Shown here: positions 1 through 64,000 of the stretch, piece by piece | How positions within the stretch are numbered: the stretch's first letter is position 1 | Layout of the letters: each line of letters opens with the position of its first letter | Origin: Ischnura elegans | Taxonomy: Eukaryota > Arthropoda > Insecta > Odonata > Coenagrionidae | Direction of reading: 5' to 3' | DNA length: 64,000 nt | Assembly (NCBI RefSeq): GCF_921293095.1 | Contig: NC_060257.1 | Span: 56,580,968 to 56,644,967, forward strand | Position numbers and translations under genes: made by a program | Notes under the pieces: generated by a model | Database searches by the model: none | Seen by the model: the letters and a program-made list of their open reading frames with translations, nothing else | Told to the model about the DNA's origin: nothing

Positions 1-1733
<1,733 letters not shown>

Positions 1734-1881
1734 GCTAGAGTATGAAACTCGCAACTCTCAGAAGGAGAAGAAAGAATTGGCTGCCCTTGAAGCATTCTCA
1801 AAGCAAAAAGAGCTAATGGAAGGAAAACTGATGGATGGCGGTGACATGGTTAAGGGGAATGGCCATGTCAATGCCCTATGA
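1734..1881 (+). CDS. Pcyt2: Ethanolamine-phosphate cytidylyltransferase, last coding exon
   Basis: The exon completes the split Arg codon and continues LEYETRNSQKEKKEL, the start of the charged C-terminal helix that follows the second cytidylyltransferase domain in animal Pcyt2. It then runs through an acidic/basic tail to a TGA at 1879-1881. The tail after this helix is variable in the family, and here it is somewhat longer than in vertebrates and ends in NAL. A TCACAAAG|gtaaat sequence about 20 bases after the stop looks like a splice donor, so the 3' UTR may be spliced or an alternative terminal exon may exist; neither can be settled without transcripts. Confidence 0.93.
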
Positions 1882-2184
1882 TGAAGCATACTCCTCACAA
1901 AGGTAAATTTTTTCATGATGGCTGTTGTGCTTTCTGAGTGTGTCAAAACAAACAGCTACTGAAAATGTCAAGGGCTTATGCTGTGTACTGTGACTCTCAG
2001 AATTGTCGTTATGAACAGGGGCAGTCTGGCTGGGTTGGCTGGTCAGTGATCCCTGAGGGCTCCGAGCATAGGAGGCTCCCTTGGAAAGCTCATTCATTCT
2101 TTCACTTTTTATTTGTCCAGAGATTTGCGATATACATAGCATATACAAATGTGGGACATGTCAAGATATAAACGTATAAATATA
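1882..2184 (+). other. Probable start of the Pcyt2 3' UTR
   Basis: This stretch follows the stop codon and has no convincing coding frame. The true end of the transcript cannot be placed: AATAAA-like hexamers are common throughout the AT-rich DNA downstream, and the next several kilobases contain mobile elements that could be inside a long 3' UTR or beyond it. Confidence 0.4.
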
Positions 2185-2186
2185 TA

Positions 2187-2420
2187 CAGTAGACTCTCAT
2201 TAATACGAACAACCTTATTACAAAGGTCTTGTTATTATGAAGAAAATCGTTGGCCTATCCAATCTATAGTAATAGAAATGTTATTACAAAATGCAGTCCC
2301 TGTCCTGGCGGTTACAAAATGAGCTTTATTTCAAAGTTCCGCAAATAAGCAGCGGCATTTAGGTGGATATTCACCACGCTGCGTTGTAATCATTGTGCTA
2401 AGTTTAAGTTCTCCTCGTGT
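2187..2420 (+). mobile_element. One end of a pogo-like DNA transposon
   Basis: The sequence begins TA|CAGTAGACTCTCATTAAT, the CAGT-type terminus of pogo/Tigger elements next to a TA target. No matching inverted end was found downstream, so this looks like a truncated copy and its right limit is a guess. Confidence 0.4.
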
Positions 2421-2911
2421 ACTGTGCCCTAGTGTCAATTATGGTTCTTTCTTCAGTAGGAGATACTTCAGTATGCACGCGATGTCACGTAATAAGCTTT
2501 ATTCCTGTGCAATCATGGTGACCCACTCATTACGGCTTGTAAATTGATGTGCAGTTAGTCCTATTCCTATGCACATTCGATTTGCAAACTATCAGAGATA
2601 TGGACATTCGAAAAATTCAAGTGTGCCCTAAATTTCAAATTTGGCACCATGCAAGTTGGCTGATGCGAAGTGATATGAAGTAGAGGATCTTGTACTTTGG
2701 GCATAGTCTGAACCAAGTGTCATTAAATCCATTGTGAGTTCAGGAACTGTTCAGCATGTCACCCATTCTTCCTTCCCACGGAATGATACCTTATTAACAT
2801 GATACTTTGAAAATGAATTAAATGGTACTTAATTTTAATAAGTACTCATACAAAATTAGTTTTTGAGTTTTAAAAATCATGTTTTCAACAGCGAAAATCT
2901 AAAAAATTCCT

Positions 2912-3777
2912 GGAATTCCACCTTCTAATCATGATAACCAAAGAATCAAGAAATATAGTTAAACCTCTTTGTATTGTAATGGAGGGGACCAAAATTAGGG
3001 CAATTTGATGCATGGAGGTTCACTATAGAGAGGTTTCAGTGATAGGCACAATTTTTTCAGATCCCTTGGAAATGAAAGGCACTACTGTCTTTTAAACCAT
3101 TATATTTATGTGTTTAAACAAACATGCATGCATTAGTGAACATGTATTTATTATTAAATAATTACAGATAGCGAGTGCTATCGCATGATTTTTGCCATGA
3201 TTCGAGAGAAAACAATGTGATCTCTCTTAATTCAACAGTCACTTAAAATGATTAGGATAGTTGGATACCTTTTTTCGTATTTACTGTTAGGTATGCTCTC
3301 ATATGGAACCAAATGGCTACAACTAATGAATAATGTGAAAATTACAGAACATTAAAGGTGTATACGAAAAAAAAATTAGGGTTAAACATTTATCGCTGAA
3401 AATGTCATTCCATGTACGTAATCGCTGCTGCATTAATGGTCTCTAGTTGTCTCGGTACGATTTGCGGAGGTAGTTAGGCCGTCTCGGGGGTGTCTCCTTG
3501 GTATGATAAGTGGAGGTTTTACGAGATAAAGAGGTTCACCACATAGAGGTTTGCCTATAAATTTACATGTAAATCTGACGGGACCGTAGGTGTGGTATGA
3601 AGTATGGAGGTTTATGATGTAAAGAGGTTCACTACATAGAGGTTTTACTGTATAGTAATTTTTCGGTAAGGGAACCTTCAATCTTCTCCATAAACGAGTT
3701 GGCAACCAAGTTTTGTTGAAATTGAGCTACTACAGTGAAGGTTGTTTCATTTTATTCACGGTACAATCACCCCTGTT
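2912..3777 (+). repeat. Duplicated segment, copy 1, interrupted by a transposon
   Basis: Positions 2912-2955 and 3653-3777 together match 6595-6766 almost base for base (GGAATTCCACC at the start, CACGGTACAATCACC at the end). Copy 1 is split by the 695-bp element at 2956-3650, and copy 2 shows the unoccupied site. Confidence 0.85.
2956..3650 (+). mobile_element. Non-autonomous pogo/Tigger-like element
   Basis: It begins TAGTTAAACCTC and ends GAGGTTTTACTG. These are imperfect terminal inverted repeats of the CAGT...ACTG class, with the first C mutated to T on the left. A TA target duplication flanks it (2954-2955 and 3651-3652). The paralogous empty site near 6640 confirms both boundaries. No transposase was seen. 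Confidence 0.8.
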
Positions 3778-4074
3778 CTCTTGTGTGTTTTGCGTACGCC
3801 GTGGAAGGTCCCCAAAATCTCCTGTGAACCCCCTATTTAAAAATCCTGGCTACGCTACTGACCACCCCTGAATATGAATGCTGGAAATCATGCGGACTCA
3901 ATTGGAATTTGTGCTCTTTGGGAAACCCTTTAAAATTTGTTCTGAAAGCTTCTCGTTTGAGTTCTGAAAAGCCCGGTGTGTTCAGCATTGGCCGACAGGT
4001 TCAAATTCTAAGAAGCCTTCGGACGCCCCCATTCAAAAATCCATGCTGACTGAGATGGCCCAGGGAAAGTAGTA

Positions 4075-6418
4075 CAGTAAAACCTCACCTTAACGAACTC
4101 CCGCTAAACGAAGAACTCCGTTCAACGAACAAATGCTATTGGTCCGGCCAATTGCCTATGTAAACACATTAGTGAAAAACCCCGATGAACGAACTCCTCT
4201 TTTACGAAAACTCCCGATCAACGAAATGAAATTTCGGCGCGATCGAGTGAAATTCACCTCCCAATAACCAATTTTTCCGGTTAAATTTTTATTTTCATAT
4301 GAATAATTTAACATTCGTAGCGTTGGAGGGCAAATCAGAGACTTCCACTGAATAAGCCAATCAGAATCGTCATTATTAACCGTAACCATAGCCTTCCGTC
4401 GTGTATTTCCGCCGACCCCAACTCGCGGCTCGCGGCGAATTGCGAAAAATGTTAATGCTGACTTTCGTAAATAACTCAATGTTCCAATATTTACACGCTC
4501 AAAGATATGATATCTAGAGCTATGTACTTCGAACGCATTCTTTTGACGGTTGTTTAAGATACTTTACAGAATTACAACGCGTAAATTCCGAGAAGCATTT
4601 TTTTTCACTGGCCGCCATCTTGGATAACTTCTTTAAAATTTAACTAAATTACGGAAGATACAATGTGCGTGCTAGAAGATGAAAGCCAAAAATTGCATCT
4701 CTTAATTATCTTTAATATATGACTCAGTAGTTACTCTTGTTTCATTCACATTGTTTATTTCAACATCATCTAAAAAATAGGAGAAACTTTTGCATTTGCC
4801 GCAATCTTGGATAAAAAATATTCGCACTTAAGACACGAAAGCCAACATTTCCCATTGATCTAGACGTTACTTGAATTGAGTGCTTTATACTAAAGGTCAG
4901 TCTCTGTCTGTCGGCGATTGTAGCGATGTCCTAACGTGATGTGAAGCGGTGTTGATTTTCTCCTGAGAAAAAGGTTTGCGACGCCCGTCAATTGTTGCAT
5001 GAAGAAGACGACACAGTCTAAACATGCCATGTTTAGACTGGGCCAATGGTGATGCCTCACCCCTGTGGTAGCAGCAAAAATCCATGAATGACAGCGGGAT
5101 TAATTCAGCGGTGGTTGGCGGGAGTTGATGCACTCATGGGGAAAGTAGATTTCTTCCTCGATCGCTGCACGGGCCCAAACATAGGACTAACAATAAAAAA
5201 TGTGCGTGTTATTTTCTTCCCCCAACTGCAATAGCTAAGTTGCGACCTCTCGACCGAGGGGTCATTTCTGCGGCAAAGCGGCATTACCGTCGGATTTTAG
5301 TGGAGTTTTTGGTTTGTCGAATGGATGTAAGGGATCGGCGAAATTGAAGAGGACCATTTTGCAGGTAATGCAAGGGCTTTGCAAAGCTTGGAAGCGTGTC
5401 GCACCTGTCACCATATTTAGTTATTTTGCAAAAACCGGGTTTGCAGTCAACAGCATCATTATCGTGACCTATTTTACTTCAAGAACTCCTGCATGAGGCC
5501 TTCCAAGCTGTTTTCTTATCGGGAGTTGTCAATCCGGTTTGCAGTCAACTGCGACCACGCGATGGAGAGTGATGACGAAAGCCGTGAATCCTGGCAGGGT
5601 CTCTCAAAAGTCATGAATATTGAAGGGTCGTTTGATGAGTTCACTAGAATAGACTCAAATTTCGTAATCCGCGAAGCCAGCGACCTGAGGGTTGCAGAAT
5701 ATAATTTCTCGAAAACTCATTTTTCAAAATCGTGACGTATTTTACTTCGAGAACTCCTGCATAGGGCCTTTCAAGATTTTTTCTTATCGGCAGTTGTCTA
5801 TCCGGAATGCGATGGAAATGATGCTAGTACAATGAATTATTTACGAAGCCCGCGACCGCAAATATTGCTATGGAGTATTCTGGATTCGACTACTATAAAG
5901 AAATGCTGCCACCCACTGAGCTTTAATGGGTCGACGAAAGTCGCACTCGCGCCGTTATGGTAGAGCGATCTTAATTTCATGATGAAGCTATAATTGGCGC
6001 TGTTACTTTAACTTTATATTAGTAATGGTCAAATCTATCGAATTCTTAATTTTTCAGTGTAAACTTCGCGAATACATGTACTCTATTTCAAATATTGAGA
6101 ATAAAGGGATGGCCTCGCACTCACCGCTACGCTGCATACATTTTTGAAAACCGATGAAAAAGCACGCGAAGTGATTGAATATTACGAACTGAGGCTTCCT
6201 AAATGTGGTCTATTGCCCGCGATTTGCATTGCAGCTGAAGAAATAAGCACTGTTTTGAAGTATGCGAAGGTAGAATGAAGATAACGCATGCAGACTTGCT
6301 TCAATTTCCGAGCCCCTAGAATGATGCAACGTGCGCATCGCCTCCGGGGAACGAACTCCCGATCAACGAAACGGCAAAATTTTGGTCCCTTGAGTTTCGT
6401 TTAAGAGAGGTTTTACTG
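4075..6418 (+). mobile_element. pogo/Tigger-family DNA transposon, decayed
   Basis: This 2,344-bp element runs from CAGTAAAACCTC to GAGGTTTTACTG with TA duplications at 4073-4074 and 6419-6420. Subterminal repeats GAACTCCCGATCAACGAAA occur in both ends. A broken transposase lies inside on the + strand. The TIR sequence is close to that of the small element at 2956-3650. Confidence 0.85.
5040..5735 (+). pseudogene. Broken Tigger/pogo (DDE) transposase
   Basis: The family cuts and pastes the element through a DDE/DDD catalytic core. On the + strand a WRELMHSWGK block is followed by FFLDRC, which corresponds to the LLxDNC motif carrying the second catalytic Asp. IKNVRVIFFP comes next and corresponds to the motif before the PLDQG block. 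A frameshift and stop codons break the frame right after this point. Further downstream (5493-5735) WQGLSKVMNIEG continues in an open frame typical of the C-terminal region. The Asp of the FLD motif is kept, but Asn after it is Arg. The N-terminal CENP-B-type DNA-binding part is not recognisable. It is non-functional as it stands. Confidence 0.7.
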
Positions 6419-6594
6419 TATATGAACTTCACATGCCTCTAAACCTGGAGTTAATGATTCTTTAGCTCTTGCAAAATACAGATCCTCTCTTTGTTTGTTC
6501 TTGTTGATTCTTTCATATTGTGTACCTACAAGATCATTTTCCTCTGTCTGAAATTGACGTTGGCCTCTTTGTTTTGCAGCCATGGACATTCAGT

Positions 6595-6766
6595 GGAATT
6601 CCACCTTCTAATCATGATAACCAAAGAATCAAGAAATATAGTCATTTTTCGGTCTGGGAACCTTCAATCTCCTCCAGAAACAAGTTGGCGACCAAGTTGT
6701 GTTGAAATTGAGCTACTACATTGAAGGTTGTTACATTTTATTCACGGTACAATCACCATTGTTATC
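6595..6766 (+). repeat. Duplicated segment, copy 2 (empty site)
   Basis: This is the uninterrupted paralogue of 2912-2955 plus 3653-3777. A CAG acceptor-like site lies shortly upstream (6579), but no coding frame supports an exon. Confidence 0.8.
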
Positions 6767-9700
6767 ATAGTTTTAGGTATGCTCTTTTTGTTTGGTTAAC
6801 TTTTGTTGTTAAACTATTCCTGTTAATTATGAAGCGGAAATTTTATTCCAGTGAAATATAATTGTACATTGCATAATCGTATTTACTGATTTGTAAATAA
6901 TTATTACATTGTAATAATAGGTCAATTTTGTATTTAAACAAGGTTGTTTTAACTGTGTGTGTATATATATGCTCAAATTGTTTGTCTACAGAATGTGTGA
7001 TGCATCAAATTTCTTGTTTGTTTTGGCCATGTATCCACTGTGCTGTGTGAGTAAATTGATGCTCTTATTTAAAATAGCCGGAATAGTTTGAGTGCATGCC
7101 AGAAATCAGTCTTGTATGTTAATTATGGTAGTAGGATACTGAAGGGGCCAATCATTTGGAAACTTATGAAATCAATTAGTTATGTAATGAGTTTGGGCCT
7201 ACATAATCAGGTTTGAAACATTCTATTTTGTCTCATATTAAAGTGCCATTTACATATCTGTTACTTTCCCTGTGAATAAGTGATGTGCATTTGAAAATAC
7301 TTGTGTTGGAAGTGTCTGTGATAAAGCCTTTGTGAGTTGCATTTACCGTGTAACTGTGAGTACCATACCAATCTATTTTGTGGCTCCAGTGAGCATTTAA
7401 ATTTAGCCAAGGCCTTATTTTTCTGCATAAAGCACCAAAAATTTGACTATTGACAGAGTCCTCTCTATCAGTCCTCATAACACAATGCCAGGCTGATTCC
7501 AAATCTCCAACTTGTTTGTACAACTTTATACATGATATACTGCGAATTCCGCTAAGCCACAAAGTATAAAACAAAAGAAAACCAAGCAGATACAATAAAT
7601 AATGAGCAAGAAAACTTACCATGGTACAAATGCTTACAAATCACTTCATAATAAACAAAGAACTTAGGATTACATGAAAACATACATCCCTTTAAAAGTA
7701 AGACAGGTACAAGTAAAACGATATTCCACAGCAGCACAGCTAAACAGTCCGACATCTTTTGAATAATGTTTGAATGTGGATATCCACCGGTTCTTTAGTT
7801 TTGAACATCTGGTTGGTAAAATGATGAATGAAGCAATAATACCACTATAAATTTAAGATTTGAGGAAACCCCCCCCACAAAAATTCACATTCACTTCCTA
7901 CATTAGCTAAATTATAAGTGGCAGTGATTGTTTGCAAGTGCTGTATTTTTTAATGTCATTTTATTTTGCCAATGTAGTTTTCTTTAGGATCTTTAGCCTC
8001 TTCAGCTCTTGTTACCCCTCTGAGCCCTTTTTATCTTATGTTTTATTTAAATAATTTAGTACCTTGTCAAGCTACCACCCATTGTTTTGTTTTAATTGCT
8101 GAATTTGGCTTTTAATGTCAGGCTGCTTTGCTTACCTATTAATTATTTTCACATGTCTTTGTACAGTCAGGAAAAATGACCGAGAGGCAATTTGACCATT
8201 TTTAAATGTGAGTTAACAATGCACTTAATGTTACTGTGATTTTTGGAAGCCTGTTTTGTAAGAGCAAAATTGATGATAGTTTGTTTAGAAGTCAGAGTAG
8301 ATTTATGGAAAAATGAGTAATTTTTGTTTAAATTCTTTTTACTTACAATGGAGGACTTCTTGTAACGAGGGAACTGTGCATCACTTAATTTTTTTATTTA
8401 TTCGAAATTTTTTTGTGAAGGGATCAGTTCATGTTACTAAACAGCGCATCATTATCTTCATTAGTTTATGGTTGAAGTTGGAGTGGCTATTTATTTTACC
8501 CTCTTGAAATAGAGTATGTATTTTGTGATCTTTTTAAATTCTATTGGAGAAAGGACTCCATTGTTTTAAAGCTAAGAATTTCTATGTAAATTGATGTACG
8601 TTTTTAAGAGTTATTCCGGTAAGATTTTTATGTAGAAATGTTCTCTTTCCAAATTATCTAAATTTTGATGTAATCTGTCGGGGTTCTGCAATTTTTATGG
8701 TTAACATGATTTTAAATTGAATATTAAATAATATGCAGTTATTGCTAAATTTTATAATTTTGTTGCTTAAAGCCAAGGCATTTTTGTAATGTCGGGGAAA
8801 AGTTAAGATTGCATGCTGTCTGAGCCTTCATTAAGATTTATGTGAAATGTATGATATAAATGCCTGGGATTTTTACTGAATGAACTGTGTCTGAATTCTT
8901 TCTATGTGTAAATTTAAATAACTTCGAAAAGAAATTGTGTGATTATACATCATGGTATTTTATCTGTAATTCCCTAATTGCTACTTGTAATTTCTGCTTA
9001 GTGAATGGTAATTGAAGTTTTAACCTTGCTTACATTACTTGCTTTAAATGTGAGGCACTAAATTCTTTTTGATTAATCTCACTGATCGGGTAAAAATGAA
9101 TTTTATGTGATACTGTAACACCTTGATGAGAAGCAATAAGGGTATTTACTAAGTGATTTGTTGATGAGGTATGTATTTACACAATAATATTAAGGCATGA
9201 AAAAAGTTAATTTCTTATAGTTTCCTCTTTTCAAACTATTACATTCTCTGACATGCTGACTTACATGACCAGCTGTAAATTATTTGGAATGTTTTACACA
9301 AAGAATTTGTTTTCTAACAGACCTCAGTTGTAATTGAATTCAAAGTTTTAATCAAGTAATGTTTGAACTTTATTTCTTCCATCGTCTTCATCCTCCATCT
9401 TTTTATAGGGTTCCATCGCATCATTGTTGATGTTAATGCTTTGTAATACTCGTATAGATATGTATCAGTAACCTGATAAGTGAGGACTTTCCTTCACTTT
9501 TCACCGGAGTCATCCTTTAGCCAGTGTGCTTCTAACTCATTGACATTTTTCACGACTATTTCATTAATTCAATGAATTGCTCATGCTCAACTGTGCTAAA
9601 ATATGAACACTCCTGCACCATGAATTTATGTTGTCACTTTCTTAAGAGTGGAAGGATAGAAATGTGTGTGTTGGTTGTTGAAAACCATAGTTTCGTAATT

Positions 9701-10692
9701 TTGCAGTGACCAATAATACCTCTTCAAAACATCACATTATCTGTGGGTGAATCTTTTGTTTAAAAATTGCATTTTCGTATAATAAACTAGATGCCACTGT
9801 CCATGTCAGTGATTTTTAAAAATTATGTACTTCAGTGCATTAGTAAAATGTAGCTTGACATTTCATTTAAACGTAGAACTATCATCCTGCTGGGCAGTGT
9901 TTTTCATAGCATTTATAAATAAGTGGTCCTTGTAAGAGTTCTCATTTATACCGCGGGACCTGATATTTTGTATCAATAGAAAAGTTCCCTTCTGGTTGGT
10001 GAATTTATCAACCTTAACTATTCTGTGCCGTAAGTGCACATCAAAGTGATGCAATATGGCTTTTTCAATGTTACAATTTCAAGTTTGTTTGCAGAAAATA
10101 CCTTTGTCTCTTGAGACTTGCCTTCCAATTATTGCATTAAATTTTTCCGATTGTATATGATGAAATTTGTTTATCAAATGCTTTATAAATGTAATATGTA
10201 CCTTTAAAAAATATCCAAATTCATTTGAATGGATTTAATTCTGATTTGATCAACTACTACCTGTTTTTTTTATTAATAAATTTTCAAATGTCAGTTATTG
10301 AGTGTTTTAGTATAAAAATATTTCATTAATGCCATTGGATTTCACTGAAAGTTCTTAGGTGCAGCATCATAATGTGGACTTTTTACTGTGTCATGTTGCA
10401 TTGAGAACCATAAGCCGAATTCCAATTCACTGACTTTCGCATTTGCTATGATTGTTCACTTTGATGACGGAAAGTTTTTCGATTTTTCATTGGTGGCTAG
10501 AAGGAATCATATTTTACATAAATGCCATCATAGTATCATGTTCATTGTTTTGCATTTGTGATACATGTTTTACAATCTCATCCCTGATATGATATAGCCA
10601 AGCAGAATTCATGGTGCTAGTGTTCACTGTGTGTGATTTTGCATAATTGATTGTAGTAATTAGCATGTGCTTAGTCGAGACTTCTTGTTTCT
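6767..10692. other. AT-rich stretch without recognised genes
   Basis: Long T-rich sequence on the + strand with no protein frame of recognisable family, no RNA gene and no clear mobile element. It could be a long 3' UTR of Pcyt2 or intergenic DNA; the sequence alone does not decide. Confidence 0.5.
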
Positions 10693-10930
10693 AAAGGCCG
10701 TTTTACACGGCACATGGAATTGCGCAATCTGACGTACGTGCGAAGGCGCAATCAAAATTGCGTCGTGTAAAGCGGTGAATTGCTAGAACACATGCGAGAA
10801 TTCGTGGACGCGAGACGGCAAAATAGCCCACGTTCGAATTTCGTTCATGTATTCGCGCAATTCCACACCATTTTAGAAATTAATGCAGCTCTAACCTGCG
10901 CAATTCCGTGTACCGTGTAAAACGGCCTTA
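10693..10930 (+). mobile_element. MITE family 1 (AAGGCCGTTTTACACGG ends), copy A
   Basis: A 238-bp element with perfect terminal inverted repeats: it starts AAAGGCCGTTTTACACGG and ends CCGTGTAAAACGGCCTT. The same element is present in opposite orientation at 31003-31240, and half copies lie at 34449-34526 and 41104-41191. No coding capacity. Confidence 0.9.
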
Positions 10931-12406
10931 AGATGTGTAAATAAAGTGAATGTGAGGTATGCTCTATTTGAATCTAGCTGGAAATAAGATAGCATATAGT
11001 TGATACAATTAAAATGCCTTGAACTTGTTTCCTATTAGATTCAATGTGGTTTGATAGAATTCGTTTTAACCTGCTTGTGGGAGTTGTTTTTCTTTCCACT
11101 GCTTAGTGCCATGCTATAGGCATAAATCAAAAGCAGGTAAATGACTCAATTTTCTACCACCTCAATTTCGTTGAATGTAGTTCATAGGTAAACTCTATTC
11201 TCCTATAATTTGTCCCCTGTGGAGGTACATTGATTTCTTCCACAGTTCCCTCAAATTTAAGATTGTACATTTTTTAACTTTGGACATATCCACTATCGTG
11301 AAATGAGTCGTACGTACTTCTTTCTGCGCCCTTTTTAAATTTGGGAAATTATAATATTGTTGTTGGCTAGCAAGCAAATTTCTTATTAATTATGTAAACA
11401 TATAAATACATATATTCTATTTGAGAAATGCCAGGCTGTGCCTAGAGACTTTGTATGGTACCTAATGGAGAATTTTTTATGGAAATTTGGGTGCTTGATT
11501 GGGATATTATATACCTAATTAGTTGGTAAGGTTAAAGGAATTGTAAAGTTGTTTGCTATTATTGCAAGTACCCCTTGTACATAATACTGATTCCTGGTTC
11601 TTGCAAAACAGGAGTTTTCAATGTCAATTACAATTTCCTTTACATGATTAATAGTTAATTTGTAAATTTGGTTATAATGAATCAAGTCACTGTGAGAACT
11701 GTATAATCAGTAGCTAGTCAAAGTATAAATAAATGCTGCTAAGTTTAAGTCTGAAATATTTATTTGATATTACTTGTGGCCTGAAGTGTGCATCAACTAT
11801 GAAAATATTTTTGTGGGCATTTTTTCTGAAGAAGCGGCTGTCAAATAAATGGATATTAAAGCTTCATGCATTTTCGTTAGCTTGTGATCAAGGAAGCTGA
11901 GTGATACTCAGATTTTACCTTGTTACACTTACTCATGTGGCCATTGGAAAGTTATGTGGTTTTTACTTAGTCATGTCAATTTAATTTTTTACTAATCAGT
12001 AATTGGTCAAATAGTTTGCTCCTTTAACTGAAAAATAGGGAATTCAGACTTAATATTAGACTTGAATCATTACTTTTAGCTTGATTCAAATTAAACTATG
12101 ATGTATCCACTCATCCATTTTCCATTTGAATGGAAGTGAATTTGTGTGGATTCTACTAGTTAGATTTTCATGATTGTAGAATGCTAAAGTCGCGCAGTAC
12201 CTTAGTGCTCATTCAATGATTGAGTTACAGATTTTAATTTGCTTTGTTTAGTGTCGGGAGGTAGGAATTGGAGGTTAGACATCTAAGAAGATGGTCACAA
12301 TGGAGTTTCAGTCAGCTTGATTGATCACAAAAGATTGAGAAACTAATGGGTACACATACACATGTTGATATGGTGGTGGCATGGAAATAGAATGATGGTC
12401 GAAAAC
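10931..12406. other. AT-rich stretch without recognised features
   Basis: No recognisable coding frame, RNA gene or repeat was found here. Confidence 0.5.
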
Positions 12407-12510
12407 TTGTGGAAAATTTTTATTCCAACCGGGAATCAAACCACTGACCATCTGCTTTTTGGGCAGATGCTCAAGATACTAAGATTACTCTAATCACTAA
12501 CGTTTTCAGT
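12407..12510 (-). repeat. tRNA-derived SINE remnant
   Basis: Read on the - strand it carries an A-box-like TAGTGATTAGAG and a B-box GGTTTGATTCC about 50 bases apart, as in RNA polymerase III promoters. It does not fold as an intact tRNA. Confidence 0.6.
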
Positions 12511-12857
12511 AGGGTATGCATTTTATTCCCCCAGATGTAGACCAGGAGATGAGTCGGCTTGGTTCCTGTCAGGGAAAAAATATAGGAGAGGAAAAGAAAG
12601 ATATACACTCTCACAGACAGTAGAATATCCTCGGTCATAGACCATCATGTGGTCTTAGAATTTGCCGTTTTTATCTCACAATCTTTAATTCCAATGCCCA
12701 GGATTTTAAGTACTTGAACGTTCTACGGAGAAAATAAGTTCTGTGCAGAATGATCCACTGCGGTCCTAGGAGAATGACGGTGCAAACAACAACATTGATG
12801 CAAACATGTTGATGGACGCTTTTGCAGAGTGGTTCAGGCTTGGCTTCATCTTTGCAC

Positions 12858-12891
12858 GACGTTTTCGCCGGCGTTGCAACACCGTCTTCAG
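12858..12891 (-). ncRNA. Hammerhead-like motif a
   Basis: On the - strand: core CTGAAGA, a hairpin CGGTGT/ACGCCG with loop TGCA, then GAAA, then a self-complementary ACGT and a GTC triplet. Two unpaired bases (GC) lie between the hairpin and GAAA, which departs from the standard ribozyme. It lies in a repeat related to the one at 41384-41547 (shared CTGAAGACG...CGAAA...GTCGT...GAAGATGAA). Confidence 0.45.
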
Positions 12892-13210
12892 GTTTCAAGT
12901 GCTTTTGGGCAAATCGTGTCAAGATTTTAAAATCCCAAACGTATTGTCCCCTTTGCTGGAAACACTTCAAACCTGTAGAAGCCTGCTACAGCACTAGCGA
13001 AACCGTAGTTCAAAGTTGAAACCAAGCTGCACCCACATTGATGCAAGCAACCAGAAAAATTCTCTCCAGAGAAAAAAGTGTCAAGATGAGAGTTTTCTGG
13101 GAGGCATACACAATAAAAATAGAAAAATCTCCAACAAAGCAACGGACAGAAGATAAGTGATACGTAGTTATCGGTAGCTCTAGAAAGATATGTTGGTATT
13201 TTATTGGAAA

Positions 13211-13268
13211 GCACTGGTAGTTGTAAATGAATTAAATGAGCACTGGTAGTTGTAAATGAATTAAATGC
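13211..13268 (+). repeat. Two-copy 29-bp tandem repeat
   Basis: The unit GCACTGGTAGTTGTAAATGA... occurs twice in direct succession with essentially no divergence, so the duplication is probably recent. Confidence 0.85.
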
Positions 13269-14244
13269 AATAACTCTTCATATTTTAAAAGTTTTAGTAG
13301 TACCGTATTTTAACTTCACACACATAAGGATTGTTAACAAATACAGATCAATAAAAAATCTTGGTAACCAACCAACAGAGACAAAACACAACTGAAAATT
13401 ACAAATGTCAACAAGATAAGACAACCGGAAGACTGCTGGCACCCACCACCTATAAATTGATGCTCAATGGAGGCAAAAAAGTCATTAGCTCTTCGTTCAC
13501 CCCATGAGATTGATCCGCCCCAACTTAAAGGCATACGCAGCCAGCAAGTAACCTACCTACGCTGATCGTAATTAAGCTCCAGTTCTTTGTTTAAGGTTCA
13601 GACCGATATGAAAAACCTTGCTTGATTATCCGCTAAATATTTCAACTGCCACAGCATTTCAGTCAGTGCACTGCTAAGAACATGAATGTTAAAAATGTTT
13701 CAAAGAAGTATTTACGACCTAACAAAATATTTAACGACTTTCCCTTCTGTAGGAGTTTGAAATCGCAAGATAATTGTTTTTGACGCTGACATACTACAAG
13801 CAAACTTAAAAAATGAAAATAATACCAAATGATTGTCAAATTAACTGACCGTGGGACTACTGACTTCACGTCACATATCACCGCAAAAGCTAATGCGAAC
13901 CATGGAAAAACCTAGGAAACCTATTAAAAATTCAGTGAAATATAAATTTTCTAAAACAACTAAAAAATTCAGTGAAACCTTACTTAAAGCAAGAAAAGCC
14001 GATAGGAGACCGTGATCAACAGATTGGCGCCAGCCAACCAAAATAACTAAAGGAGTGCAAATAGCACAATGAACTTCCTTTTGGTAATATCCGGTGGATG
14101 AAACAATTAAAAGCAGAGAACTGAGCTGTAAGTATTAATTAAAAATCGTATGTACTACAAAATACATGCAATATATCTTAATAGATACGAACCTCCATGA
14201 CGCATTGACTAAAACTACGTCTACGAGCCCTTTCTTCTTCGTTC
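13269..14244. other. Stretch without recognised features
   Basis: No supported gene or repeat. The open frames on the - strand here have no recognisable family signature. Confidence 0.5.
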
Positions 14245-14317
14245 GGCCGCGTGGCCCAATGGATAAGGCGTCGGACTTCGGATCCGAAGATTGCAGGTTC
14301 GAGTCCTGCCGTGGTCG
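14245..14317 (+). tRNA. tRNA-Arg (anticodon TCG)
   Basis: A 73-base cloverleaf. Acceptor GGCCGCG pairs with CGTGGTC (one G-U), with discriminator G at 14317. The D arm is GGCCCAATGGATAAGG. The anticodon arm is CGGACTTCGGATCCG with anticodon TCG. The T arm is GCAGGTTCGAGTCCTGC. The A box (TGGCCCAATGG) and B box (GGTTCGAGTCC) are intact. No intron is present and no encoded CCA, as expected for a eukaryotic gene. It is followed at once by TTTTT (14318-14322), the RNA polymerase III terminator. It closely resembles animal tRNA-Arg-TCG genes, so it is judged functional and decodes CGA. Confidence 0.95.
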
Positions 14318-14322
14318 TTTTT
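14318..14322 (+). terminator. RNA polymerase III terminator of the tRNA gene
   Basis: A run of T residues directly after the tRNA discriminator base. Confidence 0.85.
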
Positions 14323-14999
14323 GATGCAATTTTTCGTTAGCGTAATCTCTGCCCATTATGGATAGCTTTTTTGTAAGTGATACTGGGTGATTATTTCAAC
14401 GTTCAGTTCATTTTGAGAATATTTTTAAGCTTATATTTATCCTTACATAAACGAGAGTCAGATTGAGTGAAATCTGGGAAAGTACTCATTGTAATGTTTT
14501 TTATCGGCAGACCAAAATATTTTTGTGCCTTCATATGTTTCAGAAAATTTCAGCAAGCAATGATATCGTAATTGGTTGAATTTAAAACTACCAAGGTAAG
14601 GTTAATTTTTTCCGTAGTAATCCTATTTTATGCTTAAAATGTGAATGAAAAAGAATTTTGATGGAAAAACATATCTATTCCTTTTTAATCCATACGTATT
14701 ATGAAAACGTTATTTTTTTGGTTTTTGATGATATATTGGAAATTTTTTATAGGTTTGCAAATTCAACTGATGGTGACCATAGCTGTCAGATCTAACTGCA
14801 ATTTTATCTAACCAACAGAATCCTGCTTCCTTGATGACTGGAGGATCACACTTCTGTCGAAAATCACTGTGAGAACCTTAAGAAATCACTATCAATATGA
14901 TCATTTTCATTTCCCAAAGTACGAAGAGAGGCCTTCTTACGAAGCAATAGAGGTTCAATGAACTGTAATGCCCTTGTATTTAACTCTACCCGTGGAGAA
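14323..14999. other. Stretch without recognised features
   Basis: AT-rich; no supported gene, RNA or repeat seen. Confidence 0.5.
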
Positions 15000-15607
15000 A
15001 CAAGCATTCAACCTCGCATGTTTTTGCCCCTTGGACGTCATCTTTTCTCTAAAAAAGGGAATTTCGAATTATTATTTCGAACTATTAAATTAGATTAGAT
15101 TTCGAACTACTATATTATTTAGAATTTCGAACTATTAGCGGTATGTAATATCAGTAGCTATAGTCATAAAGGGTATCATTAGAATTTGTTTTCGTTTTTC
15201 TTGCCTTCTGTGGCTGTTGACTTCACGATGAACGGCTGGCTTATCTTCCCTCCCCTGAACGGCTGGTTAGTGGTAATACACCCCCTCCCCTTATATTCTC
15301 ATCGCTGAGCAGCTCGCAGGCTAATGGGAAACAGAGCATTTGGAAGGAAGGTGAGTATTCGTCCACCAACAACAACAGCTCAAGTCATGTTGGGCTACTT
15401 ACAGGGTACCTCCTTATATGTTATTCTCGCCGTGAGGATACAAGCCTCAAATCCAGCAGTATTTTGCCTCTGGGAAGCCAGATTTTCTCTAAAATGGACA
15501 TTTTCGAAGTCGGCTATTAGCGCCGTATGCTATGCCAGGAGGTATTTTCGTAAATGGTATCATTAGAATTTGTTTACGTTTTTCCCTGTCTTCTGTGGCT
15601 GTTGACT
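15000..15607 (+). repeat. Diverged tandem duplication
   Basis: About 15000-15225 and 15438-15607 are homologous in the same order: CAAGC...TTTTGCC, then ATTTTCTCTAAAA, then CTATTAGCG, then GGTATCATTAGAATTTG, then CTTCTGTGGCTGTTGACT. The spacing is about 385-440 bp. Copy 1 has an extra expansion of TTTCGAACTAT-type units. Confidence 0.75.
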
Positions 15608-15849
15608 GCTCATTAGGCCGGCCCTTATTTTTCAGAATTGCGAAAAGTTATGTTTTCCTGGCCTCAAAATGATCCAAATGGTGTTCATATTCACGTGTTA
15701 AAATTTGGTTACTTTAAAATAACGGCAACACGTGCCCCAAGGGCCCCAAGTACTGAGGACCCTCAATTGAGTTTTTTGGGGCCGAAAAAGCGCTATTACT
15801 ATGTAAAACGTAAAAGTAAAGTCCTTAAGGGTGTTCTATCCTAATTCAA

Positions 15850-16166
15850 AAATCCAAATTCAACCGTCGCCGGATTTTAGTTGCGAAGTCGGCCGCAACG
15901 GCCAGTGGAATGGGAAACCTCCTTGGGCGGAGGGGAGTAGTCGCTGAACGAAGGAAAAAAAGGAAAAGACGAGGGGTCGAGCTTCGCTCCGGCCGAAAAA
16001 AACACCCGGCGCTGTATCAAATTTCACTGCGGATGTGCGATATTGAGAGTGGTCGGGATTCTGAGGTTGATTTTTGCTCTCTGGTGGCATTAGTCCCATC
16101 TCAGCCACTCGGTTGACGTTTCTTGGAAGAATCCAAATACGCACGCTCTCGACGAGGCTGGTAAGT
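15850..16166 (+). promoter_or_regulatory. GC-rich, CpG-containing block with a splice-donor end
   Basis: This block is clearly richer in G+C and CpG than its surroundings and ends in GAGGCTG|GTAAGTA at 16160/16161, a near-ideal splice donor. It could be a non-coding first exon with its promoter. A second donor-like AAG|GTGAGT lies at 15352/15353. No convincing protein is encoded and no downstream exon could be identified. Confidence 0.3.
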
Positions 16167-16915
16167 ACGGCCGGCTTCTATGAAGAAAGGCGATTACTTG
16201 CATTGTTCTCTCCTTATTCGACTCCCCCTCGAACGGGAGAGCTGGTCAACGTTCTCATCTCAAAATTGTTAAGTGTTCTTCAAAGCATCGTAAAAGTCAA
16301 TTACGCTAACCGAAATGCGCGTACTTCGTGAAACTTTTTTTTAACGTACAACTTTACATTTTTACGTTATTCCTCAGTTTGAATGAAATAGTAATCACCC
16401 ACGTCCATTTGAAAACGTGTATTCAATACAGTTACTTTCCGAAACATGTTTATTCAGTAATCATAGCGCTACAGGGAGAACACTAATGAGAAATATGACA
16501 AATAATGAATGAACGAAAATTGATTTTCAATCATCTTTAATATTTATTGATTAATATGGTAAGAACATCATAAATTGCATATTGCATCAGACATCACATA
16601 CAGATTTAATAAAGCCAATAACCCTGAATATATCGCATCGGGTGATATTGACTTTTTCTTGGATGTTTTTTTTAACAAAATGATGCCGTTCGAACTAGAG
16701 TTTTTCTGGTCTCTAATTTCTTGTAATTCTGACTGAAGTAACGTTTAATATTCAAAGTGTTCCCTAGTTTTGCTGCAACCGACGTTTTGACCCGATGCGA
16801 CCGAAAGTGCTACAATTTATTCTCGCTACCGATCCATCGTGGAGACGATTAAAATTCATTCGCTCGAATTTGGCTTGATGAAATCGCCGATGACTCATCT
16901 TCCTGGAATACACCC
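16167..16915. other. Stretch without recognised features
   Basis: No supported gene, RNA or repeat; it may include the decayed 5' part of the piggyBac element that follows. Confidence 0.4.
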
Positions 16916-18345
16916 ATGTGCAAAGTGTGTATAATGAATCATCAGCATTTCGCCTCTTTTTGCGCAGAATTATTAGATATAATTGTGAAAATCACAAATC
17001 TCTACTTGAAGTCTGTTTCTGGAAATTATGCAAGAGATCGTGATACAAGCAGTTCAGTGAAGATGAATAACTGGCTCTTATTAGTCTCATTTTTCTCTCA
17101 GGTGCGTATAAAATTTCCCATGTTGATATTAGGGAGATTTGGAGCAAAGAAGTCTATCAAATTCTTTCCCGTACACTGAACTATCGGATTTTTTTCTACG
17201 GTGCATTAGTTTTTATGACCTCAGCACTAGACTAGAAAGTAAGAAAAGTGACTAGTAAGCTGCAGTTACTGAGTTCATTAATAAAATAACCAACAAATTT
17301 GAATTTGCAAATACACCATCAGAGTGCATCACGATCCTTGAGCAACTTATACCATTTCGAGGCCGATGTCCTTGAACGCAGTATCTATCAAAAAGCCAAA
17401 GAAATATGTTATTGAAGTCATTGCTGTGGTGGATGCTAGGAAATTTTACCTAAAAATTGAAATTTTTATGGGCAGGTAGCCAGATGCCCTTTCAAAGAAT
17501 CCAATTCACCTCATGAAATTGTCAAACGCTTAGCAGAGCACATTGACTGCAGAGGAAGAAATATTACCAGTGACAGTTGGTGTACCAGCATGCCTTTAAC
17601 AGTAGAACTTTATCAAAAAAAGATTGAATATGGTAAGGACGATGAGTAAGAACAAAGCAGACGTTCCTCCTGAATCTCCCCCAAGAAAAAATAGAACCTT
17701 ACATCATAGGCGAGGGGCAGGGGGGGGGGGCAATTGCACCCCCTCCAGAAGCAAAAATCGCATAAGTCCTTAAGCAAAATCGGTACTGAATTGAAAAGAA
17801 AGTATTCAACAAATTTCCTTTAAACCCACGAAAAACGATATGCATTAGTAGGTATAAGATATGTACTTAACTAAAATAAAAATATTTTTTCTATGAAATG
17901 ATATCAGAAACTAATAATGCGCTGTTATAATTTTCTTAAAATATTTTTTTCATTCACCTTTTCCATGCTAAAATGTCACAACTTGGCTTGCGCCCCCTTC
18001 TAGACTATGGCTTGCCCCCCCTAGTTATGACCCTGGGTATGCCCTTGTCTTACATCCTTCCCTTTTTGCTTTACTCCCGACATTTCCGCGTTGTAATACC
18101 TACGTTTCAATAAAATCCATGTAGTATTTATTTCTGCCATTATCCATGACGCAAGTATTACTGCCTCAAGTGGTAACAAAATGCTTCCTGGCTTTATATC
18201 ATTTTACAATACTATCAAGGGGGTGTGGATTCAAATGATCAGCTTTGCTTAAATTATCGCTGGACGGCATGAAAATCGGCCCTGATACCATTCCTGCTAT
18301 TTCGTTTTTAAAATGACCTCCTAAATCCGAATGTTAACTCTGTTT
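16916..18345 (+). pseudogene. Decayed piggyBac transposase (PGBD4-like), split by an insertion
   Basis: piggyBac transposases excise and insert at TTAA using three conserved Asp residues. Read across frameshifts on the + strand, the family blocks appear in order: ELLDIIVKITNLY, a leucine-rich LLVSF, IREIWSKE, the KLQLLSSLI helix, EQLIPFRGRCP, KKYVIEVIAVVDARKFY, GRNITSDSWCTSMPL and KNKADVPPE. After the insertion at 17706-18048 they resume with VVFISAIIHDA and YNTIKGGVDSNDQL. The Asp of the TIDEQ motif is Leu here (ILEQL), so the first catalytic residue is lost. Those in SDSW and GGVD are kept. Several stops and frameshifts make it inactive. Terminal repeats were not located. Confidence 0.85.
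17706..18048 (+). mobile_element. Non-autonomous hAT-like element with 8-bp target duplication
   Basis: 343 bp flanked by CTTACATC on both sides (17698-17705 and 18049-18056). It interrupts the piggyBac reading frame exactly there. The ends are G-rich (AGGCGAGGGGCAGGGG on the left; the right end, reversed, reads ACAAGGGCATACCCAGGG). An 8-bp duplication is the hallmark of hAT insertion. No transposase inside. Confidence 0.8.
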
Positions 18346-18349
18346 TTCT

Positions 18350-19440
18350 CCATCACTCACCATTTTCGGAAGAGCCTCCAATTTTTACCACTTTTCGGTC
18401 ATTTGGAGAAATTAAAAGGATTATTTTAGCATTTAAATTTTTTCTAGGGGTTTTGAGGAGTGCAAAATTCTGAAAAAATAATATTAAAGGTAAAGATGTA
18501 GATTTGAGGGGAATTAGTCTCCGTCAATTGTGTAAAAACGCATTGAAAATGACCAATTTTGCCATTTTTTCGCAAATTTTCACGTATTTAAAAATATTTC
18601 CAGCTTCTATTTCACATCATCCTCCCCGAAAGATAATAATACAAAGCAGCAAGAAACAGCAGTATTAATAAAAATATTTTGCTGTTTAGCATAGCAGCAA
18701 TAATTAAAATATGTAGCAATAGCTCGGAAGATTCACTTTACTACTCTGGCCCTCGCAGTGCCTCTCCCGCTCAGGCTTGGACGGCAATTTTCTTGATTTC
18801 GCAGCTAAAAAGAAAAAGTAATACTTTCTAGTTCCACGAAGAATGTAAAACTGAGATTTTATAATTTCATTGGATTAAAAAAGTATTCTTTCTCCTTAAT
18901 CATGGAATTCCGCAAAGTATCAGCCTCTAAAATCAATTATGTATATTGAAGTTGTCATCATCTTCCCTCGGTATACCTCTAGCGATCGCAGAGTCAACTC
19001 TTTCAGTGTTCTGGACAAGGATCCTTTTTTTCCAAGTAATTTAAATAGTGCAAAACAGTAAAAAATGTTTTACTCCGGCTTTTTCCAGGTGAATGTCAGT
19101 ATGTGGGCTTTAGTTGTGAATATTACCGTGATTTGGTACGTAATTAAATTACACGTGTGTAAAATCATCGTCATCGCTTCTGCTATGTTTGCGGTGAATT
19201 GACTAAAACATCGCAACAATAATTTCTTTCTTTAATTCTTTAAACTGCTTATAAATTTTTCTCTGGCTGCCAAATTGGCGGTCAGGGCTAGGATAAAGCT
19301 CCAAGTGTTTGCTGCACCACTTGTTACAGTAATTTGACCAAATACTTGGAGAAACTAATGTAACATATGGTACGAAGTTGCGCCTATATGGATGCCAATC
19401 TCTTACAAAAGGGCATAAAAATCTTTTCCAGTAGGACAAG
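18350..19440. other. Stretch without recognised genes
   Basis: AT-rich sequence with no recognisable gene, RNA or repeat. Confidence 0.45.
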
Positions 19441-19499
19441 AGCGCCAACACTGAAATTAATTTCTACGTAAGATGAAGGCTTGGTTTTTTTACTGTAAT

Positions 19500-20059
19500 T
19501 AAATGCATTGTTGATAGAAATTATGATGCCATGTGACCCAGAAAAATGGAGACTGTTTATGGATTCGTCAAAGACAAGCTTTGAAGTGGTCCTGTTGGCC
19601 AATGGGAATGAGTTACCTTCTATCGTATCTGCATACTCTGCTGATATGAAGGAGACGTACCGATATATCAGTTGAATCCTTGAGAATACTAATTATCGTG
19701 ATTATAATTGGTAAGTTTGCGCTAATCTGAAAGTTGTCGCTCTACTCACGGGACTGCAATCAGGCTTCACGAAATACTGCTGCTCCCTTGAATACAACAG
19801 CCGCGCCCGAGAAAACATTACATCTTACGGAAATGGCCTCTGCGAGAAAGCTTCACTCATGGTTATGAAAATGTCGCCCATGTTTCCCTGGTTCCGACAT
19901 TCCGAAAATATTCACTTGCCACCATTGCACATCAAACTAGGACAGATGAAATACTTTGTGAAAGCAATCGACAAGACAGGAGCTGAATTTCAATTTTTAA
20001 CTAAAATTCCTTGTCTTAGTGAGGCTAAAACCAAGGAAGAAATTCTTTTAGGTTTTTAG
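19500..20059 (+). pseudogene. Fragment of a transposon-associated ORF of unknown function
   Basis: Read with frameshifts on the + strand, the conserved blocks run EKWRLFMDSSKTSFEVVLL, NELPSIVSAYSADMKETY, LKVVALLTGLQSGFTKYCC, EYNSRAREN and HLPPLHIKLGQMKYFVKA. I recognise this order from ORFs that recur in many copies in arthropod and cnidarian genomes and are presumed to belong to mobile elements. I cannot name the superfamily with confidence. At least one stop and one frameshift separate the blocks, and the last open frame begins with Met at 19859 and ends at 20059. It is not expected to make a functional product. Confidence 0.55.
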
Positions 20060-20089
20060 AAGACTTATTTTAATTCCCACTTTCTTAGC

Positions 20090-20860
20090 ACTCCTTCATT
20101 ACTTACTCATTCGATCAATTTTATCTTCATCATTCTTCGGTGGCACCACATTTCGAATGCTTCCAATCATTGACTTCTCTGCTGCTATCAACGTCCAAGC
20201 CTCACTTCCCTAGAGAATCACACTCCATATGTAGCGTATGATGAATTGCTTCCTTACTTCTATGCTTGTATTCTCATATGTGAGAAGATTCATCTTTTTG
20301 TAGTAAGCCCTCTTCGCCAGCGCTATTCTACTGACTATTTCTTTCTTGCTTCGTCCATCGTTGGTAATTCGGCTTCCCAGGTAAGAAAATCTCTTCTAGC
20401 TTTTGATTTCTTACCTTAATGTTTGTCCTAGCCTCCTCTCTTTTGCTCCGTACTAATATCTTAGTCTTCCTTTTGTTGATTTTCAACTGATATCTGGTCA
20501 TTTTCCTTTCTATATTTGTCAAAGTCTTCTTAAAATTCTTCTCTGTCTCGGCTATGATTGCTATGTCGTCAGCGAATCATAGAATACTATTTTTCTCAGT
20601 CAATATTGACACCCAAACCCTTCTCCTTCCAATCACCTAAAATTATAAGGTTTTATTCACGTCTTACCTGTTTGATTACTGCGGTGATATCTTCAGACGC
20701 CTTAAACTTCTTCATCCTAGTAGTCCGTCGTAGGTATGTTAACATGTACCACTACGGTATCTACCGGCTTAGTCTCTAGCTTTACCATAATTATCCTTTT
20801 ATTTTGGGCAGAACCTTTTTCCCTGAATTTCTATCGTATGCTCCTTATCTTTTACATAAT
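20090..20860 (-). pseudogene. Non-LTR retrotransposon fragment (endonuclease and reverse transcriptase pieces)
   Basis: Read on the - strand, the 20640-20860 part contains IIMVKLETKPVDTVVV and NIPTTDY, typical of the apurinic-type endonuclease of insect LINEs annotated as craniofacial-development-protein-2-like. The 20090-20590 part contains FADDIAIIAE (the catalytic FxDD of reverse transcriptase at 20566-20577), then RYQLKINKRKTKILV, then the GS-I-DGRSKKEI and YENTSIEVRKQF-type blocks and WSVILW. The two parts are adjacent although about half a protein normally separates them, so an internal deletion has occurred. A stop precedes FADD. It is a dead copy. Confidence 0.8.
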
Positions 20861-21103
20861 TAACGGAAGGAGGAATATTTCTCGCAATTTTTCAAAGTAA
20901 ATTAGTAAAGGCATTAGAAATAATTTATCCCCTACGAAATTAAAGCGGGCCAAATATTGGCAAAGTCGAATCCATTAGTTCGGAATCAGACATAACTTAG
21001 TCCCAAGAAGATAAATTGAATGAATAACACGCCATTTGTACGTTGAAGATGTTGTTATATCATTGAAATCTAGGTCACAATAACTTTTCTTATAATCGTG
21101 GAA
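20861..21103. other. Short stretch without recognised features
   Basis: No gene or repeat identified. Confidence 0.5.
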
Positions 21104-21772
21104 AATAGGGTAGTTTCCTATTATTTTTTTATTGCCTTAATCGAAAGATTATTATTCCTGGAGTACGTATTTCGCGCTTTTAGATTTTTAAATGACGATA
21201 TCTATTTTTCGCGATTAAATGAAAAGTGAAAATTTTCAAGCGCGCGAAAACGCGACGCTTAAGTATGAATGTCGGGAAATATCTCCGTACGTCGTATTTC
21301 TGGTTCCCCCTCCCGCCCGGTGAGGTGACCTTGAGACGAGGCTTAGCTCTGATACGTCGCAGGATGCTAGCGGATAGCTGAGTACCTTGCTGAACGGTAG
21401 CGCTTGGCTTAAAAAAGGTTTATTAATACCTTATCAAACGAAGAAAACTTTCCGACATTAGCCAGTTTTAATAGGTGATTATTAAGACATGTTTCCCTGA
21501 GCTCTGTGCCTCATGCTTGCATTGGTAACCTCAGACGATGCATAACTCCTATCCTCTCGTGTAGAAACTAGGTCCCTGTGACGTCATGCGGAGTGGAATC
21601 GCATGGGCGCCAATCTGGCCTTTTTCAAATGAGGATAAAATTTGACCCTTGCCATTCGTCTAAACCGGTATTTCAAAAACCAAATAATTTGTGTATTATG
21701 AATACACTAATGGTGGGTAACGAATCGCAATCAATGCCTTTCGTTTTCTTTGATGAAGGAAACTACCCTATT
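21104..21772 (-). mobile_element. MITE family 2 (AATAGGGTAGTTTCC ends), copy R
   Basis: 669 bp with terminal inverted repeats AATAGGGTAGTTTCCT and GGAAACTACCCTATT. It is the same element as at 32654, 33596 and 37274 but in the opposite orientation. It contains a GACGTCA palindrome and a conserved block of CGCG-rich sequence (GCGCGCGAAAACGCGACG). An open frame from the GACGTCA block to the TIR recurs in other copies but is frameshifted in one, so it is probably not a gene. No clear target duplication could be defined. Confidence 0.9.
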
Positions 21773-21850
21773 GCAAGTGTTTGTTTCAATATGGAAAAAT
21801 TCCGCTCCATAACGTTTGAATCTTCGGATTTTATTTGTAAGTTGAATTAA

Positions 21851-24448
21851 CCTGGATGCGCCCAAAATATTTTTTTTGAGATTAATAATTCATATTCTAG
21901 GGGAATGGTATGGGTCTCATTTTTACTACATTCTGAAAATATTACGTTGATCGGTTGTGTAGTTTCCGAGATACAGGCTGTGACATAAATGTCACATTGG
22001 GCGGATCTGTTGTCTTTTGGTGCAAGGTAATATTTCCCCAGAAAAAGCAAATATTTTTCGCATTTGAGCTGCACTGCTCATTTAAATGATAAAAAACACT
22101 AGAAAAAGATATTATTAATTACGTACACTATTTTTAAGCTTTTGTTTAAATTTAAAGTAAATTGTTTAAAAATTTAGCAATAATTTTCAGAGTTCCATTG
22201 CCCGCGATTCGTAAACTTTTCAATGTAAATTGTGATGTTTTAAGATGTACAAATTTTCTGGATTTTTTCAATGTTATTTCACAAATGTGGGGTATATTTA
22301 AATTTATAATGTTTATATTATAAACTTGTCAAATACACATCAAGAAAATTTATTTTAAATTTATGTAAAGTTTTCGGCAGGAGTGTTATGAAATTACAGA
22401 ACCTTGAATTGACACAATCAATGGATTTGTTGAAGGTACATTTAAATAATATTTTTACATGGCTAATAAGTAAAACAGTTGAAAATGCATTTCTCAATTT
22501 TGGAAAATACATAGAATAAATATACATGTTTGAAAAATATTCTCACAACACATAAGAGTGTAATACAGTATAAAATTGAATGAAATTTGAATCAATTTGT
22601 TTCAAATATGTAAACTAAAGATTGATTTAGAGTTCAATGCCGGCGTATACGTACCATTGTGAGTGGTAAGTAGTAAAGCAATATATGTTCATATTACATG
22701 CATCGCATGCAGTGCATTTGACGGAAGCGCAATGTTCTCCAGCACGGCAACGCCATCTTTTGTTATAGTAAAACAGAGACTAATTGATCATTAGCATCGT
22801 AACATATTTCACTGTCTGCCTCTGTTGAAAATGAAGTAGTACGGCGGCTATACTTGGCTTTGCATCGATGTATGGTCAGTTGTGTTTGCACTATTACACG
22901 CCTAATTGTGACATGCAGGGACCAGATTTCGCTTGTGAACAGATTGTGAACAGCTACATCCAAAAGCCGAGGAAAAATATTCCACCACCACCACCAAAAC
23001 TGATTGTCTTCCGCCGAATGAATTGCATGCAAGGATGGATACCAAAATACGCAATCATACTCCTGCCAAAAGAGAGTTTAATTAGTGGGAAAAATCCCCT
23101 TGAAACGTTCTTTGAATTTAGTGATTTACGGCAAAGCTCCCACAATTTGTCTATAATGTCGGGCATAGTATTGTCTGCACAGTGAAGGTATTTACTTATC
23201 ACAAGGAACCTATTCCTTTGGTTGGCTGCGGCAAGCACTGAGTTGTAAACATCACCAGAATCTTCCCCAGAGCATCGCTTGGATGGAACCTTGTTACAAC
23301 CCCATAACAGTTCCTATGAAAATTTTCATTTCCCCTGTACTGATACGAGGAGACGAAAAAACAATAAACGTAGTATAATTATCTGATTCTGCTGTGAGAA
23401 AAAAAATGTCATCCGAAAAATACCATTTCAAAAATTTCTACGCATGATTTTTCCCTCAATTCAGGAAGATCTGTTTCGGGAATAACCTATATCTTACAAA
23501 AAGATCTTCCCGTCGCCAATTGGCTGCTTCTATTTTTACTTTTTTCTGTTGGAGAAGTGATGTACGCTTCGTTGACTTCGAATATTTTGTCTTACGTGTA
23601 ACTGGTACCGAAATTCTTCCGGACTTCTCTTGAAATTCATTAGTATTATCATTATCAAGCTGCAAAACAGGCTCCACTCTTGCCCGAAGTTGTCTTCCCG
23701 TTAAATATTCCACAAGTCCACCAGTCTGGTCATCTGCAATGTCCTCATCAGTGACAATTGCTGCTTCTGATGGCTCAAGGTATATTGATTATACTTCGTC
23801 AAAGTCTTCGTTTTCCGGAAGCTATTTGGCTTCACACAGTGTAATATCTCAAAGCTATCGATATCCCTAATATTAAAAATTTTAATTCAAAAGTAATTAC
23901 CGGAATAAAAGTTAATAAATGCAAATTTATCGATTAATTGATAAATAATAAATACTTTGGCGGGAATACGAAGGAAAAAACGTTGAAAATGCAATAAATT
24001 CTGACTAGAGCATAAAATTCGGAACTTTGAAGATTTGCATAGGGATCCGCCCAATGTGACATTTATGTCACAGTAACATTTATCTGAGTATATTAAAGAA
24101 ATGGAAAGCAATACCAAACATATTAATGTATTGTTAATAATATTGTATCATTATGTTGATACATACCAAAAATTGTCGCTGTAGCGCATATAGTTAATGA
24201 AAAAATTAAATATTTACACAAAGCGAACGTCAATTTTTAGTGTTTACGGAAGGCACCTAAGTACCAGGGGTACTTAAATGATAGGTCTTCACTCTCACTT
24301 GACAATTCTTACCCTGAATTGAAGCACTTAGCTTCCTCTTTCTTATAAGGTATAAAACACAACAATATACCGTGCCCGAACGACGCAAGAGCCATTAGAG
24401 TGGAGCGATACAGGGTGTGACATTTTTGTTACATTGGGCGGATCCAGG
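21851..24448 (-). mobile_element. piggyBac element A, complete ends, decayed
   Basis: 2,598 bp bounded by TTAA at 21847-21850 and 24449-24452. Terminal inverted repeats are CCTGGATGCGCCCAA and TTGGGCGGATCCAGG, one mismatch in 15. A subterminal repeat built on TGTGACATTTATGTCAC beside the TIR-like CCGCCCAA occurs at about 21975-22015 and, inverted, at 24044-24073, and a related copy abuts the right TIR. The transposase is on the - strand. Confidence 0.9.
22860..23830 (-). pseudogene. Broken piggyBac transposase of element A (PGBD2/3-like)
   Basis: On the - strand, an acidic N-terminal region (EPSEAAIVTDEDIADD) is followed by GGLVEYLTGRQLRARVE, typical of PGBD2/3 N-termini. NWRREDL comes next. 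After a gap with stops, GEDSGDVYNSVLAAANQRNRF corresponds to the SEDVxNxxVSxAMSRNRF block. Then come ISKYLHCADN, LSFGRSMIAYFG and CMQFIRRKTISFG. In the motif that normally reads LSVDESM the catalytic Asp is Gly, and a poly-Gly/Trp expansion with a frameshift follows. The C-terminal half with the second and third catalytic Asp was not recognised. It cannot be active. Confidence 0.8.
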
Positions 24449-24452
24449 TTAA

Positions 24453-27337
24453 CCCATTAATCCCCAGCGTTGCGTAAACGCAACATTATTGAAGTGAAAT
24501 TATTATAAAAAACCTTTGCTTCAGGATAATTTTTTCTCAGGGTTTCTGAATTCCTGAAATACCATTCGCTCTTTTTCAGTTATTTTTGGAAAAATAATCA
24601 TTAAAATAATAATTTTTATTTTACTTTGAAATTTGCCTATTTCGAGGCGCTGAAGTACTACAAACTTTAAATATTTTTTTACAAAGATTTATTGGGCGAT
24701 CTTGCTAGAGGTAATGTTTTCTCTTAGTTCTAAGCTTCTATATTCATCATGCTTATTTTTTTCACGAACTTTCATCGCTACTGGTATAAATATGGTTGTT
24801 GTAAATAATGTTGCGTTTACGCAACGATGGGAATTCTCTGGTAGACCAGAGGGCTTGTCCCAAAGCATAACGAAAATCGTCAATATGGCTTTTAATCGAC
24901 AACGTAGTCTTTTGGAGGCAGTTTAGATGCATTTTTGGCACTCACAGGTTGTGAGTTTGCATAGTAAAGGGTGAATGGTATCTTGAATTCCAACATGGCC
25001 ATCGGTACGAATTTTACATCGAACACCCTGGTACTTCGTGGAGTCAAACTGTTGCGCGCACACGTGGAACCGATACAGGGCAATGTCATTCCCATGTCGT
25101 TGAGTGAAAGGATTACTTCGTAGACGTTAAATTCAGCTTCAGATGTATTCACTTTCAGAGATTGTAGAATGGGAGGGTGAGAAACCTATTAGTTGAAGCA
25201 GGATTGTGATGGAAGGTGGAGCGTTCCTCTAGTCGCTCATTGGAATTTTCTCCGTGCAATCCTGAGTTACCTATTTTTTCTTCTATCGCTTAGGTGATGT
25301 AAGGCTTATAATCTAGCTTCAGTTGGGTTCGTATCAATGAAATTGTCTTCTGAAATGCATCTTAAATTCTCATCCAGTAATTATATCAATCATACCACAG
25401 TAGTTTTTGCTCGGATTTTTGCTAAATAATTTATTCAGGGGTTTCCTTCAGATTTAAAATTGAAGAAAAATTTATTCGTTATTTCTACACGCCTCAGACG
25501 TATACTTTATAAGAAGCGTCAAGAAGGTAACTGAAGAATGTAAATTGACAGGAGAGGCGATTTATAATATTTTCTTAACTTTGGAACTACAATGGGGATT
25601 ACATCTTCTCAGTTTTTCGAATATTGCAGGAGGTGCTGCAAGGTAAATCATATTTTACTCAAGCAGTATCAAAAGAAAAATCGTCCAGTAAACGCGCACG
25701 CCCAGGTAAAAGATGCAAAGAACAAACAGCGGTTCATCTAAATGTGAAAAAATAGAATCTACCTCTGTAGGAGTCCCGAATTTCTATGTGAAAAAGGGAA
25801 TAGAAACATTTATTACTCAGTATGGAGGCCACTCACCAATTGAGCTCCGTCACTTATTTCTCAGCGGAAAATTAATTGAATTAATTTTGAGCTACTCAAT
25901 AATTACGCTGAGGAGATAAATAACCATATATTTACTCAGAGTGAGGCAGATATAAAAAAATAATTGGAATGGTAATGTTGTCGGGGTATCATATATTATC
26001 ATGATACACAAAGTGATACATTTTTGAAAGTTGGACTTTTTCTCAATAGACTTAACCAAAATTCCATTCAGTTAGGAATTTTCCTAACAAATGGTTCCAT
26101 ATTTCAGGTGGCACACAGCTAAAATGTTCATTCGTGGGGAACAATTTAGAGTAGGTTATACATTGTGATGTCTGGCCTCATCTACAGGCTATCTATATGA
26201 ATTTTTGCCATATGGAGAGGTGGAACTTGAAAGTGATACGCCTAGGATTTGTAAGTTCACTAGAAGAAAGGGTTGTAATAAATTTTCTGAATTTTTTTGT
26301 TAGTCTCCGGAAATTCTTGCCAAGTATTTTGATAATTTCTTCATCAGTTACAATCTATTAGTAAATCTACAAATTATTATCTCTTAAGTGATAATTGTTA
26401 TTTTTCAACGGGAAAAGAAAGAAGAAATCGAACGGAAAACTGCTCACTCAATCTTCGAGAGATTTGACAAAAAAAACCTAACGGGGATTTCTTCTATTCG
26501 TTTGACAGATCAAAAAATATTCTCTTAGTGCGATGGCAGGATAAGTCTGTCATCGCTGTTGCTTTAAATTATGGGAATATGGTACCCATAGTAAGGACGA
26601 AAAGATATTCCCGGAGATTCCCGTAGAAAATCGAAATATTATCAACGATTACAATCAGGGAATGGGAGGGGTAGATTTTCTCAATAATTATGCTATATGC
26701 TACCGTATCCACTTTATGAGCAAAAAATGGAGGTGGCCTCTAGTCCAAAAAGGGGTTGACAGTGCAGTGGTGAATCCGTGGTGATTTTACGCCGAAGTCA
26801 CGGGCAAAGCAATTCCTCAGTTATAATTTCGGTCCGACATCGTAAAACTTTACTGAGACTAGAAATCGTTTCCAATACAATGACTGATGACATTTGGCAT
26901 AAAAATCGGTGTCACCATGCGGGACACCTTAGGAAAAATAACATGTATGTGGGGTTAACCGCAGCATGCCCGTCAAGGTAGAATACGGCATTTCATCCGC
27001 AGGCTACATATAATTCCCGGCGAAGATGTCAAATTTGCAAATCAAGGATAATTATGTTGTTCAAAGCGCTATGGTTCATTCCGAGCAGCATATTATTGAA
27101 CATAACATCAGAAAAGACGATGAAAAATAAAATATGCCACCCAAGTTTTTAAAATTTTTTTTGCTTTTATTTTCCGGAGTTTTCCCAGCGTTGCGTAAAC
27201 GCAACATTATGCAAATCATATATTATGCTGAATATAATAATTTTGTCCGAAAATTAATCTTAATTAGGCCATAACTAACCGTAAAATACGAAATAACCGG
27301 AGTTAAAAGCCCTATGTGCAGTCTGGGGAATAATGGG
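24453..27337 (+). mobile_element. piggyBac element B, complete ends, decayed
   Basis: 2,885 bp bounded by TTAA at 24449-24452 and 27338-27341. Inverted ends are CCCATTAATCCCCAG and CTGGGGAATAATGGG. A palindromic TTGCGTAAACGCAA with the flanks CAGCG and CATTAT occurs next to the left end (about 24468), again at about 24812, and next to the right end (about 27190). It probably serves as a subterminal binding site. It shares its left TTAA with element A. Confidence 0.9.
25560..27120 (+). pseudogene. Broken piggyBac transposase of element B (PGBD3-like)
   Basis: Blocks on the + strand in order: YGGHSPIELRHLFLSGKLIEL (start of the transposase domain), then after frameshifts MFIRGEQFRVGYTL, SSTGYLYEFLPYGEVELES, KYFDNFFISYNLLVNL, SLVRWQDKSVIAVALNYG, YNQGMGGVDFLNN, RIHFMSKKWRWPLV and a C-terminal RRRCQICKSR of the Cys-rich domain. 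The Asp of FDNFF and the first Asp of GGVD are present. The second Asp of the GGVDxxD motif is Asn. A short MAFNRQRSLLEAV at 24884-24925 may be the original N-terminus, because similar MxxRRxLSLxEA starts occur in the family. Many stops; inactive. Confidence 0.85.
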
Positions 27338-27603
27338 TTAAGTATATGTTTTTATGTAGAGCGTTTGAAAATCATTAATCATTCTACCAAATAAAGTTGT
27401 TAAGCATGGAACGGCAACTAAATATTATCTATCGTACAGTGGTTTAAGTTATTTGTGAAAGAGGATACTCCTGCGTCACATGCAAAAGGTTTTGTGCTCT
27501 CATTCATACAAAGTACTGCGTCGAAAAAGCAACTTTGTACGCGCACGAGTGCATAGTTAAATACACTAGTGCATAGTTAAATAAGTATGATAATCGACAT
27601 GAA

Positions 27604-27690
27604 AAAATCATTTGACTAACCTGGGATTCGAACCCGGATATCCCAGATGGCCGGTCAAATATGCTACCAATTATACCTCGAAGCAACCTT
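27604..27690 (-). repeat. tRNA-derived SINE head or tRNA pseudogene
   Basis: On the - strand, A-box-like GGTATAATTGGTAGCA and a perfect B box GGGTTCGAATCCC occur at tRNA-like spacing, but the acceptor strands do not pair. Not an intact tRNA. Confidence 0.65.
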
Positions 27691-27754
27691 TCTCCTTGAA
27701 TATGAAATTCTCCTTTTACTTGTGTCTAAGATTCGCCTAGAAAAAAATTACTTG

Positions 27755-27862
27755 GTAATGTAGCTGACCGGAAATCGGGAGGATCTGGGTTTGAATCGCG
27801 GCTAAGCGAAATGTTTTTTTCGTAGCAAATAACAGTCTTGGTATATATGTATTCTCATTCAT
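27755..27862 (+). repeat. SINE family with GACCGGAAAT head, copy 1
   Basis: GTAGCTGACCGGAAAT, then a B-box-like GGGTTTGAATCGC, then TTTTTTCGTAGCAAAT. The same order occurs at 61975-62110 (TTGACCGGAAAT, GTTCGTATCC, TTTTTTCATAGCAAAT). Confidence 0.65.
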
Positions 27863-30323
27863 GTTAAATAATAGTGGAGTATAAGAACTAAAATTCCCTT
27901 CGGAATTAATAAAATGGGAAACATATCAAGTAGAAGACCTAACTTCAATGCAGGGTTCCATCCCGGAAGGGTCATACAGTGTACTGAGGGGTAGAGAAAA
28001 ATTGATCGGGTAATGCTCCTGAGAAATTTTAGTTTCTTCCCAAAGACTACAACCGCGCTGCGGTGATGTTAGTATCATTCTAAACTGAAGAATTTTTAAT
28101 GAAATTACATTTATTTGTCATAAATTTCTAGACGCATTATTATGCCGAAGAATTTCAACAGTTAAATATAATGAGTCTACCTGATCCTGTGCACTAGTAT
28201 TTTATATGAAGTCTCGCATATTTATATCGCAATGTGGTCGTTTACTCTGACACTAAATCGTAATTTTAGTTAATAATTCGGTCGATGGATGGGCAAAAAA
28301 AACTAACTACCTCGTTCAGTCATTCTCACAAAAATTAGAATTGAAAAATCGCGGAAGTTGCCGCCCACTTCCGAGAAATGTTGCATTCATCATCAGAGTT
28401 TCGGTTCATTACGACCTGTAGTGAGAACCATTCATTGAGAGAATCAATCGCTCAGAAGAGTGTAAGCAGCACGTGAAACAGGTTGTTGGTGAGAGATATA
28501 CCGCGAAGTTAGTTTGCATAACTTCACTCGAGCGAAATAAATATCCCACATTCAAGTTTTATCCGTGTGTATTGTTTGTTTTCTCGTCATTCCTGCTACA
28601 CAAGTAAAATTCTTGCCTTATACTTGTAAAACTGGTTCGCAGGCAGGATCTCGTGTATCTATTTTTTGCATACAACAAGCATATTTACGTAAATAGGAGA
28701 TAGTTAACGATTAAATTCGGTTATCTTGACGTCATCGCTGTATTACATCGACCAAACATCAACCCCTGCTTAGTGATACGGTGGTTCAAGTTCAAATTCT
28801 TTCTTTTGGGTGACTCACGTAATAATTAATAATAGTAATTTTAATGATAAGAATATTTTTATAAGAAAATAAATTTTCGAAGTTTTCCCCCTCGGTTGCA
28901 AGTTATCGAGAAACATATATGTCGGAAATGCAAGACAAATAAACTAGCGTGATACTTTTCATATCGTGTTTTGATGACATAACGGTTACTTTTGAAAATA
29001 TTTAGACACGAAATGAAGATATGCACGTTATATTACCTACTCGGTGAAATATTCATTCTTGATTATCGTCTGCGAGAACTTAAAAGGCAATGGTGTAACC
29101 TAGAATCTAATTGATAATGTGCAGTATATTCTCTATATTCATCTTATTTTCAATGCTTGGTTACAAAAAATTAATATATTATAGTCATAGCCAATACATT
29201 ATCGAGATGTACTTACTTAAAAGCAGTTTCTCCTTCTGCAGTGTAAATAACATCTATTGTTGCAGGTTTGTAATGACTAAAATGGTTAAAATAATTTGAT
29301 AGTCTATTTATTAGCTGCATCACGTTATTAGAGATTTTACGTGGATGAAAATACGTGTCTAAAGATATACAAACTATTATTAATGAAGCACACTTCAAAA
29401 GGATTTATATATTCACCATTATTCCTAGTAATTCTTTTCCACCTTCCCACATAAGATATGCTTCCTCTTTGATTTCCTTTCACTTTCCATGCATAAGAAC
29501 AGAAAACTTGAAAACTCGCGCTAGCCCCGTTTCAAACATGCCGCTCGCAACACAAGAACACAGGGCTTCGGATAATAACGAAAAGAAAACTGTTGGCCTG
29601 CTGGGTCAGACGGGCTTCTTAGGTCGAGGAAAGCATGGAGGAAAAAAAACAGATGGAGGGGACCCAAGAGACGATGGAGGGGAGGTAGTGAGAGAGACTG
29701 CTGTGGGGTGAGAAGCTCTTTCACCGAGAGTGGGGGGTCATACAGCAGCGCCATAGAAGAAAAGATCGTAGGCGCTTGACGTTGAGAAAACACGCTCGGG
29801 AAATTGGGCTATAGCGTGGTTATTACAAAGATCACATTGATAAAACGTATCTTATTTCTAAGAAGAAGGAAGAATGTTCTCATTTCCCAAAAAAAAAAAT
29901 TCAAATCGCGCTTTCTACGTGGTAGAATTACATCGAGAAAACAGGCGTTTTATTGTGTTTTTCAGCGCCAATAACTAATTAACAAATGCTTTTCAAATAT
30001 TTTTTTTTCGCTTGCCGAGAACAATAATCTTAGCTTAAACCATATCCAAAACAAGATCTCTCCAGAGTGTATAATAAGCGAGCAAATGGCGAGCAACCTG
30101 AAGTCTGCAGAGCCGTTTTTCGCGGAGGTATAGAACACCCTTAAGGACCGAATTTCTGTTTGTTTTAACCTATCTCTAAGCGTTTAGGAGATATCGTCCG
30201 TCGTAATGCAATCCCCCCCTAGGGCGCCACCCCGCACCCCGGCACCGCTGAGGTATGTCCCGCACCACTTACTAGAGACTTCCCCTCAACCCCCTCCCCT
30301 CCCTCGGCAAAGACTTTGCTTCT
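27863..30323. other. Stretch without recognised genes
   Basis: No supported gene. 29521-29710 is purine-rich on the + strand with a 118-codon open frame of low complexity that I do not consider coding. Confidence 0.4.
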
Positions 30324-30364
30324 GAACTGAGTTACCCCGTACAGTGTACGGGGTAACTCAGTTC
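30324..30364. repeat. Perfect 19-bp-arm palindrome
   Basis: GAACTGAGTTACCCCGTAC and its exact reverse complement are separated by AGT. A related GGGGTAACTGAGTT lies at about 30510, so this may be the joined ends of small TA-type transposons. Confidence 0.8.
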
Positions 30365-31002
30365 CTCCGCATTACGTTAATGTTGTATAATTTTTTTATT
30401 TCGTCCCTTTGATATTTTTTTGTATTCGTGCTCAACCAGATTGCCGTTATTGAGGCTACGAATGATTTTTTACATTTAAATTGTTGTTGATAACTACAAT
30501 TTTTATTGGTGGGGTAACTGAGTTGTTGGCGGGAAGAAAGGAAAACCTTGTTTGTCATATGAGTGCAGGGTTAAAAATCGAATGCAATAAATTTTATTAC
30601 ATTGTACATAAATACAGTCTCGCCAATATTCTACATCATGGCACCTTTTGACTTGTCTTGTCACAGCATGTTAGTCAGTGTACAGTTACAATAGCAGAGT
30701 ATGAAAGATTTTTGCCATTTCGCACAAAATCAATGTAAAAACCTAAATTTAGCCTACGATTCATTTATAAATTATGAAAAACGAGATGTGATATCATTAA
30801 AAAAGAGAGCCATGGTGTTGAATTACAAGAAAGACTATATGAATTATAAATGGTGTACCTGACATACCCCGCAGTCATTCGCGTAAGTTTTCTAGGCACA
30901 CTCACGGAAGGGTTAAAGACGCTACCTAGGACAAAAACGCCTAGCCTACTCTCACTTAAAATAATGACGAAGTGAATTACCACAAAGCATAGAACACGGT
31001 CT
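30365..31002. other. Stretch without recognised features
   Basis: Apart from the related terminus near 30510 nothing was recognised. Confidence 0.45.
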
Positions 31003-31240
31003 AAAGGCCGTTTTACACGGTACACGGAATTACGCACGTTAGAGCTGTATTAATTTCTAAAATGGCGTGTAATTGCGCGAATGCATGAACGAAATTAGAA
31101 CATGGGCTATTTTGCCGTCTCGCGTCCACGAATTCTCGCATGTGTTCTAGCAATTCACCGCTTTACACGACGCAATTTTGATTGCGCCTTCGCACGTACG
31201 TCAGATTGCGCAATTCCGTGTACCGTGTAAAACGGCCTTT
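31003..31240 (-). mobile_element. MITE family 1, copy B
   Basis: 238 bp, the reverse-oriented twin of 10693-10930, with the same AAAGGCCGTTTTACACGG ends. Confidence 0.9.
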
Positions 31241-31275
31241 ATAGTCGAGAAACTCGCGTCGCTTCGCGCAGGCTC

Positions 31276-31467
31276 GCTAAGGCCGCTAAAAGGCCGCTAA
31301 AAGGCCGTTACACACGGTGAATGAAAATTCGCGAATGAACCGTCATGCGCATGATCATTCAGTGAAAATTAGAACATGTTCTATTTTTCTCGCATAATCC
31401 TGTGAATGATCACGTGACCATTCAGCAGGATCATTCTCACGATCATTCACCGTGTATAGCGGCCTTT
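31276..31467 (+). mobile_element. MITE family 3 (GGCCG...ACGGTGAATG ends) preceded by repeated end stubs
   Basis: The element 31299-31467 starts AAAGGCCGTTACACACGGTGAATG with matching inverted end CATTCACCGTGTATAGCGGCCTTT, and is rich in ATGATCATTC. Just upstream the first 11 bases occur repeatedly (GGCCGCTAAAA at 31281 and 31292). A partial copy lies at 46711-46751. Related to family 1 by the AAAGGCCG start. Confidence 0.8.
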
Positions 31468-31744
31468 GGAATATCCGGAGCCGGCTTCGCCGTCTAATTT
31501 TGTCGGTGTTCGAACAACTTTTGTACGATTTATTGCAAAACTTTCTCTTTTATCCCGCTAAAGTACGATTTTGATCACGGGAGAAATGAAATTTTCTGTT
31601 AGAAAAATGATGACATTTGTTCAAACTAAAAATGTAAATAATTGGAAAATGTTTTCATAAAATATCGTGTAATTCGCAAATATCGTAGGTCGCAACAGAA
31701 GCTGATCACCCAACAATCGGTGCCGGAGTAGCATCTGGTCTTCC

Positions 31745-32011
31745 ATGATCATCAGCGAAGAACTTTTATGCGAATTGGTCAGTGATGTTGAGGGGTTTGC
31801 GGTAATGTACTTAAGAGGGAATAAATATGTTGTCGTTGCTGATTGGCCATGCAATATGTATAAGAGTGAGAGACCCGTTTTTTCGCATGGACAGTTGCAT
31901 GTTGTATTTTATAGAGTTCGCACTGTGCGTGATATTTATGTTTGTGTTAAAGAAAAAGTTACAGTTGACAACATTTTTAATTCTTATATTGTCCTGAAAG
32001 AAGTTTTTTAA
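31745..32011 (+). pseudogene. C-terminal fragment of a PIF1-like (Helitron-type) helicase
   Basis: Helitron rolling-circle transposons carry a PIF1-family 5'-3' helicase. The open frame of 88 residues ends with RPVFSHGQLHVVFYRV, DIYVCVKEK and NSYIVLKEVF. These match the motif VI region (VFSHGQLYVAxSR) and the TxNxVYxEV end of Helitron helicases. In the motif the usual Ser-Arg is Tyr-Arg. Upstream helicase motifs are not recognisable, so this is a decayed tail. Confidence 0.65.
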
Positions 32012-32235
32012 AATGCTTGTCATTATTCAGTAACAGACATCCCTATTGTTCCTACTGGCACCAAAATTTCTCGCCTGTATTGTAATCATGTTTTGTACAT
32101 TTTTGCAAGAAAACAAGAATAAAGAAGAACTTTATGATAAACCGTCTTCTCTATTACCCAATTACATCGCTTCCTTAACATACTTATTCCCTGATAGCGT
32201 GAAAGTACGAAATTTTCGCATGGGTTAACTAGGAT

Positions 32236-32372
32236 CAGTGGCGGAAAAGAAAATTTGTTGGAAATTTTCGTTTCAATCCAGTTCAGATTTTCCCAAAAGA
32301 CTTCTGCGATTTTATATTCTAAGAGGGGGGGGGGCAGCTGTCCCCTTTCTGCCCCCCGTTGGTTACGCTCAT
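32236..32372 (+). repeat. G/C-run repeat with CAGTGGCGGA end (hAT-like MITE)
   Basis: It starts CAGTGGCGGA, contains a run of G and later CCCCCCGTTGGTTACGCTCA. This is the inverted-end style of small hAT elements common in arthropods. Target duplication not clear. Confidence 0.45.
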
Positions 32373-32403
32373 GTTAAAGAATTTCTCATAACGAAAAACG
32401 TCC

Positions 32404-32653
32404 ACTTTTCTCGGCGATTTCCCTCTCGATGGCCATGAATGCAATTGAATTGTGCATCTCGGTGGGCCTCCCCCGCCGCCAATGTAACATGGTGACTAAC
32501 GACCAGGAGGACGTGAAGAATAATGGCCACTGGGCACTCTCGAACGGCTGGCCCAGTTTCGCCACTGCATCAAGTATTATTTGGGGCACCGTGACCAAAA
32601 ACATAACATCTGATGAACCTCCGTCCACAACCCAGGAGATGCTTTCATTTTCC
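32404..32653 (-). other. GC-rich open frame of unknown identity, truncated by a MITE
   Basis: On the - strand an open frame of about 83 residues (including MLHWRRGRPTEMHNSI and a stop after GRFSL) stands out because its base composition and amino-acid mix look coding-like, unlike the AT-rich neighbours. Its upstream part is replaced by MITE copy 32654-33320. I do not recognise the family. It may be a captured or relic exon. Confidence 0.25.
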
Positions 32654-33320
32654 AATAGGGTAGTTTCCTTCATCAAAGAAAACAAAAGGCATTGATGGCG
32701 ATTCGTTACCCACCATTAGTGTATTCATAATACACAAATTATTTGGTTTTTGAAATACCGGTTTAGACGAATGGCAAGGGTCAAATTTTATCCTCATTTG
32801 AAAAAGGCCAGATTGGCGCCCATGCGATTCCACTCCACGTGACGTCACAGGGACCTAGTTTCTACACGAGAGGATAGGAGTTATGCATCGTCAGAGGCTA
32901 CCAATGCATGCATGAGTCACAGAGCTCAGGGAAACATGTCTTAATAATCACCTATTAAAACTGGCTAAGGTCGGAAAGTTTTCTTCGCTTGATAAGTTAT
33001 TAATAAACCTTTTTTAAGCCATGCGCTACCAGACAGGAAGGTACTCAGCTACCCGTTAGCATCCTGCGTCCTATCAGCGCTCAGAGCCTCGATCAAGGTC
33101 ACCTACCAGGCGGGAGGGGGAACCAGAAATGCGTCGTACGGACTTTTTCCCTTCATTCCTACTTACGCGTCGCGTTTTCGCGCGCTTGAAATTTTTCACT
33201 TTTCATTTGATCGCGAAAAATAGATATCGTCATTTAAAAATCTAAAAGCGTGAAATACGTACTCCAGGAGTAATAATCTTTCGATTTAGGCAATAAAAAA
33301 TAATAGGAAACCACCCTATT
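32654..33320 (+). mobile_element. MITE family 2, copy 1
   Basis: 667 bp, AATAGGGTAGTTTCC to GGAAACCACCCTATT, nearly identical to copies 2, 3 and R. Confidence 0.9.
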
Positions 33321-33502
33321 ATGATAGGTAATAAACTTTGTCCTTTCCGAACTAGGTGTTGAAATAGGAGAAGGCATAAAACTTTAGCATGTTTCAGAAT
33401 ATGTGGATATGAAGCATGATTCAGAATGAGTGGATATGATGGAGAATGTAGAATGATATTAAGTCCTTGGAGTTTGGGCCAAAAATGCAAAAGTGATTTG
33501 TC

Positions 33503-33532
33503 TACGTTTCGGTTTATTTAAACCATCCTCAG
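33503..33532 (-). ncRNA. Hammerhead-like motif b
   Basis: On the - strand: CTGAGGA, T, perfect hairpin GGTTT-AAAT-AAACC, GAAA, then ACGT-type self-complementary bases and a GTA triplet. No stem I pairing was seen. Confidence 0.45.
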
Positions 33533-33595
33533 TGCTTACCTATTTTTACACGATTGCTTATTTATATTTATTATAACTGCCTAGTACCTATCCAT

Positions 33596-34261
33596 AATAG
33601 GGTAGTTTCCTTCATCAAAGAAAACGAAAGGCATTCGTTGCGATTCGTTACCCAATATTTGTGTATTCATAATATAAAAATTATTTGGTTTTAGAAATAC
33701 CGGTTTAGACGAATGGCAAGGGTCAATTTTATCCTCATTTGAAAAAGGCCAGATTTTCGTCCATGCGATGCCACTCCACGTGACGTCACAGGGACCTAGT
33801 TTCTATACGAGTAGATAGGAGTTTTACATCGTCTGAGATTACCAATGCATGCATGAGGCACAGAGCTCAGGGAAACATGTCTTAATAATCACCTATTATA
33901 ACTGGCTAAGGTCGGAAAGTTTTCTTCGTTTGATAAGGTATTAATAATGCTTATTTAAGCCAAGCGCTACCAGGTAGCAGGGTACTCTGCTACCTGCTAG
34001 CATCCTGCGTCGTATCAGCGCTCAAAGCCTCGCCCCAAGGTCACCCCACTTGCGGCAGCGGGAACCAGAACGACGTCAAACGGAGATTTTCCGGCATTCA
34101 TACTTAGCCGTCGCGTTTTCGCGCGCTTGAAAATTTTCACTTATCATTCAATCGCGAAAAATAGATATCGTCATTAAAAATCCAATAGCGTGAAATACGT
34201 ACTCCAGGAGTAATAATCTTTCGATTTAGATAATAAAAAAATAATAGGAAACCACCCTATT
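33596..34261 (+). mobile_element. MITE family 2, copy 2
   Basis: 666 bp, same orientation as copy 1 and only 275 bp from it. A 1-bp deletion breaks the recurring open frame, which argues that the frame is not a gene. Confidence 0.9.
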
Positions 34262-34342
34262 ATCGCGTTACTGTTTCAATGCAAGCAGGCAGAAATGCTG
34301 TATGTGATCAAGTAATTAAATAAATAAATAACTTAAATTTCA

Positions 34343-34420
34343 AAAATAGATTTAAAGAAGTGATGGACATGGTGGGTGAGGAGAGGCAGCTTTTAGATGA
34401 GAGTGTGCCATGATTGCAAC
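34343..34420 (+). repeat. LINE 3'-end fragment
   Basis: GTGATGGACATGGTGGGTGAGGAG... repeats the sequence at 35060 and encodes the DMVGE(E)RQLLDE block of the LINE C-terminus. Confidence 0.55.
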
Positions 34421-34448
34421 ATCTTGTTAATGGAGAATGTAGAGGGTG

Positions 34449-34526
34449 TAAAGACCGATTTACACGGGGCAAGTAATTGTACAATCTGACATATGTGCGA
34501 AGGCTCAGTCAAAATTGCGTCTCGTG
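34449..34526 (+). mobile_element. MITE family 1, 5' half copy
   Basis: AAGACCGATTTACACGG followed by AATCTGACATATGTGCG and CAAAATTGCGTC as in 10693-10770; the copy then stops abruptly. Confidence 0.75.
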
Positions 34527-34994
34527 GCCTAGCCCCATAGCGAGCGGGCAAGAAGCTACGCATGAGTAATAGGTTTATCGGGTCACCAGGAAACCTTATA
34601 TTATTAATGTTGGCAAAGTTTCTTTGTGAAGGGCGAAATTTGGAAAAGTATGAGATCAAAGAAGAGTTCCATAATACGATTCAGAAAACATTCGCAAAAA
34701 ATGATAAATGCGATAGAATTTGAACATAAGATGAAAAATTTATGAGTTGACAAGGCTTAAATTGAAAATTCGCATTTTTATAAAGGATCTTGTGGCGATG
34801 ATTTTGAAGCAGAGGAAAAATGTTGAATAATGCGAGGACATATCTCATCTCCGTCCGTGCAAGTCCGTCAGTATAAAGTCCGCGCACGCTAGTCATGAGT
34901 TTGTGAAGTCATCAAATTATCTGCGAAAGGATTAAGCCAGTCGATATTTTATGCTTGCTACGGTACATGTGCGGAGAGTTTGGCTCTATTTCTT

Positions 34995-35420
34995 TTTGAA
35001 ACTATAGGCGAAGAATGGAAAAGGTGAAGTGGACGGAGAGGAGGAGGAACGACTAAGTGCTGGACATGGTGGGTGAGGCAGCTTTTAGATGAGATACGTG
35101 GGAGACAGAAGGTATGGATGGAGGGAGTACTTAGTGGGGAGGGGATGTTGAAAACGGTGTCAGAGGGTAGAATGTTAGCTAAACGGGGGTGGGGAAGGAA
35201 AATAAATAGGATTTTTAGATGGAATAAAGGGGAGTAGGCCTTATTGTGAATTGAAGAGGGAAGTGCTTGAAGGAAGGGGAGGCTCCCAGAATTCTTCTTA
35301 GGTACTCGAAGGAAACGGTGTTAGATGGTAGAATGTTAAATAAACGAAGGACGGGAAGGAAAAGAATAGAATTTTTAGATAGAATAAAGCGGAGTATGCC
35401 TTACCTTAATCGGTAGCATA
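34995..35420 (+). pseudogene. LINE C-terminal remnants, partly duplicated
   Basis: Blocks such as KVRWTERRRN, LDEIRERQKVWMEGVLSGEG and SEGRMLAKRGWGRK match the C-terminal tail of the insect LINEs whose reverse transcriptase is seen at 20090-20590. The last part (from GGAAACGGTGTTAGATGG near 35318) is a second, diverged copy. Confidence 0.65.
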
Positions 35421-36149
35421 CTTTAATAATAATATAATAAATGATAATTGGTTGGAAAGCGCATTTCGCATGAAGTAAGAAAGTGATCATAGCACAAGAA
35501 GAGTAGGGGAACAGTTTAACCTTTCAAGCGTAAGAGAAAGAGAGATTGAAGTCTGGAAAATTACTCTTCCTACTCTTGTTTGAAAGGAGACACACTCGAA
35601 ACCTTCAAACTGGTCACGATTCTCTCCAAAAGTGCCCAATCCGACAGATTAGTCCACTGCAGAGGGTCGTAATCGTGTAATCACGGAGTTTTGGAACCTT
35701 CGGGTCCACTTTGGTAGAAAATTAAAAGAATAAGATGTTTTTCCACGCAATATGATGCGAAGCGAGTGGTAATCATTTTTTCAGCTAACCTTTCGCCTTT
35801 TTTACAATTTCTGTAAATAGAATAACAATTTAAAAAATCAAAATTCACCGAATCTAGAAAAATATCATATTTTTAACATTATATTAACACTTTTTGAACA
35901 TAATATGAAACTTTTATTAGCTAAAAAGACTTAAATTAAATATTTAACACTCCAAATAACTCCTCAATGAAAATAACTTAATTGGTTATAAATTTCTTAG
36001 AATTTTAAATAAGAGTCTAATATACTTTTTAAATTTACTATATTGAAATGAGTAGTAAAATAATACTTGTACTATTTTACAGCCTTCCTGGTAACCAGCA
36101 GACGATCAGACTTGGGTGATTTAGAGACCATTATGATATATCAGATATA
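35421..36149. other. Stretch without recognised genes
   Basis: AT-rich; no gene or repeat identified. Confidence 0.45.
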
Positions 36150-36272
36150 ACTGATGAACATAAAAGGAGATTATGGGAAAGTTAAAAGAGCAGCGGATAA
36201 GCTTGATTGGGCAAGTACAGAAGACTAGTTTGTGTTCTGGATGTATATAAGTTAAATAAATAAATAATTAGA
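36150..36272 (+). repeat. LINE/SINE 3' tail with AAAT repeat
   Basis: GAGATTATGGGAAAGTTAAAAGAGC..., then TAAATAAATAAATAA, a typical retroposon tail. Confidence 0.45.
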
Positions 36273-36322
36273 CGACTACACATAGGAACACAGGGAAAGG
36301 AACGCTCATAAATGTTTTTTAC

Positions 36323-36354
36323 GACGTTTCGGTGAGGTGACCCACCATTCTCAA
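36323..36354 (-). ncRNA. Hammerhead-like motif c (U3/A8 type)
   Basis: On the - strand: TTGAGAA, T, GGTG...CACC hairpin, GAAA, ACGT, GTC triplet. The core has U and A where the standard has C and G. Confidence 0.45.
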
Positions 36355-36529
36355 TGAGGGAGACAGGAGTGCAGTTTCAAGGTAACTATTTCACTAAATA
36401 ATAGATAATAGAACAATTATACATTATTAAATTTTATAAGCTGTGAAGTTCTCAATTTTCATAGCAGTTTTTCTCAGGAAATTGATATTATTTTAGTAAC
36501 TACTATCTATTTGTTTATAACAGCCAGAA

Positions 36530-37068
36530 ACGGGCGGGGGCGGTGTGGGCTCATTGGGGGCCCTCGGTTCGGGCTCGTGATGGGGCCCTTCTTACTCTAG
36601 GATTCGGGGGTCCTCCTTCAGAAAATTTTAGGAAATTGAAAGCTCGGAAATGGATTTCGACGCTATTCTGGCTTAAGAGAAATTTGTTCCTTGAAACTGC
36701 TCTGAAAACATACTTCTATATTCTTTATTATCGTTATTTATTATTCGTTCTTATATATACTTTTTTGAATAACCCTTTCAAAAAAGCACCAGGTTCTCTT
36801 TTATCTTCTGAAAGTTTATTATACTCTTAACTTTTATTTTGCATTTTATATAATCTTCTTACATTGAGTATGCATACAGTTTAAAGCGGCTAATGAAAAC
36901 GTACAATTTAAAAATAGCAATAAAACTTTGGTTCAGGTAATCCGAGTTTTTTTAATCACACCTTTAAAATACGTTTCACGATAGACGCGAGCGTTGTGGG
37001 GGCCCTATAAGCTCGGGGCCCTCGGCGATTGCTGACCAGCCGACATGGCCAGACCGCCCCTGCCTTCA
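36530..37068. mobile_element. Non-autonomous element with GGGGCGGTCT-type ends
   Basis: The left end GGGCGGGGGCGGTGTGGGCTC and the right end, reversed, GGCAGGGGCGGTCTGGCCAT are imperfect inverted repeats, both followed inward by GGGCCCC-rich sequence. A partial copy starts at 40428. Confidence 0.55.
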
Positions 37069-37079
37069 CGTTTGAACAT

Positions 37080-37235
37080 AATGATTGATCATCGCCTGCT
37101 AATTCAGAGGTCGCGGGTTCGAATACCGCCTGGGAGGATCTTCTCCCATACAGGGCATGGACGCGTGCGCGTGTCCATCAACAATTGTAAGAAAGGTCTA
37201 TATAGTCCTAAATTCGGTTGATAAATAAAGATGAA
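37080..37235 (+). repeat. tRNA-derived SINE
   Basis: B box GGGTTCGAATACC at about 37109, then a unique body with a CGCGTGCGCGTG segment and an AAATAAAGATG tail ending in ATTATTATTA-type repeats. Confidence 0.6.
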
Positions 37236-37273
37236 ATTATTATTACTATCATCACTTTAAAAGTAAACTTTTA

Positions 37274-37942
37274 AATAGGGTGGTTTCCTTCATCAAAGAA
37301 AACGAAAGGCATTGATTGCGATTCGTTACCCACCATTAGTGTATTCATAATATACAAATTATTTTGTTTTAGAAATACCGGTTTAGACGAATGGCAATGG
37401 TCCATTTTTATCCTCATTTGAAAAGGGCCAGATTGGCGCCCATGCGATGCCACTCCACGTGACGTCACAGGGACCTAGTTTCTATACGAGAAGATAGGAG
37501 TTATACGTCGTCTGAGGTTACCATTGCATGCATGAGGCGCAGAGCTCAGGGAAACATGTCTTAACAATCACTTGTTAAAACTGGCTAAGGTCGGAAAGTT
37601 TTCCTCGTTTGATAAGTTATTAATAATCCTTATTTAAGCCAAGCGCTACCAGTCAGCAGGGTACTAGGCTAGCCGCTAGCAGCCTGCGTCGTATCAGCGC
37701 TAAGCCTCGCCTCAAGGTCACCTCGCAGGGCGGGAGGGGGAACCAGAAATACTTCACGCGGAGAGACTTCCCGACATTCATACTTAAGCGTCGCGTTTTC
37801 GCGCGCTTGAAAATTTTCACTTTTCATTTAATCGCGAAAAATAGATATCGTCATTTAAAAATCTATAAGCGTGAAATACGTACTCCAGGAGTAATAATCT
37901 TTCGATTTAGGCAATAAAAAAATAATAGGAAACCACCCTATT
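37274..37942 (+). mobile_element. MITE family 2, copy 3
   Basis: 669 bp, AATAGGGTGGTTTCC to GGAAACCACCCTATT; its left TIR has the G variant normally seen at the right end. Confidence 0.9.
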
Positions 37943-38299
37943 ATCTACTGGAAGACTCTAATTTTAAGGCAATATAAGTTTTTTTATTGTTTCTTTTACT
38001 GCTTTTAGATGTTTTAAACTTCTTGCAAAATAAATATGGAGAACCTGCTGATGAGCCTGTTTGGGCTCAGAAGGTCTCCATATTGTAAAAATATATTTTT
38101 TTATTCTTAAATATTGTAATTTCAGAGTATTTTCTCTTTTCTCTGATTATGAAGTGTTTCTTATATAGTGAAAAGTGTATTAAGAATTTGTAAAGGGAAT
38201 GTTTTTAATGTATTATAATTTGTTAAAAAAAAATCAACTTGTCATTAAGGAATAAATATCTACACATATATTAGCCATGAAGCATTTTTGAAAGGTGCC

Positions 38300-38600
38300 C
38301 AAGCAGCAATCAATACAACATCCAGCCAACATTGTTGGCATTGGCATATGACCTCCGTGCAATATCCATGTTAAACCAATTAATGTTGCATGGATGTCTG
38401 TCGAATATCCGAAGGACACGCCAAACAACGTTGCAGCGATGTCCAACAGTGGACATGGAGGTCCATATCACAACATCTCTCAGATATCTTCACAACATCT
38501 AAAGAGTATATAATCATGGTTATGCTTATTATAACTTTTGGTAATCCCCAGATATATATTTAAATAAATGTGCTCTTCAATTATATACGGAACATATTTT
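38300..38600 (+). repeat. Direct repeat of about 300 bp, copy 1
   Basis: Contains CAACATTGTTGGCAT, CGATGTCCAACAGTGGACATGG and TTTGGTAATCCCCAGA, in the same order as 39058-39345. Confidence 0.85.
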
Positions 38601-38865
38601 ACCTACTGGTATTGTTTGGAAGAAAATTATTTTAAGGAAATGAGTGCTACCTCTTGGATTGATGGGAAACGTGATAAAAAAGAATAAGTGTATGAACTTT
38701 TTCTGAAATAATTTTTTTTGTTAACCCTTATTGTATTTAAACTTAATCTTCTATTTCCTATACAGATTATTCGTTCTAGTATTTAGAACGTTGTTAGAAA
38801 ATCCTATATCATAACTGTGATTTACATTTATGGCGCTGATCATACACCAATAAGTGGGGTAGCCT

Positions 38866-38887
38866 GGGGGGGGGGGGGGGGGGGGGG
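38866..38887 (+). repeat. Run of 22 G
   Basis: Uninterrupted poly-G within GTAGCCT(G)n, part of a hAT-like G-rich end and able in principle to form quadruplex DNA. Its length may be affected by sequencing error. Confidence 0.9.
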
Positions 38888-39057
38888 ACACGAGGCAGGT
38901 GCCCCCCAAAACAAATTAATTTTAGCATAAAATTTTTAACCCTCATAAACATTAAATCTATTCCACCAATTATAGGAAGAAAAACTAATATTGAGTATTT
39001 TTTTTGTGAAGCAACTCTAAGGACCACGGCTCTGCGCTCGATCTTACAGCAAAGCTA

Positions 39058-39345
39058 CTCAAGCAGAAATCAATAACCCAACAGCATCCCTACAACATTG
39101 TCGGCATAAACATATGAAATCCGTGCGATATCTACGTTAATCCCCTTAACATTGTATGGATATCTGCCAAATGTCCAAAGAACTGCAGGGATGTCCAGCA
39201 GTGGAAATCGAAGTCCATATTAAAACATCTCTTAGGTATCTTCACAACATCAAATGAGTAGATAATAGATGAGCCTATTATGGTTTTTGGTAATCCCCAG
39301 ACATAAAAATAAAACATATCTGCTCTTCAATTCTATCATAGAGTA
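39058..39345 (+). repeat. Direct repeat of about 300 bp, copy 2
   Basis: Diverged paralogue of 38300-38600. Confidence 0.85.
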
Positions 39346-39363
39346 AGTATATACTTACTCTAT
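39338..39363. repeat. 26-bp perfect palindrome
   Basis: ATAGAGTAAGTA joined to TACTTACTCTAT by TA, followed by a third TACTCTAT unit. Confidence 0.8.
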
Positions 39364-39397
39364 ATATGCTTACTCTATGATTCTATACAGAACATTT

Positions 39398-39652
39398 GAT
39401 GCCAAATTCTAACAACACATATCTCAAAATTTTGCCGGTTTGAGACAGATTTCTTAAACATAGAGTAATGACATTAAAAAAATTAAATCCGGACAAAAAA
39501 TAACTCTTTATTTGAAGATGCCGGCTTCTTTTTCAGTTTTATCAATCTTTGATTTTTTATTTGAGCGAACAATAATATATATAAATCGTTTCTTTTGCTC
39601 TCCTGAAAAGTTGCTATTTTTGAGATACGTGTTGTTAGAACTTAGCCATCGA
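39398..39652. mobile_element. Small MITE with CTAACAACACxTATCTCAAA ends
   Basis: Inverted repeats of about 35 bp: TTCTAACAACACATATCTCA on the left and TGAGATACGTGTTGTTAGAA on the right, with a GGC(A/T)AGTT extension. One end recurs alone at 58185-58216. Confidence 0.65.
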
Positions 39653-40427
39653 CATGCTACCGATGAATATTGTTTGAAACAAAAATTTTTTAATATCACA
39701 GATATTACCACTTGATTATCTATGTAGCGTTATTTTAAAACTCGTCGTGGATGTTACAAATAGGAAAACTATGTAATGCCATCAAAATATCAATTGTGTA
39801 ATAACAACGTGTTTTGGATACATCAAACTTACTTAGATATCAGATGCATATCGTCTGCTGTTCGGGATGCAACTCGACCTTCTTTCACATCTGTAGCCAT
39901 ACATTGAATATACACTCCCTTTACTCATTTACAAGCGTACAAAAACTATTAAACTGATAATAAAAAAAATATTTTTTTTGTGTTTGATAAAATTTGGGGG
40001 AGAGGGGTGGTCATGCCCCCCCTAAATCCGCCACTGAGTATGTCACATATTGGGAACATGCTCGCTCACTCCGAAATTCAAAAGAATCGTCGTCTCGTTG
40101 CAAAATCAATCCGCCCGACTCTCGACCTGATTCGACTCCCTCCGATACATGTTCCGCCTTGATGATGCAAAAACATAGACACTCAAGGACAGGAAAAAGT
40201 CGAGACGCGAAATTCTTTTTTCTCGCCAGACATGTCAAGTGGACTGTGTGCACATTGGGACGTCAGCCTCTGGACCAATTCCATATCAGGAGCTGTTTTC
40301 CTTTTCGTTTTGGCTTTCCATCTCGTAGAAAGGGATATTCTTCATCCCATCGTTTTCCAGGGCGTCTTCTAATCAAAATTAAACTTTAACAAATGTAATC
40401 AACTTTTTTCCGGAGAGATATCGTAGC
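39653..40427. other. Stretch without recognised genes
   Basis: It contains a G-rich hAT-like terminus ending in CCGCCACTGA near 40036 but no supported gene. Confidence 0.4.
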
Positions 40428-40560
40428 AGGGGCGGTCTAGGATGATTGGGAGCTCTCAGCTGGAGCTCATAATGGGGGCCTCCTTACGGGGGGATTCCGG
40501 TAATTGTTTTAGGAAATTGCATGTATGGATTTTGACGCTATTCGGGCTCTTCGAAACTGG
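40428..40560 (+). mobile_element. Partial copy of the GGGGCGGTCT-ended element
   Basis: AGGGGCGGTCTAGGATGATTG, then AGCTCATAATGGGGGCCTCCTTAC, parallels 36536-36620. Confidence 0.5.
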
Positions 40561-40955
40561 ATAAAAGTTAATAAAAATTATCAATGTCGCACGAAAAAAT
40601 ACTATAAAAAGTAATAATTGTACAGCTTATAAAATTTAAAAATGTATTATGGACCTTTTAACTATTTAGTGACTTTTTTCCTTAAAATTCCACGTATCCC
40701 ATAGAGTGTGGGAACGTTTTTATATGTTCTGGACGCTGAATGCGGCATTGACCCAAAATTTTTATTGACATTATTACCGAGATATCTTGCACTAGCGGAC
40801 TTTCCCTCACCATCAGGATTGCTAAGGGGCTAAACTCTACCAGACCAGCCCTAGTGGCAGGGGGTGCCTCTTGCACAGGGGGTCTCTTCTGCACTGGCAT
40901 ATAGCTAAAATCGTGAAGTCCTGCAGCCTAAGGGTTAAATCTAAAAAATCTCTAC

Positions 40956-41191
40956 AATAGAGTGGTTTCCTATTGTTTTTTATTGCCCAAATCGAAAGAT
41001 TATTACTCCTGGAGTACATTTTTCACGCTTAGAGATTTTTAAATGACGATATCTATTTTTCGCGATTAAATGAAATTTTTTTCTCATTTCCCTTTTCTCA
41101 TTTTGTTCATGCATTCGTGCAATTTCACGCCATTTTAGAAATTAATGCAATTCTAACCTGCGCAATTCCGTGCCCCGTGTAAAACGGCCTT
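40956..41191. mobile_element. Chimera of half of MITE family 2 and half of MITE family 1
   Basis: 40956 to about 41078 is the CGCG-side end of family 2 (AATAGAGTGGTTTCCTATTG ... CGCGATTAAATG). From about 41104 to 41191 it is the 3' half of family 1 (TTCATGCATTCGTGCAAT ... CGTGTAAAACGGCCTT). Confidence 0.8.
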
Positions 41192-41383
41192 GAAAGACAT
41201 ATTTTTGTAAAAATTTGAACCAAGTTAATTTCAAATTAACAGTATTTTGATTCATGATAACGGAAGAAAAATATTTCTTTAGCAATTATTTACACTTAAA
41301 GGATGACACTAAACCCATCCAGGTTTCAACAAGTAACTGTAATTTTCAAGGAAAAAATGCCTCGAAAATGAAGGTAACGTAGG

Positions 41384-41547
41384 CGGCGCTAGGTTTCCGG
41401 GTTGTCCTCCGCGCCGATTAACCTTCAGGTTCTAACCTGTAGAAGTCGTCATCAGGTTCAAACCTGAAGACGCAGCAACGGCAGCGAAACTGTCGTCACG
41501 AAGATGAATCGACGCGGGGGATAACCCGGAATTCTATATGCGCCTAG
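41384..41547. repeat. Inverted repeat with CCGGGTT...CCGCG arms
   Basis: Arms CCGGGTTGTCCTCCGCGCCG and, reversed, CCGGGTTATCCCCCGCGTCG flank internal short hairpins (TTCAGGTTCTAACCTG, TCAGGTTCAAACCTGA) and a hammerhead-like core. Confidence 0.75.
41464..41494 (+). ncRNA. Hammerhead-like motif d
   Basis: CTGAAGA, C, hairpin GC-A-GC-AACG-GC-A-GC, GAAA, CTGTC ending in a GTC triplet. Confidence 0.4.
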
Positions 41548-41699
41548 AGCACCACTCTGCGGAAGCTTCCATCAATAAATGAAGGTAACCCGTCAAAACC
41601 TGAGTTGGTGAATCTTTCATTGAAGTGTGGATAATTAATAAAGAAGTTTCTTCTCCCATCGTCATGATAGAAAAAAAATCACTAGAATAAACCCGAGTT

Positions 41700-41905
41700 C
41701 ATTCCCTCACAGCAGAAATACGTCTCATACACATCTCTGAGACATCTGGAATATCACATGTGATGTCTCATAAATATTCTCGAGACCTACGAAGACACCT
41801 CTGAGAGTTCTCCGAGATGTCTGTATATCCTAAAAAAATGGTCTCTGATACATCGCGTGAGACATCTCAGGAATGTCTCTGAGAGGTCTTGGTACATATC
41901 CTCAT
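41700..41905. repeat. Cluster of GAGACATCTC-type quasi-palindromes
   Basis: TCTGAGACATCT, TGATGTCTCA, CGAGATGTCT, GAGACATCTC and similar units occur in both orientations; this is probably a decayed tandem or foldback repeat. Confidence 0.6.
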
Positions 41906-42592
41906 TATAGAATCGTGGCGGGTGTGTCTTGATACTTTTTACCTTTTTTGATCATTATTACAATAAAGTTTTGATGAATAATAATTTTTGAAATTAAGAA
42001 TGAATTCCATATAAAATGTTGCGAAATTAATGACCACAACTTGGGAATTTCTCCGAAAAATAGATATGGAAGGAATTGACGGCGTTTAAATGTGTGAAGA
42101 ATTATTATTTACTGAGCATCTCAAGATTACCTCTTTGAGACGTCTCCGAGACATTCATTGCCACGTGGGTTGTTAATACTTTGATTGTTTACTGCACTTG
42201 GTAATTTGGTCCAAGGAAGAAGCTCGCAAAATCTTCCAGCTCCTACACATCCGGGCTTCCCTCATTCCTTATGCAATAAACCGCCATACCAGCTACCAGC
42301 TACAGAAGCTGATCCCTATGCAGAGGAAATGAATCTCTTAAATCCTTAGTGAAAATGGGCGTGGAGTGGTAAAATTGGCATAACGAGGTCGTTCTTAGGC
42401 TGGTGCTCATGCCAGAGGACTCCACCCTTGGAAGCTCACTGTTCGCACGAACAATGACATGCCTCTGGATGCGTGGGCAGTGAACAGAGAATTCAGAGAC
42501 TGCACACGCAACAACCAGTTGACAAAGTTAAATAGGACTCACACGTACCTCCCTCTCGACCGATGTTTGTAGAGACGGAATATTCGCGTAAA

Positions 42593-42627
42593 ACTTACAA
42601 TCATTATCATCACTGATCAACAATCTT
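42593..42627 (-). repeat. LINE 3' end, part 1, split by a foldback element
   Basis: ATCATCACTGATCAACAATCTT is the reversed 3' tail of the LINE seen at 44822-45150. It continues at 42996 after the insertion. Confidence 0.7.
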
Positions 42628-42995
42628 TAGATTAAAAGATACAGTATCCGGCGTGATACGGTGGAAATCTTTGATATTCAGATTATTAAAAGAACTTGTC
42701 TGTTTCCACACTCTTTTATTTTCACCGACCATGGTTTCGGCAACTTCCGCCATTATCAAGGTAATGGCACAAGGCATGACCTTGATAATGGCAGAAGTTG
42801 CCGAAACTATGATCGCTGAAAATAAAAGAGTGTGGAAACAGACAAGTTCTTTTAATAAGCAGAATATCAAAGATTTCCACCGTATCACGCCGGATACTGG
42901 CACAAGGCATGGCCTTGATAATGGCACAAGTTGCCGAAACCATGGTCGGTGGAAATAAAAGAGTGTGGAAACAGACAAGTTGTTTTAATAAGCTG
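42628..42995. mobile_element. Foldback element with 120-bp arms and AATCTT target duplication
   Basis: AATCTT at 42622-42627 and 42996-43001 flanks 368 bp. Left arm 42642-42761 and right arm 42780-42899 are inverted near-copies, and 42900-42990 repeats half an arm in direct orientation. Three hammerhead-like cores of the U3/A8 type lie at the arm ends. Confidence 0.8.
42727..42947. ncRNA. Hammerhead-like motifs e, f, g (U3/A8 type)
   Basis: 42727-42761 (- strand), 42780-42814 (+) and 42913-42947 (+). Each is TTGATAA, T, GGC-loop-GCC, GAAA, then CCATGG (CTATG in f) and GTC (ATC in f). In e the flanks can pair as stem I: TTACC before the core with GGTGA after the triplet. Confidence 0.5.
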
Positions 42996-43060
42996 AATCT
43001 TGAGATTGGTTAGACGCAGCTCTCCACTTAATGGGATTGTTTATCCCTTTTTTATGATTG
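42996..43060 (-). repeat. LINE 3' end, part 2
   Basis: AATCTTGAGATTGGTTAGACGCAGCTCTCCA, reversed, reads as the same LINE terminus as at 45100-45140. Confidence 0.65.
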
Positions 43061-43084
43061 TATAAATATTTTTATTGGTACACT

Positions 43085-43117
43085 ACCATGGTTTCGACGC
43101 TCCCCGTAATCCTCAGG
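43085..43117 (-). ncRNA. Hammerhead-like motif h
   Basis: On the - strand: CTGAGGA, T, a weak ACG/CGT hairpin, GAAA, CCATGG and a GTA triplet. Confidence 0.35.
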
Positions 43118-43198
43118 CGAGGAGTACATAGGTCCATCATCTTAAATACCTGACGTAAAATGAATTTTCGTCTGAAGATTTTCACAGCTTCTTTTATC

Positions 43199-43309
43199 AA
43201 TGCTGGTGGTGGTTCTCGGGTACGCTTGATAACGCCCCCAGTAGGAGGAGTGAAACGTTGAGTGAAAATGTTATCTACGCAGCAATACCCGAGAACCACC
43301 ACCAGCATT
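43199..43309. repeat. Inverted repeat with perfect 24-bp arms
   Basis: AATGCTGGTGGTGGTTCTCG... (43199-43222) and its exact complement (43286-43309) enclose a U3/A8 hammerhead-like core, TTGATAA at 43226 and GAAACGTT at 43252. Confidence 0.85.
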
Positions 43310-43355
43310 GACATAAAATGACTTGTGTGGAAAAACAAAGTTGAATTTTTCATTC

Positions 43356-43530
43356 AAAATCAAGCATCTTGTGATCAAAGAAAGCTGAAGTTAAAACTAT
43401 GGTGACAAAGTGGGTGAATTTCTCATTTGAATTCATTCAAATGGCATCAGAGGAAATCCTGAGTCTCCTTCATGCGACTGGTTAGCTGTCGACTTTTTAA
43501 AGATTACGGATGCGTGATAACATCTTTTCG
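43356..43530 (+). repeat. Direct duplication, copy 1
   Basis: Matches 44091-44275 in order: GCATCTTG.GATCA, AAAACTATGGTGA, AATTTCTCATTT, CATTCAAAT, TGGTTAGCTGTC, GTGATAACATCTTTTC. Confidence 0.85.
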
Positions 43531-44090
43531 GTTCAGAGGTCCCGTTCAAAATTTGCCTACATCTACAAGAAAACCGGAATTATGTCGAATTATTTTAGGT
43601 CGAGCAGGAATTACGCTCCTTCCTAAGAGTTTGATACGAGAAACGCAGAGTATATGATTTTCAGGAAAATTCCACACAATGTTCTTCTATAACAGGGAAG
43701 GTGATCTTAACGGCCTCAATAGTGAAACAGAAAAGTAATCGCTGATGGCCGTAACGTTTGAGATCGCGTCAAAGGTAGGAATAAAAAAATCATTAAATCA
43801 TTGAAAGCTTAAATTTTTTAATCAAGTGATGCTAAAAATATTACGTGCAATAAACTAAATGCTACATGCTATATTGTGAACAATGTTTTAATAAAAGAAT
43901 CCCATTTTTTCACTAATGGCTTTAAAATACGAATAAATGATTGATAACTTCCTCCCAAACGAACTATTTTATAGGCAAACAACATTTCCACAATTTCTTG
44001 AACATATATTCATTGTTTTTTTGCTCCAGATAACATTTAGACTATTAAAAATCACTTTTAAGTTCGCTAACGAATCCGCAAGAATTTCAA

Positions 44091-44275
44091 ATTAAGCATT
44101 AGGCATCTTGCGATCAGGGAAAGCTGAAATGAAAACTATGGTGAGGAAGTTTTTGAATTTCTCATTTTGATTCATTCAAATAGTAACAGAGAAAATCCCG
44201 TGTATCCTTCACATGATTGGTTAGCTGTCTACTTTTTAAATAAAACAGAGGTGTGATAACATCTTTTCAGCCACT
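44091..44275 (+). repeat. Direct duplication, copy 2
   Basis: Diverged paralogue of 43356-43530. Confidence 0.85.
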
Positions 44276-44821
44276 GTCCTTATGGTGTGTTCTGTGAATA
44301 CCAAAACCACACCCTATGACAGCTAGCAGCCATTCCAAGGTTTATCTCGCAAATATCACACTGTCACTCGTTCCGTGTCGTTGAACAAGAAGGTTGGACA
44401 AAATCGCTGACCGCAACACCCAAATATAAAACCAGTAGAGTGCGGTTCACTAATACGGTAGATCGTCCCTTTACGATATTTATCTGTTCCGGAGGGCCGA
44501 ATATAAAGCGAATTATATACTACGTACGATCTGCATTATTTCTGGAGCAGGAATCAGGGTAAAGAGTGTCAGGAAATGTGATTTTGCTATGTTAAAATAT
44601 GTTCCGTAAAAAATAAGGCGTAGAATAACATAACTGATGACATATTTTGCGAGTTGCAAATGAAGAATCTTATTACATCTGAAAATAATAGCATAGAAGT
44701 AAGAAAAAAATCCATCAGATGCGACACAGGAGCATTTTTCTCTTTGGGAGCGAGGATTCGACGTATAGACAGCAGCAGAGAAGTCAAGACAAGTCAGTTC
44801 GAACTGTGGTGCTGCTGAAGA

Positions 44822-45150
44822 TTGATGAAGATAAAATGGATCGACCGTGTGAGTGATGAGGAAGTGCTAAGAAGAGTGGGAAAATAAAGAAGTCTTCTAA
44901 AAACCTTTTTGAAAGTCTTCCAAAAAAGGAGAAGAAGGGGCAGTTAGTTTGCCACATAATAGATTGATGAAAACAATCATAGAAGGACAGGTGGAAGGGA
45001 AGAAGGGCAAGGGACGGCCCCGAAAGAGTTACATCGGACAGGTTATATAGGATGTAAAAGAGAAGAAATACGTCGTAATTAAAAGGCTAGCGGATAGGAG
45101 AGAGGTACGGAGAGCTTCGTCAAACCAATGATTGCTAACTGATGATGATG
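44822..45150 (+). pseudogene. LINE C-terminal tail and 3' end
   Basis: KIKWIDRVSDEEVLRRVGK, then LMKTIIEGQVEGKKGKGRPRKSYI, then KRLADRREVRRASSNQ. This is the conserved end of insect endonuclease/RT LINEs, with the 3' terminus CAAACCAATGATTGCTAACTGATGATGATG. Stops interrupt it. Confidence 0.8.
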
Positions 45151-45154
45151 GCGA

Positions 45155-45330
45155 AACATAATCGGCGAAATTTGAAAATCTAAAAAGTGCACGAAAAATC
45201 TGCTCAGACCGTATTCCGAATCCATCGTTGGAGTCGATCTCCTTGCGTAAACAGTGGTCCTACCGCGCTCGACTTCTGCCAAGTAATTCAAATACAGTTG
45301 ACTCCGTTTAGTTGGGCCACCGCATAATAG
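45155..45330. repeat. Dispersed repeat, copy 1 (related to 55252-55400)
   Basis: ATCGGCGAAATTTGAAAATCTAAAA...GAGTCGATC parallels ATCGGCGAGATTTTAAATATAAAA...GAGTCGATC. Confidence 0.55.
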
Positions 45331-45449
45331 TAGCAGCCGCTCATTTTGGAAAAAATATCCAAGACCAGAACCCAATTCGCGAATGACGTTTTTTGAGGAA
45401 TAAGTGTGTGTGGAGTTCACAGACATATTAAGACACATTCTCTTCCCCG

Positions 45450-46335
45450 ATAATGGTTGCCTAACCTACAGAAAAATCTGTATCGATTATATATGAATTC
45501 CTATTTTAATTAACTTTTGTAAATAGAATTAATTTTCATTTCAGCTCATTAGTAGCACCACGCTATTTTTCGAGGAATCAAATCTTTTCTGCGGTTATTT
45601 TGGTACAAATAGACAATTAAGCGGCCCACACATTGGTAGATTTTTCCCAATACTTATGTGAAAACATGCAATTTGTTAAGCGCTAGAAACCAATTTAGTA
45701 CTACTTTCTATTATTTCCTAGAAGTAATCCTTAGCATGTTTCCCTCTTTCATCGTCTCTCATACAAATGCCTAAGTTACAAACTCTATGCCCATACGTAG
45801 AGGGTTACGGAAAGTTTTATGGGAAGTAATGTCGTGTTTTCTCTCAGAATTTCAGATGCTTATTTTTTTCATTATTTCAGTTTAAATTATAGATAGCAGA
45901 TCAATAATGGATGTAAATCCGGGATATGTCTTCTTTAAATTTCACCGTTCATACAGGCACATTTGTTGCAGGCATGATGCGCTATGCTAGCTACTAGAGC
46001 TATAAGGAATGGAGTTCAAAGAATTAAAATTTAAGATCTAGGAAATAGTATGAAGATTTGAGAAATTGAATTCCCTATTGTTATACAGTTTATTAAAGCA
46101 CTTGGAGCAAGGGTTATGAGGCTCAAGGTAAAAACGAAATTAAAAGTAAAACAAACATTCTTTCTCCAAAAACAGAATAAAATGCATGAGATGGTAAAAC
46201 ATAAGCTTATCATCATTTGGAGGAAAAAGCATGCGTTCTGATTAGTTTTGTTAGAAATGAGTATAGAAGTGTCTGATGGGTGAGTTAAGATTGGCACGCA
46301 GCATTAATATGTAAGCCTAATAAGCATTCACGCTT
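45450..46335. other. Stretch without recognised features
   Basis: No supported gene or repeat. Confidence 0.45.
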
Positions 46336-46450
46336 TCATTCATGAATTGCCATGAGAAAAAAAAACCCTGGACCGGGAATCAAACTACGGACCCTTGGCT
46401 TTCCAGGCCAATGTGCAGACCACTACGCTATCCAGTTTCCTTAATTCCTA
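46336..46450 (-). repeat. SINE family with ATTGCCATGAGAAAAA tail, copy 1
   Basis: On the - strand the A-box-like GGATAGCGTAGTGGTCTG and the B box GGTTTGATTCC analogue (AGTTTGATTCCCGG) have tRNA-like spacing, followed by CCAGGG and TTTTTCTCATGGCAATTC. Confidence 0.75.
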
Positions 46451-46589
46451 CGCCGATAGCCACGATGAGACTCATCGTGCTAGATATTAGGCCCTCGCGG
46501 TCCATCAAGGATGGCAACGCGAGGGAGAAAGGACTTCCAAGAAGCCACAACCGGTTGAGAGCCTCAAACATGCGCTAAAGATGCGCAAA

Positions 46590-46708
46590 GCGGTATGCGT
46601 AATATTTCAAATCCTGCCGCGCGAACGGCGGTGAAATATTCATGAATTGCCATGAGAAAAAATTGCCCTGGATCGGGAATCGAACCACGACGCTTGCTTT
46701 CCGGGCCT
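46590..46708 (-). repeat. Same SINE family, copy 2, truncated
   Basis: GAATTGCCATGAGAAAAA, then CGGGAATCGAACCACG; it breaks off at CGGGCCTAA, where a MITE end begins. Confidence 0.75.
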
Positions 46709-46710
46709 AA

Positions 46711-46751
46711 GGGCCGCTATACACGGTGAATGATCATGCGAATGATCATGC
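46711..46751 (+). mobile_element. MITE family 3, end fragment
   Basis: GGGCCGCTATACACGGTGAATGATCATG matches one terminus of 31299-31467. Confidence 0.65.
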
Positions 46752-46796
46752 CTACTTCTAGTACCATGAGCCTCAGTACAATTGCCATGGGAATTA

Positions 46797-46945
46797 AGGA
46801 ACCTGGATAGCGTGTTGGTCTGCGCAGTGGCCCGGAAAGCCAAAGGTCCGTGGATTGATTCCCTGTCTAGGGGAATTTTTTCTCATGGCAATTCATGAAT
46901 ATTTCACCGCCGTTCACGCGGAAGGATTTGAAATATTACATTAAC
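46797..46945 (+). repeat. Same SINE family, copy 3, inverted
   Basis: GGATAGCGTGTTGGTCTGCG, GATTGATTCCCTG, TTTTTTCTCATGGCAATTC and the GAACGGCGGTGAA-type tail, inverted relative to copies 1 and 2. Confidence 0.75.
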
Positions 46946-47601
46946 GCTTTCTTCTTTATTCTGTGGAATACTCGTGATAAAAATAATTTGCGGACTAATT
47001 CGGATAATTGGGACTACTATCTTCGCAAAAATAGGTAGAACTTTAAGCATATGTATGAAATTCTGCCGAAGGTCCATAAGGTCGTGTAATATATAGTTTT
47101 ACTCATTGTTTATTCGACTACAACAATGAATCATTGCACATTGTTTATACGTAAATGTTTAATTTTCTAATTTGTAAACGCCATTTTTGTAGCATGTATT
47201 TCCGCGGGGAGGTTTTCGTTTTTGTTGTTCACTGTAAGTAATAGAAAAAATATAAACATTTTCTTACATGAAAAAATTGTAAATATTTTTTTCATATAGT
47301 ATACGTAAATTTGATATTCATGTACTTTTCTACACCTCGAAAATTTAAATTTGGCCATTGAAAAAAATCAAAGAATGGGTAAAATTTAATTTTAATAAGC
47401 TATTTGTAACGCGAAAATATCGTTCTCTCTATAAAAATGAAACAATGAAATGCATCAATCAAATATTTTCCCCGTGACGAGATGAAGAAGACGGCAGTTC
47501 TCATAGTTTTTCGCGTCTTCTTCTTCACTCTTTTGACCGTGGAAGCTAAACGTTTACGTTTAAACAATGTTTAATGATTTATTATTTTAGTCAAATAAAC
47601 A
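46946..47601. other. AT-rich stretch without recognised features
   Basis: Nothing recognised. Confidence 0.45.
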
Positions 47602-47763
47602 AATGAAAATGAAAAAGCAGGAGCAATTTCCACAATTTACATTTATTAATACGACCGGTTTCGGTTTTCAGCATCATCAGGTACCTGATGATGCTGAAAA
47701 GCGAAACCGGTCGTATTAATAAATGTAAATTGTGGAAATTGCTCCTGCTTTTTCATTTTCATT
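47602..47763. repeat. 162-bp near-perfect palindrome
   Basis: Arms 47602-47682 and 47683-47763 are reverse complements with one mismatch and no spacer, centred on CAGGTACCTG. Each arm carries a hammerhead-like core. The following tail (TATGTCACGTTTCCACTCC...CGCCTGAAAC) recurs at about 52935-52970 and 59427-59465. Confidence 0.95.
47653..47712. ncRNA. Hammerhead-like motifs j (-) and k (+)
   Basis: Copy k (47684-47712, +): CTGATGA, T, GCT-GAAA-AGC, GAAA, CCGG, GTC. Flanks GGTAC and GTATT can form a 5-bp stem I with two G-U pairs. Copy j (- strand, 47653-47681) differs by the one arm mismatch, which breaks its central hairpin. Confidence 0.5.
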
Positions 47764-47803
47764 ATGTCACGTTTCCACTCCATCTCGCCTGAAACCTCAG
47801 ACT

Positions 47804-49437
47804 ATATACAAATAAACAAAGGGGAAAACGATATATGACACGATCTTATGGAGCTGCGGCAGAATTTCATGCAAATGCTGGAAGTACACCGTTCTACATT
47901 TTTTGCGCCGATAGTAAGTACACTAGTACCGATATGCTTCAGTTCGTCGGAATGGCATATGATTACAAAGACTTGGCCGAGCTGTTTCTCACAATAGGCT
48001 CACAATGGGCGGCCGAGGATCTATAAACGCCTATACAACGTACAGTGTACACTTTCTCCACAGATAGTCATAAAAAGGAACTTGCGTTTTCGCAGGAAAA
48101 AACTCGCATGCTCCAAATGAATTTTTAATGGGAAGGAAAGGCCTCTCATGTTAGAAACAGCTATGTACATGACCCTATCCGTGACCTTCGACGTTGGGAA
48201 TCAATGTCATTATAATTAGCAATCGTGTGATTGTGAAAGGAACAGACGTATTCCTTGGAATTGAATACGTTGGTCCTTGAAGGAAGCATGGGTGTGCTCT
48301 CATTACGGAAAATCATCAAAATGACAGCAAAGTTGCTATTATCGAGGGAACTAGGAGAAGAGAACGATATAGAGTGAGTCAGAAATTCTGGAATATACGG
48401 AGGTGGCTATAAAAATAGAGTAACTGACACCGTTAATAGGAAAAATTAACAAAAAGAGGTGATTCGTACGTACCTACGATTGGCTCTAGTTGTCTCTTTA
48501 TTCTGAGTTCTTGTTTTTATTACCCTGCTGGTAAGTTATCAGATTAAATTGTTCAATCGGGCATGAATATGCTTCAGTAAAATTTTTGCAGATTAAATGA
48601 AGCGATGTAAATAAACAAGAAGAAACAACGTTTAAACACTTGAATCTTACCTTGTTACCTGTTCTGTGCAAGACTCATACAGGAAAGTCCTAATGAGTGT
48701 ATATACGCTATCGATCTGAGTGATTATCAGATCAACAAAATTTCATTAGATACTCTATAGCAACATGTAGGACGCAATATGAAAAATATAAGACTTTATT
48801 CGAAATTGTTGGAAAAAGAGAAATAAAAGTTTGATCCATAAAAATGACGCACCTATGTTTGTATGCATTTTTCGAAGGCTGAAACCATGCAAAACTACTT
48901 TTATATAAAGTTTTTTTCGTAAAAGAATGGGGCGATATTGAACGCCGTTTAAATGAAGACAATAATTTAAAGTTTATATTTTTATTTTTCGAATTTGTCG
49001 TCTCAAACAGTTGTTTTACATAATTAATAAATTTCAATACGTGCGCCCATGGTTTCCCAACAAGAGAGAAACCTGGCGTCGACATTAGCCTGATCCTAAC
49101 GAAAGGCGTCAAGGGGACCACGGCTTAACGTCCCATCCGACAGACGGAGTGCTGCACTTAAAGTGCCCTCCTCAAGGCACTCAAAATCTCTGTCACCCTA
49201 TCCCTACTATCCTCCTATAAAATACTGAAATCGCACCATTATTTTACGATAACCAGGTATAATTAGCGCGTTTAATGAATATATAGAACTAGATATTTAC
49301 TTATAAGAACTTCTACTTTGAAAAAAACCCAAAAGTTGATGAACTTGATGAAAGTTGATGACGTCACAAAACCATAACAAGCGTTTCACCGCATCTTAGC
49401 TACTCCTTGGTCTTGTGTATAGGCCTCATGTGTTTCT
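47804..49437. other. Stretch without recognised genes
   Basis: A 63-codon frame at 47835-48026 has no recognisable family and a donor-like GATAGTAAGT inside; not supported as a gene. Confidence 0.4.
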
Positions 49438-49620
49438 TTCCTGGATATAGACAGTTACTTATACCACTTATTTTATAAGAGCGCGACCCGGGTTTCAATG
49501 AGTAATCATCATCATCAGGCGCTAGTTATTAATTAGTGCCTGATGATGATGATTACTCATTGAAACCCGGGTCGCGCTCTTATAAAATAAGTGGTATAAG
49601 TAACTGTCTATATCCAGGAA
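49438..49620. repeat. Palindrome with perfect 83-bp arms and 17-bp loop
   Basis: 49438-49520 and 49538-49620 are exact reverse complements. Perfect identity implies recent formation or gene-conversion-like repair between arms. Hammerhead-like cores sit next to the loop. Confidence 0.97.
49485..49573. ncRNA. Hammerhead-like motifs l (-) and m (+)
   Basis: Copy m (49539-49573, +): CTGATGA, then a hairpin with ATGA/TCAT stem, GAAA, self-complementary CCCGGG and a GTC triplet. AGTGC before and GCGCT after the motif can pair as a 5-bp stem I. Copy l is its mirror on the - strand. Confidence 0.5.
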
Positions 49621-52199
49621 ATAATGGAATACCACAAAGTTAACCAAGAGTTAGTGAATTTTGCTCATGTGTTTCGTTTTTCATTAGACTCTGGCCTAGT
49701 GAAATGTTCCTCCTGACAGGGAAAACGAAAATAAAACTGTAATAACGTCACAATATCATTAATAGTGGGCGATAACTTTTACGTTCTTATTTTTAAATTG
49801 TTTGAAAATGTCGGAATGAGGAAGATTTTTTAGTATTAATTTATCTTGCTTTCCTATGTCATGAATTCATTTACCGAATACGAAGACAAGATAAATTCGG
49901 GCCCGATAGAACAACCCCTTTGTAGCAGCATATTTTGAAGTTCTTATGAAATTGTTGCGCAATTCGTTTATCAGACAAAAATCTTGAAGTTTGTAAAGTA
50001 AAAATTATGTACATGATGTTAGCTGACAGGAGAATTGAGTGCAGAGATTGGTCAAATGCAAAGCACTATTGACCAACCATGATAATGATGATGAATTCCA
50101 ATAGTAAAATTTAGTAACAGAAATCAAGATAAATAACGACATCAAAATTATCCTTTAGTGTAAATACCACCAAAATTTCTGGGAAACGAAGGCTACTAAT
50201 TATTATCATTTTTCAGAACTACTGGATGTCAAACGAGATTTCAAGTCTAGAGGGAAAGCTTGTCCCAAGGATATTACGACCGCTCGGTAACCCAACATCG
50301 ACAGAAACATAAGCTGTTCTATGATAATCCATTGGATCAGTGTCGGGGTACAATAGCTAAATTACTTTCACCTAAAATTTTGCAAAAACGGGTAAATTCT
50401 TTAGTTTAGCACGTTTTTTCTTCTCTCATCCTTGTCCTCGATCTGAGCTGGGCTGAGAGTGGATTACATTAGATTTACCAAGGAATTCCCCCTAAGAATG
50501 AAGTATGGGCAAATGATATACGTTATAGCTACCATGAAATCAAGTATGCATGTTTCAGGATCGTTACTGGCTTAGCCGCAGCCAACAACTTAGCTCGTTA
50601 TATCCGCGGAGCTAAAATTACAATTTCTATACGGGGATACCTTTAGTGCCCACTCATGTTCGTGGAGCTGGTATCCTCGACACATATTTTAAATGACTAC
50701 TCAAAAGGTGTGTGGCACTATGAAACCCCCACGCGTTACCAAGGAATATTAGGGCTATTTGAGGTAATACGAGACATTCCTAGTTTGAGAGTGAAAGTTA
50801 GGGCAGAAAGTTCGTAGTGAAAGAGTCGTAAAAAAAGATTAGGTAAGACGGTCCTAAAAAAGAAGACGAGAGAAAGTCAAAGGTACTGAGTTTGAGACAG
50901 AGTTTCCGGAATTTTAAGAATCAACTATCGGAACGAGCACCTTCACGTGCGCTAGCGTCATGGACATGTCAAATGTCAGGAGTAATACGTGTCTTTTGCA
51001 CGTCACCAGGAGTATGATTTGAGGAAATTTCGCAGTACTACCAGGAGAGAGATATTCGGCATACTCTGAAATAGTTACTTTAATGTCTCATTATTCATTT
51101 AGACAAGAGAATGGCAACTAATAAAAAAATATTTTTGGTCCATAATTGACAGTATCTTACAAGTATTTAATAGTAAGAAATAAACTCGGGATTTTACGAA
51201 CATTTAGCGAGCCTGGATCAGCAATTAATTACCTTTATGATAAACCATTCGACACACTCTGGTAAGGTTATTGCAATGTCTCATTATTCATCAATATAAG
51301 AGACTGGAAAACAAAAGGAAAATATTTTTGGTTAAAAAGTGAGCCTGAATCTAAAGAAAAAAATACCTTGTTTTATGATAGGTCGTTGGCATAGACCCAG
51401 ATAGTGTCTTGATCGATTACTATGAACTGTACTCGGTAACTTAAGGGTCAAGTAGTTTTCTGAATTGTTATTCTCTTATCCTCGTATTTGTGTATCATAC
51501 TCACGCAAGATTAAGCCTAAAAGCACACTAAAAATAATGATTATATTACAAATCCCTATTTGTAAATTTATTTTGTTTCAATATACGGTTTTACATTTTT
51601 TAGGTATGAAAATGTGGTGGTTAATAGGTTGTTGAAAAGAATAGGGTGGATAGTTGAATTTGGGGAATGAAAGAGATAGCCTTAATTGTTTGACGCTACA
51701 AAGCCTGCACTTTATTTCGACAATAAATTAGTAATTAAAAAAATAGTATTTTATACGGTAATTATATCTTGCCCCCTCATATATTTCTTCTCGGATACTT
51801 ATAATTACCTTGAAGAGGTTAAAATAGATACATGTATGGATAAATAAAAATAAATGAATTTCGGCAATGACACGACATAAATACAATTCAGTACATAACC
51901 ATCTAGTCTAAATGGAATTATGACTTTGCCCGTATCAAGTAGGGTTGTAAAGAAGAAATCCGTAAAAAGTGATCAATGTGAAATTTTCTGGAAATTCACA
52001 TGATAAACTTTCACCGGACAGGATATTGAGCCACAGGTCTTAAAATAGAAAACTTTTATTGCATTTGCTCTCTCAATATTGAAAACCCTTGCTTGAGTGG
52101 TTTTAATGGTTAAGGTGAATTAGGTTTCAAACGGATGAAATAATGGCTACTCTAAGGGCGAATTGATGATTTCGCTTTTGACATTTTTAAAACGTTAGA
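49621..52199. other. Stretch with little recognised content
   Basis: A LINE 3'-terminal remnant (GACAGGAGAATTGAGTGCAG ... ACCATGATAATGATGATGA) lies at 50025-50095; otherwise nothing was identified. Confidence 0.4.
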
Positions 52200-52560
52200 G
52201 ATCCTCTCTGTTTTTCTCTTAGTTTCGTGGTCGCGAGCAGAGTGCCTTCAGGTCACTCCCAGCTTCTCCACCCGTCCTTCTGCCCATGGGCGAGACCTTG
52301 CACTTACAGCCCCTCCCACTCCGCTATATGGACCGTGAGGCACAGCTGACTGGATCTATCTGCTTCTCTCCTCATCCCCAACTACGTACGTTCGGACGCC
52401 GCTGAAGAATATCTCCTCCCCATGACCCATTCACGACCACCTCTTTCCAAATCTCGCCGATTTTTTTATTCCTTTTCGTCGACCGAAGCATTGTATCACG
52501 TTCGCCCGAACTTTAAGACTTCCAGCGACCCCGTGCGAATGAAAAAAGAATTATATTCAA
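52200..52560. other. GC-rich segment of unknown nature
   Basis: Richer in G+C than its flanks and pyrimidine-rich on the + strand; no coding frame or RNA recognised. Confidence 0.3.
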
Positions 52561-52759
52561 AAACGCCGGGCTGAGAAACAAAGCATATGTCACTTTTTCA
52601 TATGATATTTTCAAGATATACTCTTCCTTTTATACTTCATCGACTGACGCTCACAAAAATATGTCTTTCGCGCAATATTTTCTGGAAATTTCATACGAAA
52701 ATCATTACAAAATACGGACAGCAAATGGTAATTTCTACACTTTAACGTAAACTACGAAC

Positions 52760-52970
52760 GATGGTTTCGACACTATGTCATTTTGAAGTTGTATATAATT
52801 GAGTGTAGAAACCATGTTCAATAGTGGAGTTTCGGCAATGACACGGCATAAATACAATTCATTACATAACCATATAGTGCGGAACTTATTATTAACGCGC
52901 GGAAATTATCATTTTCTGTTTTATTTTATCAGGAATATGTCGCATTTCCACCTCGTTAAGCCTGAAACGA
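52760..52970. repeat. Decayed repeat of the foldback/hammerhead-like family
   Basis: GATGGTTTCGACAC...TGTCATTTTGAAG is a degraded motif (- strand), and AATATGTCGCATTTCCACC...GCCTGAAAC is the family tail seen after the 47602 palindrome. Confidence 0.5.
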
Positions 52971-55091
52971 TTTCATAAAACTCCAAGATACACTCTTCTT
53001 TTTATAATTCATAGACTGAGGCACTAAAATATTCCGTGCCATATTTTTTGGACATTTCGTATGTAAATCTGCTTATTTTTACAGGTTTTCGTGGCGATGT
53101 TTGCCCAACCTGGTAACATTTTGATTACCTCTATAAATCTTTCATTATCTGATCAATCGGTAAGATGCTCTAGTTGTTTTTACGTTGGTGAAATATATTC
53201 AATGCTTTTATGAGAGCTTTTATGATAATTAATCTTACCATTTTGCACCTCTCAAAAGGGAGATTCGCTCCATAAAATCCCTGAAGACAGAAGCGGCGTC
53301 CAACGTAGGAGGCTTAGTTATCGGATTTTAGGTTCTGGACAGATATTGTTGGGAATTAATTTTCTAAAGATTTAATGGAAATAAAATCAAACCGCCAATA
53401 ATCCTGCTGTATTTCAACTCTGCACCTCATCTAAAAGTATTTAATACAATTTTTAAAATTGGTTAATATCGGGAAAGATGGGTACCGTGGGAAAGTTTTA
53501 TCCACCAGTTGAAGTCTCCGGCTGAATGTTGGCTCAAATGTTCATCTTTAGATGGTTTTTACACTGTAGTGGTTGCTTAAAGAAAATGATAAGTAAATGA
53601 TGTGGTTTTTTAACGTATAATATATTTAAATAATGTATAATATTTCAGATAAGAAATATTCTATAGGAACTAGAGCTGGTCACGTGCTCGCGTGTACCAC
53701 AAAAATAACCAAAGCCTCCATTTTGAACATTTTAAGGGGGTATAAAGATAATATTTGATATTTTTGGATTTTTTGTATAATCTTTGGTTGCCCACGTCAC
53801 ATAATGCAAAGAGCCTGTGTGAAAACTTTCACCCCTCAATATCTTCTGAAAGTGTTCGAGTATACACAAGCGAATCAGCTCTATCAATGAAAGATTTAAG
53901 CTACGCATTATTTTGTGTGGTAATGTATAATGGTGAATTATGTATATGTAACAATAATTATGATTGAACAGAAAATTTTAACATTTTAAAAATGTCTTGA
54001 AATTTAATTTCTCCCAGAAGCAGCTCTGATTAAGAACGGGTTAAGATGGGGTTACTTTGTTCCATCAGGGTAACTTTGGCCTACACTAATAAGAGATGTG
54101 ACCTAATAGTGCCTGCCGTTTGTATCCTATCCCTTACTCCATTGCTGGGAATTTTCCCCAAACTTTTGAAATCGTTTGTAATTTTACTACATTACACGGA
54201 AAGTTGAAACAAAAATAGCCATATCTAAGACTATACCATTTAGTGTGTTTTCCATGCTCTACCGTCTTGAAATTCTTCTATTTGTAACATTCGTAACTTC
54301 GCTTCCAATTACTTCGCATCATGGACTTAAGAGAACTCGTAATCCCTCTGGATCGATTGTATTTTCTATTTTGTGATGTCGCATTACTCAGTGAGCTATC
54401 ACCGTGAAATTTTCAGCGTGTGCACAGTGCGCTTACGTCAAAATTAGTCTGTTCCTCAAATATAGAAAGAATATCAATCGGGGAAACGACTCGGTAATTT
54501 TTTTAAAATTTGAAATAATGCAAATGTTGAAAAAGGCACATTTCATTTATCCTCGAATTTCTAATTCATTGCTTAAGGTTTAGGGAGCATTTCGTCACAA
54601 AAATTGATCGATAGAGCATAATGTATGTGCACCCTTTTAATGAGGAGATAAGTAACAGAATAAAAAAGCAATATTAGCGAGACAACGGAATAACTCAATC
54701 AAAACTAGCAATAAAGAAGATAGGTAAATAGTAAATGAAGGCCAAAAGAAATTAGAGGGACAGTAAAACTGAAGATTAATAAAGCAGACTTTATTCAGAG
54801 TAAACTCCTTTACCTATCAGAGATACGGGATCTGACGAAATGTAATTGGAAAAAAATTAGGAGTCTCAGAGATGGACTTTCTGACTTGTAGCTGCAGTAA
54901 ATCAAAACTACATAAAAAAAATATTATAAGAAAAATCATGTATTTTGAATGGAATATAAAAATTGTGATATGAAGGCTAGAATGGTATAGAAATAATTAG
55001 CAGTAGCGGGCGTAACTTGGTGGAAATCCATAATCATAGGAGTAGACGAAATAATAACTTTGGTATTTCAACATGGTAATTTATTGAGACC
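52971..55091. other. AT-rich stretch without recognised genes
   Basis: No supported gene, RNA or repeat. Confidence 0.45.
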
Positions 55092-55126
55092 GACCATGGT
55101 TTCGTTACAGCGTAACATTATCAAGG
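55092..55126 (-). ncRNA. Hammerhead-like motif n (U3/A8 type)
   Basis: On the - strand: TTGATAA, T, perfect hairpin GTTAC-GCT-GTAAC, GAAA, self-complementary CCATGG and a GTC triplet; ACC/GGT could form a 3-bp stem I. Confidence 0.5.
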
Positions 55127-55251
55127 TGCGATTAAAATGCGACCGAAGTGGCAACAGAAATCACCCTAGGATGGAATTGGGCCTCCTCTATGCAGTTCCC
55201 TTGATTGAAGAGACAAGGAGGAAACATAAACCCGTTAAAATAAAGAACGAG

Positions 55252-55400
55252 TGGAACAAATCGGCGAGATTTTAAATATAAAAGAGCTCGCGCAAAATCA
55301 GCACAGATCGTGCACTGTATCCATTGTGAGTCGATCCTATCGTAAAGCGAGAACCTGTTGTTTATGGCAGCGTAGTTACTGTTGAATTCTGCTACAAATA
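55252..55400. repeat. Dispersed repeat, copy 2
   Basis: Related to 45155-45330. Confidence 0.55.
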
Positions 55401-57120
55401 TAGATAGATTATTAAATCATTCCCAATTTCTAGGGCCAATATGATATTGCTCTCACGATTCACAACACCGACCCACGCAGTTACTGGATGGTCCGTACTA
55501 GTACCCTATTACCCATGCATTCTCTTGGTTTGAAAATAACAGACGAATTTTGAAAAATAATCGGGAAGAAGATGAGAGACAGCAGACTGCTACTTAGAAT
55601 TCGTTTATACATTATGATATAAATCAATTTACCACTCACAAGATATGACCCGAATTTCCCCAAATAACATCATCGTTCATCCAATTTATTAATTGCGACT
55701 CAGTCTTTTTCCGGCCACATATGGCGCAGCTCAAAATTTCCCTTTCGTCTGCTTCCATTCCATATGCTTCCTTCAATTCTCCACTAATTCATCCATTTTA
55801 ATTGCAGTTTCGTCATCTGGCACGTCGAAGGCTACTCTATTGTGATCATTTTTTTTATTGATCCATGATTGTAAGGCGTATATTACCTTTCCCACAAAGA
55901 TTTTCCTTGTATTCAGTTTTGTGACCTTCGAGCTAATAGCAGCCGTTCTGCCAAGAGCGATCTTGTAGACAATACAAATGTAGATGCTGGGAACCATGCT
56001 GATGTATACGATAAATTTTGCGGATTTATACAAAGCAAATATTTTCAAAGTATTCCAGTTGGAGAAGAAAACTTATGATAGATAATTTATTGTCGAATTG
56101 ATTTTTAAATTTTAATGAATAAGTTCACAGAAAATAGTTCAAATAATGCTTTAAAATTTTAAATTTTACGTTAAATATGGCGGACGGTAGTGATGGTCAA
56201 TTAAAAATACTATTGATCTCAATGGCTGGGTAAAATATCAGCGAAAATGGTCATGTTGTCTATGCACGAGTTTATCTGCATTGAACAGATTCTATGGATT
56301 AAATAATGAGCTCTAGCGGTGTAAACACGATAAAAATGAGAGAAACACTATAATCATCAATATAAATAGTGAACATGATGCACGGATATGATGAAACGCA
56401 ACACAGGAAATATTCGGAACAAAAATACTTGGAAAAAATTTGAACCAATGAAAGGAAGAATCTCCGAAAGAATCTGGAACGAAATGGATATGGAACATGA
56501 CTTAATGTGGACTTGTTGGTTGAATCGTGAGGAATAGTTTGAAATGCAATACACATGACTGATTAAAGGACGGCAAAGAGACAGGTATAGCCGAAGCAGA
56601 GATTTTGTAGCCATTACCAGCCAGATGTGGAAAATAATAGTCATAGAAAATTTGGAATGATTTCGTGGACCCACCCATGAATAGATATAGCACACACAAG
56701 AGCGTATTTGAATTATATACTTGGTTGGCGGCAAAATCATTGTAGCGGGGGGGTCAGGATAATGGATGTTACTGAACTTAATCTTAAAATTGTAAGGTTA
56801 GGTTTCAGTAACTTTAAATAAGTACATAAATATTGAAATTAATGTTAAATAAAAACAAAGAGGTTAACTAGTGCAAGTAAATTGAAAGTAATTGGTTACT
56901 AGGATGGTTCTAAGAGGTAAACAGTTAAACGCTAAAAATATTTCCTCAATACAAGAAGGGTTCCCATGTGTACAGCTATAAAAATACTCGGAATTGCGCT
57001 TGTCAGCACTCATTATGAATAGGGAAGCTCTTTGCGGCGTGAAAAACTTCAACGAGGCAGTTGGATTTGCTTTTAAATGAGCATCACCAAACCTCAGTAC
57101 ATACGCTCACCACGAGAATC
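55401..57120. other. Stretch without recognised genes
   Basis: Several overlapping open frames near 56300-56740 (- strand) show no family signature and are not supported. Confidence 0.45.
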
Positions 57121-57285
57121 AGTCATCATCATCATAAGTCAACAATCATAAGATTGGTTTGACGCAACTCTCCATTCTGCACTCATATCCCTAGCTTTTT
57201 CAAAGAAACTCATTTCTTCTCTTTGACACCCTTTATAACCTGGGACTGGGAAGTTCCATCTTCCATCTAACCCCTCGTCATACAT
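57121..57285 (-). repeat. LINE 3' end
   Basis: Reversed, it reads GAGTTGCGTCAAACCAATCT ... TATGATGATGATGACT, the terminus seen at 45100-45140. Confidence 0.7.
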
Positions 57286-57439
57286 TGGTTATATGCAGAG
57301 GAATACAGAGTCACGTTACTCTTCAAATTATATTCAGTCAAATGATAACAATAGAGGCGTATAAGTATGTTTTAAAAATAACAATAAAAATGCAAAGTGA
57401 TTAAAGTTGCAATTACCAAGTGTAAAAATATATGAAAAA

Positions 57440-57520
57440 GTGTGCGAAAAATTTTTTCCTGTACCGGGAATCAAACCCGGACTTCCCGGGTGAGAGCCAG
57501 GTATCCTATCGACTAGAAAA
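57440..57520 (-). repeat. tRNA-Glu-derived SINE or pseudogene
   Basis: On the - strand, TAGTCGATAGGATACCTGGC, CTC anticodon-like triplet, and CCGGGTTTGATTCCCGG T arm match tRNA-Glu(CTC), but the acceptor does not pair and GGAAAAAATTT follows. Confidence 0.65.
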
Positions 57521-58430
57521 TACAGAACGTTAAATTTGTTGACTTTGTGAGTATTTTCGATCCGAGAAGGGCTGGGAATAATACAGGCCGAGGAGTTTTT
57601 GAAATACAGAATACTTACCTTTGACTTGGGCAAATCAAAACTACACAATTTTAAAAAACTAAAAAATGTTACTTTAAATACCTTCTAAAATACAAAATAC
57701 ATTTTTATGGAAAATAAGAGATCTTAAAAAAATACAGCCTCCCTTGGGACGTCATGGAAAAATGTGCAAACATGAAGAAAACGATTTTAACTAAAGCGAA
57801 GTAATCTCTGAAGCATAATGTTGCAGAAGTGTTATCTGAACAACTGAAAAAGTATTTTACAAATGTATTTTTTATTTTAGAATGGGAAAAAACATAAAAT
57901 CTGTATCTGAAATATAAAAAAATACAAGATAGATTCAGGTCCTGAATTTGAAATGCCAAGTACAAATTACAAATATATTTCAAAAATCGATAGCTGAGTT
58001 AGATTTTCAAGAGAGCAAAAAAAAAATTAATTTTTTCTAATTGTACTCTAAAATTAAGAAACAAAAATTCATAAAACTGAAAAAGAAGCATACATTTGCC
58101 AACAAAGAGTTTTTTCGATTGAATTTTATTTTTTTAATGTTATTACACTTTGTTTAAGGTACCTGTGTCAAACCGGCCAAAATTTGAGAAACGTGTTGTT
58201 AGAACTTGGCCATCGATATGTATTTTAAAATACTTGCATTTCAAACACTACCCAGCTCAGGATCTTAGTAATATAATGAACATAATGAGTACGGAATTGT
58301 AGAAGTAATGGGATTGATGCGTCTTCGGAAGAGTAGAGGGAGATTGGAGCAGGGTCCAGCTCATCTGTCTTTGGGAGTGACTTCTCCAGAAGAGTGTTAA
58401 GGTCAAACGACCCCTTCTCCCGCCCCTCTA
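57521..58430. other. AT-rich stretch upstream of the cuticular gene
   Basis: It contains a solo MITE end (AAACGTGTTGTTAGAACTTGG, 58194-58214). No gene recognised. Confidence 0.45.
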
Positions 58431-58630
58431 GATGACCCTGTCCGAGTATCCCACCGACATGGGTGGCGCCTAACGAACCCCCACCCTACACACGACGAGA
58501 AATCATTGCCTCTCCCACGATCCCGAAAAAAAATATGATACACGCGCGTATATACCCTTCGCCTGCATCGCTTTCCTCACACCCCGTGCGTCAAGGTCCC
58601 CCGCGGAGAGCTGCCCTTCTCTCGGCCCGG

Positions 58631-58669
58631 TATAAAAGTGGGACCAAGAGCTCTTCCAAAGCACTCAGT
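58631..58669 (+). promoter_or_regulatory. TATA box and initiator of the cuticular-protein gene
   Basis: TATAAAAG at 58631-58638 lies about 30-36 bases before TCAGT at 58665-58669, the arthropod initiator consensus. The region just upstream is GC- and CpG-richer than its surroundings. The start of transcription is predicted at A58667. Confidence 0.8.
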
Positions 58670-58734
58670 CCATCTCGCAAGAGAAGCTCAAGTCTCCTTC
58701 CACGGAACAGACCGACAACAAAACCACCACCACC

Positions 58735-58746
58735 ATGTACAAGCTC
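58735..58746 (+). CDS. Cuticular protein, exon 1 (start)
   Basis: Encodes only the first four residues, MYKL. The ATG is in a good context (CACCATG), about 68 bases after the predicted start of transcription. The donor is CTC|GTGAGT. A first exon that stops after about four codons, with the intron inside the signal peptide, is the normal layout of insect cuticular-protein genes. Introns are 58747-60279 and 60478-61468. Confidence 0.92.
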
Positions 58747-58825
58747 GTGAGTACCCATATACCCTCCTTTTTCCATTGATAGGAGTTTGTTTAATGTCAT
58801 CCAGTACAGGAATTTGAGTCATAGT

Positions 58826-58925
58826 CAACAATCCTAAGATTAGTTTGATGCAGCTCTCCTATCTGCTAGTTTATAGTGACTCCATAGCCTTATCCCTTTC
58901 ATTCTATTCAAAATCCTAGATATGT
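58826..58925 (-). repeat. LINE 3' end in intron 1
   Basis: Reversed, it reads AGGAGAGCTGCATCAAACTAA ... GGATTGTTGACTATG, the common LINE terminus. Confidence 0.65.
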
Positions 58926-59329
58926 TAATAAAAAAATCCAAAGACCGCAGTGTTGAGAGGGAAAGTTAAGGGATTAGATTGAGGAAGGTATCGCCTTCCT
59001 TTCAAAGCAATCCCTTGAATTCTCTAGAAAAGATTAGCCCCTTGGGGAATATATCTTTGGATACCACTGAACGGTAGTAGAACGTTTATTATTTGTTGCC
59101 CTTAGTGGTGTTCTAGCATCCGCATACAGTCAATGGATTGTCAATACTAGTACTCGGTAGTTAATGTACTACCTTGGTTTGCGAATAGCTAGACGAATAC
59201 GATTTCATGCTTTCCAGGTGAATTATGTTGGCAAATTCATTTCGGGATTCCCACCGGATTAACTTATCCATATTATCCAACGTGCCGAGTTCCGACTCAG
59301 GGCTTCCGCTCAGAGCTACTAATAGCTAG

Positions 59330-59465
59330 ACGAATTCATGAATACACTAGGTGATGGCTCTTTGAGTCGAAACACGTCATACGCATTAAAATAATCGTGT
59401 AAAAGTGCAGCTATCTTCTATTTCAATATGTCGAACTTCCATTATATTACGCCTAATTCTGTTGA
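59330..59465. repeat. Decayed foldback/hammerhead-like repeat in intron 1
   Basis: GGTGATGGCTC-TTT-GAGTCGAAAC-ACGTC resembles the motif with a damaged core; the tail ATATGTCGAACTTCCATTAT...TACGCCTAATTC matches the family tail. Confidence 0.45.
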
Positions 59466-59875
59466 GAATATCAGGTGCTTTGGTTAGTTGTTTTTTACCC
59501 GAAATAAGAATCTTTTTTTTTTAAATCTCGAACGGAACGAGTGAGGTTGAGGATCGGTGAAAGTGAATTTATGTAGAAGCATTTGATGCCTACCGCTGCG
59601 TTCTGACAAGTGTCACTCATGGGACTTTCACCTCCGGACATCCTCTATAAAAAACGCACCGGGCGGGTTAGAATTAGATGGTAATCATATTAAATGAGGG
59701 GTAAATGTCGAAAATGATAAAAATTATTTGCTCATGCTAAACTTTTTACGCTTAAACTCGCTACTCTTGATCACACGAGAAAAGTTGCGCGCTCTTTACT
59801 ACTTATAGCAATATGCATAGATCATTAGATTATTCCTACTTATATTTTCTCTCATGGTAATTCGTGTATGGTACA

Positions 59876-60230
59876 GAGATATTTTTTACCTCCGCAGCAT
59901 TATTTTTGTTTCTATTTTTTGATACTTTTGATCTATGATGATCTTTAATACTGCTGTTCCTTCGATCAGCATCCAAGTACTCCACCCACAAAGTCACTAC
60001 AGGTAGAGAAATATTTTTTTACCTCCACTACATTTATTTTTAAAAATTATTCTGATTTTTAAAATACTTTTGATCCTACGATGATCCATGATACTGCTGA
60101 TCCTTCGATCAGCATACAGGTGCTCTACCCACTAAAGCACTAGTCTTCACTTGAAATTTTCTGGTACATATATATATATATAAATTTTTTTTACCTCCAA
60201 AACAATAATTTTTTTAAATGTTTCGATTTC
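59876..60230 (-). repeat. Tandem SINE-like repeat in intron 1
   Basis: Two units of about 130-140 bp (TTTTTTACCTCC...CTTCGATCAGCAT...CTC.ACCCAC.AAAG.CACTA) and a third partial unit. On the - strand TAGTGGGTAGAGCACC is a tRNA-like A box. An (AT)n run follows at 60167. Confidence 0.6.
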
Positions 60231-60279
60231 AAAAATTATTTTGATGCTTATTTTTTTCTGTTTCTCTCTCCCTCCACAG

Positions 60280-60477
60280 GTCGCTCTCCTCGCCCTCGTG
60301 GCCTGCGTCTCCGCCGCCCCTGGCGCCATCCTGGCTGCCGCCCCCGTCGTCCATGCCGCCCCCGTCGTCCACGCCGCCCATGTTGTTCACGCTGCCCCCG
60401 TTGTCCACGCTCCCCTGGCTGTTAAGGCTGTCCCCGTTGCCACCTCCTACGCTAATGTCCACAAGATCTCCGTGAAG
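60280..60477 (+). CDS. Cuticular protein, exon 2
   Basis: 66 codons, in frame with exon 1. VALLALVACVSAAPG completes the signal peptide, with probable cleavage after VSA or SAA. The mature part is built from repeats of A-A-P-V-V-H, followed by PLAVKAVPVATSYANVHK. This is the low-complexity Ala/Pro/Val/His class of structural cuticle proteins. There is no Rebers-Riddiford chitin-binding consensus, so direct chitin binding cannot be claimed. The protein is expected to be secreted by epidermal cells into the cuticle. Acceptor CCACAG|GTC and donor AAG|GTACGT are good. The high GC of the codons contrasts sharply with the AT-rich introns, which marks the exon as real. Confidence 0.93.
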
Positions 60478-61468
60478 GTACGTAATACGAAAATAACCAT
60501 ACAAAAAGAAAACACTGCCTAAAATGCAGCTCAGAGATGAAGTCAACTTTTTTCGGAGAGATATCGTGAATGCGTATCATGTTAAATGGCACGCAAATAT
60601 ATCGTACTGTCTAGTTAATTTTATTCCTAAACTCCACCACACGCGTTTCGATTGGCTTGCAATTCGAATCATTACATCTTTTATAAATCCCTGGCAATAA
60701 GCTAAAAAAATATAATGTGGCATGTTAGCAGTGGAAACCATTCAATTTCCTCCAAAATATTCCAATTAGTAAAAAATATTTATGCAATAAAAATTGCAGA
60801 AACTACAACAAATGTACAAAATGTACCTGTACTGAAAACACTGCAAAAAATCCATTTCATTAATTTATTTCATGCCAAAAGAATTTTTAATCTCTGTAAA
60901 TAAACTAACACAACTGAAGAAATCATACTAGTTGACGTATTATAATAATAGACTATCCCATTGAAATATGCCAATTAGTAAAATATATACATGCTGTAAA
61001 AATGTAGACGACTTGAAAAAATATTTTAAAAATTAATTTTATATACTTGTACGAAGTGAAGCCGTGAGATATATTCTTAACGAAGCCTTTTCGCGTTGGG
61101 TATTGCGACGTCGTGCCTTGTCCAAATCCATTTTACATCATTTTACTAATCCATTTTATATCATTTTACTAACATATTTATTTAATTTCGTTCGTTCTTC
61201 GAGTTTTTGATTGTATTAATTTATATGTTAATGAATTTTTTGCTTGGTTGATGCTTTAGATTGTTTATTTAAAAGAACGTTGAAATGTATTGTTGATAAA
61301 TAGATGGGGATTGTTAAAAAGAAAGTTTTTAAGACTTGCAATATAGAGGGGCAATGCCAAATTGAGATTCGGGGAAGTTTATATTATTTTAGGGATCCCG
61401 CCGTCACAATAAATGTTTCATTGAATTATGTTGGCTGACGTTAATATTGGTGTTTAATTTTTCACCAG

Positions 61469-61600
61469 GCTCCCGTCGTCCACGCTGTCCACACCCCCGT
61501 CCTCGCCCACGCCGTCCACGCCCCCGTGGTCGCCCACGCTGTCCACACCCCCGTGGTCCACGCCGCCCCCGTCATCAAGACCTACGGATACGTCCACTAA
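61469..61600 (+). CDS. Cuticular protein, exon 3 (end)
   Basis: 43 codons and a TAA. It continues APVVHAVHTPVLAHAVHAPV and ends in KTYGYVH. The repeat shifts here from AAPVVHA to AVHTPV/AVHAPV units. Acceptor CACCAG|GCT keeps the frame. The complete predicted protein is 113 residues with about 97 in the mature chain, small for the class. The conserved C-terminal GYVH-type end marks a genuine terminus. His-rich repeats can contribute to cross-linking or pH-dependent folding in sclerotised cuticle; that role is inferred. Confidence 0.92.
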   Translation, partial: APVVHAVHTPVLAHAVHAPVVAHAVHTPVVHAAPVIKTYGYVH

Positions 61601-61775
61601 GAAGTTCCTACTCGACCACCAAATCAGTCGGATGCACCTGATTGCCAACCATCTCGATTGACCTGTACATACGACACACGTTCATTTGTCTCGATAACAT
61701 CCAATCGCCGCTATTTATGGATCCGTCAATCATCAGTAACATCCGGAAATAAACCAAACTTAAAAAAAAACCCTC
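61601..61775 (+). other. 3' UTR of the cuticular-protein gene
   Basis: Ends shortly after AATAAA at 61748-61753; a genomic A run follows at 61762. Confidence 0.75.
61748..61753 (+). promoter_or_regulatory. Poly(A) signal of the cuticular-protein gene
   Basis: AATAAA about 150 bases after the stop codon. Confidence 0.8.
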
Positions 61776-61974
61776 TGACTTTTTTGTTTAATTTTTTGGA
61801 AGACTTTTCTATCATCCATCCCTTCTCCTCGTCTCCTCAGAAATAGTATATACATGACTCTAATCAAAGGGCTGCGTAAAAACAAGTGACTTTGTACGCA
61901 GTCACGCGCATGGGGGCAAAGTTATATTCACCATGGATGAAATTCGATATGAAGTGTGTGAAGATATGTGGCCT

Positions 61975-62110
61975 AGCCTAGAATGGAGGTGTAACTGGTT
62001 AGCATAATTGACCGGAAATTGAGAGATCTGTGTTCGTATCCTGGCTTGGCCGAATATTTTTTCATAGCAAATTTAATCCTTCGTGAATATATCTTATCTC
62101 TAATGTCTGT
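61975..62110 (+). repeat. SINE family with GACCGGAAAT head, copy 2
   Basis: GGTGTAACTGGTTAGCAT (A-box-like), GTTCGTATCC (B-box-like), then TTTTTTCATAGCAAAT; partner of 27755-27862. Confidence 0.65.
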
Positions 62111-62569
62111 GAGAAACTGAAAAAAGGTAAATTATTCACTATGGATGCCATGGAAATTTTCTACATTTGAAATAGAAAACAAAATTCGAAAGGGATAGGA
62201 AACAATAAGCCTTGATGTACATTTATTTTCTTGGAGATTAAGCTTCAATGGCCTTTCCTGTATTGCCTTTTAGTACCTAAGAAGTCTCAATGCTAAAAAG
62301 GAGTTTTCTGATCGTTGAAAAAATTCAATACCGTTGATGCCAAGGAAATAGCTATTATTTGAATAAGATATTTTTTGAGGGATAGCAAGGTTACATAAAT
62401 GCCTTTAATATTAATTCACAGCTATCGTAGAAGTCATCAATCATTGGAAAAATTGGTGATAAATGAATCGTAACACATAGTGTAGTTAGTTGTTTCCTTG
62501 GAGAATAAGTTTCAGAGATCAAATCTTGACACCCTGAGTAAAAATTCCTACAATAAGTAATTCATACTA

Positions 62570-62960
62570 GACGATCTCAATTGAATGTACTGGATTTATA
62601 CCGATCTCCATTGACCTGTACGTTAGGGCAGATCGGAAAAATCGATTTTTTTTCAAATCTATACGGTACAATGAAAAAAAGTTGTGGAATTGGTAAAATA
62701 TAAGGCTTAAAAAATTTGAGACCTCTAGGTAAACTCCTGACCCTCGCTCATCGGTCATTTGTGGGGGCCGAGGTCACAAGTATGGTCATTACCTATAGAT
62801 TTTGCCATGTTACTGGCCTTTAGCACAAACTTTTCGTGCATTTTGACGTATATGCTACTGTAAAGCCACAAAATGCCAAATTTAAGTGCTACCATTTATG
62901 GATCCGTCAATCATCAGAGACATCCGTTAATAAACCAAGCTTAAAAAAAAAAACAAACCA
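62570..62960 (+). pseudogene. Remnant of a second cuticular-gene 3' UTR
   Basis: GATCTCCATTGACCTGTACGT (62604 on) matches ATCTCGATTGACCTGTACAT just after the functional stop codon. TTTATGGATCCGTCAATCAT...AATAAACCAAGCTTAAAAA (62893-62951) matches the functional 3' UTR end at 61716-61770. No coding exon of the copy is recognisable; an unrelated stretch lies between the matching blocks. Confidence 0.75.
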
Positions 62961-64000
62961 CAAACTGTATTTGTTTGCTTGAGGAACACGTTTCATACAT
63001 CCCTTGTATTTCCTGTTGGAATCTGAATAGTCATTAGATAAAAATTTGCATTCTTAATAACCAAAGTCCAACTATACAAGTGCCAAGAAAAAAAATCGTG
63101 ATTTGAGACAGAATAAAACGCGAGAAATGGGAAGAGCAAGATGAATCCCTTTTTGAAAACATTTAATTGCAACTATTTATACTATTTTCAAATATCAGTA
63201 AAATTTGGGGCAAAAAACCTTTTAAAAATTAGTAGATTTATTAACTATAAAGAATAATAAATTTCAACATTGCATTCCTCTAATATCTGTTTGAACCTAA
63301 AGAATTGTAGATTGATGAATCATAGGAAAAAAGTAATTAAAAATAGAAAAGTAACTATTTGAGCCCATCGAAACATGTGCCAATGATATATGATAGATTT
63401 AAGATAGGACGCCACTGGTATGGCTATAAAAAGGTAGAAAACTCAAAATTATTTATAAAAAATGAAATCCCTCTCAAATCAATAGATAGACATAACATAA
63501 AAAATAGGGGTACGTTACAAGGTCTTCCTAGTTTGATTTTACAGTGAATATGTTTCAAGCATTCATTTTTCTAGTGCTAATGAGAATTTGAAACTAAAAT
63601 GGTTTCTATTTACTTATTTTTTTAAATTCGTATAATAATTTGTCTCGATTCATCTCAACGTATAAAAGGGATTCCTAATTTATGTATGTCATTTTTTGAA
63701 ATGTAAAATATACTTGTAATGTTGATTCCAGGGACAAATGAATTTACTATTTTTTAAAATTAATTTTCAGGTTTCTGCCTTGAAAAACGTCGTTTTATAA
63801 TTTTTCAACTTTTTATATTTCAGCCCACTTTTTACTAATTAAATTTTTCGCAGATTCATCACGAAAGCCATTCCCATTCCAAATGCATTGTCTGCGGTCA
63901 AACAACGAGCGCGCGTGTGGCTTTGGTGACAGTTTGAGGTCAAATCCACGCGATGGCGCTGAGGCAATGGGTCCATTGGGATATATAATGGCCAAGATGG
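62961..64000. other. AT-rich stretch without recognised genes
   Basis: The last 150 bases are richer in G+C, with a 60-codon frame on the - strand that I do not recognise. Confidence 0.4.

What the first reader, a model, noticed from the sequence alone, without database searches (positions are those of the whole stretch)
12858..55126. Dispersed hammerhead-ribozyme-like motif with C3-G8 to U3-A8 covariation
At about ten loci (12858, 33503, 36323, 41464, 42727-42947, 43085, 43226, 47653/47684, 49485/49539, 55092) I see one syntax: CUGANGA, small hairpin, GAAA, short self-complementary stem, N-U-H. Position 7 varies (U, G, A), as it does in hammerheads. Positions 3 and 8, which pair in the folded ribozyme, are either C/G (CUGAUGA, CUGAGGA, CUGAAGA) or U/A (UUGAUAA, UUGAGAA), never mixed. 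Triplets are GUC, GUA, AUC or GUU, all permitted. The short self-complementary stem III (CCGG, CCCGGG, CCATGG, ACGT) would favour dimeric ribozymes, as reported for Penelope-like elements. Caveats: most copies have one extra unpaired base between A9 and stem II, stem I is seen only at some loci, and the copies are related by descent.
Basis: partly seen in the sequence, partly recalled or inferred. Interest (0 to 1): 0.8.

Follow-up and report, generated by a model that had tools for sequence, protein, structure and literature searches.

The report
Penelope retrotransposon hammerhead ribozyme copies
The scattered motif is the small hammerhead self-cleaving RNA that Penelope-type jumping genes carry at the start of their messages; thousands of copies keep one core base pair as either C-G or U-A, which was already known to happen in nature but is seen here at large scale.

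Summary
The motif is real: 8 of the 13 listed positions are complete minimal hammerheads, 2 are reduced forms, 3 are weak. They are ends of Penelope-like elements (PLEs). In the window's own 1.72-Gb genome the same motif flanks an ORF with reverse-transcriptase and GIY-YIG domains, and one window copy runs into the PLE ORF start inside a 12-bp target duplication. Genome-wide, in the CCATGG stem-III class, positions 3/8 are U-A 3700, C-G 1343, U-G 110, C-A 107 (reversed-pattern controls 0). A reverse-transcriptase tree rejects one origin for all U3-A8 families; a further switch is likely.

It is not new in kind: PLE hammerheads, palindromic stem III for dimers, and natural C3-G8 to U3-A8 covariation are published. 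Added here: scale and recurrence; an extra U after A9 in 96 of 100 sampled copies; families with U4A or U4C cores; a TATA box 31-38 nt upstream in 15 of 18 rows, with truncated copies ending 2-5 nt before the core, placing the ribozyme at the RNA's 5' end; in one family, no sizeable class of copies starting at the cut; and a possible second covarying helix around the start codon. Cleavage was not tested.

The parts
42727..42759 (-). minimal hammerhead, core TTGATAA (U3-A8), stem III CCATGG, GUC
42782..42814 (+). diverged hammerhead copy (U3-A8), stem III palindrome broken
   Evidence: sequence; lies in inverted-repeat arm 42775-42899
42915..42947 (+). minimal hammerhead, TTGATAA, CCATGG, GUC
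43084..43116 (-). minimal hammerhead, CTGAGGA (C3-G8), CCATGG, GUA; stem II partly decayed
   Evidence: not passed by the filter
47602..47763 (.). head-to-head PLE tail pair, 81+81 bp inverted repeat, 99% complementary, 5' ends meeting at the stem I strand GTAC
47653..47680 (-). minimal hammerhead, CTGATGA, CCGG, GUC
   Evidence: not passed by the filter
47685..47712 (+). minimal hammerhead, CTGATGA, CCGG, GUC; same motif as RT-bearing copies L072/L073/L076
49437..49663 (.). head-to-head PLE tail pair (family A) between the two target duplications
   Evidence: inverted repeat 49434-49528/49530-49624
49425..49436 (+). left copy of 12-bp target site duplication CTCATGTGTTTC
49664..49675 (+). right copy of the target site duplication
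49485..49518 (-). minimal hammerhead, CTGATGA, CCCGGG, GUC
49540..49573 (+). minimal hammerhead, CTGATGA, CCCGGG, GUC; 5-bp stem I
49600..49662 (+). N-terminal fragment of the PLE ORF, 95% identical to L021
   Evidence: E 9e-07
55092..55124 (-). minimal hammerhead, TTGATAA, CCATGG, GUC
33503..33532 (-). reduced hammerhead-like copy, CTGAGGA, stem III CG
   Evidence: by eye; similar sequences in the genome
36323..36354 (-). reduced hammerhead-like copy, TTGAGAA, stem III CG
   Evidence: by eye

Best explanation
The motif is the minimal, dimer-type hammerhead ribozyme of Penelope-like retrotransposons, here often on short 5'-truncated 'tails'. Shown: it lies between the pLTR and the ORF of elements encoding RT and GIY-YIG; bases 3 and 8 are kept paired as C-G or U-A; stems I and II covary; stem III is palindromic. 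Inferred: transcription starts 2-5 nt before the core, so the ribozyme is the first ~35 nt of the RNA; two strands join through stem III, and cleavage after GUC would free the ORF body or split tandem transcripts. Also inferred from copy structure: insertion uses RNA uncleaved at that site, with reverse transcription begun near the ORF start from both nicked target strands, giving head-to-head pairs. The confidence given is for the identity; the inferred steps are less sure.
For: Genome enrichment: 17401 vs 3067 reversed-pattern control; 5522 vs 15 with 3/7/8 free. In that search's 100 listed places: U-A 66, C-G 24, C-A 2, U-G 0, other 8. Fixed-frame counts: U-A 3700, C-G 1343, U-G 110, C-A 107, controls 0; independence would give about 1050 of each mixed type. 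53-copy alignment: 9 pairs 87.6% paired vs 67.4% shuffled; 3/8 alone 92.5% vs 74.1%, 0/500 shuffles. PLE identity: identical motifs 2589 bp apart flank an ORF with RVT_1 (E 2.5e-7) and GIY-YIG (2.8e-6); other RT families carry the motif after the protein match. All U-A families as one clade rejected, p-AU 2.7e-7. TATA-like box starting 31-38 nt upstream in 15 of 18 rows vs mean 0.33, maximum 4, in 500 Markov shuffles. Truncated copies lose pLTR identity at about -2 to -5 in F1 (n=9), F2 (n=9), F4 (n=5) and C (n=3). F2 leader alone 847 copies vs leader plus ribozyme 3' half 851. 25 of 25 close pairs head-to-head in the listings.
Against: No Rfam hammerhead model matched at E<=10, in the window or in 9 PLE loci. 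One extra base before stem II in nearly all copies. Folding energies of 4 window copies are no better than shuffles (z -0.61, -0.53, -0.05, +0.88). No cleavage data. Families with near-identical copies carry cores expected to be weak (U4A, U4C). PMC11167929 found a PLE ribozyme dispensable for insertion in vitro and inactive without protein. Families A and D and one F5 copy lack a TATA box at the usual distance; family A truncations fall near -11. Same-orientation close pairs also exist (two in the listing; tandem L021). No motif was seen after the protein match in 8 loci read. F, H and I as a single U-A clade is not rejected (p 0.21).
Confidence: 0.9

Rival explanations
1. The motif is only a conserved DNA or RNA end needed for reverse transcription or protein binding; 3/8 pairing reflects a non-catalytic fold, and cleavage no longer matters.
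For: Insertion templates of family F2 appear uncleaved; families E and G changed U4; PMC11167929 reports that insertion does not need cleavage.
Against: Core and GAAA recur in elements found by RT homology that differ in every helix, with U4 changed only in E and G and GAAA broken in one copy (L134). Caveat: the scan asked for TGA, A9 and GAAA; E and G were found by eye. The invariance is fixed by the pattern and proves nothing.
Confidence: 0.2
2. The copies are a foldback/MITE-like DNA transposon whose palindromes mimic hairpins.
For: Nearly perfect inverted repeats of 81-125 bp arms; a 12-bp duplication.
Against: One arm ends in the PLE ORF start; single and tandem copies exist; 5' boundaries match a transcription start, not a terminal repeat.
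Confidence: 0.03
3. Covariation at 3/8 is an artefact of shared descent: one ancestral double change, then copying.
For: Copies are related; F, H and I (U-A) as one clade is not rejected (p 0.21).
Against: All U-A families as one clade is rejected (p-AU 2.7e-7); G (U-A) groups with D (C-G) at 100/99. By leader, F6 (U-A, L016 + copy) is nearest to F5 (C-G): 0.73-0.75, next 0.67. Mixed states are rare, and U-G and C-A nearly equal, as decay from both parents predicts.
Confidence: 0.07

Closest known systems
Hammerheads of Penelope-like elements (Cervera & De la Pena 2014; Lunse et al. 2016; neither held, known here from PMC6155905, PMC6466107 and recall)
   Same: Minimal hammerhead in the pLTR, near-absent stem III, dimer cleavage, same element class
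   Different: Whether those papers list the U3-A8 majority, the extra U or the U4 variants could not be checked
Natural U3-A8 hammerheads and palindromic stem III repeats (Perreault et al. 2011, PMC3088659; section 8 and passages read)
   Same: C3-G8 covaries to U3-A8 in several natural examples; Aedes repeats with palindromic stem III proposed to act as dimers (legend of Fig. S8)
   Different: Here thousands of copies in one genome, at least two and probably three switches, two of them judged on an RT tree
PAc, Poseidon element of Anolis (PMC11167929; passages read)
   Same: RT+GIY-YIG ORF, hammerhead at the pLTR-ORF junction, C3/G8 tested by swap (partial rescue), both target strands extended, internal initiation near the ORF start
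   Different: In PAc the ORF starts at stem II and the cut lies 26 bp inside it; here the cut precedes the start codon by about 49-67 nt (my count on seven family sequences)
Penelope of Adineta vaga (PMC3846280; passages read)
   Same: Head-to-head inverted pLTRs most frequent, 8-10 bp TSDs, TATA plus TCACT initiator in the pLTR, tail into the ORF start
   Different: No hammerhead mentioned there (0 occurrences of the word)

Membership tests
Hammerhead ribozyme | Core CUGANGA...GAAA...UH with pairing of 3 and 8 | tested here: met
   8 of 13 window positions; genome counts; pair test
Hammerhead ribozyme | Three stems around the core | tested here: met
   Stem I 81.8%, stem II 90.2% of cells paired, with changes on both sides; stem III only as a palindrome, intermolecular by prediction in some families
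Hammerhead ribozyme | Match to Rfam hammerhead models | tested here: not met
   None at E<=10 in the window or 9 loci; I take this as a limit of the models (no stem III, extra base), which is inference
Hammerhead ribozyme | Self-cleavage after NUH | not testable with these tools
   needs transcripts
Penelope-like element | ORF with RT and GIY-YIG domains | tested here: met
   for L021; open frames of 824-855 aa among matches
Penelope-like element | Tandem/partial-tandem or inverted pLTR arrangement with TSD and tail | tested here: met
   tandem 2589 bp; head-to-head 25 of 25 in two listings, two same-orientation pairs in a third; 12-bp TSD
Penelope-like element | Hammerhead at the pLTR-ORF junction | tested here: met
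Dimeric hammerhead | Self-complementary stem III that stabilises a two-strand form | tested here: inconclusive
   Dimer more stable than two monomers by 3.8-10.4 kcal/mol in 8 of 8, without a shuffled control; only some predicted dimers (A, F) show the hammerhead fold with joined stem III
Retrozyme | Non-autonomous element with canonical type I/III hammerheads | tested here: not met
   Family members encode RT and GIY-YIG; stem III is a short palindrome

The most novel reading that the evidence does not exclude
In this genome the PLE hammerhead is the transcript's 5' end itself (stem I strand at the start site) and works with a second conserved RNA helix, 5'UTR GUGGAAA with UUUCCAC of the Phe-His codons, that encloses the start codon. 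The pair would form a 5' switch in which cleavage removes the capped leader from RNAs to be translated or degraded, while uncleaved RNA is the insertion template; selection keeps the 3-8 pair (either C-G or U-A) for that switch.
Probability: 0.3. Interest if true: 0.6.

Novelty: new member of a known kind. Interest (0 to 1): 0.4.

Why it matters
Thousands of natural copies with two alternative 3-8 pairs, and repeated switches between them, give a comparative dataset for a core contact otherwise known from crystals, mutants and a few natural cases. The copy structures also speak to an open question about Penelope elements: whether the ribozyme acts before, after or apart from reverse transcription. 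In the one family counted, inserted templates were as a rule not cleaved, in agreement with the Anolis in vitro work.

Tried and rejected
Rfam covariance models at gathering and E<=10: no hammerhead hit. GACGTTTC (stem III CG) class: 1562 vs control 491, listed places mostly background by eye, so not used for 3/8 counts. A longest-helix scan for the second helix was weak (own mean 6.5 pairs, cross-family 6.0, shuffled 5.5); only the anchored test gave a signal (78 of 96 Watson-Crick vs 68.3 permuted, P 0.0011). The 12 families there were those whose ORF start was in hand, and arms were anchored by eye on GTG...CAC/CAT. Foldback DNA transposon reading rejected. A miRNA reading of 42710-42831 (MIR7526, 65.7 bits, threshold 110, both strands) is taken as a palindrome effect, by inference. 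Paper searches: 'hammerhead ribozyme' with 'U3-A8' gave 0 papers, miR-7526 gave 0. Cervera 2014 not held; Lunse 2016 not held (one search used a DOI from memory that was not that paper's). A genome search with RF00163 never got an answer. A custom covariance model was not built.
Full report
WHAT THE WINDOW IS. The window is G000:C12:56580968-56644967 of a 1.72-Gb assembly in 110 contigs, by size and content a eukaryote.

CHECK OF THE OBSERVATION. In all it gives 12 rows with C-G or U-A at 3/8, against a mean of 0.7 (maximum 4) in 30 first-order Markov sequences; the four others (10177-, 16409+, 58010-, 62315+) look like chance. The 3/8 states of the eight are C-G at five (43116-, 47680-, 47685+, 49518-, 49540+) and U-A at three (42759-, 42915+, 55124-). 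Six of the eight pass a filter on stems I and II. Two further positions (33503, 36323) have a core and stem II but a two-base stem III and no 1.1-2.1 pair; three (12858, 41464, 43226) do not hold up (by eye). All eight have a T between A9 and stem II. No Rfam hammerhead model matches at E<=10, nor in nine genomic loci. Four window copies fold no better than shuffles.

GENOME-WIDE TEST OF THE COVARIATION. CTGANGAN{4,24}GAAACC occurs 17401 times against 3067 for the reversed pattern. With 3, 7 and 8 free and stem III fixed as CCATGG: 5522 against 15. Of the 100 places listed: U-A 66, C-G 24, C-A 2, U-G 0, and 8 others (U-U 2, A-A 2, C-U, G-G, A-G, C-C one each). Four counts on one pattern frame: U3-A8 3700, C3-G8 1343, U3-G8 110, C3-A8 107, all controls 0. 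The mixed states are 217 of 5260; independence would give about 1050 of each. Their near-equality is what decay from both parent states predicts. These counts cover only the CCATGG class with T after A9 and four of the 16 combinations at 3/8; samples the rest. In 53 distinct fetched copies (14-nt stem II and CCATGG only; other lengths left out) the stem I, stem II and 3/8 pairs are 87.6% paired against 67.4% in shuffles and at most 53.5% when slid; the 3/8 pair alone 92.5% against 74.1%, 0 of 500 shuffles. Slides of -3 and +3 for 3/8 alone are also highly paired (98.1% and 92.5%) but show no double change.

WHAT CARRIES IT. Downstream of the motif different subfamilies share a leader and an ORF start of the type M..FH.V.P.T; in the F2 copies read I saw no clear start codon. 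L021 (C1:1569500-1576500) has two identical motifs 2589 bp apart around a reading frame with one stop; the piece after the stop matches RVT_1 (E 2.5e-7) and GIY-YIG (E 2.8e-6), the piece before it no Pfam family. Related proteins are abundant (14791 first-look candidates, 109 scored), some in open frames of 824-855 aa. In RT families reached from L021 and L066 by protein search, the motif sits 40-407 nt after the protein match: A, B, C, D, J with C3-G8; F, H, I with U3-A8; E with C3-G8 but core CAGA(U/C)GA, that is U4A; G with U3-A8 but U4C (E and G by eye). Misses: no motif was seen in the stretch read in L062 and L063 or in L124, L125, L126, L128, L130, L131 (where about 430 nt after the match were held); L134 has a B-type motif with GAAA changed to GGAA. 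In the window, 49600-49662 encodes the PLE ORF start at 95% identity, and the head-to-head pair there lies between two copies of CTCATGTGTTTC (49425-49436 and 49664-49675).

HOW OFTEN 3/8 SWITCHED. A tree of 19 RT fragments puts G (U-A) beside D (C-G) at 100/99, apart from F, H, I (U-A), which group with C and J (C-G) at 87/90 in an unresolved fork. One clade for all six U-A rows is rejected (p-AU 2.7e-7); F+H+I as one clade is not (p 0.21); the count of changes on the tree is 4. Branches between families are long and the tool warns of long-branch joins. In the CCATGG class, F6 (TTGAGAA, L016 + copy) is nearest by leader to F5 (CTGAGGA, L106, L109): 0.75 and 0.73, next 0.67; this rests on about 120 nt and no tree. 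The window copy 43116 has an F5-like core and upstream flank, but its leader agrees for only about 15 nt (identity 0.43-0.50). So at least two switches, probably three.

WHERE THE RNA STARTS. A TATA-like box begins 31-38 nt before core position 3 in 15 of 18 rows, against a mean of 0.33 and a maximum of 4 in 500 Markov shuffles of the same flanks; the other 8-nt bins hold 0-2. Exceptions: A, D and one F5 copy. F1 and F5 have two rows each. 5'-truncated copies keep family identity only to about -2 to -5 in F1, F2, F4 and C, and to about -11 in family A. Truncation was called by ungapped identity, so a few rows (L091, L015 -) may be pLTR copies with an indel, and most family A rows marked truncated are pLTR variants; about five are informative. 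In the palindrome at 47602-47763 the two copies meet at GTAC, whose G lies 29 nt after the first base of that family's TATTTAA. I infer that the transcript begins in the 5' strand of stem I. The rotifer paper describes a TATA box 20 bp from a TCACT initiator in a Penelope pLTR (PMC3846280), compatible with GTTCAC|CTGATGA here.

CLEAVAGE AND INSERTION. For family F2 the leader after the cut site occurs 847 times (<=2 mismatches in 35) and the leader together with the 3' half of the ribozyme 851 times (<=3 in 47). One family was counted. Close pairs (<3 kb) are head-to-head in 25 of 25 (180 places on contig C1 from the listings). The listing shows five more of that kind and two in the same orientation (C8:25148472/25148899, C19:25135719/25136167), and L021 is a tandem. 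PMC3846280 already calls head-to-head the most frequent arrangement, and PMC11167929 shows both target strands cleaved and extended, internal initiation near the ORF start, no need for ribozyme cleavage in insertion, protein-assisted cleavage, and partial rescue by C3G/G8C.

A SECOND HELIX. About 15-25 nt after the cut site a GTG(G/A)NNN arm faces the Phe/Tyr-His codons of the ORF start. In 12 families 78 of 96 anchored positions are Watson-Crick against 68.3 when arms are exchanged between families (P 0.0011); one column shows A-T, T-A, G-C and C-G. F3, F5 and F6 pair less well. Anchoring was by eye, and an unanchored scan was weak. It is a lead.

RELATION TO WHAT IS KNOWN. PMC3088659 (section 8) states that C3 and G8 covary to U3 and A8 in several natural hammerheads and that such swaps were active in vitro; a supplement legend describes Aedes repeats with palindromic stem III as possible dimers. 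PLE hammerheads lacking helix III are reviewed in PMC6155905; dimeric hammerheads of PLEs are cited in PMC6466107. The Cervera 2014 and Lunse 2016 papers were not held, so I cannot say whether the U3-A8 majority, the extra base or the U4 variants are in them. An extra base after A9 is recalled, from memory, for the CChMVd hammerhead.

VERDICT. A real and well-supported Penelope hammerhead family; the covariation is genuine and recurrent, but its kind is published.

Noticed in passing
L064, L065, L074 (family G) and L071, L075, L077, L079, L081 (family E): PLE families whose hammerhead core has U4 changed to C (with U3-A8) or to A (with C3-G8); U4A is expected to be weak or inactive, yet the copies are nearly identical to each other.
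   Followed up: partly
leader and ORF start of 12 PLE families, e.g. L066 downstream of the motif, L102, L002: Possible covarying helix between the 5' leader (GTGGAAA) and the Phe-His codons, with the start codon in the loop (P 0.0011 by exchange of arms, anchored by eye).
   Followed up: partly
window 42710-42831, both strands: Rfam MIR7526 matches at 65.7/59.5 bits (below its threshold of 110); the family may itself derive from such a PLE palindrome.
   Followed up: no
window 46338-46457/46781-46900; tRNA-like matches 46368-46435(-) and 57456-57527(-): Inverted repeats with tRNA-like sequence that ARAGORN did not call, perhaps tRNA-derived SINE copies.
   Followed up: no
window 21098-21789 and 37257-37948, with further copies at 32650-34022: Long dispersed inverted repeats (692 nt, 91%), another repeat family.
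   Followed up: no
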